A stretch of 64,000 nt of DNA from Hericium rajendrae. Taxonomy: Eukaryota > Basidiomycota > Agaricomycetes > Russulales > Hericiaceae. The stretch's first letter is position 1. The number at the start of each line of letters is the position of its first letter. Under the pieces are notes generated by a model. It searched no databases and was not told where the DNA came from. It worked only from the letters and a program-made list of their open reading frames with translations. Location: assembly GCA_033439255.1 (NCBI GenBank), contig CM065881.1, positions 2,418,001 to 2,482,000 of the forward strand, read 5' to 3'. A program made the translations under genes and the position numbers. Below are positions 1 to 64,000 of this stretch, piece by piece.

Positions 1-1
1 G

Positions 2-1631
2 GCGATCGTCAAGCATGCCGCTGTCCTCGTCCTCTACAAATCACCTTTGCGCGATCAGATTGATCTTGACGAAATCCTGGAGATGGTGGAGGTGAAGAAA
101 CAAGGCTTTTGGAACAAACTCTTCAAGGGTGCTGATAAGAAGAATGTCAAGAAGAAGGGTACGTGGCCGCGTTTGTGCGAGGGGTTAATGAGGGCTTACA
201 GTGCGGTGCAGGTGTCTTTGGCGTTCCTCTTGAACTCCTTGTGGAAAGAGAGGGCGCCGACTCGTTACTCGGTGCCACACGCAGTGCCTTAAGAGTGCCC
301 AGCTTCATCGATGACGTGGTATCTTCCATGCGGCAAATGGGTTAGTGTGTTTCACCCATTCATCCACAAGTTTGAGCGCTTATAGGGACACCTCCTGTGG
401 TACAGACATGTCGGTTGAGGGCATATTCAGGAAAAACGGGAACATCCGACGTCTGAAGGACCTGACTGAGGCTCTCGATCGAGATCCGTCATCAGTGGAT
501 TTATCGCACGACAACCCTGTCCAGCTCGCAGCATTGTTGAAGAAGTTCCTGAGAGAGCTGCCTGATCCTTTGTTGACATACAAGCTTCATAAACTATTAA
601 TAGCGTCACAATGTAAGTTACTCTTAGTAGTCGTTGTCGATCACTGGCTGATATCATCACTGTCTCCTAGCCCTTCCCAGTGACGCCGACAGGAAACGCC
701 TTCTCCACATGTTGTCACTCATACTTCCCAAGAGTCACCGGGACACCATGGAGGTGCTGTTCGTGTTCTTGAAATGGGTCGCTTCGTTCGCGCACATGGA
801 CGAGCAGACAGGGAGTAAGATGGATCTTCCTAATCTGGCTACGGTCATCTGCCCGAGTATATTATACTCGCAAGGGCGTGATGCTGTACGGGATGACAGC
901 TTCGGTGCCATCCGTGTGGTGACGGTGCTGCTGGAAAACCAGGACGATTTCTATGCAGTTCCTGACGAGTTCTTACCCATCCTTCACGACCAAGAGTACT
1001 TCGCACATAGTCTTGAACTCCCAAGCAAGGAGTTCCTGAAGAAATGCGACACATATATGCGTCTCAAGGCCAGTGGGCGCGCGCCTGGGCAGGCTATGTC
1101 GCCAATTATCAATTCATCACCATTCTCGTCCAATAATGCCGATCTAGCTCATCTCGCACGTCCGAATGAGGTTCAAGAGTCACGGTACGTATCCTCCATC
1201 CTTTCTTACAACTGCCTCGATGACTCAATTAGCATCGTGTTCGCCACGCCATCAGACTTGGCCCTGGTCTATCACGCAGTCCAGAACGCCCACCCATGCC
1301 TCCCTCCGCGCTATCCGAGTCTTATATGCGCAACGGCTTCGCGTCACGCAATCAATCGCCGCAGCCTATGCTTCCACACTCGCCCGTCTCATATTCTGCT
1401 CCTGGCAGCCTTCCCACCTCGCTTTCGCAGGGCGTTGCGATGATTCAGTCACCGCAGGCGCGGCCGACCAACGGCAGTGGTGCATATCCAGACACGGATT
1501 GGGCGAATGCACAGCGGCCACCACAGATGCCATCTTCGCGGCCGGCGTCGGCGTCGTTCCGCTCTAGTGGCGAGTATCTTGTGAACCCACATCCAGCGAA
1601 CGGACACGGACCCATGGGGCAGGCTTCATGA
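2..1631 (+). CDS. RhoGAP domain protein, Sac7/Bag7 type (5' partial)
   Basis: GTPase-activating protein for a Rho-family GTPase, probably acting on Rho1 in cell-wall and actin control. The gene enters from the left edge. Visible exons by splice signals and phase are 2-158, 212-340, 406-612, 671-1184 and 1256-1631. The RhoGAP fold starts at GVFGVPLELLV. The catalytic arginine finger is in GIFRKNG (about 418-440), and the later helices include LPDPLL and MDLPNLATVICPS. The tail after about 1060 is Ser/Pro/Gln-rich and ends at TGA 1629-1631. Reading straight through the last intron gives a false end at 1443; the acceptor at 1255 restores a tail of normal composition. Family assignment is from the domain; the Sac7/Bag7 subgroup is inference. 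Confidence 0.85.
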
Positions 1632-2134
1632 TCCAACTGTATATTTACGTCTGTATGTACTGAACGCGTTCTCTTTCGTTCTCTGCTCGTCTCCTGACTC
1701 CCATCAGACTCTCTTACTTATTATTCGTGCTGTGGCTTCCTCCCTCTCGACTCGCCCCAATTGATTGCGTGCTGGCGTGACGATTTCGCCCATCTGTAGT
1801 TCTCTGTACTCTTCTTTACCCCTTTTTCTCACTTGTGAGCCATCTTTCGCTTCTCCGTCCATACAAACACTGCACTCATTACATAGTCTCACTTTTACTC
1901 ATTTAACACTATGAGCATGGACGCGAAGTTTAGCAATACTAAGGATACCCTCTCGCAAGTTTGATGCACCCGATATATAGTTTCCTTCAGTCCAAACCTT
2001 CAGCCCTCGAATTCAAGCAAATAGTTGGACTGTAGATCTGAAGCCATGTTGACTGCCTAGGCAGGGGAGAGCTGGGGGAACTCAGAGTGTCGACGTGACG
2101 TCACGCGTCATTATATGCGCGTTGTCGCGTCACG
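1632..2134. other. intergenic, RhoGAP 3' flank and next promoter
   Basis: 503 bp with no supportable gene. The left part is pyrimidine-rich 3' flank. The right end holds the CRE and MCB motifs listed separately, within 40 bp of the next start codon. Confidence 0.6.
2096..2108. promoter_or_regulatory. CRE palindrome overlapping the edge of an MCB-type ACGCGT
   Basis: The palindrome TGACGTCA lies at 2096-2103 and ACGCGT at 2103-2108, 27-39 bp before the ATG at 2135. TGACGTCA is the ATF/CREB bZIP site. ACGCGT is the MluI cell-cycle box bound by MBF in yeasts. Binding here is inference from sequence alone, and the closeness to the ATG means the sites may lie in the transcribed leader. Confidence 0.45.
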
Positions 2135-3665
2135 ATGCTTGTGTCCTTTTCTCTCGACAACAACTCGACACTCAGCGGTTCGTCGTCGTCGTCGTCGTGC
2201 TCATCGTCAACAAAATCACCTCGTTGGTATTCTGAACCAGTCATGAGTGCTAGACAAGCTTTCATTCCTTCTCGCCCTGCCTCGCGAGCTGGTCAGCTCA
2301 ACGAACTCGAAATCCAGCGCCCCTCCCCAGGACAACATCAGAGACATAACAAGGCCGATGCTAACACTTCCAGCGGCAAGGCGTATCAGCAGCCCATCAC
2401 TCGCGGTCAAGAGAACGCGCTCGTTCAACGTCCTCAGACACCGATGTCACAGCCTAACAGCGATGCGGGGCTATCGAACGACTTCAACAAACACAAACCC
2501 TTCAACATATCAGGCCTCAAGAAAAACAAACGTGACTCTACTGGCGGTGGACATCGCCCCGACCGCGAGCTGTTGGGGTCCATGCCGATGCTACCTTCAT
2601 CTCTGGATCATGGTGCTCATCAGCAGCGCATCGCCGAACCTCGTCCACGGCATTCACCTCCACTCTCTGGGCACATGGGCAACTTCAAGACTCCTTCGAT
2701 GCCCTGGATGGACGGCTCTGAGACGCATATAGTCGGTCCGGCAGACGAAAAAGACACTCTCGCCCCTAACGGCTTGCTTCCGAGTCCTGTCGCCCGGCGC
2801 GGAAGGCTGGAGAGCATCCAGGAAGCGCAAGAGCTTGAGGAGGAGCAGGACGACAGCGGCTACATATCTGCGCAGATGGCTATTGGCGATAAAGGCAATA
2901 CCGGATCAGACGCGGCTCGCCGTCTCGCAGGATTAGGATTGAAGCAGCAAGGCCCTCGACGCGTCCTGAAACGGGCTCCTGAGTGTGAAGGTGACGGGCA
3001 GGAAGAGGCATCGGTACCTCGCGCCAAGCGGGCACGTCGTGACACGTACGATGAAGACGACCCTCAAGAGATCCAGATCCTTGGCGATGGGTTCGACTTC
3101 TCACAGAACAATCCGAACTCCACCGGCCTCATGCAGACTGACAACGCCGGCCAATCGTCCGGTGGCGACTTGACTGATCTGTTCTCTCGTTTCGGCCTCG
3201 ACATCGACGAGTCACGCATAGAGGAGTACACCGAGCTCTACATGGCTGAACAGCGCCGTTGGTCGGAAGCTAGCCCCGAAGAATGGCGTGCAGGCTCTAA
3301 GGAGATAGTGAAGGACTTTAGTGATGTCCTACAGATGGCAAGTCAATCTTGTTTGCGACCTTACCATCATAAAATTTTAACAGTTCTTTGCTTGCTTGGT
3401 ACAGGCTATGGACCATTTGACGTACGTCTCGCGTCCAAGATCCCGTATCCGCTAAAATATCTTGTTTATCCCCATCAGCTCGAAAGTGGCGACCTACGAT
3501 GCACTGCACGCCACGCTAGCCGATCACCGTGCAGTTCTCGATGCTCGTGGCGAGATGAATAAGAGAGTGAGGGAGTCCCTAGTGCGCAATAGCGGGAATG
3601 TCCTGAAGGTCGTGGACCTTGAGACCTCGCGGCAGAAAGTGGAAAAGTCAGTTGGGGAATCTTGA
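2135..3665 (+). CDS. hypothetical protein, possibly ECM11-like
   Basis: A 468-residue protein from exons 2135-3337, 3405-3421 and 3479-3665. The spliced length is a multiple of three. The N-terminus is low complexity, with a poly-Ser run near residues 15-28. The middle is Ser/Pro/Gln-rich and basic, and the C-terminal 110 residues are a charged helical segment beginning near FSRFGLDIDESRI and continuing through DFSDVLQMAMDHL and VLDARGEM. That tail is loosely reminiscent of the C-terminal domain of ECM11, a yeast meiosis/replication protein, but I cannot confirm it. An alternative start is ATG 2243 (MSARQAFIPSR). Intron 1 uses a GC donor (gcaagt at 3338), required to keep the frame. A 17-nt exon follows. 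Confidence 0.6.
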
Positions 3666-4331
3666 AGCCTGAGGCCTGAGGACTTGGACATTCGGATCGT
3701 ATCATCACAAGCTCAGACTTTTCTGACCGCTATCTTTGCCCTCACTTCTGCACTAGACTCCGCTTTTCACCTCCCGTGTTCTGCTCTGCCGTCTCATGCT
3801 GTGTCTTGCGATCTTGATGGATGCCCCTTGTCGACCGCGAGTCTTCTCTGCTTTCACGGACTTTAGCTTCTGTTTTCTTCGAGCTTCTTACTTCGAGACA
3901 CTGCTCTGCTGCTTTCTCTTGAAGCTCTGCCTCCGCGATTTCAAATGTTATTGCCATTCTATGGATGCGATCATAACGAACCTAGACATGTTATTCAACA
4001 GATGGATTGCGACGACTCCATTCCAACCGAGCGATCATCTACATGTGCAGCAAGAATGTAAACTATCTCCTGGATCATAAGCACATTGGTAACAGGTAAG
4101 CCTTAAAGCTTGACCCGTCTGGTAATGTGAGGCCACGTCTATGCTCCCAGAGTTCATGCCTTCAGAGTGCCTGAGCGGAAGACAGGCTGCAGATATAATG
4201 AAGCTGGTCCTATCCCTATCTCCCTATGTTTTTGCGATCTTTGTCCTCTAATCAGTTCTCATCTTTGGCTCTACCTCTTTTTTGCCTGGAAATAACGATT
4301 TTGCAAAAATTCAATATGTCATTGGACACGC
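3666..4331. other. intergenic, no gene seen
   Basis: 666 bp between the 3' ends of a plus-strand gene and the minus-strand F-box remnant. It is pyrimidine-rich on the plus strand near 3720-3900. Short reading frames lack codon structure or family motifs. Confidence 0.5.
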
Positions 4332-6229
4332 TTAGCCCCTTTCGTCCCATTCAACCTGCGGCACAATTCTCTTCAGCTGTGTGACGAAGCCTCCATCCTC
4401 GGTAACCCATGCAACCCATGGCTTCTTAATAATGTATACTGTCTGAATGGCCCTGACCATTTGACGCACACCCATCTGCTCCAAGAATGCCGCGCGAAAC
4501 GAGGCTTCTGCCTCCTCGTCCAACGCGTCGATCACGAATCCTGACAGAGAAAGGCAGCGCAAATTCTAGAGGAACAAAGCACTGCCTTCCCCGTCGACGT
4601 ACATGGTCAGGGCCTTGCAGAATGCGAAAGCCTGGGACGAATTGCCGCCGAATCGGACTTCCTCGACTGCCTTGCACTGCCCCAGGGCATTGACCCACTC
4701 CTGGGGTGACTTGTTTCGCGTGCGACACCTGTAATCGAGACGGCGGATAGAATTTGTCCGGGAACTCCTACATAGGGCGGCTATGACATCCCATGGCGAG
4801 TTGTTTGGGTCCTGTGGACAGGGAAGTTCGATATTATATGCGGGATTGGTACTATCTTTCCGTGGAATATGGAACATAAAATTAGAGTCGTCTTCTACCA
4901 GCGTTAGCAATTGCAAAGGGGCCTGCACTCTGTCCAAATGCACTCGGAACAAGGTAACGAGCTCCATAGCTGATTCTGGCCCTGCGTCTTCGCTGCAATC
5001 CAAGTTTAGGCTACAAGATGGAGGGATGCTGATGCATTTGATAAGATCAGAACATCGAGTTGTTGTGTCTGCCAGCTCTAACGTCTTCAAACATGGCAAA
5101 TCCACAACGCCGGTGACAGTGCTGTTTACTGGATCTTTGGATCTAGGAGGCAGACAATTGCTTAGATGTAATGTTTCGAGGGCCGGCATTCTACGAAGCG
5201 CGTCCAGCAACCGGTGGAATGACGACATAGCAGATGCGTCGACACTTGGATTTGGCACAGACTGTCCGTCGACATCATGGAGATCGAGGCGGACCTGAAG
5301 ATGTGTCAAGTCGCAGAATCGGAGCGGACCAAGGAATGCAGACATTGGACAAATCAACGGAGCGAAGCATAGGTGTGTGATCCTGGAATGTATGTTCAGA
5401 CAGTAGCCAGACATCTGCGCCGTTAGATAAAAGGAAGTCTTGCAAAATGTTGGCCGGAGACGCCAGCATCAGCTGTAAGGTAGGCACCAAGGCGGCTGTG
5501 ACTAGTGCGAAGATATGGATGTGACGTGTGCGGGAAACATGTATCTTCGCCGTGAGTAGCTATGTTGTGATTGTTGAGCCTGATCTTGAGAGGAGCCGAT
5601 TTCCCTCGTGCAAGGATCACCGGCAGCCAGGCCTTGCTTAGGCCGGGCTCGATCATTGTCCAGAGGTGAGGATAGTGCAGGCCCGTTTGGCGCCAGTATT
5701 TGCATACGTGAGTGACCTGCATCCAACCAAGACGTGCGCCCTGAGCCACGTAAGACCTCGTCCTTGGCGGGTCCATGTCTGCATAAAACAGAAAAAAGCG
5801 GGCGAGGACCTCTGAGGGGAGCCGACAGACCGGAACTAGGGCGTTATGCTGGGTGTGCAGCGCACATATAGCCAGATGCACGGCCGCCAATTCATCTTCT
5901 ATCATCTGACGAGCGCGCGCAGCGCCATTGGGTTTGTCCAGGGAAGGCGTGTTCTGAATATGAGCAAGCCTGAGTTGAACACATCCCAACCAAAACTCCT
6001 GTGGGCTGAGTACAACGGCGTCAGACCGCGAAGGGCAGTGATAACCACATACTTCGACATTGAATGGCTTTGCATGTTTGATATCTTCAGATCGAATGCT
6101 ATATGCTCCAAATAAATCCGAACACGAGATTGGTAGACTAAGTAATGACCGGTATCTGATGCACAGCTTCAATTGCAACGAGGGGGAGAGTTGTGAAGCC
6201 AAGATGAGTGTCCTCGCGTCTGGATGCAC
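4332..6229 (-). pseudogene. F-box protein gene, broken by two frameshifts and a stop
   Basis: F-box proteins recruit substrates to SCF ubiquitin ligases; this Agaricomycete type has an N-terminal F-box and a leucine-rich tail. The F-box is seen as CRLPSEVLARFFLFYAD, followed by VCKYWRQTGLHYPHLW. Homologous text continues in three frames: to KIRLNNHNIATHGE (about 5545), then in the next frame from IHVSRTRHIHIFALVTAA to VDLSNVCIPWSAPIL (about 5310), then in the third from DLTHLQVRLDL to 4569. There an in-frame TAG (4566-4568) interrupts the junction before NLRCLSLSGFVIDA, which runs on to the stop at 4332. No GT-AG intron bridges these points. The true start is unclear; sequence upstream of about 5920 does not look conserved. 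Either a decayed gene or assembly errors. Confidence 0.7.
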
Positions 6230-7104
6230 GATGGCAGAATCTTACGAGATCAAATTATCAGGGGACATCGAGGCATGCATACCTGCTATTACGAAATCCT
6301 ACCTCTGCCAAGAATTGTGCGCGGCCTTGAGGAAGAGAAACAGGACTGGGGGAGAAGGAAAAAAGTAACAATCGCCGTCTCCGGGACTGGTGACCGTCAT
6401 GACGGACAAGTCGGGTATGGTGTACGAGAGTGCGAGTGTTCAAGCGCTCACTCGTGCTGATCAGACGCTTATTATAATAAAATCGTCTCATCTGCGACTG
6501 CCAGTGCGATATTCCGAAAAAAAAAAAAGGCAGGACACGCGGTGCTTGATCTCTAAACACTGCGTATAGAACGAACAGCCTGCAGCGCATCTATCGCGCC
6601 TTGACACTCGGCTGGATCTTCATGAAGATTACATGACCGGTTGTCTCGGGAGCATCTGTCTAGGTCTGTCTGCGCTCGAGATTGAACGACAAAACCAAGA
6701 TAATACAACCCGATGACAAGTTCGAGCTGCAACCGAACCAGCCAACAAATGACGAATATGCTCTTCAAGCTTCTCACCCATCGGCGTAAGCCTCTATCCG
6801 AGTGACACATCGCCAAGCAGAAAGGCAGAGAGCGACACCACCATCTGTCAAATAAACAAGAGGACGCAGTGTCAATCAGACGGATCGCCCGGAATGCGCG
6901 GGTCATTCCATCTTCCCGAAGCAATATACCTTCGTCAAGGAACTGGGCACCCAGAGAGAAGGGGGCAGCTGTCACCCAATGAGTTTCACACACTGACGAT
7001 CTGTCTTCAGAGGCATGGCATGCATACAAGTGGCATGGTGCATAGTATTTTGGGAAACAACAGCATCGAGATCGTAAGTGAGAAAAACAATAAAAACCAT
7101 GCGT
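6230..7104. other. intergenic, no gene seen
   Basis: 875 bp between the F-box remnant and the RPS15 stop. A 158-residue minus-strand frame at 6553-7029 has no recognisable domain and an uneven Cys/Arg-rich composition, and I do not support it as a gene. There is a 12-base A run near 6519-6530. Confidence 0.45.
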
Positions 7105-8110
7105 TTACTTGAGAGGGATGCTGCACACCAAGCAATCGTAAGCGCCTTGAAAATTCATGAAAAGAAAGAAGCACGTACAAACGAGATGCTGGATGACGGG
7201 CACGCAAGAACAGCCTGGTCAAATGGGATAGCGCGAATGACAAGATATGGTAACTTACAGTGGGTGGCACCGATCTGCATCGATCGAGGCACGAATCAGA
7301 AAGGGGCGCAGACGAGAAGAATGGAATCGACATACACCAGGGCGACCGTGCTTGACGGGCCGGTATGAAACGGAGAATTCTCCAAGGTAGTGGCCGACCA
7401 TCTCGGGCTTGATCTCAACGGAGTTGAAGACCTACGAGCGGCGGAAATATATCCATATCCATAGGACAATTCAGGAATGAAGAGGTGAGACAGCGCATGT
7501 AAAAATGCCGATCAGCACGAAACTCGGCAAAGCAGGAATGGAGACGGATAACATGAAATTCATCCACTGCGGAAATGGGCGCGGAGGGGTAGGACGCACC
7601 TTTCCATTGTAGATGCCAACGACGGAGCCGATCATCTCGGGGACGACAATCATGTCACGGAGGTGGGTCTTCACGACGGCGGGCTTCTCATTCGGGAGCG
7701 CCTCCTTCTTGGCCTTGCGCAGCTTCTTGATCAGACCCATGGGGCGGCGCTTGAGACCGCGCTGGAACCGACGGCGGGCGCGTGCGTGGACGATCTAAGT
7801 GTAACCGACCCCTCAGCAAATGCAATTTACGCTAAGGCGCTTGGATATGCATACCTCGAGGAACTTAAAAATCCTACGATCAGAATCTAGTGCATATGCA
7901 AAACGGATTACCACGCACCTCCTCGTTACCCATGTCAAGGAGCTTGTCGAGCTCAACACCCCGGTAAGAGAACGTGCGGAACGTTCTCTTCTTCTTCAGG
8001 TCGGCAGCAACTTGCGGGTCGGTCACGGATGAATCAGCCTAGCCAATGACGCCCAATCAGTCTCCGCTACCCAATGCGCATCGGACGCCGCCAGTAGCAG
8101 CACTCACCAT
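7105..8110 (-). CDS. rps15: 40S ribosomal protein uS19 (S15)
   Basis: Small-subunit ribosomal protein uS19, placed at the head of the 40S subunit. It is a 154-residue protein assembled from eight segments: 8108-8110 (ATG only), 7919-8038, 7855-7863, 7600-7794, 7336-7431, 7259-7274, 7179-7188 and 7105-7120. They sum to 465 nt with no stop. Family signatures are [64 protein letters not shown] and the terminal THSSRFIPLK. Three internal exons of 9, 16 and 10 nt are needed to recover invariant residues. Every intron has GT-AG ends. It is divergently paired with the P2 gene. Confidence 0.95.
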
Positions 8111-8527
8111 CGTGGATTTTAGTCTTGAGGCGGTCTAGTGGACTCGTCGGTATGGCGGAGGACTTTGCACTTGCGGTGGCTGAGAGAGTTCAGGCGGAGT
8201 GGCAATCGCCGGATGCGGAAGGTGTGGCGCGAACCTTAAGTTTGGGACCTGTACAGCCAGTGCGCCACCGATGGGACTGTGACGCGCGGCATCTGCTAGG
8301 TCATCCATCCATTCACGTCTTCGGATAGAATCCACAGGTCTTCCCTCGCGGATTAAATGTGCGTATTTGTTGCTCTGCGGTGAATTTATGGCCGTGCTGA
8401 CCGCGTTCTTCGCAAACAGTGATTTGTGGCTACCCACTCTCCTAACTTTCCACCAACAATTTAAAAGTACGCCTGCCCCGCGCGGACTCGCGTCTCGGAG
8501 AATCTAACTCTCGCGCTGCCTGCACAG
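8111..8527. promoter_or_regulatory. divergent promoter of RPS15 and P2
   Basis: 417 bp between the two start codons of ribosomal protein genes read outward. A pyrimidine-rich stretch (about 8428-8460, acccactctcctaactttcc) and a GC-rich block precede the P2 ATG. The P2 ATG directly follows tgcacag, so a 5'-UTR intron acceptor is possible. Coordinated expression is inference from gene function and spacing. Confidence 0.6.
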
Positions 8528-8982
8528 ATGCGTCATATCGCTGCGTACCTCCTGCTCCAGATCGGCGGCAATGCGTCGCCGTCTGCCAAGGACGTCAAGA
8601 AGGTCCTTGATGCCGTTGGCATCGAGGCCGATGAGGAGCGCCTCGAGAAGCTCATCTCCGAGCTCGAGGGCAAGAACATCGCCGAGCTGATCGCTGAGGG
8701 CAACAGCAAGCTTGCTTCTGTGCGTCTCTCGCTCTTCTCCACACGGGCGAGGAAATACTTATCTTGATCTATGTACAGGTTCCCTCCGGCGGTGCTGCTG
8801 CTGCACCCGCCGCCGGTGGCGCCGCCCCCGCCGCGGCTGCTGCCGAGGAGAAGAAGGAAGAGAAGGAGGAAGAGAAGGTCAGTCTTCCCTCCTGTGCCTT
8901 GTATTTCTCGCCCGTTGCTGATGGCATTTGCGACGCACAGGAGGAGTCCGATGACGACATGGGCTTCGGTCTCTTCGACTAA
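8528..8982 (+). CDS. 60S acidic ribosomal protein P2
   Basis: Stalk protein P2 of the large ribosomal subunit, which dimerises with P1 and recruits elongation factors. Exons are 8528-8719, 8779-8877 and 8941-8982, giving 110 residues. The N-terminal dimerisation helices ([31 protein letters not shown]) are followed by an Ala/Gly hinge and an acidic Glu/Lys run. It ends with the invariant P-protein tail [12 protein letters not shown]. Length and tail match the eukaryotic P2 family. The start MRHIAAYLL is the P2 rather than the P1 form. Confidence 0.95.
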
Positions 8983-11900
8983 ACGTCTGGTCGTTTCTGT
9001 AGTCATGTATCGCATAGGCATTCATGCTGCACGCAAAATGTATTTTTTGCACGTTTGAACACTGCATTCTGTATCGCGACTGAGCTTCGCGTGTGCACGG
9101 CTTGCGTAGTGCCTACGATTCCGGTCACTATGCCACCATTCGTGCATTCTATACTGGAACCGTATCGCAGCGAGAGCTTAGGCTGAGGACCTCCCAGCAC
9201 TCGCGAATCGACCATCTGCAGGTCAGCGGAACGAGCCTCGGGGCCTTCTAACTTTAAACTTAGTGGTCAGACCCTCAGTGTCGTAGGCCGCGCAAAAGGC
9301 GCCATTCAGCCGGTATACGTGCGAAATGCCGTCGGCGGGTCAAGCTTGTCGCAGACTTCGAAGTTGCAAGGAGAGTCTGGTGCGCTCTGGAAGGCCGAAC
9401 AGGGACGGTATTCCAGGGTATTCTAAGCCTACACATTCGCGACTGCGGTGCGGGGGCGGCATGATGCATGACGCGGGGCCGCAGCATCACAGGTCCGAAG
9501 CATGTATGACGACGACGCTATTTCACGGGTCAGACTTCCTGTCAGCTTCAATGTTGTCGCCGCGGCAAGGAAAGCCGATGCATGAAACGAGATATCGATG
9601 CACGGAGGCCCGGGCGGGTTTGCTTTGAGCTTCGTATGCTGCATGACGCGGGGCTGCTCCGAGTGATATTCAAGACCCGGAGGACCCATGATGATGTTCA
9701 TCAGTCAAATGAGACCTGACACAAAGGGCGGTTGTTAGAAGTTCAAGTGCACGAGTAAACCAGTAAACGAGTACACGATGTCCAACACGGTCATGAACCT
9801 ACTTTTTATGGCATCACTCACAGCACAGCCAACGAAACCTGAATTGATATGGCAGCTCAAATGTTCAACATTTACCTCAGCCTGAACCCGACAATGATCT
9901 GAACGCAAAATACTTATATACGTATCCCCAACTTAAAAGACATCATCATAATGACGACGTCGAGCCGGATAGATGTTGCCAACCAGCAATGTCGATCTGC
10001 GGCTTCGTAACATCGATGTTATTGAAAAAAGGCCGCCGCAAAGCCAGGCGAGAATGAGAAAATCTAGGATGTGGCTTGGAAGGATTTCATACTAGGTGCA
10101 GGGAACCGCCAGCTCCGGTCCGCCGTCCAGTACTCAATGAACACGAGTTTGCGCGTGCGCCACGCCGTACAGCATGTTCAACCAAGCGGAGCGAAGAATG
10201 CGTTCGAGAGGGTCTAGAAAGTGCACGGTTCAGAAGATGCGCGGCCGCTGCCCGCCGCGCCGCAAAGCCACGCGAGTAAGGATAACCATTCCCGCTCGAC
10301 AGAAATGGAAGCGGGAGATGGAGGCGCAACTGAGCATGTCCGCCGCTCACATCGCGACGATCGAAACATGATCGGGGGCGACATTGCCATAGTCACGACG
10401 TCGCAGATCGCGTCGCGCTGCCCGATCGCCCCGATGCCTAGAATGTCTGTTGTCGAGATACTTATAAGTACCTGGGGCGTGGCAAATGGAGGATCGTTCG
10501 TGCCGTGCTATGCTGCACACGCAGTTAGACATGTGCAGCCTGGTGAGACCCATGTGCTAGACGGCGCTACTTAGCAAGCAGAAGCAGGCTGCTGACTGGT
10601 GGACTCACGACGGGGATCGGAAACCCGGCGGGGTCGCGGCGGCGCGAAGCGTCGGCATGTGCAGTTCAGACTCGGATGCACGGAAGCGTGATGTCGACAG
10701 TCGAGGTTGGCACTGGATTTTGAGCGAGCTTCATCCAGGCCTCCGAGGTGCAGCCGCCACCGCCAGCGAGCATAAGACCTACTCATGTGCATACAAGTTG
10801 GAAAGTAAACCAGGAGCCCGCCGCCGTCGGTCGGCGTTGATCACAGCTGTGTATAAGTCCGAGGCGCAATCGCGCAGGAAAATCTGGTCTTGCCACGCGA
10901 GCGACGATCTCGCAAAGCGGGCAGGGCAAGGCATCGACGATCCTCGGAGCGGGCTATGCTGCGTGTCGCGAGGCGCTCGGAGCGAGTTCCCGTTTCCAAA
11001 GTCCAGGTCGGACGCAGAGCCTGGGCCTGCGACGTTTATGGGCTTAAGTCCGAGGGGAGCAGTCAATGGGCATGGCGCACGGCAGCGGCTCGGGGGTAAT
11101 TGCTTGTGCATCTTGGAAGGCGGAAGAGCAGAATAGAACTGAGAAGCGGACGGCGCAAGCGACATTCGATCGTGGGGGTGGGGTGGGATGAGAAAGGAAT
11201 TGGGGAACCCAGAGAGTCTGGATATGAAGCTGCAAGGTGTGAAAGAGAACGTGCGATGAGAGCTTGATCGACGTCAGGAAAGCTTGTTTGAATGGAGTTA
11301 TGCACAGTTGAAACGAGGTGTACTCGAAACAAGGCGGTGCTGAATTTGAAGTAGAAATAACGTAGACTTTGTTTGAAGACGTTACGAAATGCTGCTGAAC
11401 GCAGGGTTCATATATAGGGCGTTGCCTGCCGTTGTTGTGGACACAGCTGAGGACGACGTCATGACATTCTGTTCATGGCAATCGGACATCTGGCCGTGCA
11501 CGGGGTGCCGGCAGTGGACCGGCGGCAAAGGAGAACCGTCGGCGGGTCCATTTTTAGCGTGATGGATGAAGCCGGCGGATGCGGACAAGGCACGGTGCGG
11601 CTTATGTCTGCGTCCACTGCGGCGGCCGCGTGCGCGGACCCCAAGATCTGTATCGCGATTACCCCGGCGGAGGACCACTGAGTCGGCTGCTGTTATCGGC
11701 GACCTGGGAGTTTGGAAGGACGCATGCGATGTGGACGGTGAGAACATGGGCCGTGAGGTCAGGGAAAAGGAAAACGGAGGACGGAGAGGAGCGAGCGAGA
11801 CGCGCGGAAGCAGACACGGCAATTCAGATGTCTTGGCTGCATTCAACCCGACTCCCTAACCGAACCCCAATTTCAAATCAAATATACTCCTCCATTTCTT

Positions 11901-12005
11901 CTCCATTCATATCCCCCCGCTCCTACCGACCTTCCGCTGCTACCACTATCTCCCCTCCCCCGCAGTACTCGTGCCCTGCTCCATTCAACCTTGTCGCGTA
12001 CACAC
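8983..12005. other. 3-kb gene-free stretch
   Basis: Longest gene-free interval in the window. I found no domain, no phased exon chain, no tRNA and no long terminal repeat. A 15-base string beginning tgcatgacgcgg recurs at about 9466 and 9643. Many short open frames on both strands reflect high GC, not coding. The last part (11.85-12.0 kb) is pyrimidine-rich leader for the next gene. Confidence 0.5.
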
Positions 12006-15000
12006 ATGAGCTCGTTCTCGCCGTCGCCCACCGACCCCACATCGACTGCTGAGCGGTCTATGCCAGCGCACTCTTCCAACAGCAGCGACAAAATGCCCCC
12101 TCCCGCGTCGCCTGCATCGTCGTCCAAGGGTTCAGACACCCGCGATTCCATCAATTTCGCCTTTCTCAAGGGTCCCAAGCGCAAACGACTTGCAAAGGTC
12201 TGCCCCACACTTCTCTCTCCTCCCACGGGACCCTCACCATGAGATTCTCTAGGCATGCGACGCCTGCCACAAAAGCAAGCGGCGCTGCGACGGGATGGGT
12301 GAGTCTCGCCTCCAACGTCATCGCTTCATCTCTTCCTCATTTAATTTGAATCTCCTCCCCCGTCCTAGCCCCATGCAGCAACTGGTCTGTCCACTTCCCC
12401 GCTGCCATATGACAGTGCGCCCCTAAATTAGCATCCACAGCTACTTCGCATCCAAGGGTTGCACCTACACAGATGCTTCAGGCAACCCTGTCCCCGCACC
12501 CCACGCCGATCGTGACCGTTCTGCCGAGCCCCATCGCAGGCGTGCCAGTGCCCACCATCCCCCAGTCCCTGCCGCCGCAAAAGGTGTCACCTCCTACAAT
12601 GCGTCTGGTACCTCGTCAGACGAGTATCACGACCGCAAGCGCTTCCGTTTTGAGGAGAATCAGCCTCCTGACCCGCCCTACATACCCCGCCCCTTCAGCA
12701 CTTTCCCGACTTCGCGCCTCGATCCATGCGTCGTGCGCGAGCTTGTTAACCGTGAGTATTTTGTCTATGCCTGACAGCATTTGCTTGAACGAGGTATAGT
12801 CTTTTTCGCGCACTGTCACCCCCAGCGCTTCATCATCCATAAGCCGACGTTTTGCGCCGCTCTCAGCCACGGCCGCATCCCCTGTTCGCTCCTTTACGCC
12901 ATGTGCGCCATGGCTGCACCTCTGTCGAAGCAGCCTGCTGTACGCACGAACCCGCCACGAACGGCCGGGCATCCATATGCACAAGAAGCAATCAAAGAGC
13001 TATTTGACAAGAGCGGGAGACTCAGCTCTGAGCCGAATCTCGTCACCGCCCAGGCCCTGTGCATTCTTCAAAGCCACGAGATCTTGACCGCATGGCCATG
13101 GACGGCATCGACGAAGTATCAAGGTACGCCCCTTCCTGTCGTCCCACCGGCAATCCCGAATTTATGTGCGCGTGTGTGACAGATATCGCGCTCAAAATTC
13201 TGGAAGAGGACCTGCACGTGCATTCTCAAAACAACCCGGTGCTTACGCCCGTGCCCACGCCCGAGATGATCTTCACGTCCATCGACCGCGAGTGCACGCG
13301 GCGCGCATTCTGGCTGCTCCGCTTCCTCTCGCTCACGTCGTACCTATACTATGACTGGCCGATGCCGCAGAAGCAGTTGGACCTAACGGTGCGCCTGCCT
13401 GTGGACGAAACGAGCTTCGAGATGTCGACGCATTCGACGTTGTCCGGTGAGTGATTCGTTCATTTCGATGGAAAGGAATGTATGCGTTTATGGGAGGTGT
13501 CGTGTTCGCTCTAGCGGCGCTGCCGCCACCATCAGAAGTGCCTGTCTGCTTTGCTTTCCGCCTCCCATGATTTCAAACTGTTGCTGATTGACGCGCTTTT
13601 TCTGTGGGTGAACAGAATATCTGCATGTGCCTGCGCCCCGCACACAGTGGGTGTCTGAGATTGGACACCTTTTACGGGTCTGCACGATCTACTCAACGCT
13701 GGAGGGCGTCTTGCGCAGCTCCAAGGGTACGTGCGATTTCTTGAGATGCCGCGGCTGGGCACTGACACGTCCATTGGTACGCTATCTGACAGCCGGGACC
13801 GGCCCAGCTGACCGAGCCGCAATAGAAGCCGCTGTACAGGACACGGAACGGGCGCTTTCGGTAAGTCGTCTTCCCTTCTTGCCGCCACCACTCCCACCGC
13901 CGTCCACGCGAGGTATCACTTCCTTTTTCGTCATTTCTCCTGCCATGTTCTTCAGACGCTCACGGCTTTTCCCTCTTGGCGCGGCTTCTCTGTTCGGTTC
14001 GGCATGGTCGGCTTGCTTGTCCTATAGACTTGGGAAGCGTCCCTCGCCGACCATGTCAAGTTCACAGACGAGAGTCTGCAGCTCCAGCTTTCCATGTTCG
14101 AAACAAGTTCCAATGCAGGAGCCTGGTGCTATTTCCTCATGCACATCATGCATGCCTCATGCCTGCTTTCGCTGTTGGATGTGCGTGTCCTTCCTATTAC
14201 TGTATTGCGATTACTGACATTGCGCCGCTCCCAGGCCAGGTCCCAAATCCAGGTTCCCCCGCCATCACAGCCCTCTGGCGCTTCCACAAGCAAAACACAT
14301 CAGGCAGCCCGTGAGCGCATCATGGGTATCGTCACCTCCCTTGGTAGTCGGGCTAAGAACAACCTTCTTTGTACGCCCCTCTTACCCCGCACGTTGATTC
14401 TCGCCGTACTCATGGAACCGCTTTTTGCACAGTGGTCGCCGCGCTGGTGGTACGTCTCGTCATCATCCCACCCGCAGTGCCGTTGCCCACAGCTGATCTC
14501 GCATTCGTTCCAGCCGCTCTACAAGCACGGCCTGGGTGACCACCCGCAGATCGCCATATGGACGAAGGAGTTCGAGGACATGTGGGGCACGAAGCTGCCC
14601 ATGCTGCTCAGCACTTCACATGCGCCTCTGCAGCCACAGCGCCGGCCCGCGTCTTTCACCGTCCCGGCCCTCCCGTTCGTGAACGCGAACGACACGACGA
14701 CGATCCATGACGACGCCGCGAACGCGCTCGAGATTGAGATCGGCCGGCCGTACCGCTCGCTGCGCCAGTTCAGCGACTCGGTGACCAAGGCCGGCGCTGG
14801 AATCCTCCCGAAGCTCGAGACGTCCTCGCCCGTCATCACCGCGGCATCGCCGACGCTGCCTTCGTTGAAAGCTTGCGGCCTGCTTGACCCGTCGTGGCTC
14901 CCGCCGCCGCCCGTAAATGCGCTCGCGAGCGCACAGAAGGCGAGTGCGCTGACCGCATCGCCATGGGCGGCGCGGCGCTCGCCGTCGGAGGCGCCGTCTG

Positions 15001-15080
15001 CGGCGAGCGGCTCCAGCGAGGGACAGTCGAAGACCAACGTCGGAATGCCCGTGGGGCTTGGGTGGCTACAGCACGAGTGA
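12006..15080 (+). CDS. Zn2Cys6 fungal transcription factor
   Basis: Nuclear DNA-binding regulator with an N-terminal zinc cluster and a fungal-specific transcription factor middle domain. Thirteen exons can be phased: 12006-12197, 12253-12298, 12369-12384, 12441-12751, 12800-13123, 13183-13446, 13616-13726, 13793-13860, 13956-13991, 14028-14180, 14235-14370, 14433-14449 and 14493-15080. They give 753 residues. The cysteines follow CX2CX6CX5CX2CX6C, from CDACHKSKRRC through CSNC to KGC, with a basic KRKRLAK just before. The middle domain shows FFAHCHPQRFIIHKPTF, the RRAFWLLRF segment and MHIMHASCLLSLL. The 16-nt exon 12369-12384 carries two zinc-binding cysteines. The tail is Ser/Pro/Ala-rich. 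Target genes cannot be told from the context. Confidence 0.88.
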
Positions 15081-16054
15081 GCACACCGTGCATCGCTATG
15101 TTTCTCGTCCCTTGTATTATCTTCGTTCTCATTGTATTTCCGTCTTTGTCGTTGGCATTGTCCCGCGCGCCGCCTGCCCCGCCCGCCTGTATACACGCGC
15201 GACAAGGACGCTCTACATGCGATCTGCTATGTTATTCCTCACTATACTCGCGCTCTAGTATCTCATCCCGTAATGGCTTTTGGTTTGGTTAACGTTTATT
15301 CCCGCTGTATTGTGTACCTGCTCGCTCAAAATCTTTGTGGTCGGATGGGTTGTATCATTCGTCCGCTACGTACGCGTCGAGTCTCGTTTTTGGTTAAGCC
15401 AGCCGGCTTGTCGTTGGGGCATGCGGTGTCTGTACTTGTACTATTCTATCGTGTTTTTCTGCAGCCTGTTTGGAGTCGTACGGCGTTCGTGATGGGCGTA
15501 CTTGGCCAGACGACGAACTGGCATGCAGCTGTTGTCCCACACTGCGCCCGCCACAAATTCTCCCCTCGCGTCGCGATATCTCTAACCATCCCCACGCCGT
15601 TCCTTAACTAGCCTCCCCAATAATGCGAGCGCTCTCCATCAATCTTTTCCAAGGTCTCTTTCCTGAGCAGAATTCCCGGGCCTAATTAATAATTTAAGAC
15701 AAGGTAAGACACAGCGACGAGCCAACACGCGGTGGGTCCGGTGTGGGTCCCCAAATCCCCGCCTTTCACGACGTCCACAATTCTTAGATGCTGTGATGGC
15801 TGTCTGACGGGTGGAATCTCCAGATCTAGCATGATGTGAGAGTGCCCTTCTGCGCCAGACCCACTAGTAGCCAGGGGTAGCGGGAATGCTCACGACACTG
15901 AGACATTGCGGTTCCGCCACCCCCTCTTTCCCCTGGATATCTTCGACACAAGCGTGCGTGGAAAAGCGGCAGTCACAGACACCTTTTATCTAAGGAGCTT
16001 TGCGCTTGAGCAGCAGTTGTAACATACTTGCCATCCCGACACTCCCATTTCCCC
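15081..16054. other. intergenic before tandem gene A
   Basis: 974 bp. From about 15890 the sequence resembles the flank before gene B (about 17975 on), sharing the block around gagacattgcggttccgcc and cagacaccttt. So the duplication includes the promoter or leader. No gene is supported here. Confidence 0.5.
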
Positions 16055-16892
16055 ATGCCTGGAGCAGACTGGCCGGGCCCCCACCATTCGATCGTTCGGG
16101 TTCTCCACTGGCTCAAGCGGCGCCCCATCGCACACCGACAGCGGACATGGTTTATGGTGGACCCTAATCCAAGGGAACGCAACTACGTGAGCTCTGCGTC
16201 ATGCTTTTGGCGCACCCTTTTAAAATCTAATACATACTATGTCTGCTGCCCGTCCGGCTAGCCTCAGTACGAGATCAGATTCGGAAGTGGCAGCACCAGC
16301 ACCAACGACAAGATCGACAAGAAATTCCATTTCAACGATATCATGTACGCCCCTTCACTTGCATGTGCAGTGACAGGAGACAATGTACTCATTCCTTCGA
16401 ACAGTATTGCGTGGAACTGCGGTCGTCGACGCGTGTACAATCCAGATCCGAAGTCATTCACCTATCCATACCGTGAGCGGCATCGCAGCGCGCATATAGC
16501 ATCTTTCTGACTTTATTTCAGGCTCCAGCTTTGCTATAGTCAACCACCGCGAGGTCAATGTTACCAACCCGGTGCCCCCTCGATTTCCAGTAGGGACTCC
16601 TATGGACTTGTGTCCCCCCGGCCTCACGGCTGTCCGTAGGGCGCTTATCGGTGTGCTCGACGCATTCCCGAAGTATGACCTGGAGACGGACGAGGGCATT
16701 GAGCAGGCGATCGGAGATATGACGCGCAAGCTCGGTCGGGCGACGACCGTCGAGGAGTTTTACCATCTACCGATGGCCTGGGAAGATCCGTCTGAGTTGC
16801 CAGGAGAGTACGATCCCTCTAAGCATGAAGCTGAGAGGGAGAGGATTCCTGATTTTAAATTAGTGAGCGCTGAGATAGAGGATGTTCGTTGA
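16055..16892 (+). CDS. hypothetical protein, tandem copy A
   Basis: A 217-residue protein from exons 16055-16186, 16262-16344, 16405-16472 and 16522-16892. I recognise no family. Conserved blocks shared with copy B are HHSIVRVLHWLKRRP, FMVDPNPRERN, IRFGSGST, GRRRVYNPDP, then GLTAVRRALIGVLDAFPKY and YHLPMAWEDPSELP. There is no signal peptide or membrane segment; the protein is soluble, with an acidic C-terminus. Exons 2 and 3 are exactly as long as in copy B (83 and 68 nt). The ATG at 16055 was chosen because it aligns with the copy B start region and follows an in-frame stretch without another ATG. A nuclear or cytosolic role cannot be told apart. Confidence 0.7.
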
Positions 16893-18146
16893 GTTCTCAA
16901 CAATGCCAATGGTCCATTCCGTAGAATCTGTGAACATAGACATGTCCGAATATCTCTGGACATCAAAAAAGTTGATAAATGACCGATAGCTGAAATGGTG
17001 TGTGCACACTCGGAGACATCGGCTTTGGGCTAGACAGGCATCGCGACCTTGGACGATTGTTTCGCTCATCCTCTGTGCAATGTCAATCCCTTGCTCGGAG
17101 AGCAGGCTCCCAACCCTCAGAATGACTTTGAGACGTGCAGGCACAGCGTCCGAACAAACAGACGCCTTTTATGGTAGATTGTCCCGTTCTGGGTTGCGTG
17201 AACTCACTCTGACCTCACTATGTGCGTTCATCGACTGCGAACTGACTGCGATTTGACTGCGATTTGACGAAGGCGGTAGGGCATTCAGTTTTCAGGTATG
17301 GCTTCATATATCACGAGCATGGCGATGAGCATGACGAATGAGAGCGAGTGTTCGTTCGCCTGTTTTTGAATAGCTACTCTAAACACGCGCGTACCGCCAT
17401 CATCCTGAAAACCTGTGCCCAGTGGGGAACCGCAAAGCGAATGAGAAGTAGAATTTGGCTTCATAATGATATATTATGCATGATTTCATCAAACTTGATC
17501 CATATACACCAAACTAACAACCCTACTACATGCCGATGAACTCAGGAAGTGACCGACAAGTCGACCGTGCTCACTGCTCATGTTCTCAAACTGACTTCCA
17601 CGGACTCCGAAGCCGAGCAAGGGCTCCGCCGCCGCGGGCGGCACTCGAGTAGGAGGTTAGTTTTCGCACCATGTCCGACGAGGTGTCATCGTTACCATGC
17701 TCTAAATGACGTCGCAAGATAAAGATCAGGCTCACCATGACCTTGGAAAGAGCAGATTGGGCGGCTGGCCATTCGTGAACATGACCGTGGTCAGTTGGGG
17801 CCCATCGGGATAAAGACTGTGAGGCATGCTTGGGACGATGACTTTGAGTGACAATTGCGAAGGAAAGTGTGACTTCGCTTCATCGAGCAATAGAGTTCAA
17901 GAAGGGCGTAGCGTCGCCATGTTGTCTAAGTAGAGAGCAAGCCTGTGGACAGTGGACCCACTGGCAGGAATCTCGATCCTAGCTACGACACTTGAGACAT
18001 TGCGGTTCCGCCGCCCCTCTTCCCCTCGGATTGTTTTCGACACAAGAGTGCCTGGAGAAACGGCCATCACAGACACCTTTTCTTTGATAAAAGGAGCCTT
18101 GTGCTTGAGGAGCAATACTTTTAACGTGTCATTCTCACATTTCCCT
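16893..18146. other. intergenic between tandem copies
   Basis: 1254 bp with no gene. It contains a block at 17823-17895 that recurs after copy B (19406-19472). From about 17975 it contains the leader sequence shared with the flank before copy A. Confidence 0.5.
17823..17895 (+). repeat. intergenic repeat copy 1, cf. 19406-19472
   Basis: It shares cttgggac, aattgcgaaggaaagtg and acttcgctt in order with 19406-19472, with small gaps. It lies before copy B, while its partner lies after copy B. It may be a remnant of the duplication unit or of a small dispersed repeat. Confidence 0.6.
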
Positions 18147-18976
18147 ATGCAGGAAGCGCCAGGCTCACACCATTCGATCTTTCGGGTTCTCCACTGGCTC
18201 AAGCGGCGCCCTGTCGCACTCCGACAACGGACATGGTTCTTGGTGGACCCTAATCCAAGGGAACGCAACTGGGTGAGCTCTGCATCATGCTGTTGGCGCA
18301 CCCTTCTGAAATCTACATACTATGTCTGCTGCCCGTCCGGCTAGCCTCAGTACCTGATCAGATTCGGAAGTGGTAGCACCAGCATCGACGAGAAGTTCGA
18401 CAAGGTATTTGGCTTCAACGATGTCATGTACGCCCTGTCACTTGCGTGCACAGGAGACAGTCTATTTACTCGACCTTTCGAACAGTGTTGCATGGAACTC
18501 CGGTCGTCGGCGCGTGTACAATCCAGATCCGGCCTCGTTTACCTATCCACATCGTGAGCGGCACTGCGGCGCACATCTGACCTCTTTCTGACTTTATCTC
18601 AGGCTCTGGCTTTGCAATAGTCAAGAACCGCGGCGTCCATCTTAAGAACCCGGTGCCGCCTCGATATCCAATAGAAACTCCTCCGGAATGGTGTTCCCCT
18701 GGCCTCACGGCCGTCCGTAGGGCGCTCTTCGGTGTTCTCGACGCATTTCCTAAGTATGACCTGGAGACGGACGAGGGTATCGAGCGGGCGATCCAGGATA
18801 TGACGCGCAAGCTTGGCCGAGCGACGACCGTCGAGGAGTTTTACCATCTACCGCTAGCCTGGGAAGATCCGTCTGAGTTGCCGGAAGATTATGATCCATC
18901 TGACTATGAAGCTGATAGGGAGAGGATTCCTGATTTTACATTCGTTGAGTCTGAGATAAGATCTCTGGGACGGTAG
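18147..18976 (+). CDS. hypothetical protein, tandem copy B
   Basis: A 216-residue paralogue of the gene starting at 16055, from exons 18147-18272, 18345-18427, 18486-18553 and 18603-18976. Intron positions and phases are identical in the two genes. The conserved C-terminal block includes GVLDAFPKYDLETDEGIER, MTRKLGRATTVEEF and WEDPSELPEDYDPS. Differences are mostly conservative substitutions, and both frames are open, so both copies look under constraint. No family recognised. Upstream sequence is also shared with copy A. Confidence 0.7.
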
Positions 18977-19312
18977 TAATCATATGGGTCGAAGGACATG
19001 CCACTCACTCACCTCGGTCGATGTAGATCATAGGGTAGGTTGAAGCTCGCAAGAGTTCGACACCACCTGCTTGGAGATTTTCAGCACTCACATCTGAGAA
19101 GACAGTGGAGTAATGTACGTAGGTCAAAATTATGAGACGAGATGAGCGCACTCGCAGACGCCCGCCGTAGCTCAGCCTCCTCAGGGCATGCTCGCACAGA
19201 TAGCCACGACTGCTGGCTCCATCGCCATTGGCTCGACCATTTGCCACGGCCCTGAAAAACAGCGCTAGCTCAGACTAGTAGCTGTGACGATACAGATATA
19301 ATGACACTGCTA

Positions 19313-19395
19313 TGATTTTGAAACAGTTATGCATAATTTGGCTGCGTACCTCGCAAGTGTTCCGCATCCGTTTGAAAAACGGACGGATGAATGAT
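19313..19395 (+). repeat. direct repeat, first copy
   Basis: Shares atgattttgaaac / acgattccgaaac and then acctcgcaagtg, ccgcatcc and acggacgga in order with 19549-19620. The two are in the same orientation about 230 bp apart. Small and imperfect; origin unknown. Confidence 0.6.
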
Positions 19396-19405
19396 TACTG
19401 TGTGA

Positions 19406-19472
19406 GCACGCTTGGGACTGTGAGTGGTAATTGCGAAGGAAAGTGCATACTTCGCTTGATCGAGTGATAGAG
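19406..19472 (+). repeat. intergenic repeat copy 2, cf. 17823-17895
   Basis: Matches 17823-17895 through aattgcgaaggaaagtg and the atcgag/atagagt ends. It lies between the two direct repeat copies. Confidence 0.6.
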
Positions 19473-19548
19473 TCCGGAGATCCGTGGAACGGCATAGGCT
19501 CAAATCGCCCGCAGCAATAGGCACTTCCGGGAAACAAGTATGATGCTG

Positions 19549-19620
19549 CTGCTACGATTCCGAAACGCGCACCTCGCAAGTGTACCGCATCCATTTAAAG
19601 AACGGACGGACGAAGACAGC
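19549..19620 (+). repeat. direct repeat, second copy
   Basis: Second copy of 19313-19395, sharing acctcgcaagtg, ccgcatcc and acggacgga. Confidence 0.6.
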
Positions 19621-19686
19621 ACATAGTACGGCTGCTCGGGTTATCTAACGTCCAATGATATAAGAGATGTATGAGTTTTTATGCGC

Positions 19687-20226
19687 CTACTCCAGCCCCG
19701 CTTTCCGGAGGTTCCGATGAAGTTCGGGCTTGACGAGCACAACACGGTCTAGCAGCTTCTTGACAACCGCCTCCTTGTGAGAGGCATACTCTACGTCGAT
19801 GGCCTTCAGCTTCTCCTCAGTCTCCTTGTCGACGGCTTCTTTGGCTTGCTGCGTCACGCCGGCATGCTGTGCAAGATCATGGCCGGGATGAGATGGGTAC
19901 GGATAGATGAGCGAAGGGACCCACCGAGGCCTCGAACGCCTTGAACTCCTCGTCCTTCGCGCGCTTGTACTCTTCGATCTCCTTCGACGCCTCAGTTCGC
20001 GCATCCTTCACTCGCTGCGCGCGATCTATTGTGGCGCGAGTCCGAGTCAATCTCCATGTGTGGCCAGGAGCGGGGGAACGTACATTGGCGAGCCTGCTGC
20101 ACGAGCTTGGCAGCCTCCTTCTCGGCCTCCAGCAGTGTCTGGATGCCCTGCGAGTGTTGTGCTGCCTGGCAGACATATTTCCGTTAATGTATGAGCCTAT
20201 GAAGAGCTGATGGTATAGCATACCAT
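19687..20226 (-). CDS. vma10: V-type proton ATPase subunit G
   Basis: Subunit G forms the peripheral stalk of the vacuolar proton pump together with subunit E. A 121-residue protein is assembled from 20224-20226 (ATG alone), 20084-20165, 19925-20025 and 19687-19866. Family signatures are the N-terminal AAQHSQGIQTLLEAEKEA, the heptad-like ARQYRAQRVKDARTEASKE and YKRAKDEEFKAFE. The length matches the family. As in RPS15, the first intron follows the start codon directly (donor gtatgc). The gene is divergent from symplekin, with 162 bp between start codons. Confidence 0.93.
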
Positions 20227-20388
20227 GGTGTGGTGGTGATACTGAGGCAAGGGGAATTCAAGCTCCGCCGCGACGGGAGCGCGCCCCAGCGTCAGACGGT
20301 CGCCGCGCTCGAGTGCTCTGCTGAAGACGTCCACAAGCGTGCCCCGCACTCTAACTCTCGCAGACGGACCCTCTTCGTCTGAACCATC
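20227..20388. promoter_or_regulatory. short divergent promoter, V-ATPase G / symplekin
   Basis: Only 162 bp separate the two outward start codons, so 5' leaders and core promoters must be compact or overlap. No strong TATA is visible. A GC-rich block lies near 20260-20340. Confidence 0.55.
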
Positions 20389-23300
20389 ATGGCGACGCCC
20401 TCCGACCCGCTACAGCTGCTTGCTGCCGCCATTGCCGCCCCCGCAGACTCTCAGCAGCAAGCCGACCTGCTCGTGACCCTCCGCGAGTCCCTCGAAGCAC
20501 ACCCGCAGCCTCTGCCAATCCTTTGCACGCACCTCGTCAAGACCGTTTCTGCGCCAGGAGACACCCTCCTCAAGCGCTGGGTCCTCGACCTGCTTCAGTA
20601 CGCCATCTGCCGCGCCCCATTGCCTGTGGAGACGCGCACGCAGCGTAAGCCTCGCCTCCTTGTGTCTGTAGTCTTTCTGTGCTGACCAGTTTTTGCGGCG
20701 CAGTGGCATCGCAGTCGCTCGAGGTCCTTGCTGGACTGTTGAATGACCCAAATCCATCCACGGTCAAAGTTGTCGTTCAGACATTTGCGACCGTCTACCC
20801 CCTGCTCTTCCGTTACCTGTGTGTCATCTTCATTCTTTCGGCCTTCGTACTGTAATCTAATCCTCTGCACGCCATCAGATGCATGAACCGCAACGCTCGC
20901 CAGCAGTGGGACATCCTCGCATACTCCAAAGCCCGCATCCTCGAATTCGTCCATGCGGCCGGTACCAGCGCGGGCGTGCGCCTCGCAGCTGTCAAGTTCA
21001 TGCAGCGCGTTATTCTCGTCCAGACACGCGGAATTGCGGATCCAAGGGTGCGCTCGCTTCACTGTCGCTCGAATGTAGTACTCACGGTTCTGCAGCTACA
21101 AAATAAGAACGACCCGAATCTGTCGATGTGTCCGGCCGATCACCCTTTCATTCCTGCCGCGGCGCTGGAGGCGGAAGGAGTAAAGCTGCTCGAGGCCGTC
21201 ATCACCATGCTGTACTCTAACAAGTGCGTGATTTCATTTTGCGTGCTATAATGTGCTGACCATGGATGTAACTACGACAGGAACCCAAATATCCTGTCCG
21301 CCATAATCAACAGTTGGTCGAACCTCATCAAATTGCGCCCAGGCCTCGTTCAAATCGTGATTTCCACCCTTACATCCTGGACGCCTCATTTCCTTGTCGG
21401 TCTTCCCTACAGCAGCATCCGCAGCGTCGAGAAGGCAATCCGCATACTGCTTCTCCACATCTCTCGGTAAGCCAATATTCCAGCCATCCAATCTACCCCG
21501 TCACTCATCTTGCATCACAGAGGTCCGCATGCGCAACCCTTCTCGCACCAGATCTCCGAAGCCCTCTCTATCCAACAAGCCCGCATGGACAAAGCCGCCG
21601 CCGACGAAAAGGCGCGCAGGGCCGCCGCCGCCGAGTCGCGCAAGCGCCCGCCATCGACGCCCGCCGCCGCCGAAGACGCAAAGCGGCAGAAGCTCGCGCA
21701 CACGCCGCCGGCCGCGGCCGCGCTGCTCGCGGCGTTCGACTTCACGTCGCTGCCCGCGCCGCTCATCACGGAGCTCATCGTCGCGAACATGCACGCGTTC
21801 TCGGAGGAGGCGCTGCAGGCGTTCGTGGCGGCGTATCGCCAGCAGCAGGTGGCGCAGCTAGGCGGCGGCATCCCCGGGCTCGGGCTGTCGGCGCCTGTGC
21901 CGTCTGTGCCGGGGCCTCCGACTGCGCCGCTGCTGGCGTCTGTGGTTGAGGCGGAGGCGGCGTCGAAGATGGGCACGCCGCAGCGGGCTGCGTCGATGGA
22001 GGCGCAGGCGGTGATGGAGAAGGTGAAGGGTGTGGCGGAGGTGAAGGAGGAGCCGGTGGATCCGCTGCAAATGGACATCGACGACAACGAGATGGAGTAC
22101 GAGCCGGATAAGCTTAATCTTGCGGTACGTCTGCTTCAGAAATGGCTCTCATTTTCCGCATGGCTGATTGCTTCGCGCCTTGCAGCTCGAACCCGAGGCA
22201 GGGGCCGCGCTTGAAATGAAGGACGTGCTCTCGCTCGACATCATGATCCCGCCACCGCGCCCACTCGAAGAGGCAGAGCGCGAGGCGCTCGTGAAGGCGT
22301 CTGTCTCGCGGATATGGAGTGGTGCGGCTGACTTGACCTTTGCGGGCGCGGGTCCTCCGAAGGGCGGGGCGGGCTCGGGTCCACAGGAGATGTGGATGTT
22401 GTTGATCGTGCGGATGGTGACACGGGTTGTGGACCCGGAAGATAGCGGAAGCGAGGAGGAAGGCGACAAGAGCAAGAAGGAAGAAGAGGAAAGGGGGCTT
22501 GCGCTGTACGAGAGGCAGGACCGATTAAGGAGAACGCTGTGCGACTACATCATGGCGGACTTCTCGGGACGGTGAGCTCAGCATTCATACCTGCTTGTGA
22601 CGGTGCTGAACCATTTATTCTGTGCAGAATACGCCTCGCCACGACTTGGATGAACGAGGAGTGGTTCAATGACCAGATACGCATGTCAAAAGATCCAGAT
22701 TGGGTTCGTTGTTTTCGCCTTTCGTAGTTTGGATCTGGACTTACACTTGAGCACAGCGGCCAAACTATGACATCTGGCTCAATCAAATCGTAGCAGCATA
22801 CCAAACGCACATGGATAGCAAGGACAGGACATTTGCGCGATTCCTTCTCGATCTACCATCCGTGCCGGCAGACGTTTTCACCCTCTTGCGGGATCTTTGT
22901 GTGGAGACTGATCGGTACGTGTCGATCCTGTTCTGAGTGATGCAAAGGTCTCACGCCTCTGCTCTAGAATGCAAGTTGGATTTGCGACTCTACGCGACTT
23001 CGTGACGCAGCGTCCGACGCTTCGCACGGATGCGATGACCATCCTGCTTGAGCTGACAACGCATCCCGGTACGACAACTTCGTTCATCTCATGTCTTACA
23101 GATCTGTTGAGATGTAATATCCTTTTTCACAGAAAAAGTGACTCGAGGAGCGGCAATTCTCACAGTCAAGCGATGGGTGGGTGATATGCAGCCCATGGAC
23201 AGTATGGTGCGCGAGTTTGCAGTGCAGCTCCTGCGTCGGCTGCAGTCGCGGCCGCCCGCACCCGTCGAAAAGAGAAAGTCGGTGTCCCCATCGGCACCAT

Positions 23301-24662
23301 CTGAGGACGTGCAAATGAACGGCATCGTCACCACCGAGAGGCAGGCGACTGATGAGAACATGGAAGACGGCCAGCTTCCTCCAGAGGATCTGCTGCAGAC
23401 GCCATACCTGCCAGAACACCTCGAGCTTCCCGCACAGAAAGCGCAAGTCTTGCAACACGTGGAACTGCTGTTCGCGCTTTCGACGAAGGTGCCAGAGTTC
23501 TTGGATGAGTAAGCGAATTTAATTTTCTCGCACGGCCATTTCTCACATTGAGTGACCAGAATCTTTTCTGCATACGGTGAAATGGATGTGAGCGTCCAAG
23601 AGGCCATCCAGGAGCTCATCACGGCCCTCATCCGCTCTCTCGGCCCCACGCACGGCAAGCTGCTCACGCTCCTGCGCACCTTCCCGCCGGGCGCAGACAC
23701 CCTCGCCCTCCGCGTGCTCAATATATTCACGGAGCACGGCCGCCCGCCTGCGCAGCTCGTCGCGCTCGTCAAGGCACTCGTCGCAGAGCGCGACCTCGAT
23801 GCGCGCTTCCTGATTCCCATCATCGCCGAGATGGACAAGGCTGACATCCTGCGGCACCTGCCCAAGATCGTGTCGATGCTGAACGGGACGCCCGAGCCGC
23901 GGAACCTCGTGCGCTCCGTGTTCGGCGCGATCGTCACGACGCCGCCGCAGACGTTCGGGAGCGTGACGAGCAACATGCCGCGCGTGCGGCAGAGCGAGTT
24001 GCTGACGCCTGCGGAGCTGATGGTGCTGCTGCACGAGTCGGAGATGGAGATCGGGCTGAAGAGCGCGATGGAGGCTGTCGGTATCTGTTTCTCGATGACG
24101 GATGTGTTTCGCTCGGAGATCCTCGCCGTGGTCATGCAGCAGATCGTGGACGATGCGAACCTGCCAACGCTCTTTTTGCGCACTGTGAGTGAATATCGCT
24201 ATCGAAAGACTTCTCGTTCTGACTGACGTCGACCAGGTCATCCAAGCTGTTACGACTTATAAGTCTCTGGTTGGGTTCGTCTCGACGACACTGCTCTCGC
24301 GCCTCATAACGAAGAAAATCTGGACGAACCCGCGGCTGTGGGACGGCTTCATCCGCTGCGCCAAAGTCGTCGCCCCCGCAAGTTTCGGCGCGCTGCTCCA
24401 GCTGCCCATCGAGCACTTCCGTGACGTCGTGGACAAAAACCCAACCCTCAAGGCGCCCCTTCTGGACTTCATCATGAAGAAGGCAGGCGGTAATAAGGCC
24501 CGGATCGCTGCGTACCTGGAGATCCTGCAGGGGGAGGAGAGCGCGGCGCTGCGCTCCCCTGGGGCGGATCAGAGCACTAATGTCAGCGAACCACCGTCAC
24601 TAGGGGCCACACCGGCTCCGCAATCACAAGCCCAACCTGCTGCTGAGCCAGCGCCGCCATAG
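20389..24662 (+). CDS. symplekin/Pta1, mRNA 3'-end processing scaffold
   Basis: Scaffold of the cleavage and polyadenylation factor. The N-terminal HEAT repeats bind Ssu72 and the C-terminal domain supports complex assembly. Thirteen exons are phased: 20389-20644, 20704-20818, 20879-21047, 21096-21223, 21281-21466, 21521-22124, 22186-22571, 22628-22703, 22757-22914, 22968-23068, 23133-23508, 23560-24184 and 24237-24662. They give 1201 residues with no frame break. Recognisable blocks are KRWVLDLLQYAICRAPLP, MNRNARQQWDI, VRLAAVKFMQRVILVQT and NPNILSAIINSWSNLIKLRP, then C-terminal TLLRTFPPGADTLALRVL and ITKKIWTNPRLWDGFIRC. An Ala/Lys-rich linker follows the HEAT part, near residues 285-345. Intact across more than 4 kb, so local sequence quality is good here. 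Confidence 0.92.
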
Positions 24663-25198
24663 GACCGGTATGAGCTGGTTCATTGAGGTTTGCGGATGTT
24701 CTCGGGCAGTACAGTATCTTATTCCTGGATTACGACTTTAGATTGGCATGTAGCATTGGGCGGTCTATCTAATGTATGTGTACATTGATGTTATATGCGC
24801 AAACTTTACACAGAAGATAGTTGTTCTGCGTTAGGGTCAATGCAGTCGATGACTCGATATGCAATATTGGAAATGTGATTAGTAGACCCGGAGATCTTAT
24901 CTTATCTGCTCCCGACTTATGGTGAGATCTATGGTCGATGCTGCCGTTCGGTCTGAGTCGTCTCGAAGTGTTTCCAGACCGGCGTCCTTAACTCACCTTG
25001 TCTCTTCCCCCCACTACCACCCGCGGCCACCTTTTGATCTCGCCTGTCTCAACGTATTTCCTCGGACAGCCACGCGCCTTTACGTGTACCAGTCTCCGCT
25101 TGTGAACACGACCCCACGCCGGCACAGAGCGGGCCTCTCCAGTCAGCCCAGCTGCGCTGAGGCGGCGTGCCACTTCCGTTCTGCACACTCACCGGAGC
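24663..25198. other. intergenic before MAP kinase
   Basis: 536 bp with symplekin 3' flank on the left and the kinase promoter or leader on the right. The leader is pyrimidine-rich at about 24990-25190. No gene seen. Confidence 0.5.
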
Positions 25199-27849
<2,651 letters not shown>

Positions 27850-28914
27850 CGACTCGCGATGTTATCCCACTCCTAGATTGCACGTTTAGACATGATCTTT
27901 CTCTTAATTGCTTTGACGATCTGCTCCTGTTCTGACAGTTTCGCGCGTGAGCATTAGTATTGGTCTGCTTTGAGTTCATGCCCTCAAGGGATAAACGTTT
28001 CATGAATCTCTATAGCGGTCACCTTGGGGAGACAGGGCTAGGTTCGATGTCGAGTTGATCAGATGTTGGAATGTCGCCTTCAGATCAGGCATCCAGGGGA
28101 GGTTGACTGGTCTGTACATCCGACCTTGGAAGTTCACTGACAGTAAAGAACATTTACATCCGGCTAGGCGGGTCTGAACAATTCCGTAGAGGACCAAATG
28201 TATGAATGGACAATTCACCCATTGGCTAGCACATTCAAAACGAGTTCGGATGCACAAGCATCGTCTAAACGGGATATCAGTATCTCTCCGGACAAGTGAA
28301 CCGATAAGAAGACTTAGCCTCCATCAACAAGGACGATTGAACTTAGATACCCTCATGAGAGATCGACGTGATCGGAAGCGAATGAATCTTACCATTCATG
28401 AACCTGTTCGAAGCCAACATAAGCGCGACAGATCCGATATCTCTGTTCGTGCCCAGGCTGCCTCCGGGTTGAAGCACCCGAATCGGAGGGACATAGAATG
28501 ACTGCGGCGGACGATACCCCTCCAGCATTATCCCTGGCGAACATCTTGGGCATGCATAATACCACATAGTTAAAGATCTTCAGCCGATCGTCCACAGATT
28601 TTCAGACTCTGGAGCCAAGTGTCCTGCCGGTCCTCACATGAGCTGTAGGGCAACGTAAAGGGTTTTCACGAGGGCATCCAAACTATCACGGCATGATGGG
28701 CTGACGATTATGCATGGCCCTCGAAGAGAAGGCGCTTCGGGGGCTACCTTGACCACTAAACAAAAATTCTCACCTCATGCGAAAGCCATAACAACCTGTC
28801 AGTTGTGTGTGATGAGAGACTAATACATGGTCAGTGATGTCTAATACAGGATGCTGAGAATGTGGAATACAATGGGTAAAATAAATCCAGACGCCCGAAT
28901 GAACGTGTGCGAAA
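27850..28914. other. intergenic, no gene seen
   Basis: 1065 bp between convergent 3' ends of the MAP kinase and NBP35. It contains only short frames. No repeat or RNA gene recognised. Confidence 0.5.
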
Positions 28915-30054
28915 CTAGTCGTCGCCGAGAATCTCCTTCAATCCTGCGGTGGCAAATCTTAGCGGATGCAACCCTCCAAACACTGCCGACTTACTATCAA
29001 TGATATTAAGATATGCCGTGGTCGCAGGGCTATCTGGGTATTCGTCCAGGAAACTGACGCCGTAATCTGCACTCTTCCCTATCCGCGGGTCAAGCGGCAC
29101 TGAGCCCAGCAACTCTACATCCATGTCGTGGGCCAGCTTCTTCGCTCCACCTGTCGTAGGCCTGAAGATCTGTGACTCTGTCTTGCATCCAGGACACACG
29201 AAGCCGGCCATGTTCTCGACGACGCCGAGCACCTTGATCCCGACCTTCCTGCAGAAGTCTATCTCACGGCGGACGTCCTTGCAGAGCGACCTCCTGCGGC
29301 GTGGTGATAACTACTGCGCCATCGATACCGCTCTCCTTGAGATACTGGACGATGCTGAGGTGCTCATCTGACGTCCCTGGAGGTGTGTCGATGAGCAGAT
29401 AATCGAGGGTGCCCCAGTCGACATCCTTGAGGAACTGGCCGATTAAACCGTTTTCTTGGGTCCGCGCCACATGACCGCGTCCTTGGAAGAAGGCAGCATG
29501 AAGCCGACGGACATAACTCCGAGATTATCTTGCACGTAGACTGGTGACCAGCCTGACGAGGACGAATGGACCTGCTCAGAAGCGATCCCGAGGATAGTCG
29601 GGATCGAAGGGCCGCAGATATCTACATCCATTATCCCAGTCTAGCCATCGTGATCAGAAATGTCAAAGACAAAAGATACGGCCCCATAGAACCAACCTGT
29701 AAATCATCATCCGCAGCAAATGCCCACCCCAGTTGCGCGGTGAAGGTAGATTTGCCGACACCACCTTTTCCGGAGAGCACGAGGATCTTCCTCTTCACGC
29801 TCGCCATCCGCTCACGAATGAATGGCAGAGCAGGATCAGGGCCCTTTGGCTTCTGCGATGCACATATATCCTGATTTGCGCATCCGTCGCACGCCGCAGA
29901 CTTGCCTGCTAGCTCTGATTCGGTACCCTGCAAAGAGCAAATCAAGATTCCGTCAGTACTGAATATTCTAAAGACGTACTGGACAGTGTTCGGGTGCGTT
30001 CTCTGGTACCGCCGATGGATTTGGGACCTCCGTTGGCTGTTGTACAGCAAGCAT
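28915..30054 (-). CDS. nbp35: cytosolic Fe-S assembly scaffold NBP35, two frame breaks
   Basis: P-loop ATPase scaffold that, with Cfd1, assembles 4Fe-4S clusters in the cytosol. Exons are 29980-30054, 29697-29927 and 28915-29640. The N-terminal cluster ligands follow CX13CX2CX5C (Cys 24, 38, 41, 47). Walker A is [34 protein letters not shown] and the C-terminal CPGC in [11 protein letters not shown] are all present. Within exon 3 the conserved text changes frame twice. After WRGPKK, a run of four T (29451-29454 on the plus strand) is one short of what the family residues need. After PQEVALQ (about 29277) there is one base too many before DVRREIDFC. The two offsets cancel in length, but the middle segment is conserved only in the shifted frame. 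Orthologues are essential, so sequencing error is likely. Confidence 0.88.
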
Positions 30055-30315
30055 AGCGGGATACGAGACGTATGGTCGTCGTGGTCAACAATGAGGATCT
30101 ACTGAGCGTCTTGGTCAGCGCCTTCCCAAGCCGGAGTCGGCCGGGCCGGCGGGGACGCGGTCACGTTCCGGGCCACGAGGGCCGCGTCAAATTGAAATTG
30201 GCCGTGATGGGCGCCTGTTGGATGTTGGACTTGCTTCTCTGCCGTTGCCGCGTTTCCGCCTTTGTGCCCACGCCGTACATACCCATCCCTCGTTTTTATC
30301 TATTGCCATAGACCC
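30055..30315. promoter_or_regulatory. divergent promoter, NBP35 / J-domain gene
   Basis: 261 bp between outward start codons. GC-rich in the middle (30120-30190) and pyrimidine-rich toward the J-domain gene. Confidence 0.5.
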
Positions 30316-31119
30316 ATGGACGAGGCCATTGTGAATTTCTACCAGGTCTTGGGCGTCAGCAGGACCGCCACGGCCGAGGACGGTGAGTTCGCCTTTGTTC
30401 CAGCGAGAGAAGTGGACCATGATAATCTAATCATATCACTGCAGTCAGGAAAGCGTACAAGCAGAAATTGCTGGAAACACATCCGGATAAGCTGCCTCCT
30501 GAAGTAAGTGAGCGAGCGCGGCAGAGGATGAAGGATAAGTTCGGACTGGTGCGTTACTTTTTCGGGGTTTCCAGAAATCCGCTTTATGTCACTGACGATC
30601 CTCCAGGTGCACGAGGCTTTCCAGGTCCTTGGTGATCCTGATACACGCAGAGTCCGTTTCAACTGGTTTTGAAACGTAAATCCATTCTGATACATATCGC
30701 AGGCATATGACATCCACAACCGCAATCTTCCCACTCCTGGCTCGAGCTCGTCGGTGCCCAAGTGGACGACGCCGAGCGAGGACCAGCGGCGGCGCATCCG
30801 CGAACGCGAGGCCTGGGCGCGCCAGGCGCACGAGCGCAGCCAAGAGCGCATCCGCCTCGCGCGCCAGGCAAAGCAATCGCAGTCAAAGCCCGCGCAGCCA
30901 GCGCCATCGTCAGCGCCCTCACAGCTCCAGGTGCAAGTGCACACGAAGGAGGCGACCGTGGCGCAGGCCGAGTCTGCGGAGACGAAGCAGGCTGAGGAGT
31001 ACACCGCGATGGTCGAGGCGATGCTGCAGGAGCTCTACAGGCTAAGTCCAGAGTGGGAGGAGCGGAAGCGGAGGCTAGAGATGGTGCGTCGCTCGCGCTC
31101 ACAGGACAGTGCACCCTGA
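30316..31119 (+). CDS. J-domain (DnaJ-like) co-chaperone
   Basis: A 210-residue protein with an N-terminal J domain that should stimulate an Hsp70 ATPase. Exons are 30316-30382, 30445-30548, 30607-30651 and 30703-31119. The J domain begins NFYQVLGVSRTATAED. It carries the HPD tripeptide in ETHPDKLPPE and ends with FQVLGDPDTRRAYD. After it comes a basic coiled-coil-like segment rich in Arg/Glu/Gln. There is no Gly/Phe region, zinc finger or membrane segment, so it is a class C J protein; its Hsp70 partner and place in the cell are unknown. Confidence 0.88.
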
Positions 31120-33375
31120 TTGACCGTCCTCACGCAATACATAGCGGAAGGCCTCGCCTCCAAGACGGCTTCATACGACGTCATAACAATGACGGTCGTC
31201 TCCATGCTCTTTTTCGATTTATTCCGTTCTTTATTCGTTTGTAGGACCTGTGATATACCTTTTGTAGCGACGTTCGGTCACTCGCTCTTTCTGCTTTGCT
31301 TTTTCTTACGCTTTTTACTTACCGCTGTCTTTCATTGTTGGGCATGAGCTAGAATTAGCTGGTACTGTGAAGAAGAGGACTTGCGAACGCGCGAACTCAT
31401 GTAGATATGTAATCTATTGAAAGAATGACATGCTCAATGTACGAGCAGAGAGGCCAGGGCCATCTGCACTCGGATTGTAAGCTCGGAAGACGAGCCATTT
31501 CGAACCTTGAACTTATTTAAAGATAGCCAAGATGATGCTTTCGAAGGGATTTCATTTCGCTAGACAATAAATAGACATGAAAATCCGGGACAAATTTGAG
31601 GGTATATGGGTATCGTAAAGTACAGTACAGTAGAGATGGTCTAGTATATGATGGTATAAATGGGTCGTGAGATACAGTATATGGAGATCCGATACATGAG
31701 ACAGTAAATAGAAATAAAGATAGAAAAAAATCAAACCGATCTTGGGCTCAGGCAGGATGCTAAGCAGGACGTTGGCTGTACAAATCAACGCGGAGGATAT
31801 AGGCTGGAGGCTAGATAGGTGCAGGCGCGATAGGTTGCAGACGAAGTAGGCTGGTGGATAAGGGAATAGAGATGGGCTGACGACGACAAGACCAAAGCTG
31901 ACAGGTAGTCGACGGGTGTGTGGACAGGAATAGCCCCAGAAATGAGAGACTAGAGGGGTGTCGAAGAAGTGATAGGCTGGAAGACGACAGTCGATAGGAC
32001 TCGAAGACGATGAGCGGGGAAGAGCAAGGAGCGACCCAACAACCATGCCGCATACAGCAACACAAGACCGCTGAGAAAAAGGACTGTTCAACATTACCTG
32101 GGATCATCGCGCGGAAAAGGCAGAGGCAGGCAGGGCGGGTTATATAGCACGGCGGCGGACTGGCGTCGAACAACTCCGGCGGTGGGTTTAGGCGGCCAAA
32201 AATAGGAGATAAGGGTGATGGACCTGATGATGCGAGTGAAAAAAGTGGGACGGGATGGCCAGAGCAAAAGCACCCGCCGACCATGAGGGGTCGGCAGGAT
32301 AAAGGACGAGCGGTGGGAAGACCCCCCGCTCGCCCGAGAGAAGGTAAGTTAGTAAGGTGTCGTAGAGATGCAAAGTCGGAGTGCTTACCGTTTCGCCCAT
32401 ATCGAGCGCTCCCGTCCCGAAGTCCAAGGACAATCGACAGAGCTTCTGGTCCAAGGAAAAAAAATCTGGGAGGCAAACGTAAGTCGCTGCACGGAAGAAT
32501 AGAAAAAGAAAAGTACTCACTGGCCGCGCCTTGGGATGAAGCTCCAGAGTGTCGAGCCTTGCCTTACCGATTCGTGCCCCCGGTGCCGCCTGCCATCTGC
32601 CATTGGGATCCGCGCTACCCAGGTAAATATTGTCAGTCCCTTTCCTCACGGTATGTGAGCTATCGCGCTGGTGTCAAAGGTGTTGCTCCAAGTCATCATC
32701 AAGAGTGCGCCACCCATGTGAAAGATAGAGTGGATGAATGAGATGAGCGTAGGCTGTCGTCGAAGAATAGCACGTCGTCGAATGATGATGGTGTCGTATG
32801 ATAGTGTCGTCAAAGAGTGGGATGTCACCCGAAGTCGCAAAAAAGTCGAGGATGTGAGAGCGAAGGGAAGAGAGACGCTGCACGCTGAGGAAGTGTCCTG
32901 TCAGTCAAGAGAAGGAACGAAATCGGAGACAACTCACTCAGAGGCGTTGGATAGAGGACATGTCAGTGAATAGAGCCCTGAGCCAAGCCTGCAAAGCGAA
33001 ATGCCGAGAGAACCCAAGATCCAAAGAACCGAGACAGAAACACGAAACCAAGCCGCGAAATGAAACCGAGAACCGATACCACAAGCCAGAGACCAAAAGA
33101 TAAAAGGGAAACCGAAACCAAAATCTAGAGCCAGAGCTCATCGCCACTCCCACTGCTCAACCCCCTCTACTCAACCTTGTTTTGATGTTTTCTGATGTTC
33201 TACCTTGATCTGGCCCTCGTGCCAGATTAAAAAGCGGATATCGAGAGAGCTGACCGCAGTAAGCAGTAGTCTTCGAATCCGTCGTGATATCGCAGGTGTC
33301 CTGATGTCGTTGCCGGTTGCATTCGCGCCGTGAATTGAGTGTTGCCAGATGTTGCCGAGTGTTGGTGGTCCGCAG
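31120..33375. other. 2.3-kb stretch, possible minus-strand spliced transcript
   Basis: No confident gene. The minus strand shows several good donor and acceptor pairs, for example donors reading gtgagt at about 32519 and gtaagc at about 32392. Candidate fragments include ADPNGRWQAAPGARIGK and LDFGTGALDMGET, but I cannot join them into one open frame. The plus strand is purine-rich from 31550 to 31740 and again from 33000 to 33125. A small lineage-specific protein, a non-coding RNA and neither all remain possible. Confidence 0.3.
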
Positions 33376-34892
33376 CTACGTGCCAGTGCCAGGGAAGGAA
33401 GCCTGGTGGGCGTGGAGGTTGGCAAAGACGTCCCAGAGGAAGTTGTCGGCCTGCGCGAGGAGGGAACCAGGGCTAAGAACGACGGCGTCGGGAATGGCGT
33501 CAACATCGCCCTCGAAGCCAGTGTCGCCAAGGTCAAGACCACCAGAGTCGTCCTCGCCAGCATCAGAGTCCTCAGAGTCAGAGTCAGACTCGATCTCCAT
33601 GTCCTGTTCGCCGAGGTCGTCCTCCAGCTCGATCGCAGCAGTGGCGGGGCCATCCTCGACGGCGGCATCATCGACCTGCTCAGTAGCATCATCGACCTGC
33701 TCAGTGGTATCGTCCTCAATGACCGTGTCGACGTTCTCCTCAGTGCCCTCTTCGTCCGAATCCGAGCCAAAGATGTCCTCCTCAGAGAACTTCTTCTCCT
33801 GCTCGGCGGTGTTCGATTCATCGTGCCTCAGCGAAATCCACTCCAAGTTATCAGCGTAGTCGTTCCCAATCCGCTCCATGTCGGCGGCCGTCAGGATGTG
33901 CTGCTCCACAGTCGGGAGTCGAGGACGCAGTCCAAAGCTGGAGAGGTCGGTGGGAAGACGAGGCTGTGAGGAGGGCGACGGCGGGCAAAGGACAGGCGAC
34001 TCCGGTGGCGGAATGGGTGACATGACTGGCGACGGCAAGCGGGCTGCAGGTGTGGGCGACGACACGCGGGCGGGAGGTGGCGCTGGCAGGCGGGAGGGTG
34101 GCGGCGATGGCAGGCGGTACGGAGAGCCGTGGAGAGATGGATCGTGGCCCTCGTCGTTGCGCGTCGTCAGGCGGCTGCACCGAATCGCGGTGCGCACGCT
34201 TGAGAATACGTGACACCAGTCCTCTTTTACCAGACGCTCCTTAACACGCCGACGCTTCGCCTCACGGTATTCACTCATCGTCTGACCCGGTCCCTCCATG
34301 CGTTCCATCCATCGTCGAATTGAAGAGTCGGGACTGGGCGAGGTCGGCTGGGGTGCTGTTGGCTGCGGCGGTACGATGGCCGGTGGCGGGGACACTTCGG
34401 GCTTAAGAGAAATGAACACGGTGCACGAACGCGAAAAAGAATAAAACTTACCAGATCCACGTCCATTGGCACTGGTCTAGGATCTCTGGTCTTGACAGGC
34501 GGGCGGGCGGGATGACAAAAGGCGTCCTTCATCTTCACGTCGTTGTAGACGATCGCAGGTCGGCGGACGGCCTGAAGAGCACGAGTGGCCTTGCCAGAGT
34601 CGAAGACGGCCATTTCGATGTCGGCGGGTGAGGCGGGCGCATCGCAGACCATGGCGGTCTGAATGTCGACCATATCAACGTCCATGGCCTCGATGTCGAG
34701 TGTGGCGTAAGAACCGTCCATAGGATCCTCGGGAGCTATGGCGGCCTCGGGACTGATCCACCACGAGCCAGGCATGCTACCCACGACGCCCATAGGAGGG
34801 TCATCGATGGCGGGCGCAACGAAGGCGGACGTAGGACGGAAGAGGGAGGGGATGGGGAGGGCAAAGCCCAAGATGCTCAGGTTGAAAGACAT
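33376..34892 (-). CDS. hypothetical acidic protein
   Basis: A 488-residue protein from exons 34452-34892 and 33376-34401, joined by a 50-bp GT-AG intron. No family recognised. The N-terminal third is of mixed composition, with SWWISPEAAIAPEDP. The middle is Pro/Ser-rich with repeated SPxP motifs. The C-terminal half is strongly acidic, with a short internal duplication (TEQVDDATEQVDDA; DNA repeat near 33667-33710). It ends with a less acidic FLWDVFANLHAHQASF segment. No signal peptide or membrane helix. A tract of this kind is common in nuclear or chaperone-like proteins, but that is only a guess. Confidence 0.6.
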
Positions 34893-35999
34893 GGTATAAA
34901 GTTCGTAATCGCAGGTATAAACGCAAGTTTAACGGGGTTGGTAACGGTAGAGAAGAGAAAAGGAATGCGGCGAGGGGAGGGTAGATATACAAAATTCTTG
35001 TTTGCGTCGTCAAACGATCGAGTCGCGTCTGTTTTGTACGCGTTTGCCACACGTGATGGGCAAAGTCCTGGCATGCATCAACTTCAGCAGACACAGATAT
35101 TCAACAAACAGAACGATGACGACATGCTAGCGGGCGGCGTCCCTGCTGTGATCCGGGATACCAACTTCCGGGAGGGGCGGGGCGGGATTCACGCCAGTAT
35201 AAGTAATGCGTTCTTACCGATATCGACCATAGCCCACTAAGCCGGCTTCGTTCCGATGCGGGAAACGAATAAAATCCCAAAGACTTGGGGAAAGACCAGT
35301 GGACGGTGTACATGTAGAGATGGTGGCGGGCCGGCGGGCGGAGGCCAGGAAGCGGAGACAAGGGCATCTTCGGCCCTTGGGGACGGGATCGGAGCAGGCG
35401 AGCGTGTAGTACTGTCGTCATAGCCCAATAATTCAGAGGACAGACCTGCTTCAAGATCTGTCCTCCCATATGCATCATGCATCATTTATCTTGTCTACGG
35501 CTCATGATTGCATTAGTGAGCACGATGCCATGAACGAACCTCCCCTTTCATATTCGAGAGATCAATTGACCCTTTCTTGAGGAAAAACAAGACTTTTTGA
35601 TCATCTATGGAGAAGTATATCAAGGCTGTCGAGGCTATGGACGACAGCGACTCATGCCTCTGAACTGAGCTATGTGTCGTCAACGGCCAGCCTGCGCAAA
35701 TCTGATGTTAGAGTTACTTCACCGTAGAGGAGAAAAATCGAGAGCATACACGCGATGAGAAAAGAGGTTCGTAACACAGATTGAAGTAAATTGTTGTGTA
35801 CAAGAATCGTAGTCTACGATTCCGAAGGAATGTGAGCGTTTTGGCGACTTCCGGACGTCGAAGGCGTCGCGGACAAGAAAATACGCGCCTCCTTTGCCCG
35901 AACGCGTCGGTGGCTGTTCCGAAGCGCCCGACCGTCACCTTCGTCTCTCACGTCCACTGTCGTCTTCGCTACCTCAGACCTACCTCACACTCACGCAAT
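34893..35999. other. intergenic, no gene seen
   Basis: 1107 bp between divergent starts of the acidic protein and COX23. Short minus-strand frames at 35101-35485 have no domain support. Confidence 0.45.
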
Positions 36000-36451
36000 A
36001 TGGCTAGACGAAGGGATGAGGTGCCTGCGGAATCCGTCGCTGAGCCATTACCGTCGGATAATGTGAAGCCGGCCAGTTATAAGGAGACGTTCGATGTACG
36101 CATGCTCACGCCCCATGAATTCTGAAGCTCCACTCACGGTCGCGTCTCGGAGGAAGAAACGAAAAGTCTCTTCTGAGTTTCTAGAGTGCGTGAACCATTC
36201 TGTATCTATATCGGAAAGCGTCTCATAGGATTATCATCATTATAGTCCTTGTGCCAGAGCGCACAAAGCATCTTTCGACTGCTTGAATCGGAATGACTAT
36301 GACCGGGACAAATGTCTTGACTTCTTCCAAGCTTACAGAGATTGCAAGAAGACATGGGTATGCTCAGTCTTTCTTAGCTTTGCTGCTGTAGTCTGATTAT
36401 GTGCATCAGATGGAGCAGCGGAAGTCTGACCGTCGCGCAGGACGAGCATGA
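36000..36451 (+). CDS. cox23: cytochrome c oxidase assembly factor COX23 (twin CX9C)
   Basis: Small intermembrane-space protein imported through the Mia40 pathway and needed for copper delivery or assembly of cytochrome oxidase. A 92-residue protein from exons 36000-36095, 36157-36185, 36246-36357 and 36410-36451. The CHCH fold has two CX9C motifs, in DPCARAHKASFDCLNRND and KCLDFFQAYRDCKKTW, followed by MEQRKSDRRAGRA. The 29-nt exon 2 supplies KRKVSSEFL before the fold. Length and motif spacing fit Cox23 rather than Cox17 or Cox19. Confidence 0.88.
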
Positions 36452-36521
36452 CACCATCGCCTTATAGTCCTCTATTCATGACATGCACACGAAGTCTACA
36501 TGTACCATAATCACTGCGATT

Positions 36522-38883
36522 TCACTGCTTCCAGCATCCAGGTCCAAAACCCCTAGGTCCGAGTGCCTTGTCCACGACGTGCATCATTGCGATCACCTTT
36601 TCCTCCTCCCACTTCTTGCCAACAACCTGCACCGCGACAGGAAGCCCCTTCATCTTCTCCGCATCATAAAGACCCTTGCCATACAGCTCGTTCTCCCATA
36701 TCTGTGAGCCATGCCCAGGGTCATTGCGCCATTTGTCGGTGATTTGGTCTAGCTTCGGGTCCACGCGAGTGACAGGTATGATACCCACAGGGCTGTCAAC
36801 AACGTTGTACAGAAAAGTTGATACGGCAAGACATGATAGTGCAGTACAACCCCTATCACTGCCTGTCAACGTGAGATTAGCGGAGGAGATGGAGCGAACA
36901 CAGACCCATGAGGTAGTGCCGGCGAGGCTTGCACCGGTGCAATTATTCCGTCAAACCCATGTTTTCTCCACACCTTGTCCTGCGTCAATGTGCGAAACCA
37001 TGACAATGACTAAGGACTCCCACCTCTTTTATCCAGGAGTGCTTGTATTCGTCTCTCTTTGCCACGTACTCGAAATATTCTTTGACTGATTTAGTCCTCG
37101 AATGGTCAAACATCGAGGCAAAGATTTGGTCCCCGACCACGGAGTTGGCCACCCATTTTGAAAGCCAGCGAAGAAACCCTGAGCATAGATCAGGATTACA
37201 TTTCGACGGTTAAAGGAAGGGACTGTTCCGCACCGGGCAGTCTAGGGCCCAAAGTGGTCAAGAACAAGTTCGATTCCTACCCGAATTCAGCACAACAGTC
37301 GGCGAGACAATGATAGTCACTTACTACAGGATCGGGTCCAAGGTGCGATAGCAGGGTCTTGAAACCATCCGCCGAGGCCAAGCCAACGAAGATATGCAAG
37401 CATGTAAGGACTATGCACGGGATCAGGCTTACGATTCTGTACCGCTGGCTTGAACTCACTGTCGGGGACTGTAAATTCGATGCACTCATGCCCTTCTCGC
37501 CGCAGAGCTTCTACTGTCTCGAGAACTGCTCGCTCACAGGCAGGCGATGTCTTGATAAATCCATCTGACCGGCTATGAGGTTGATCGTATAAGATTCGAT
37601 CCAGGCGAGGAACGAACCGTAGGTATAATAGCCGAAGGTGAGTTTCTCCGGTAGTTCAACCTCGCGGTACGGAATGGGCGCAGGGAAGTAACTGACATCC
37701 TCCTGTCCGAATAACAGCCTTGACGCGATCTCAACGTCATCAACAGAACTGAACACAACGGCACTCTTTGATTCAGAAACCGAAGAGAAGCTTATAATAG
37801 GGATCACCCACCGTCCCATAGGCCCCGTTACGCTATGAATGGCCTCCCCACAATTCGGATCTGCAACCGGCAAAACAACACTCCACCGTTGAAGAGCGTC
37901 TCGCAATTCTGTCGCGGGACCACGAACCTCGAATCCCTTCGTGGGTAATTCTGCCGAACCCAGGCTTCAACGAGTACACGCCGCAATAGGACGCGGGGAT
38001 GCGCAAGCTCCCGCCGATGTCGGATCCAAAGCCCAGTGCGGAGCCGTCCATCGCCAGGAGCGCAGCCTCGCCGCCGGACGACCCGCCGCAGGTGTGCGCG
38101 TCGCTGTAGGGATTGGTCGAGACGCCCCAGATGGGATTGGCGCACTCGAACGCGAGCATCGTTTGCGGGACGTTGGTCTTCACGAAAGGGATTGCACCGG
38201 CTGCGCGGAGTTGGTGGACGAGCTACCGAAGACCGCGGAGGTGAGTATGAGCGGTAGCCCGAGCGTGATATGTCGAGGAAGGGGGACGCACCGGCGCGTC
38301 CTCGTTGGCTGGCTGATGAGCGTATCGCGAAAAGCCAATGGTAGTATCCACACCTTTGATATTGACTATGACGAACATTGAGTGAGCATAAGGGTCGAGC
38401 GCGTTGGCAAGAGCACGTACACATATCCTTGATGCTTACTGGGACACCGTGCAACGGACCTTTTATCTTGCCAGTCACACCGAACTCCTTGTCAAGGAGC
38501 TCTGCATCCTTACGCGCCTCCTCGAAGAGAACTAGCAATATGGACGTCAGATCTAACCTCGCCGCGTCGCGATGCACTCACCTTCCGTGATGCAATTCAT
38601 CTTGGTCTGAGCCTGAGCAGTCCGCGCGATGTACGCCTCCAAGACACGCGACGCGGTCCATTCTCCTGCTCCGATCCGCTTGACAATCTCCCCAGCTGAA
38701 TTTCCAACCAAAATCACTAGTCAGTGGACTCAGAATCTGGCATCCAAGTTACATACCAGATGCATTCAGAAAGATTTGGTGTTCCTCAGGCACGAACTTC
38801 TTCGCCGAGACGAGTTCGGCATCGCGTTCCGCGCGTTTCGCTTTAGCGATCGAGGCCGTCGTGGACGAGGAAGAGAACCACAT
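36522..38883 (-). CDS. amidase signature enzyme
   Basis: Hydrolyses a carboxylic or fatty-acid amide; substrate not determined. Thirteen exons can be phased with no frame break. The N-terminus is MWFSSSSTTASIAKAKRAER and the start codon is at 38881-38883. The amidase catalytic triad is visible: Lys in GVPVSIKDM, Ser in CGGSSGGEAALL and Ser in GSDIGGSLRIPA. Later conserved blocks are IHSVTGPMGRSVDD, DIFVGL-like LHIFVGLASADGF, LGPRLPGFL and FDGIIAPVQASPALPHG. The C-terminus is RGFGPGCWKQ. Closest in style to fungal general amidase/FAAH-like enzymes. A long run through the segment near 37833-38183 in one frame is misleading, because two introns lie in it. No signal peptide. Confidence 0.88.
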
Positions 38884-39459
38884 GGTGTCGTTCTCTGGGT
38901 ATCTTTGGCTGCATGATAGCTTTAGTGTAGCGATAGCTCGGCCATTCTTAGACTTTGACTCACCACGACCGAGCGAACTATGTTTATGGACTGTGTTGCG
39001 ATACGTCGTGCTTTGTCGTCCTGCGCATACCGGACTTCCTTGAAAGTTATAATGCGCAGCGAGGACACGTCGCTGCTAGTTGTTCACACGTCCAGGCGAC
39101 ATGTGGACATAATTCCTTTGACAGACTGACACGCCTGATCTGATGCATTGATGGGCAAGTCTCGTCAGAACTTACTTGGACCTTATCCAGAAGAATCATG
39201 TCGTCCTGTGTCCAAGGCCGTGAAGGCTTAGGCCAACAGCCCTCGCTGTGGAAAAGCGCAATAGGCGATGGTGGCGACGGAAAAGCAGCCAAGATCACTG
39301 AACACAGATTGCTGATATCAATTTCAAACGCGCTGAATGTACATGCGCACAACACACGCAACAAGAAGAGCAATTTAACAACGAATACATAGAAGCACGA
39401 CGCAGCCAATCCTAAACCGATACACCTCAACCCCGTACGTAGCTCTAAGCTAAGTACAC
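38884..39459. other. intergenic, no gene supported
   Basis: 576 bp. The minus-strand frame 39047-39463 (138 residues, with a hydrophobic run VKLLFLLRVL) has no family support and overlaps the U2AF stop. Confidence 0.45.
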
Positions 39460-41698
<2,239 letters not shown>

Positions 41699-42130
41699 AG
41701 GATTGTCGATGGTGAGAAGCGAAAGCTGTTCCAGCGCTTCACGTCGAGGTCCGTGAGCCAAACAAGCGTGCGACCGACCTTCCTCTTTCAACTATTTTTT
41801 ACAAGTCCGCCCGCATATCGCCGAAAAAGCACTTGACCGCAGCTGACGACGCGTCGCGGCAACATCGCAATATTATTCGCATTCCCCCTATGCTGTCCTC
41901 CCTGCCGTCTACTGCAGCTGCCGCGTAGCCGACGCATACGCATCATCCTCGGTACCCGACAGTTGTATTGCGGAATCGTCTCCGTTGCTGACTTCACAGT
42001 CGGTTTGTGGATGAGATCATCTTGCCGCGTCTAGGGACATGACGCCTCCTTCCGGCGCAAGCGCACTCATCTGCTTATAATCGCAGGCTCCCGCATCCTT
42101 GTTCGCAATCATTCCCAGCCATCCTTTGCA
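41699..42130. promoter_or_regulatory. divergent promoter region, U2AF / small membrane protein
   Basis: 432 bp between outward start codons with no gene. Leader sequence ahead of the plus-strand gene is C-rich. Confidence 0.45.
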
Positions 42131-42769
42131 ATGCCCCACCATCACCATCACCCCCGTCGCCCCCATCCTCAGGCCCACGCCGAGTTCTACCCTTACTATC
42201 AGGCGTATGCCTTCTATCGCCCCAGACGTCGCGTCTTCATCCTCGGCTTCGGTTTGGGAGCCTTCGTCTCATATGCCATCATGAAGAACAGAGAACAGCA
42301 CGGAATTGTCGCCGGCACCCCTCATCCATACTCTCGCATGGTTTACGACGAGAATGGCCGACCGTCCACAACTGGAGTCGCGGGCGGATGTCATCCCGCT
42401 GACAGGTGGGGATGGAATTGGAGACAAGGTGTGAGGGAGCGTCCTGCAAATCCGAGCGCACAAGCCCCGGGGCTTGACGGAGATCGGGTACGAGGACTCG
42501 TGCGTCAGGTATGTTGTTCATAGTAACCCCTTTGCATCTGTGACTTAGCAGGCACAAGGTCGATGAGTTTTCCGAAGCCGCACTCGATTCCACCATTGAG
42601 AACCTGCAGAGTCTGAAGCATGTGAGTTCGCACAGCATACATGGTGTGCTGGATGCTGACGAAATTTCAGCGCATGAACGAACATCGCGCTCGATTCCAT
42701 CAACAGCAGCAGCAGCAACCGACGCAGCAAGCTCCTCGAGTAGAGAAGGAATCTGAGCGTTTGGTTTGA
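42131..42769 (+). CDS. hypothetical single-pass membrane protein, one inserted base
   Basis: About 181 residues from exons 42131-42508, 42552-42621 and 42671-42769. It starts with a His/Pro-rich segment and has one hydrophobic span (VFILGFGLGAFVSYAIM, residues about 36-52). A helical C-terminal region follows, with DEFSEAALDSTIENLQSLKHR, and a poly-Gln run. Exon 1 ends in frame only if one base is removed from the CCCCGGGG run at about 42467-42474. Then the text continues PGLTEIGYED into the next exon. Without that it would stop soon after the intron. Small proteins of this layout occur in other basidiomycetes as unknowns. Confidence 0.6.
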
Positions 42770-43077
42770 GCATTTGTTCGTCGAATTTATCCATGGAATC
42801 TGTTTGTCACACCATTTCTCCCCGCTCTTATTTAATCGATAAACATCTGTGTAATCCTGTGTAATATTTTTATTCAAATCTCTATGTGGAAGGTATTCAC
42901 TGGAACCTAGGAAAACATGGGTGTCAGATCAGCGGCTTAGCAAGTCTCTATAAATCAGCGCGGCTGTGCGTGGGTATGGGCAAGGGAATAAAGCATGCTA
43001 TAGTTACAAGAAAGCACAAATCAACAGATAAAAGCAAAATAAAAGCAAAGTCAAAGGCAAAAACGAGTGTATACATA
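42770..43077. other. intergenic, convergent 3' ends
   Basis: 308 bp, AT-richer than its surroundings, with a run of AAAGCA/AAAATA near 43020-43060. No gene. Confidence 0.5.
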
Positions 43078-43995
43078 TCATTTCATCATTTTCTTGACCG
43101 TCTTCCGGTTCATTGTGAAGCTTGCCGAAGCAGCATCGCCCTGCTCAATTTTGGACTGCAGCAACGCCGCCCATCGTTTAGCTGCTAGCCGCGAGCCCGT
43201 GGGTGTCCTCTTGATGGGAAGCCCATTCATCACAATCGTGAAGGACAGAAAGCGCAGGTACTTCTTCCAGCAGATAATGATGCGTAGTGGGCCTTCGGCA
43301 CCGAGACGATGCCGTTTCCAATCTTCGATGAATTCGGGCGAGAAATTCATGTCGTGCAACGTCTTCACCCATTCATCAAAGTTATAGACCTCGCCTCTAG
43401 TCATCTAGGATTCAACAATCCACGAGAGGGCAATCAATCAGATGAACAAGAGAAAGTTCGTGTTAGTTTACCTTGAAAACATGCTTAGGTTCCGAAGCCT
43501 CTGGATCATGTTCAACATATATAGCAACACTGAACTCAGGTTAGAGATGAGTTCCTAGGATCGCTGAGAAAAGTGCTCACTTGTGGATCTTGTTCCGGTC
43601 GGGGTGGTTGACAAGATCAAGTGCGACGATGCTGGCATCACATATCTGCGACTTCCAGATCGTGATTCATTCCTCGAACGCAGCACCCAGAGCCGACTTG
43701 AAGCCCGGCATGCCCTCCAGCATATCTTCTTCCTGGGGTGACACGTGTTCTCCTTGCAAGGCGCGCTCGCGCAGGTCAGTAACTGTTTGGCACATCGCCT
43801 TGTGGGTTTTCCACGCCTGTGTCTGGCATTCCTTCGAGCAATAAGTTGCATTTCTTGACGAGCTTTAGTCGCAGTCCGAGAGATGATGCTAAGCACTTAC
43901 TTGCACGAGGCACATTTCCGAAGTTTAGAACCACCGGGGCCTTCAGGCGCGAAACAATTGTTGCAATGATCAAGGCGAGTGATGAGGGAGGTCAT
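43078..43995 (-). CDS. MYND-finger protein 1, internal stop codon
   Basis: MYND zinc fingers mediate protein-protein contacts; this Agaricomycete family has an N-terminal MYND and an unassigned C-terminal region. Exons are 43901-43995, 43581-43853, 43472-43529 and 43078-43404, 753 nt, a multiple of three. The finger is CNNC, CASC, YCSKECQ and KTHKAMC. Within exon 2 an in-frame TGA at 43667-43669 falls between GAAFEE and ITIWKSQICDA, where a Trp would fit. Homologous sequence continues on both sides through VALDLVNHP and FIEDWKRHRLG. So the gene is either truncated by a G-to-A change or carries a sequencing error. It is divergent from MYND 2. Confidence 0.72.
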
Positions 43996-44421
43996 GATAG
44001 ATTGTGTATTTTAGAAGGAAGGTGCGTCCCCGGCAATTTGACAAGTGAGCACGTCTGCGACGAATATAAGGTGAAGGATACGGACACGGCTGCTATCGGC
44101 GTACAGACCTGTACAGACGTTCGCGACGCGTCGAATTTAGGGCCGGCCATACCGCGTCTAGCTGCAACCGCGATTGCCCGTATCGTGGAATTAGCGCACC
44201 GTTCAACTTGCACGGAACGCTTGGGCCGGAGGTGAATCCAGCTCGTATTATCTTTTGCGTTGTGCTCTCGGACTTTGGCTACCAGCCAGGTTTACACGCG
44301 GGCTACCAATTTCCACAAGTCGGTACGTACTCACATTGTTGAAATTGACCCACAGAAATCTCATTGCTGGTGCTCGCTCTCTTCTGTTCAATTTTCACGC
44401 GTTTGGTACAGCTATCATCAA
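43996..44421. promoter_or_regulatory. divergent promoter region of MYND 1 and MYND 2
   Basis: 426 bp between outward start codons of two paralogues. It contains no gene. The two halves do not look like obvious inverted copies of each other. Confidence 0.45.
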
Positions 44422-45328
44422 ATGGATCTTCAAATTCCATCGCAAGCCTGTCACTTTTGCCTTCGCGTCATTAAGAGCAGTGAAGATGGCCAACTTCGCA
44501 GATGCAAGGCTTGTAGGTGAGGCTTGTCTGTTTCTTCCGTTTTTCTGTGTCGCAGATATGAGTTCAGGGATGCACTCTACTGCTCGAAGGAATGTCAAGT
44601 CAAGGCATGGAAACAAGAACACAAAATCACCTGCGGAGAGATGGCACATCTGCGCGAGCTGAGTGCAAAGGGCTCTAAGTGGGCTGCGTACACGCTTAAC
44701 CTCTATTCGTCGATGAACATCACACCCCTGCAGAAGGATCTTAATGCTTGGATCTGGAGATGGAACGCTCACTTTGCGGAAGTCGCGGTGTTCGCGTTGG
44801 ACTTGGGCCGTCATCCTGAGCGGATAACGACGCACAGGTACGTCCCATCTTATTGAGAACCGTGGTTTGAGCTAAATGGCTTCAGTGTTTTTATTCTTGT
44901 CGAAGCACAGACTAGATCAGCATCCAAGATCTCCATTGAGGTTTCAAGTCCGTTTTAAGTGATTTTTGTACTACTATCATATTTGTTCTGATAAGACTTT
45001 GAATATCGTAGGTCAAAGAGGGCAAAATCATCACTCTCTTTGATAATGATCATACCGAAGAGGAATTGCGTGATTACTTATATCCTGGATCCCGCGACGA
45101 TCGGAAGCAGCACGACCAAGATGGAACGAGGTTCGTACGAATGAACATCGCGTTCGACGGATTGTTCCGCTTCGAATGGTTCCGTTGCAATCCTGACACG
45201 TTGAAAGGAGCAAGTCCGGAACTATATGACTGGGTTCAAAACATTGGGTGGAATTGCTGAAAGGTTTGATCTCGGAGGCGAAACCCGAGCAAGTACGAGC
45301 AGCTATTGCAAAAAATAGCGCAAAATAG
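44422..45328 (+). CDS. MYND-finger protein 2, one-base deletion near the end
   Basis: Paralogue of the genes at 43078 and 46532. Exons are 44422-44516, 44556-44837, 44887-44941 and 45012-45328. The finger is CHFC, CKAC, YCSKECQ and HKITC. The next block, VAVFALDLGRHPERI, matches VALDLVNHP in MYND 1. Read literally, the protein stops at 45260 after NIGWNC. One more A in the run at 45238-45241 restores HWVELLKGLISEAKPEQ and a stop at 45328, giving 249 residues. That agrees with MYND 1 (250) and MYND 3 (241). Confidence 0.75.
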
Positions 45329-45660
45329 TGGCGGCTCTATACACTTCAGACGTAGAAGTCACTAATATGAGATACTTCTTCTTGTGTTTTCTCTCTTTCT
45401 GATAGCTCGTTGAGGAGACCGTTCATTCCTGCCGTCTGTACGTACAATGTATGGCCATAGGATGCTTGGATGTATCGCAAGCATTTCGATGCCAAACGAC
45501 CTACCCTAAACATATTTAGCTCGCTGAAAAATGAGGATCTGAAAAAAAAAATGATGATTCAGAAATGAGTCCATCGAACGGAACGAGGCCATTGTCATGC
45601 GTCAAGTAGCTTGTTTTTTCTCCAGGCTTGTCTAAGAAAGCGAATCTATCGGGTTACCTA

Positions 45661-45702
45661 GTCTACATCAAAGTTAGGGGGTTTGGCTGGTGGCCTCCCT
45701 TC
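45661..45702 (+). repeat. left terminal inverted repeat
   Basis: Reverse complement of 46311-46352 with four mismatches. Confidence 0.75.
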
Positions 45703-46310
45703 GACCTAATCCGGTAGCCAATTTGTAAGCTTATCGAAAAATCTGAGTGACTTGCGTCAGCACGACTTGTCAGATGGTCAGATTGGTAGAGTAAATCGCG
45801 TCATCCCACTAGCCACGTCCGGAGGAGGTGCCAATCATGATGTGATTTATATATGGGGGGGGAAAATAATAAGGATCGATAGCCAAGTCGTTATAATGGC
45901 CGTTTTGGTAATTTTTTTTTCGCTCAAGCGTTCGAGCCTCGTACTTTGCCCTTTGTGTTCGAAACCAGAGAGGGCTAAAATCATTTTATGAAATTTTGAG
46001 GCTGTATAGGAGGTCTTTTCGGCCGCTCTCAATGTCTGCAGCATGCTATAGCCTTCGCACAAAATGTGGCAGGTGCAAAAAAGGTGCAAAAGCACCATAC
46101 ACCATTTCGCCAGGCAGCATAACCGCTGTACTAACTAGACATTGGAAGTTACGTCGATGGCATTATCTTGAGCACCTAGGGTCCATCCCGGTTACCGCGA
46201 GTTCCTTTCCTGCTAAGGCACAGCTGCCAAATCGGTCGAGATGGTCAGCGTGCTGACATATTGTGGCGCATCGCCGTCTGGAGAGAGAGCATATTTGATC
46301 CGAGATCCCC

Positions 46311-46352
46311 GAAGGGAGGCTGTCAGCCAAACCCCCTAACTTTGATGCAGAC
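46311..46352 (-). repeat. right terminal inverted repeat
   Basis: Partner of 45661-45702. Confidence 0.75.
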
Positions 46353-46390
46353 CTTAAACACAGAACGACTTTCTTCTGTGTAAGGTCTGC
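46347..46390. repeat. long hairpin overlapping the element's right end
   Basis: gcagacctt plus acacagaa is followed by a short loop and then ttctgtgtaaggtctgc. This gives a stem of about 17 bp with two unpaired A. It begins in the last 6 bases of the right terminal repeat and lies about 140 bp before MYND 3. Confidence 0.7.
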
Positions 46391-46531
46391 TCGGAGACTA
46401 CGGGTTACCGTACGCTGTGAGTATGCAGGATGCGGCAAGCGCCGATACCCGCCGACACCACGATTTGAATTTCTGGGATTGCTGAGCCCGTCGGTACCGT
46501 AATACTTCAACGACCATTCACCTTGCGCACA

Positions 46532-47452
46532 ATGTCCTCTATCATTTCTCGTCCTGATCATTGCAGTTTCTGCTACGTAGAGTGTGGGGCGGCGAAGCTG
46601 CGGAGGTGTGCAGTGTGCAGGTATGTCTTGACGCGCGTTATCCAGCCAACCTACCATCCGTTTTTTTTCCCACCCGTGTCTTACATTGACGCATCCGCAA
46701 GAAATGTCCGGTACTGCTCAAAAGAGTGCCAAGTAAAAGCATGGAAATCGCACAAAGGCGCATGCCAACGCGCGAAGATCGACAGAGAGCTGCGCGAGCA
46801 GGGCCTGCTCCCCGAAGGAGCGGACACCTCGCTCGGTGTGCAGTCCGCCCTTCACCAGGACATGCAACGATGGCTCGCTATATGGAAGCCGGTGCTCTAT
46901 GAATATGGCATTCTGGCGCTGGACTTGGTCAATGACCGAAAATGCACTGCAACTCGCAAGTGCGTTCACTTTCTCAATTTCTCTTTGAAACAAGCTAATG
47001 ACGTACCTCTGCCTCAATTCAGCGTCCTACTTTTCGCCGAGAGGAGGCAGGATGCACCGACTCCAGCTCAGACCTTCAGGGTATGGATTCGCCGTTAATG
47101 TCGTATCATCTGGCCCATGATTCTGAGCAGATCCTCGATGGTACCGTCACGAGCACCGATGAGATGGTGGAGGTTATGCAAGACATCGGCATGGCCGCAG
47201 ACGCCATCGAGATTTGTGCGTGATCGGCATAACCGCATCCCTGACGCAATCCGGGTCATTATCATCTGCGGAGCGCTGTTCCGTGTTGTCCTCTTCGGGA
47301 CGTCAGATGCGGACCTGAACGAGATAGGCTCGGAGCGCTCTCGGAGCAGCGCACAGACTTGGAAGCCTGCGCTCACATCCTTGGTGGAAAAGGGTGAACC
47401 CACATCAAAGTGGACGATCACGCAGAACACTACGAAATCGAATCGTTTCTGA
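46532..47452 (+). CDS. MYND-finger protein 3, one frame break
   Basis: Third member of the local MYND family. Exons are 46532-46620, 46702-46959, 47023-47080 and 47131-47452. The finger is CSFC, CAVC, YCSKECQ and HKGAC, followed by YGILALDLVND. In exon 4 the frame from ILDGTVTSTDEM to DAIEI changes at about 47206-47212 into RFVRDRHNRIPDAIRVIIICG. Removing one base there gives 241 residues, close to its paralogues; literally, translation stops at about 47224. The C-terminal half diverges from MYND 1 and 2 more than the finger does. Confidence 0.7.
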
Positions 47453-47871
47453 ACATTAATTGTGGTCTCCGTATTCTGTACTGTCTACCTTGCTGTCCTT
47501 TTCCTTCAACGTCCGCGCGAGTTACAGTACTTTGATCATGAGCAGACGCCTCACTGTATTTTTCATCCATTATAATTATCATGTAGATTACGAAACGTTC
47601 CTCGTACCCTTATCACTTTCTCGACGCCTGCCAGGAGAGTAGTGCGCGTCTGATAGTCAGGCAGTTTGATTCCGCTCCGGACGATACCCAAATTAGACGC
47701 TTCAATGTTGAAGCGTCGTTCTCATTCCGATGAGCTTCTTAGTGCGCCATGTGAACAAAGTATTGCAATTGCTCTTCCTTATCCGCGTAGACCCTGTGGA
47801 ACGACCGGCTCGGGGATGACTCACACGTTGGATAAGAGCAGGAATGCGATCTCGTCCGGTTGACAACGACC
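47453..47871. other. intergenic, no gene seen
   Basis: 419 bp between MYND 3 and the first M20 gene; only short frames. Confidence 0.5.
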
Positions 47872-50281
47872 ATGACTATCCCAACGCTCTCAGAGAAGGC
47901 GGCAATTCTGCCTTCGACGAACCCGACGCCGGCATGGGTCAAGCCGCGGCCGCAGAGTCGGAAGAGGGACCTGATGTACATGGGCTTGATGGTCCTGACT
48001 TCGGTCTATTTCTTCAAGAACCTCGCCGCTGGACACTTCTCGGACAGCTCGGACTCTCCCTTGGCTGGGCCAGTCGGGAGCTCGGACTCATTGTGTCCTC
48101 AAGCTGACGCTCGTTATCCTGAAGCCAATTCAGAGCTATGGAAGGTGTTGGGAGGGACGTTCAAGACGGATGAGTTTAAGAAGAGGGCAATCGACTGGTT
48201 GGGAGGAGCAGTCAGAGTCCCGTACGTGTCATATTCACTGTCATTTGAAGTCGCGCAGACTTACATTCTTGTTTCGCCTTTCAGGACCGAGTCCAAAGAC
48301 CGGCCGGGACCAGTCGGAGAGGATCCCCACTGGGAGGTCTTCATTCCTTTCCATAACTACCTTTTGAAGGCGTTCCCACTTGTGTGCGTCTCGTTCAGAA
48401 GACGTAGGATATCAGACTGTCCTAACCACGCCGTCACAGGCATTCAACGCTTGTCCTGACTAAAGTCAACACCTATGGGCTTGTCTATCATTGGACGGGT
48501 ACCGATGAATCGCTGAAGCCGCTTCTGCTCGCTGCTCATCAAGGTGAGTTTATACATGATGTCCTTGCCGTCAAAGCTAACGCAATCTCACTACTACATT
48601 CTAGATGTCGTACCTGTGAATCCTGAAACCTACGACAAATGGACATTTCCCACCATTCTCGGGTCATTATGACGGTGAGTTCAACGGTGAGTCCGCTGTA
48701 AGCCCGCCTAATTAGTTACAACTAGGCGAGCGTCTCTGGGGCAGAGGAAGCTCTGACGATAAAAGCGGTCTTATTGGCACATTGTAAGTGCGCTTGCGTG
48801 TTCGTCCAAGCTTTATTGACGCGTTTGCATGTCACAGATCGTCTGTCGAGTCTCTCTTGGAGAAGGGCTTCAAGCCGACACGTCCTATTGTACTTGCGTT
48901 CGGCTTCGACGAGGAGACGAGTGGTGTCCACGTATGGAGTTTCTTAGTCTACCGCAGGTTCATTTAATTCATCTCACAGGGAGCCCAAGAAATAGGCAAA
49001 TACCTTTTGTCGAATTATGGTGAAGGCGCATTCGCCTTGGTGGTTGACGAGGGTGGTAAGTAATAAGATAGTATCATGTTCCTAGCTCATCCCGAGGTCT
49101 TGCAGGTGGATTCAGTATCAAGCACGGATCTGTCTTCGCGGACGTTGGTGTGGGTGAGAAGGGATACATTGATACTCGTATCGAAGTTACGTCTCCCGGT
49201 GGGCATTCCAGCACGCCGCCACCGCACACTGTGTTCAGTTCTCTGCACTGTTTGACTACTTCTAAGCCCGAATACAGAGCATCGGCATCCTTGCACAGCT
49301 CCTCGTTCATTTTGAAGCAAACCCTATCAAATCACACTTAGAGCGCGCGACACCGGTGTACGGAACTGTGCAATGCTATGCGGCGCATGCCAAAGAGTTC
49401 CCCTCTAGTCTCCGCACGATTTCTGAAGAAATCTGTCTCCTCCGATAAGGCTCTCAAGAAGGCAGAGAAGGAGCTCTTCGAAATTGACAGTGCGATCAAA
49501 ACCCTCGCGGGCACGACACAAGCCATCGATTTAATCCAGGGTGGTGTTAAGACAATGCACTGCCTGAACAGGCCTGGGCCGTTGTCAATCACAGGATTGC
49601 CACTCAGAGGTATGTCAATGCTCGTAGGCTGGCCGCGGCTCGCGGAACTGACTGGCTCACTTTCATTCAGTTCGATCGCGGCGGTCCAGGAGCGCGACAC
49701 CAATCTGTTGAAGTCGCTTTCGGAGCAGTTCAACTTGACTTACAAGGCATTCGGATCCACTGTCTCCCCCGAAGATGTGCCTGCGTTCGGCACGCTCACA
49801 CTCTCGGACGCATGGGGTACTGCTCTTCGGCCTGCTCCTATCTCTCCTACGGACCCGGATGCTGTTCCCTTCAGGATCTTGAGTGAGACTATCAAGGCCA
49901 CATACAACAGTCTGCGTGGGTTGGACGGTGGTGATAACATCATTGTCCACCCTGGCATCATGAGTGGCAATACTGGTATGTACATTGTTAACTTTTCTCG
50001 TGTAAAGGGCTCGCTATACTAATATGCAATGTGATAGACACACGTTATTACTGGAATCTACAGAGCATATCTTCCGCTATAACCACCACAACAGTGGTAC
50101 CGGCGAGGCTTTGAGCAACGGTGTACATACGGTCAATGAATGTGCGTTGTACCTCCGATAACCTCATGTTTCCCTCACGAGCTAACATGCATCGACAGTC
50201 ATCCGCATGGTGGACTTTGTTGAAATGATTCAATTCTTCACAACACTGATTTTGAACGTGGACGAGGCTACAGACCTATAA
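47872..50281 (+). CDS. M20 peptidase, carboxypeptidase S-like, four frame breaks
   Basis: Zinc-dependent vacuolar-type carboxypeptidase family. Twelve exons run from 47872-48221 to 50199-50281. An N-terminal signal anchor (YMGLMVLTSVYFF, about residues 32-44) suggests a type II vacuolar protein. Metal-site text is present: AAHQDVVPV, WGRGSSDDKSG, FGFDEETSG, VVDEGGG and a C-terminal GVHTVNEF. Conserved text changes frame four times: an extra base before PFSGHYDG (about 48651), an extra T before LKKSVSSDK (49420-49422), a missing A before NALPEQAW (about 49554) and a missing base before TEHIFRY (about 50059). Once these are allowed for, the length is 1800 nt (599 residues). Four breaks in one gene make decay plausible, while conserved splice sites argue for a recent event or assembly error. 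Confidence 0.78.
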
Positions 50282-52192
50282 CCACAGCATTCGATATCCT
50301 TACTAGGTCCCAGATACCACGTCGGAAATATAATGGAGAACATATCTCCTTGTTCCTGATCTTGCAGTGTCGACAGCGAGTGTAAATATCTTGCTGGCAT
50401 TAGCGAAAATTGACAATTGACCAGAGTTGGTACGATCGTGGCAGTGCTCCAGACCCGCGATGGGCAGATGCTAGCGCCATGATATGACTTTGATATTGAC
50501 CGTCTCACATCGTGGGACAGAACACAGTTTGGTGACTACGCATTGTCATCCTTTATGATCGACGGAACTTTCTGCATCGCTGCATCGCCGGTCACGGATA
50601 CCGTCTCGAGAGCGGCTCAAGCAGTATGGACGAGGCAGGAGTTCGCTTCCTGGTAAGTTTCATGAGCTCGATCACACAAGGACTCTCACCCTGGTCACAG
50701 AGTTATTGGTCGTGTCTTGTATTCTTAGATTCGAAGCATTGAAACCCGGGTAGCTTGATTGGCCAAGAGAATAATTATTGGTGCAAGAACTGGACAGAAC
50801 GTAATTCGCTTCTATTATCGCGGAGGTGCACTCCCCTGGCTTACCATGAAGAGGACCAGATTTGGGCAAGATACGATACTGTTCAGTGCGTCACACTCAT
50901 ACGGACGAAGAAAGTACCGACGCGAGATCCCACATGGCTTCCAGACGACGCCCTCAAGGCAGCCTCAGTCTGTTGCATCAGAGGTCTGGACTTGGGATCC
51001 AGCGCAGAGGGATCCACAACTTCATGTTTCGAGTCAATGAACTAGTTCATCTTATCACATCCCATTATAGGTGTTTTGCAAAAAGCTTGGACCCCTAAGA
51101 CTCGTCTGCTTCATTCCCGCCTGCTTCGTGCCCTCTTTAGCCGCGCAATGTTCTGTGTGTGCGGCCTTCTCTGCAAAATTGGGAGTGACTTTGCTCAGAC
51201 CTACCACCGTTCACTACGGCGCGCGCATCATACCCATGCGTCGCTTCATACATGCCCATACCGATCTACCTGCTTGTCAGGCAGGCTGGACCAACAATCA
51301 CGCGATCGTGTGCCGCAACGAGCAATGCCAAGCCATGCCTTGGACGAAGGAAAGATCGGGCAGGACTCTCCGGACATTGACCTGACAGAAACACAAAAGC
51401 AGGTCTGGTCAAGTGGCTACCAGCGATGGGGGCGTAATCCGAATCGGAAGAGGAACGGAATACGGCCTCGAGTCCTCAGGAGGCTCGGTTGTGCAGGCTA
51501 CGTGCCAAAGTGCTGCAATCGCGGACTTGAGGCGCGAAGAGACGTATGCCGTCATGTGGGCTCAGAATCCCGAAAGCTGGCCAAGGAATAACCGATAACA
51601 TGGCTTACTAGATCGGCACCTAGTGTCAAAGAGAACCCCAGAGCTGGAATTCATGGCCTGCATGCGGCGAGTACTCCTTGCGCATCACTATCTGAGAACC
51701 CAACACATTCAACATCTTCAACCTTGTGTTACAGCCCATAATTATAATAAACTACCCCTTCCCAGTATCAACGCCCTGTGATGAGTATAGATGCTATATG
51801 TACCAGCCATGCCATCCAACGACCCGAAGACGACCAGTGGGAAATAAGTAGTAAGCGTTCAAGGTAGGCAGGTCCTTGTGAATATATGGAAAGCGTCAGA
51901 GAACGTAGAGTAAGACGAGTATGGAGTAAAGCGGGGACAAAATCTGTACAGTAATCAAACAAGACTAACGGACAGCGATGGAAAGCAATGGAAAGCGATA
52001 ATCAATATAAGGACATTAAAAGGCGACAGGCAATGGGAACATAGGATTCCAGAGCGAACCCACCTCTAACTGGGCGGTATCCAACAAAGGAAATGTCAAA
52101 AAGAAGCGTGCATGGGCAGGGGTCGCGCCAAGCGCAAGATAGGCTGCAGCGTCCCAGCCGACACATGCACAACACCCACGAGTATGACATTG
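50282..52192. other. 1.9-kb stretch with degraded coding-like fragments
   Basis: No intact gene. Plus-strand fragments resemble pieces of a beta-propeller lectin of the fucose-specific type, for example TGQNVIRFYYRGG near 50790 and GGVIRIGRGTEYGLESSGG near 51430 followed by TYAVMWAQ. They are in different frames with stops between. The similarity is from memory of the repeat pattern and is weak. From 51.7 to 52.2 kb nothing is supported. Confidence 0.3.
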
Positions 52193-53072
52193 TCAGCCAT
52201 TACCCCTCCAGGCCCGATCGGCAAGCCACGCTTCCTCGCCAGGAGGAGGGTATGAGCGCTCGTACATGTTGTCACTCAGGAAGCGCGCAACGGACTTGGC
52301 AACGTGTTGGGCCAGTTTACCGCGCGTGACCGGGTTGCGTTGGGCTGTCTCGTCGCGGATCTGTAGCTGACGCTTATACTCTGGGTAGTCTCCGTACTGC
52401 CAGGAAGTCAGTCGCCTGCGGAAAGCCACGCAGCACAAGGACTCACTAAGATGCGAATATGCGTTGTGACCTTTCCGCCCAAGGATACCGGCTCATAATA
52501 GCGTGACAAGCACTGGTACTTCTTCGCTTGGGCTTCGAGGATGGGGATGCCGATCTCATCGCTGTTCTCCTGCAAAAAGAAGATAGGATCACAGAGTTCT
52601 CTGTTGAGGACAAGCTCTTCCTGGCTGCTCGCGTAGCGAGGCTGCCAGAGATCTTGCGGAAGAACAGGTCCCCTGCCATCGTCGGCCCGGACAGCAAAGT
52701 CAGGGACCACGACGTCTCGGCCGGTCCTGGCGGGAACAGTCCAATAAGGACGCGGCCCTCGGACATAGTTGGGAACGACGCTCTTGTCGAGCTTCAATAT
52801 GGAAGATAAAAGACGGCGTGGGGCGTCGGGAAAGGTGTGGTTGATGAATCCGTAGTCGAAGAGATCGGGAGGCGGTGGTGCAAAGGAGGGGACAGCGGGA
52901 GACAAGATGCCAGACGGCACATAATTCTGTGGTGCCGGAGCCTGTGAAAGTTTGAATGCGACTAGAATCCTGCTCGTCGGAGAACACTCACCTGATATGA
53001 GGAATAGCTTGGAGAACTGTAGAAGCTATTCCAACCCTCGTAGTTAGTGTTAAAAGCATTTAAAGGAGACAT
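52193..53072 (-). CDS. hypothetical protein, Tyr/Pro-rich
   Basis: A 259-residue protein from exons 52992-53072, 52447-52941 and 52193-52396; phases agree and all splice sites are GT-AG. It starts MSPLNAFNTNYEGWNSFYSS. Then come a Pro-rich stretch (SFAPPPPDLFDYGF) and an apparently folded region with NHTFPDAPRRLLSSILKLDK and CDPIFFLQENSDEIG. It ends in a charged helix with KRQLQIRDETAQRNPVTRG. No family recognised; no signal peptide or membrane helix. Standing alone between two M20 genes, it may be a lineage-specific gene. Confidence 0.62.
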
Positions 53073-54057
53073 GATGGTAAGCCAAGACGATGGACGACGT
53101 TAATATAAATGCGTGAATAAATGATTGTAATGCGGGCGGTGTGTTCTTGGTAAAGCGGGGACAAGCAGAGCAAGGGCTTAAATATCGAGCGTCATGTGCA
53201 AGGGCCGACACTAGGCGCATTTATGGTGCGGCACAACCTGATTTGACACGGGGCGTCATGTTGATGATGTTGTTGGGTTCACCGCAGCAGAGACGAATGT
53301 TAAGTGCGATTAGTCTGAGGTATAAGGAATGACCTCGTCACAAGGTTCCCTACACCCCAACGGGTAAGCAACGCGATGTCCACGTTTGTCAGAGTGTACA
53401 TGCTTGCGGCGACGTCCCAGGGGTTGCCGGACTTCTATATTGGACGGACGGGCGACATCGCGGCGAGGAAAGCATGAGGCAAGACGGGCGTACATTGGCG
53501 GCCTTTGCCCTTGACCACACCTGGATGAAGTAGTCAACAGATTGGACTAAGAAACCACAATATGTAAAATCCGAACCAAGTACATCGTGGAATTGACCCG
53601 CGTAGAGGCAAGGCTGGGATTGAAGGAAATGAATTCGACGACAAAGCTCTCCTAGTCGAAGATAAAGTGAGGGGTCATTGAATAGCAGGAAAAGAGTGAG
53701 AGGAATTGCCACAGCAGGAGAGAGGAATCACAAGGAGAGGTTTAACCAGAATTCTGGACAGAAAAGAAAAAAGTGTTGGAGTACCCGTGTGACTCACATA
53801 TCATCTCGGAATCAATAGGACCTGACAGAATTGGACCGCGTACACGGCATTGCTTCAAGAAAATTAGGGTAAGTAAGGCAATGTATTCAAACATAGATAA
53901 AGGAGAATATAGCACGCTCCGTAGATCCGTCACTTGAGCCGAGTAGCGGTACACGCAACCGCGCCACATGCTGAAATCATGTCCTTTCGGAGCAAAGAAC
54001 GTAATATCAAGCAATCTCGCGCGGCTGACGCTAAACAACGAGGCCTCCAAACAGAAA
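53073..54057. other. intergenic, no gene seen
   Basis: 985 bp with only short frames; AT-richer than average near 53860-53920. Confidence 0.45.
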
Positions 54058-56479
54058 CTACAGCAGGGTCGTCTCGTCCGCATTCAGAATGAGTTTCGTA
54101 AAGAAGCGAAGCTCTGTGATCATGCTCCGTGCACGCACGGCTGTGGTAACGAAAGAAGCGAGTTAATCCCTCCAGCAGCATGGCCGGATCTGAGAATCAC
54201 GTACCCTCGTTTACAGTATGGGCCCGTTCTTCATGTCTTCATTGTCCCTGTGCGTGTAGCGGAAGATGTGCCGGGTCAGGTTCCAATACCAACGCGTATC
54301 TATTCAGGTCTGTCAGGAGCGCTATAGCTGGAGCGCTTTTGATGCCTACCGGTGTTCCCTATTATCGTCAAAGCCTCATTATCAGCCTTCAATATTACAC
54401 GTGCGACAGAAATAACGTACCAGTGGCGAGAGAAGGAATAACAACTGCATCATATCCGTGGCTTTCACCATGTACGGTCGCTTTGATTGTGCCGCTCAAC
54501 AGTTTCCAGGGCCCGCTGTCATGGGTCGGAGTAATGGGCGAAGGTTCAATCGCAGTGTCCCACGCATCCGACAGAATAAGTTCGCCGGCGCTTTCAGACG
54601 CCGTATCTGCAGCTTGGCCGAACGCGTTGACCGAAAGATTGAATAAAGTTGCAACCGGTGTCAGGAGGTCCGTGATGTATTCTTGCAGCGCCCCAACAGA
54701 GCTTTCAATGGTCACAGAAGAGTGCATTCAGTTTCAACACAGGGCAAAGAGACGAATATCGCACATACCTGTGCTCGGCGATGCGGTGATTGACTACAGC
54801 CGCGGCGCTTTCGGGCAGCGCGTTCACTTTGACGCCGCCCGAAATTAAGTCCACAGCCTGCGTTGTGCCAAGCAGCGCAGCTGCATAGGGATTCCACGCT
54901 ACAAGAGCGTCTCGCAGATGTTCAAGGGCATGATCGTCGGTCACAGCGCTGAAAGCAAGACGCCGGAGCTCGGACGGAAAGGCTGTGGAGTATGTCGCTA
55001 GACAGAGCATGCTGCGGAATGGGGTTGAGGAACGGGGTAAGCTCCCATCATGCGGATGGGCTTCAACCTCGTTGATCAGTGCAGCAAGAATACCGATGCT
55101 CTGATAGAAAGATGAGCACCAAACGTAGATGAGCGCAAGACACGATGCATACGGTGTGTGCCGGTGGCACGCTTGAGTGGCCACCGGGCGTGTTGACCTC
55201 TACACGCACATCGAGGTAGCCCTTCTCCGACACGTCTGGTGTGGCGAGAACGATGCCTCCCTTCTCCTGGGTTGTATAACCCGCTGGACAAGAGAAGCGG
55301 TCAGTCTTACATGGAAGTCAACAGACTGGCGCTCCAGTACGTACAGCCTTCGTCGACTATAATGGCGAAGCCGTCACGGCCATACGTGCTCTCGAGGTAG
55401 ACGATAAGGTGTCCTGCTCCCTGCACACACCGTCAGCGGGCGATTATCGCTAGCATATGCACAAGGGTAAGCGCACCTCAAGAGAAGAAGCTTCCTCGTC
55501 GATACCATAGGCAAATACAACGGTCCTCTTCGGTTTGAAGCCATTACGGAGAAGGGCATCTACCGTCACACTGAAAGCACAACGTTGGCGAGCGTTCAAA
55601 ATTTTTTCACGGGAACCAACACTCACAGTTGGGCTACCAGGGAACCCTTGTCATCGGCCGTGCCACGTCCCCATATCCACGTGCCATCATAGTAGCCTGA
55701 GTAAGGCGGCTGTTCCCACTTGTCCACGGTTAGAGGCTCGACGGGAACGACGTCTTGGTTTCCGGCTCAGCAACGAGACATCAATGGGGAACAGAGAATA
55801 GCTTGCCTTGATGAGCGGTAAGCAAGATTGGTTTCAACGTCTCATCGGACCCTTGCCAGTGTAGCACAATGTTGTATGTGTTTACTTTCGTAACATTCAG
55901 CTGTTCAAAGCTAAACAAATTTATTCAGAGCAGCCCGTATGGCAAAGATACGAAGCTTTCGTACACGGTGGGAAAGGTCTTCTCCAGATACGAATGCAGA
56001 TCGGCAAATACATCCCAACGACGATCATCTCCGACTGCGCGGAGGTCGTCATAAGACTCTGTACTGTGGCTCTCATTACAAATGGTGCAAGTGAAAATGT
56101 CGAAGCAAGTAGGAAACACGCACGGCACGCGGATGGCACCACCCAAAGCCTCGAAGGCTTGCAGCTGAAATGATTCCTCTGAGTAGAGCATGTCGAGCTG
56201 GTCGTTCAAATCCGCATGAATACTGGGGGAAACGGACGCTGGCTGAGGGCAAAGACTAGAGTTCTCCTGCGGGAGTAGAGGGTATTGACTGAGATTCGAA
56301 ACTTGCTGCAGCTGATTGCCCGTAGCCAACTGTCTTATCCACCGAGTATATGGAAAATACAGAAGGGCCACGATAACCAAGAATGCGAGTCCCGTGTGCG
56401 AGATAAACAAAGAAATACCACAATGTCGCTTTGGTTGTCCAATGGACAGCAGAATACCGCCGTCCTTGCTGCTTGCCAT
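54058..56479 (-). CDS. M20 peptidase, carboxypeptidase S-like (second copy)
   Basis: Paralogue of the gene at 47872, inverted. Eleven exons: 56124-56479, 55952-56063, 55807-55900, 55627-55753, 55477-55570, 55345-55420, 55153-55283, 54769-55100, 54421-54701, 54205-54299 and 54058-54140. A membrane anchor (LAFLVIVALLYFPYT, about residues 29-43) is followed by the lumenal peptidase. Metal and catalytic text is LTAHQDVVPVE, WGRGTADDKGS, YGIDEEAS, IVDEG and HTVNE. Intron 3 uses a GC donor (gcaagc, plus-strand 55801-55806), where the paralogue has gtgagt at the same place. One base is missing in the GGGCCC at about 54221-54226, just before HTVNE. With it the protein has 593 residues and ends LILNADETTLL, like its paralogue. 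The catalytic domain itself is unbroken. Confidence 0.85.
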
Positions 56480-56755
56480 AGTGCTTATGACAACTTGACG
56501 ACGACCATCAACGACTCCAACAATAATCGTGGCGGAGCACGCGAGATAAGATCCACCAGCCAATCGGAGGCCGCCCTGATTCTGACGTAACCTTTTCCTT
56601 ATCCGATGAACCTCCTCGCGGGTACCCGCACAGTCACTGCTTCAACAAGGTCAAAAACACCTCTTTGCAGGCCATATACCCTTTCCTGCACTTCAAACGT
56701 ATCTAAGGTGCGAGTCTATGTCAAAAGAGAAGAACACGCTTGATAATGATATAAA
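56480..56755. promoter_or_regulatory. divergent promoter, M20 copy 2 / Zap1-like factor
   Basis: 276 bp between outward start codons. ACCTT at 56590-56594 and AAGGT at 56647-56651 and 56704-56708 are half-sites of the yeast zinc-responsive element, but no full palindrome is present. tgatataaa just before the ATG at 56756 is AT-rich. Confidence 0.4.
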
Positions 56756-58741
56756 ATGTTCGTAAAGTTACAGGGATCAGGCTCAGCTTTCCCAAACAGT
56801 CAGCAGTGTTGTTATTTCAGTGACCGGCATGGTACTCGGATCCTCTCAAGCGCCAATAACCCACCGCACAAACTTGTGCATGCCCCCTACTCGCTCGACA
56901 AAGCCCACCCAGATTGTGTCGAGTGTATAATGGATTGCCGTGATGCTTCATGCTCGGGCAGGACCCAACAGTGCACCGATCAATGTGTTATCGTCGCCTG
57001 CGACGACCCAAATCACAGCAGCCTGCCCTGTATCCAAGACCATTGCGATAGCATTTGTGACGCAGACATCGACTGCGCGCTGCATGACGCCGTACGCTCT
57101 CTATCCGTTATCCGATGGTCCCTCTTCGGTTGGCTGACGATTTATCAGGATCCATGCCATGACTATCACGGAGATCCAAAGGTCCTCTCGTTGCCGATGT
57201 CTCATTCGGCCCACTCGCAGTCGTGGGACGAAGTCTTCGAGGCCTTTCTCTGCTCCTGTGGCGACACACTCCCCCTTGGCGAACTCAGCCCGTCGAGCGG
57301 GGAATCGAGTAGCACCGAACAACATACATACCCCTCGCCAACGCTGTCCAGCTCGCTGCAGCCAAGCATTTTCGGAGGCTCGACGTCGATTCCATCACAC
57401 CCACAGATGCAATTCGATTACCAGCACCAGCATCAGCACCCTGCCGAGCCGACGGCGCCCCTCGCATGCATGTGGAACAACTGCCATGAGACATTTGCCT
57501 CCCTATCTGAGCTCGTCGGCCACGTCAACCTCCAGCATCTCCGCTTCCCCGCGTCAGTGCCATCGACACAGACCGCATCCCCTGCGTCTATAAGCATGAC
57601 GCCATCCGCCATGAACGGGGCTGATCTTTCCTGCCAGTGGAACAATTGCAACGACTACCCCACCGCACAGGCAATCCCTGGCTCCTCCACGAGTACGTCC
57701 ATGGACGCAGCGCTAGGGGTACTCGCAAATCATTTGCTCCACGACCATCTCGGCCTGCAGCAGTCCTTCACTCACATGGCGTCGAGTGCACCGCCGTCGT
57801 TCGCTTCAACAAAGGACCATATCTCCGATCTCCGATCGTCGTCGCCGCAAGACACCACGTCTTCCGTCTCCTCGCTAAGTGAGAAGCAGCACGACTCAGA
57901 AGTTTCTAGTATGTGCCGATGGCACGGGTGCGACAAAGCCTTCAGCACCGTCGATGAACTGACGACGCATCTCAATGCGGAGCATGTGGGTGGCGGCAAG
58001 GCGCAGTATGAGTGTCTCTGGGAGGGCTGCACCAGGAACGGTGATAAGGGCTTCGCTAGCAAGCAGAAAATATGCAGGCACATTCAGGTAGCATATCCTT
58101 TATCTATCTATGGATTACGTACTGACTAGCGTTACGGATACAGTCTCACACCGGGCACCGGCCATTCCAATGTCAAGTATGCAAGCAGCACTTCTCCGAG
58201 GCAGCAACGCTGCAGCAGCACATGCGCCGCCACACCCAAGAGAGTAAGTCTGCGTACTACATCACTCCCCATCACTTACCGATTTCCGACGACAGAGCCG
58301 TACATTTGCGATTTCCCCGGCTGCGGCAAAGCCTTTGCTATCGCTGGCGCGCTGACGATCCACAAGCGGACTCACAACGGCGACAAGCCCTTTAAATGCA
58401 CGTATTGCGATCGGTAAGGATTGATTTGTTCATAGCTCCGCTCTTCTGGATTGATGATGTTTCTCAATGTTTAGTGCATTCTCCGAATCATCGAACCTGT
58501 CTAAGCACGTATGTTAAGGCCTGTGTCCCGGGATCAATCTACATGCTCACTTGTTCCTGAAATGTAGCTGCGGACCCACACCGGCCTGCGGCCCTATAGC
58601 TGCACCGAGTCAGACTGTGGCAAGACATTTTCGCGTCCCGACCAGCTGGCGCGGCACATGGGCGTCCATAGGAAGAAGGCAGCTATGGTTGCTTTGAACG
58701 CGGGGCCCCCGCCCGTGGCAGGGATGATCCTCGGAAACTAG
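56756..58741 (+). CDS. C2H2/CWCH2 zinc-finger factor, Zap1-like
   Basis: Probable zinc-responsive transcription activator. Exons are 56756-58087, 58144-58243, 58296-58413, 58475-58508 and 58568-58741, giving 585 residues. The N-terminus has a Cys-rich block ([13 protein letters not shown] onward, about residues 62-112), like the zinc-sensing regions of Zap1. Four units have a Trp between the first Cys pair (CMWNNC, CQWNNC, CRWHGC, CLWEGC), the CWCH2 form. The second is degenerate. Then come four classical fingers with linkers such as [18 protein letters not shown] and HTGLRPYSC. The finger number and CWCH2 pairs match Zap1. Target control of zinc transporters is known for Zap1 and only inferred here. 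The start at 56756 is the first ATG in frame. Confidence 0.82.
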
Positions 58742-58912
58742 TTATGGCGTGGCTGATGAGGTATTTATCCTTTTATACCACGATACAGGAACTAGACAGA
58801 ACAGTGTCGATATGGTATGGTAGTGGAGAAGATGTAGGCTTGCGACCAGTAAAAATACAGAACAATGTGTGTGGAGATCGTACTATGGATACAAAAGACG
58901 GACAAACGGAAG

Positions 58913-59941
58913 CTATGGATCAGTTCGAAGCCGATGGATCAAGTCCACATGATGATTCCGACAGATGTTCGTCGCATACTCCAACACCCGCATATCGGCA
59001 CCGGACGTCTCGAGCACAACACGCGCCCGCATCTTGCACGAGAATATCCCCATCACCATCGCCCGCGTGAGTTGCATCTCCTCGAATGCCTTCTCATCAA
59101 ATATATACCTCTCCCGCGGCCGCAGCACCAGCGTGTGCACGTGCATCGGCAGCGGCGCAAGCGCATGGAGCCCCTGCACCTCGTCCGTCTCCAGCACGCG
59201 CAGCTCCGGACACACCTGCACCGTGTCGACGAGGAATTCGGGGCACGCGCCCGTGACCACGAGCTCGCGCACGCCGAGCAGCGCCCAGTCACCATAGCGC
59301 CGGCGGCCGAAATATCGCGCGCGCAGGCCATTGACGAGCTTCGGCGGTGTCGCGATGCTGAACTTGAAGTGCAGCTCGAGCCCAGACACGCTCGCAGGCA
59401 GGTCAATGAGGCGCGACTGGTCGAACACGTCGTTGTACCCCCAGTTCGTGTACGCGACGCATACGCGGCGGAGCGCGGGCGTATAGGAGAGGCGGTTCAG
59501 CTGGTAGAGCGTCGCGCACATCGCTTGGCCCATTGGGTGCTTCTCGCGGTAGAGTTGGATCGGGAGCGTCGCCGGCCACCCGGGGCCGCCGGGGATGTGA
59601 AATGTGATGCTGCGGCAGAGGGAGTTGACGAGAGCGGATGGGGGCATCGTCAGGTTAGGGTGAAGACGCTCTTCCGCGCGTTCTGCCGATGTGCGTGTGC
59701 GCAGGAGTGAAAGATAGTGGTATGCGTGAGAGGGAATAACGATGTGGACGTCGGTGATGGAGAGGCGGTTGAAGATGGCGAGGAACATCTTATTCACCAG
59801 TGGAAGGGAGGCAAGGAGGGTGAAGCGATCGCCTTCGGTGAGCGGGAGATGCCATGCATCTTCGACGATTTGTTGGATGAGTTCACTGGGAAGCGGGGGT
59901 GGATTTCCGGCCGATCTTTTGACGACAGCAAGTTCTTGCAT
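58913..59941 (-). CDS. F-box-like protein, single exon
   Basis: A 342-residue intronless protein. The N-terminal segment PPLPSELIQQIVEDAWHL, followed by LLASLPLVNKMFLAIF, fits the F-box-like motif of fungal SCF substrate adaptors. The rest carries leucine-rich segments such as YTPALRRVCVAYTNWG and LELHFKFSIATP, typical of this family. Frame intact, unlike the F-box remnant at 4.3-6.2 kb. Substrate unknown. It is convergent with the Zap1-like gene. Confidence 0.78.
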   Translation of the reverse strand: MQELAVVKRSAGNPPPLPSELIQQIVEDAWHLPLTEGDRFTLLASLPLVNKMFLAIFNRLSITDVHIVIPSHAYHYLSLLRTRTSAERAEERLHPNLTMPPSALVNSLCRSITFHIPGGPGWPATLPIQLYREKHPMGQAMCATLYQLNRLSYTPALRRVCVAYTNWGYNDVFDQSRLIDLPASVSGLELHFKFSIATPPKLVNGLRARYFGRRRYGDWALLGVRELVVTGACPEFLVDTVQVCPELRVLETDEVQGLHALAPLPMHVHTLVLRPRERYIFDEKAFEEMQLTRAMVMGIFSCKMRARVVLETSGADMRVLEYATNICRNHHVDLIHRLRTDP

Positions 59942-60532
59942 TATGGAGGTCGGCTACAGATTGTTGTCTTGAGATGATGGCGAAGGATGCTTGCAGGAAC
60001 GGAAGATCGAGGACAGAAACGCACATGTAAGAGAGCTCGCTCTTATGTTGACGGGAAATCAATAGCCGAAACGATCCCGCGCTGAGGCCCAATTCAATCC
60101 TGATCCGTTCCCGTCGTAGGCGAGACCTCTAAACCCGAGACCTGGATTCACGGACCCTGAGCGATAGCACATCTACTCGCCTGTCCATCACGATCCCAGA
60201 ACAGCGCTGTAAAATCAAGTTAGTGCGAATTGCTAACGGTACATACCATATTTCTGAACCTTGTGCATCGCGCATGTACTTTCTTTTGACTTTCTTGTAC
60301 GAATTTCATTCGAAAGAGTTCCGAGTTCCGCTTTTCGGACCACAGCCACAGATTGAGAAGATGCCTCCGATTTGTTTGTTTTTAATTGGCAACGGCCTCT
60401 GATCCTAACACTGCCAAACAGGCCATCGGCCCGGCGAGTTGGCGGCGTCTCTGCCTCATTGCGATCGTATTTTCCGCCGAGATCTTTATCTTACCTTTCC
60501 CTTTCGCTCACCACTTTATACCCATCTCACCA
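59942..60532. other. intergenic, divergent starts
   Basis: 591 bp between the F-box-like gene and TMA16. No gene supported. Confidence 0.5.
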
Positions 60533-61289
60533 ATGGCTCCTTCAAAACAGGGAAAGACGGCGGAGAAGGGAGGGAAGAAAGAGAAGGTCTTCCATCCAGA
60601 GTCTCGAAAAGCCGGGCAGCTCGCCCGCACTTCGCTTCGCCAAACCAAGCTGCGGGAACAGGCGTCCAAACGGTGGAAGAAACATTCAGCGCATGGTACG
60701 TTGCTTTTTCTCGTACCTTGGATACGTATCGATGTTTTTATAGTCAACATGTTCGGCTTCTGGTACCACGCGTTACCGGAGGAAGGCGTCCTTACTCTTG
60801 AAGAAATACATGCATTGATTCGCGATGTGTGGCTCGCTCGGTACGATTCAGAAATTGAGGAAGAAAAGGCTGCGAGGAGAAAAGGCAGGCCGAAGAGCAC
60901 GAAGGAGCAAAAGCTGGAGGAGATTAAGCGGAGGGAGGCAGAGGAGTACCGCGCCGGCATGGGTACGTCTCTAGCGCTACCTTCTGAGCGAACGGATACA
61001 AACCTGAACTGCTGCAGATGTCCTTGATCTGACGCATCCGGACAATGTGGCACTTTTCCGGAACTGGGACCAGATCGAGGTCGCATATCCCCAAATGCTG
61101 CGGTTCATCCGGATAACGAGCGAAAAACCAGATGTTATAATCTCATCTCGATCAGGTCAACACCCTCTTTTGAAGGAGAAGCCCATCACGGAAGACCAGG
61201 CGATGGATGTTGTTCCTTCCGCACCACTCGCTTCCGAACCAGTAGAGCGTTTCTCTAGTACGATGATGGCCATGGATATGCCGGTTTAG
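60533..61289 (+). CDS. tma16: translation machinery-associated protein 16 (TMA16)
   Basis: Ribosome-biogenesis factor associated with pre-60S particles. A 217-residue protein from exons 60533-60695, 60744-60962 and 61018-61289. It starts with a Lys-rich MAPSKQGKTAEKGGKKEK, then KVFHPESRKAGQLAR, which is the family opening. Other family-type blocks are MFGFWYHALPE, LEEIHALIRDVWLARYDSE and RNWDQIEVAYPQMLRFIRI. It is convergent with the kinase gene, 133 bp apart. Confidence 0.85.
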
Positions 61290-61422
61290 TCTATTATTCT
61301 GGTCTATGATGTCTATGGGGTAACATATAGTTTGTGTCATAACAGTGTGCTGATAAGCGTGTTCCATACCCCAATGTCCATCGAATGGTACTGATATTAT
61401 AGAATGTCCCAGGTCCCCTCAT

Positions 61423-64000
61423 CTATACATACAGTAGATCTGCAAAATTGTCATCATCAGTCAACGCAGGGCTTGAAGCGAGCAGCGGGATCTGCGGTGC
61501 GTCGAGATCCCAATCTCTCTTGAGGCGGTTGTAGACAAGCTTGAAACTGGATAACGCGCCCTTCTCCTGCATCAGTTGCAGTTCCGTCTGGTAGCCTGCA
61601 ACCGAGTGCGCGGATGTCGCCTCGCGGATCTCCACGCGGAATCGGACCGCCTTTACGACACCCATGACGCCTGCTGGGTCTGCCAGTTCATCCATCTTGC
61701 ATTTCAGCACACCCAGGCTTTCAGCATGCGTCAACACGACACGCACGCCAATGTTGTTGAGTAACCGCCGGCACTCTTCGCGGGATGCGTGTGCATCATG
61801 GATGGATAGCAGGCTGAAGGTAGCAGGCTTGATCTTAAACAGGTTTCCGAACCACGCTGGCGAAAGCGGGGACGCTGCTGATGATGCCCCAAATGCTGCC
61901 GGGGATGTTGCACCGTGTGCGATACTCTTCTTGCGACGGAGCTTTGCGCGCTCGTCTTCCGAAGGCTCAACGATCTGTACCCGTCTGTTGCCCAGAGCTG
62001 CTCTGCGGCCCCCGCCTTTCCGCTTCAAAGATGACTTCCGTATCGTCCCACCGTCGATCTCGCCGCCTTCTGCTTGCACGTCGTACAGTGCGTTCTCTTT
62101 ATCCAAGTCCAGAGGCGAGGGCCGATGCAAAGTCCGACGGATACTCAAAGGCTTCGTCGCCGTGCCATTTTCAGATACAGCTGCCTGGTTCAAAATGCCG
62201 AGGTCATCTACAGCCCGCCTCGGATTGCCCGTCGCATGTGTCAGTGCAGTGACTGGGTCGCCAGTATCCGGTAGGCCAGCAGGCATCATCGCAAGGTTTG
62301 GTGACATGAGCGGGCTGCCTGCAGCAACGGCCCGAAGCTGCATGACGTTCAGGTGTTCCACGATCTGATGGAAGAACTGCTGGACCTTCTCATCCTGCAT
62401 CTCTGGGATGTCCGGAGGCGACATATTCAGAGCGCCCCAGATGGGAGAAGCCGGAGAGAGCGGTGACACGGGAGACATCAGGCCTGTAGGCGTTGGAGGA
62501 AAATTAGGAGACATGGGCGACGGAGAGGCGCCGCCATAGGTTGGCGAGTAGAAATTCTGGGGCGTGAGGAGAGCCTGCGGAGAGATCGCCCGCGTGGCTT
62601 CGGGGACGTATTTGACAGAAATGGACTGTTGATCACCCGCTGTGCTCTTCTGAGGCGTCGGAGGCTCGACGCGGAGGAACGCACGGTCCACGGCAGACGG
62701 CCCATCTTTCCTCTTCCGTCTTCTGGACACCTCACGAAGCATCTCCTGCTGCTGCTCGTCGTACTCTTCCATTCGCCTTGTCCGGTATAGGAGCAATAAG
62801 TGGTACACGCCCTTCTCCCAATTATGGTCGTCACTGATCAGCCTGCTGACGATCACGTCGTCAGCAACGCCATGCCAGAGGGTACGGAGATTTGCAAAGA
62901 TATCTCGGTCTATCACAGCTTTGCTGGCAAGTGGGCGAGCGATTTCATCGAGGCTCGGCGGCGCATGCTTGCCTGCCTTCGGCGGTTGAGAGGTGTAAAA
63001 CGGATGCTTCAGGATCTCGGATATAGATATCCTCTTCGCGACGTCCTTCTCCAGCATCTTGAAGATAAGGTCCTGCGCCCGAGCGTCGACATTTGCTGGC
63101 ATGACAAATTTGCCGACCTTCACTTTTTCGAGTAGGGTGTGCAGGTCTTCATCGTCGAACGGCAGTCGCCCAGCGAGCAGAGCAAACAAGATCACGCCGC
63201 AAGACCAGATATCAGACTTCGAGCCGTCATAAGCCAAGCCTTCGATGACCTCCGGCGCGGCGTAGTGAGGACTGCCGCAGGCTGTCTGGAGCAAACCGTC
63301 ACTGTTGGTCATCTGCCACGCCGCCATACCAAAGTCTGCAACCTTGATGTTCTTGTCACGGTCCAAGAGTAGGTTCTCCGGCTTCAGATCGCGGTGCGCG
63401 ATGTTAAACAGATGGCAGTAGTCGATTGCTGAGATGATTTGCTGAAAGTATCCCAGAGCTTCCGATGGCGAGAGACGCCCTTTGGTGCAGAGATAGTCAA
63501 AAAGCTCCCCGCCTTCGACATATTCCAGAATGAGGTAGAGCTCGGTCGATGTCTCCCAGACGTCGTAGAGCCGCATGATGTTAGGGTGGTCTATGAGCTT
63601 CATAATGACGATCTCTCTCTCGATGCCCAAGAGGATACGCTCGGCTTGCTCGTCAAGGCCATGGATCGACATTCGAGAGTTGATCAGAGCAACTTTCGAG
63701 ACGATCTTGACCGCGGCGTATTGACCAGTTTTCGCATGGCGGCAATGCGTACGCGGCCTTGCATTATAGGTTAAAGAGGCGGACTCATTCCTGCGAGTGT
63801 GTTTCTCACCTGAACTGCCCTTGCCTATCGTTCTCCCAATCTTCCAGAGGCCGATGACCTTTGGATCATCGCCTTTTCTGCCTTTCGCGGTAACCTGGGT
63901 ATGTCTGTGTCCGCCATTTAGTATGTGTATAGTTGAGTTAGTTTGTGGTGTAGGGTAGATAAACGTCGAGCGGCTGGCGATGGAGGGCGGGTAGACACTC
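61423..64000 (-). CDS. Gin4/Hsl1-type Ser/Thr kinase (5' partial), one-base deletion
   Basis: SNF1-related morphogenesis kinase of the Nim1/Gin4/Hsl1 group, expected to act at septins and on Swe1/Wee1. Exons seen are 63965-64000 (running off the window), 63810-63904 and 61423-63757. The kinase starts LWKIGRTIGKGSSGRVRIA, then HAKTGQYAAVKIVSK, HRDLKPENLLLD, ADFGMAAW and CGSPHYAAPEVI. A long Ser/Pro-rich middle follows. The C-terminus has a KA1-like fold (FRVEIREATSAHS, LMQEKGALSSFKLVYNRL) that usually binds membranes. Just after GRVRIA the frame shifts; one more base in the GG at 63741-63742 (plus strand) gives the family text ARHAKTG and a consistent exon phase. That break lies in the ATP-binding lobe, so an assembly error is likely. 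Confidence 0.87.
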   Translation of the reverse strand, partial: SVYPPSIASRSTFIYPTPQTNSTIHILNGGHRHTQVTAKGRKGDDPKVIGLWKIGRTIGKGSSGEKHTRRNESASLTYNARPRTHCRHAKTGQYAAVKIVSKVALINSRMSIHGLDEQAERILLGIEREIVIMKLIDHPNIMRLYDVWETSTELYLILEYVEGGELFDYLCTKGRLSPSEALGYFQQIISAIDYCHLFNIAHRDLKPENLLLDRDKNIKVADFGMAAWQMTNSDGLLQTACGSPHYAAPEVIEGLAYDGSKSDIWSCGVILFALLAGRLPFDDEDLHTLLEKVKVGKFVMPANVDARAQDLIFKMLEKDVAKRISISEILKHPFYTSQPPKAGKHAPPSLDEIARPLASKAVIDRDIFANLRTLWHGVADDVIVSRLISDDHNWEKGVYHLLLLYRTRRMEEYDEQQQEMLREVSRRRKRKDGPSAVDRAFLRVEPPTPQKSTAGDQQSISVKYVPEATRAISPQALLTPQNFYSPTYGGASPSPMSPNFPPTPTGLMSPVSPLSPASPIWGALNMSPPDIPEMQDEKVQQFFHQIVEHLNVMQLRAVAAGSPLMSPNLAMMPAGLPDTGDPVTALTHATGNPRRAVDDLGILNQAAVSENGTATKPLSIRRTLHRPSPLDLDKENALYDVQAEGGEIDGGTIRKSSLKRKGGGRRAALGNRRVQIVEPSEDERAKLRRKKSIAHGATSPAAFGASSAASPLSPAWFGNLFKIKPATFSLLSIHDAHASREECRRLLNNIGVRVVLTHAESLGVLKCKMDELADPAGVMGVVKAVRFRVEIREATSAHSVAGYQTELQLMQEKGALSSFKLVYNRLKRDWDLDAPQIPLLASSPALTDDDNFADLLYV

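Follow-up and report, generated by a model that had tools for sequence, protein, structure and literature searches.

Consensus-calling indels in noisy long-read assemblies give false frameshifts, which have been tied to uneven polishing of the haplotypes (PMC8081667), and nanopore indels are found mostly in homopolymers (PMC6441652). The frame breaks described here, found in a window of 64,000 nucleotides (the whole stretch of DNA analysed) from the assembly of Hericium rajendrae strain NPCB A08 and elsewhere in that genome, resemble the former in being short consensus indels that break protein frames, and the latter in being one-base changes. They differ from homopolymer-length error in that 19 of 22 are in runs of three bases or fewer and eight are extra bases. 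Compared with the available part of PMC8081667, the difference is that the sites fit heterozygous synonymous positions at which both bases, or neither, have been kept; no statement of such indels was found in that part of the paper. Pseudogene decay also gives frame offsets, but here a gene model calls almost no stops, and the proteins are otherwise conserved where tested. A literature search, in titles and abstract openings, gave, among the papers listed, no report of frame breaks in the NPCB A08 assembly, and none of both-or-neither-allele indels at synonymous sites.

According to PMC10608310, NPCB A08 is a dikaryon with a heterozygosity of 3.61%. Its assembly was built on R9.4 nanopore reads by means of NECAT, Racon, Pilon and purge_haplotigs, the polishing coming first and purge_haplotigs afterwards. 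The read correction of NECAT is FALCON-sense, as described in the part of PMC7782737 available. The BUSCO score of the assembly is 91.6%, as compared to 96.4% and 97.5% for two relatives, and the gene set has 93,499 exons with a mean of 182.74 bases (PMC10608310, same part).

The frame breaks are almost certainly errors of the assembly, and not features of the organism. A likely route is the merging of alleles, and it is on balance probable, taking artefact and route together, that the breaks are indels which arose in the consensus of a collapsed dikaryon assembly, at synonymous sites that are heterozygous. The two nuclei would differ at a few percent of their coding bases, almost exclusively at synonymous third positions, and the reads of both would have been collapsed into a single contig. 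At a differing site the consensus would sometimes retain both alternative bases or neither, which would shift the frame by one base. Such a site would survive short-read polishing, the reads of each nucleus backing a different repair with about half of the support each. We infer both the heterozygosity of the break sites and the behaviour of the correction programs at such sites. The strong heterozygosity that allele merging presupposes is seen in the published value and also in one allelic pair (2.5 kb) that is retained in both nuclear versions. These are 95.1% identical, 44 of their 47 modelled coding differences fall on third positions, and 9.6% of the third positions differ.

Fourteen frame breaks in nine genes of the window had been claimed from the sequence alone (Table 1). 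Seven were borne out by alignment to a relative (NBP35 two, the Gin4/HSL1-type kinase one, M20 copy 1 three, M20 copy 2 one), and six are seen in the open frames only (U2AF one, M20 copy 1 near 49434, MYND 2, MYND 3, and two in the F-box gene); the fourteenth is a putative break in the membrane protein. The offsets are not all single-base, contrary to what had been stated, MYND 3 being the exception.

Table 1. Genes of the window in which frame breaks had been claimed, with the offsets found (positions of the window).
Gene	Positions	Strand	Frame break
F-box-like gene	4566..6241	-	near 5521 and 5316, each one base too many; frames only
NBP35-type P-loop ATPase	28915..29907	-	near 29454 one base short, near 29281 one too many; relative aligned
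U2AF large-subunit-like gene	39460..41410	-	near 40894 one base too many; frames only
Small predicted membrane protein	42131..42769	+	claimed break; weak gene-model call at 42478
MYND 2	44430..45345	+	near 45237 one base short; frames only; zf-MYND
MYND 3	46532..47452	+	near 46937 two bases short versus neighbouring MYND genes; zf-MYND
M20 peptidase copy 1	47872..50160	+	extra base near 48649 and near 49434, missing base near 49549 and near 50058
M20 peptidase copy 2	54200..56500	-	near 54220 one base short, versus copy 1; Pfam M20_dimer
Gin4/HSL1-type kinase	61426..63900	-	near 63743 one base short, directly 3' of intron; relative-anchored

The three anchored breaks of M20 copy 1 were placed with copy 2 as the reference. 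One of them is also anchored by the first, significant match of a relative search with copy 1. The second match, which spans another M20 break, was below significance, so that this break rests on copy 2; no Pfam family was matched in the single piece of copy 1 submitted. A further break that we had suspected in M20 copy 2 was removed, a GC-AG intron at about 55754-55804 bringing the phase back. The kinase matched Pfam Pkinase and Fungal_KA1. The putative U2AF gene has a Pfam RRM_1 downstream of its break. The F-box label is weak (Pfam F-box-like score 17.7 bits, below the cut-off of 24.3), and the breaks in this gene were judged from the frames. The membrane protein matched no Pfam family, and an insertion at 42478 was called by the gene model only at the loosest setting; MYND 3 has a further weak gene-model call at 47083. 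A genome search for a second copy of the 5 kb region around NBP35 found none, the region being present once. A search for residual alleles with 39.0-50.3 kb (11.3 kb) was dominated by a short repeat, and the window itself was absent among the matches listed.

Breaks of the same kind were also observed outside the window. Other chromosomes have them in CCT-epsilon, CCT-delta, an Ssb-type HSP70 and CFD1, and next to the window they are found in SF3B1 and others. The sequence-only reading had favoured residual assembly indels, which agrees well with core or single-copy genes broken on several chromosomes, rare stops and otherwise intact proteins; it confined them too closely, however, to parts of the contig, since core genes on C1, C5 and C7 and genes beside the window are hit in the same way. 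We surveyed 195 joins in 140 genes, of which 177 were intron-sized, nine were intronless breaks and four were ambiguous. The nine include two in the NBP35 of the window and three in two eRF3-like copies of decayed look (C4, 17.8 and 54.6 kb), with offsets that we read as four, one and five bases against the presumed protein. A nested match at C1:695-697 kb proved to be introns and not a break, and another at C6:1342 kb may also be an intron. In the flanks of the window, seven breaks with a seemingly recognised protein were inspected closely and six were used. With the decayed-looking copies excluded the survey gives five breaks over conserved coding sequence of about 84 kb, and the window 13 in 32.4 kb, that is, from about 0.06 to 0.4 per kb.

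The sequence context was compared for the 22 located one-base breaks, from the window and elsewhere. Left out of this set were MYND 3, the three eRF3-like offsets, the membrane protein, M20 copy 2 (located later) and the first break in a carnitine acyltransferase, which is ambiguous in size, the match having a one-residue gap near it. Three breaks are in runs of four bases or more (4, 4 and 6; one in a run of at least five), as compared to about 5% of random coding sites, and this is no clear excess. The breaks are not concentrated in long runs, as homopolymer-length error would have them, and a homopolymer cause is not favoured; the earlier remark that several breaks sit in short homopolymers is right for a few but not overall. 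Several deletions can equally be read as a shortened run.

All 22 breaks can be read as a missing or doubled third codon base, which is partly so by construction. At nine of the 14 breaks with an aligned residue (one residue being presumed) the relative has the residue so read, and at five anchored breaks it carries another. When random indels were made with the residue known, the third-position reading fitted 46% of insertions and 51% of deletions; nine fits out of nine would then have a probability of about 0.002 by multiplication, the nine having been picked for residue agreement. With deletions placed in runs of at least two the fit rises to 78%, and nine out of nine has a probability of only about 0.03. 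With any residue allowed, 77-82% of the trials with random insertions gave a fit, and deletions fit by construction, so that this form of the test has little power.

An alternative that we regard as possible, though doubtful, is plain residual nanopore consensus error that survived short-read polishing, for example where the reads were drawn to a haplotig later purged. The R9.4 reads and the polishing ahead of purge_haplotigs are in line with it (PMC10608310), and so are the three breaks in runs of four or more. The Vertebrate Genomes Project paper describes an unpolished haplotype with frameshift errors, its reads having gone to the other one (PMC8081667). Against plain error stand the many breaks in short runs and the extra bases, and it would make the third-position fit a coincidence, albeit of modest size. 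The error profile of raw R9.4 consensus is unlike the short-run placement and the share of extra bases seen at the 22 breaks.

Real decay, whether as pseudogenes or as null alleles in one nucleus, is very unlikely to account for the breaks. We trained an ab initio gene model, with states for frame shifts and for stops, on 304 kb; it called 62 indels and one stop in the 264 kb around the window, so that the nonsense changes and multi-base indels which decay would put beside one-base ones are not what is seen model-wide. When events were planted, 213/240 and 206/240 of the indels (86-89%), which sat well inside clean exons, and 96/240 of the stops were recovered. We use the counts for two purposes only, the indel-to-stop ratio and a rough comparison between the window and its flanks; at high penalty the model was unsuitable, absorbing breaks as false introns. 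Decay is further opposed by the hits in otherwise intact core genes (NBP35, CCT, HSP70, SF3B1) and by the allelic pair, where the sole coding gap is of three bases. The eRF3-like copies look decayed, and real decay therefore does exist in the genome. The decay earlier suggested for accessory genes finds no support in M20 copy 1, whose frame is otherwise open and keeps its phase across the introns traced, but may apply to the F-box, MYND and membrane genes.

It is equally improbable that misread short or unusual introns account for the phase changes. Such introns do occur, the GC-AG intron having accounted for a break suspected in M20 copy 2 and an alternative acceptor holding M20 copy 1 in phase. 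However, at the four clearest survey breaks, in NBP35, CCT and HSP70, the frames overlap or abut (-1 to +1 extra bases), as against the intron-sized majority of joins; a spliced intron would have to separate the frames by some 40 bases or more, which is not the case at these joins, and the relatives align through the junction with one residue. Even less probable is that one nucleus carries many of the breaks as real, heterozygous null alleles of one base, with the other nucleus sheltering them; if so, the recessive load of this wild dikaryon in its core genes would be very large. Programmed ribosomal frameshifting, for which nothing speaks apart from the breaks themselves, is hardly conceivable: the shifts go in both directions and affect unrelated genes, some of them twice, and no common motif was seen across the 22 contexts as inspected by eye.

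The gene set published for this edible mushroom depends on the NPCB A08 assembly. Extrapolated over all exons, the rates above correspond to roughly 1,000 to 7,000 false breaks, and care is needed with claims of gene loss, pseudogenes or missing core genes drawn from the assembly. If allele merging is the route, it would also provide a signature by which such errors could be recognised in other dikaryon assemblies built likewise.

Within the window, the genes between 7 and 28 kb had been said to show no breaks. None was located there, but the gene model does make some calls: two weak deletions and a stop when the penalty is -5, and another three weak ones when it is -4. Given 13 located breaks, the probability of such a gap is about 0.01-0.02, the gap having been picked post hoc. 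The window was not richer than its flanks in the gene model, with 11 events in 32.8 kb of coding sequence versus 52 in 104.8 kb, a rough comparison because at penalty -5 the model found only three, perhaps four, of the 13 located window breaks. Further offsets are hinted at by the model near 1296, at 37575 and at 38284, and the list of breaks may be incomplete. The model's sole stop call, at 11824, is inside the window, and the gene model to which it belongs is doubtful.

The frames, introns and sequence around each named gene were inspected, and proteins read through each break, with an X in its place, were aligned to the sequences of solved structures. The sequence-only reading had counted 14 one-base breaks in nine genes, which is largely right: seven are anchored by a relative, and six lie where open frames abut, at junctions without an aligned relative; the remaining one, in the membrane protein, is a claimed break only. 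The one in MYND 3 is of two bases, not one.

Breaks and other features, with positions in the window or on contigs of the whole assembly (G000)
Feature	Position	Observation	Basis
NBP35		two breaks, opposite sign	CFD1 sequence of 6g2g spans both, one residue facing each X
Gin4/HSL1-type kinase		one break	HSL1 alignment ungapped across; HSL1 residue is that predicted from the two bases present
M20 copy 1		three breaks	M20 copy 2; one of the three also 7uoi
M20 copy 1	window, near 49434	one break	abutting open frames
M20 copy 2	window, near 54220	one break	comparison with M20 copy 1
U2AF		one break	abutting open frames
MYND 2		one break	abutting open frames
MYND 3		two bases short	neighbouring MYND genes; abutting open frames
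F-box gene		two breaks	abutting open frames
Possible extra offsets, absent from the sequence-only reading	window, near 1296, 37575, 38284		gene-model calls only
Inverted repeat arms	window 45661-45703, 46310-46352	43 bases, 91% complementary, spacing 606 bases	
eRF3-like copy at 17.8 kb (L040)	C4:17326-17918		
eRF3-like copy at 54.6 kb (L041)	C4:54556-55042		
Allelic stretches (L042, L043)	C5:3331200-3333700, C16:741100-743600	95.1% identity over 2,484 bases	
Near-identical stretches (L044, L045)	C7:3100800-3102300, C12:913100-914600	99.8% identity, 3 mismatches in 1457 bases	
Equal DEAD scores	C7:2197119, C12:2142298		

Ten Pfam families were searched across the genome assembly (46,767,965 bases in 19 contigs, C1 having 5,307,752), and neighbouring matches were scored by a script for the best candidates only (for DEAD, the best 35 of 116). 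The survey covered 140 genes, 28,288 profile positions and 195 joins between neighbouring matches; 177 of the joins were intron-sized, nine were intronless frame breaks and four were ambiguous. Two of the nine are those of NBP35. Three fall in a pair of eRF3-like copies close to an end of C4, the contig that holds the window at 2418001-2482000; the offsets in these copies are read as four, one and five bases and, in contrast to the other breaks, have the look of real decay. The remaining four joins carry five breaks, in CFD1 (two), CCT-epsilon, CCT-delta and an Ssb-type HSP70, on C1, C5 and C7. Breaks of the same kind were seen in the window's flanks, in SF3B1, carnitine acyltransferase and genes that we take for a 26S proteasome ATPase, an Arp8-like and a RhoGEF-like gene, and once more in an unnamed gene on C1. 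The phenomenon is a property of the assembly rather than of the window.

A gene model that charges reading through a stop as much as shifting frame, run over 264 kb of C4, called 31 insertions, as many deletions and a single stop, calls that are uncalibrated for false positives. The scarcity of stops is not blindness of the model, because planted stops were recovered in 96/240 cases (deletions 213/240, insertions 206/240). By the model's count, which takes in just 3 or perhaps 4 of the 13 located window breaks, events are no denser in the window (11, the stop included, over 32.8 kb of coding sequence) than in its flanks (52 over 104.8 kb). Real decay, which had been raised as possible for accessory genes, finds no support in M20 copy 1, and as biology the frame breaks are most likely not a real feature.

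Among 22 located breaks, 14 lack one base and 8 have one too many. In all of them the sequence is compatible with a codon that has lost its third base or has two different synonymous bases in that place. By itself this readability is weak evidence: if any residue is allowed, 77-82% of trials with random insertions pass, and every deletion passes of necessity. Once the residue is fixed, the figures for random changes are 46% for insertions, 51% for deletions and 78% for deletions confined to runs of at least two bases. An aligned relative residue exists for 14 of the 22, and it equals the residue so read in nine: the first NBP35 break, the kinase, SF3B1, CCT-epsilon, HSP70, three in M20 copy 1 (with M20 copy 2 as reference) and the proteasome, with what we take to be its motif residue. 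It differs in five (the second NBP35 break, CCT-delta, both CFD1 breaks and carnitine acyltransferase); at two of these, CCT-delta and one CFD1 break, both residues are hydrophobic and similar. By multiplication, nine of nine would arise from random indels with a chance of about 0.002, or 0.004 without the proteasome; the chance rises to about 0.03 for deletions that occur within runs. These values are flattered by counting the agreeing cases only. The emphasis earlier placed on homopolymers finds no support, 19 of the 22 lying in runs of three or fewer and one in a run of six.

The published account of the strain, NPCB A08, gives it as a dikaryon with 3.61% heterozygosity, a BUSCO score of 91.6% as compared to 96.4% and 97.5% in two relatives, and a pipeline of R9.4 nanopore reads, NECAT, Racon twice, Pilon twice and purge_haplotigs last (PMC10608310, in the sections on these points). 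In the Ras and DEAD searches, neighbouring hits at the end of C5 turned up a second time on C16. The two stretches are a surviving allelic pair, two versions of the same genes, and one or more stretches of the second nucleus therefore lie on C16. Their 47 modelled coding differences comprise 44 at third, 2 at first and 1 at second positions, 9.6% of third positions differ, and the sole coding gap is of three bases. It follows, from this one 2.5 kb pair, that a collapsed locus would offer the consensus two bases at about 1 in 10 third positions, and that an error tied to a heterozygous site would nearly always fall on a third position. The DEAD scores were also equal at a place on C7 and one on C12; near-identical stretches on these contigs are either a recent duplication or a misassembly.

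The best explanation, a likely one, is that the breaks are consensus indels at heterozygous synonymous sites of a collapsed dikaryon assembly. FALCON-sense consensus votes on insertions and deletions, and a two-allele site could under such voting be kept twice or lost. Pilon by default requires majority support, and a heterozygous site, where neither allele has it, would escape repair. Read correction in NECAT is presented as a FALCON-sense consensus in the description of that tool (PMC7782737). The chief competing explanation is a plain failure of polishing; the Vertebrate Genomes Project, in its remarks on polishing, has described frameshifts in a haplotype that polishing had passed over (PMC8081667). 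Allele merging and polishing failure are both artefacts.

Between MYND 2 and MYND 3 lies a pair of inverted repeats, the right arm of which, with its surroundings, matches many contigs over short lengths (39 of the 40 matches listed). The pair is likely a small inverted-repeat transposon.
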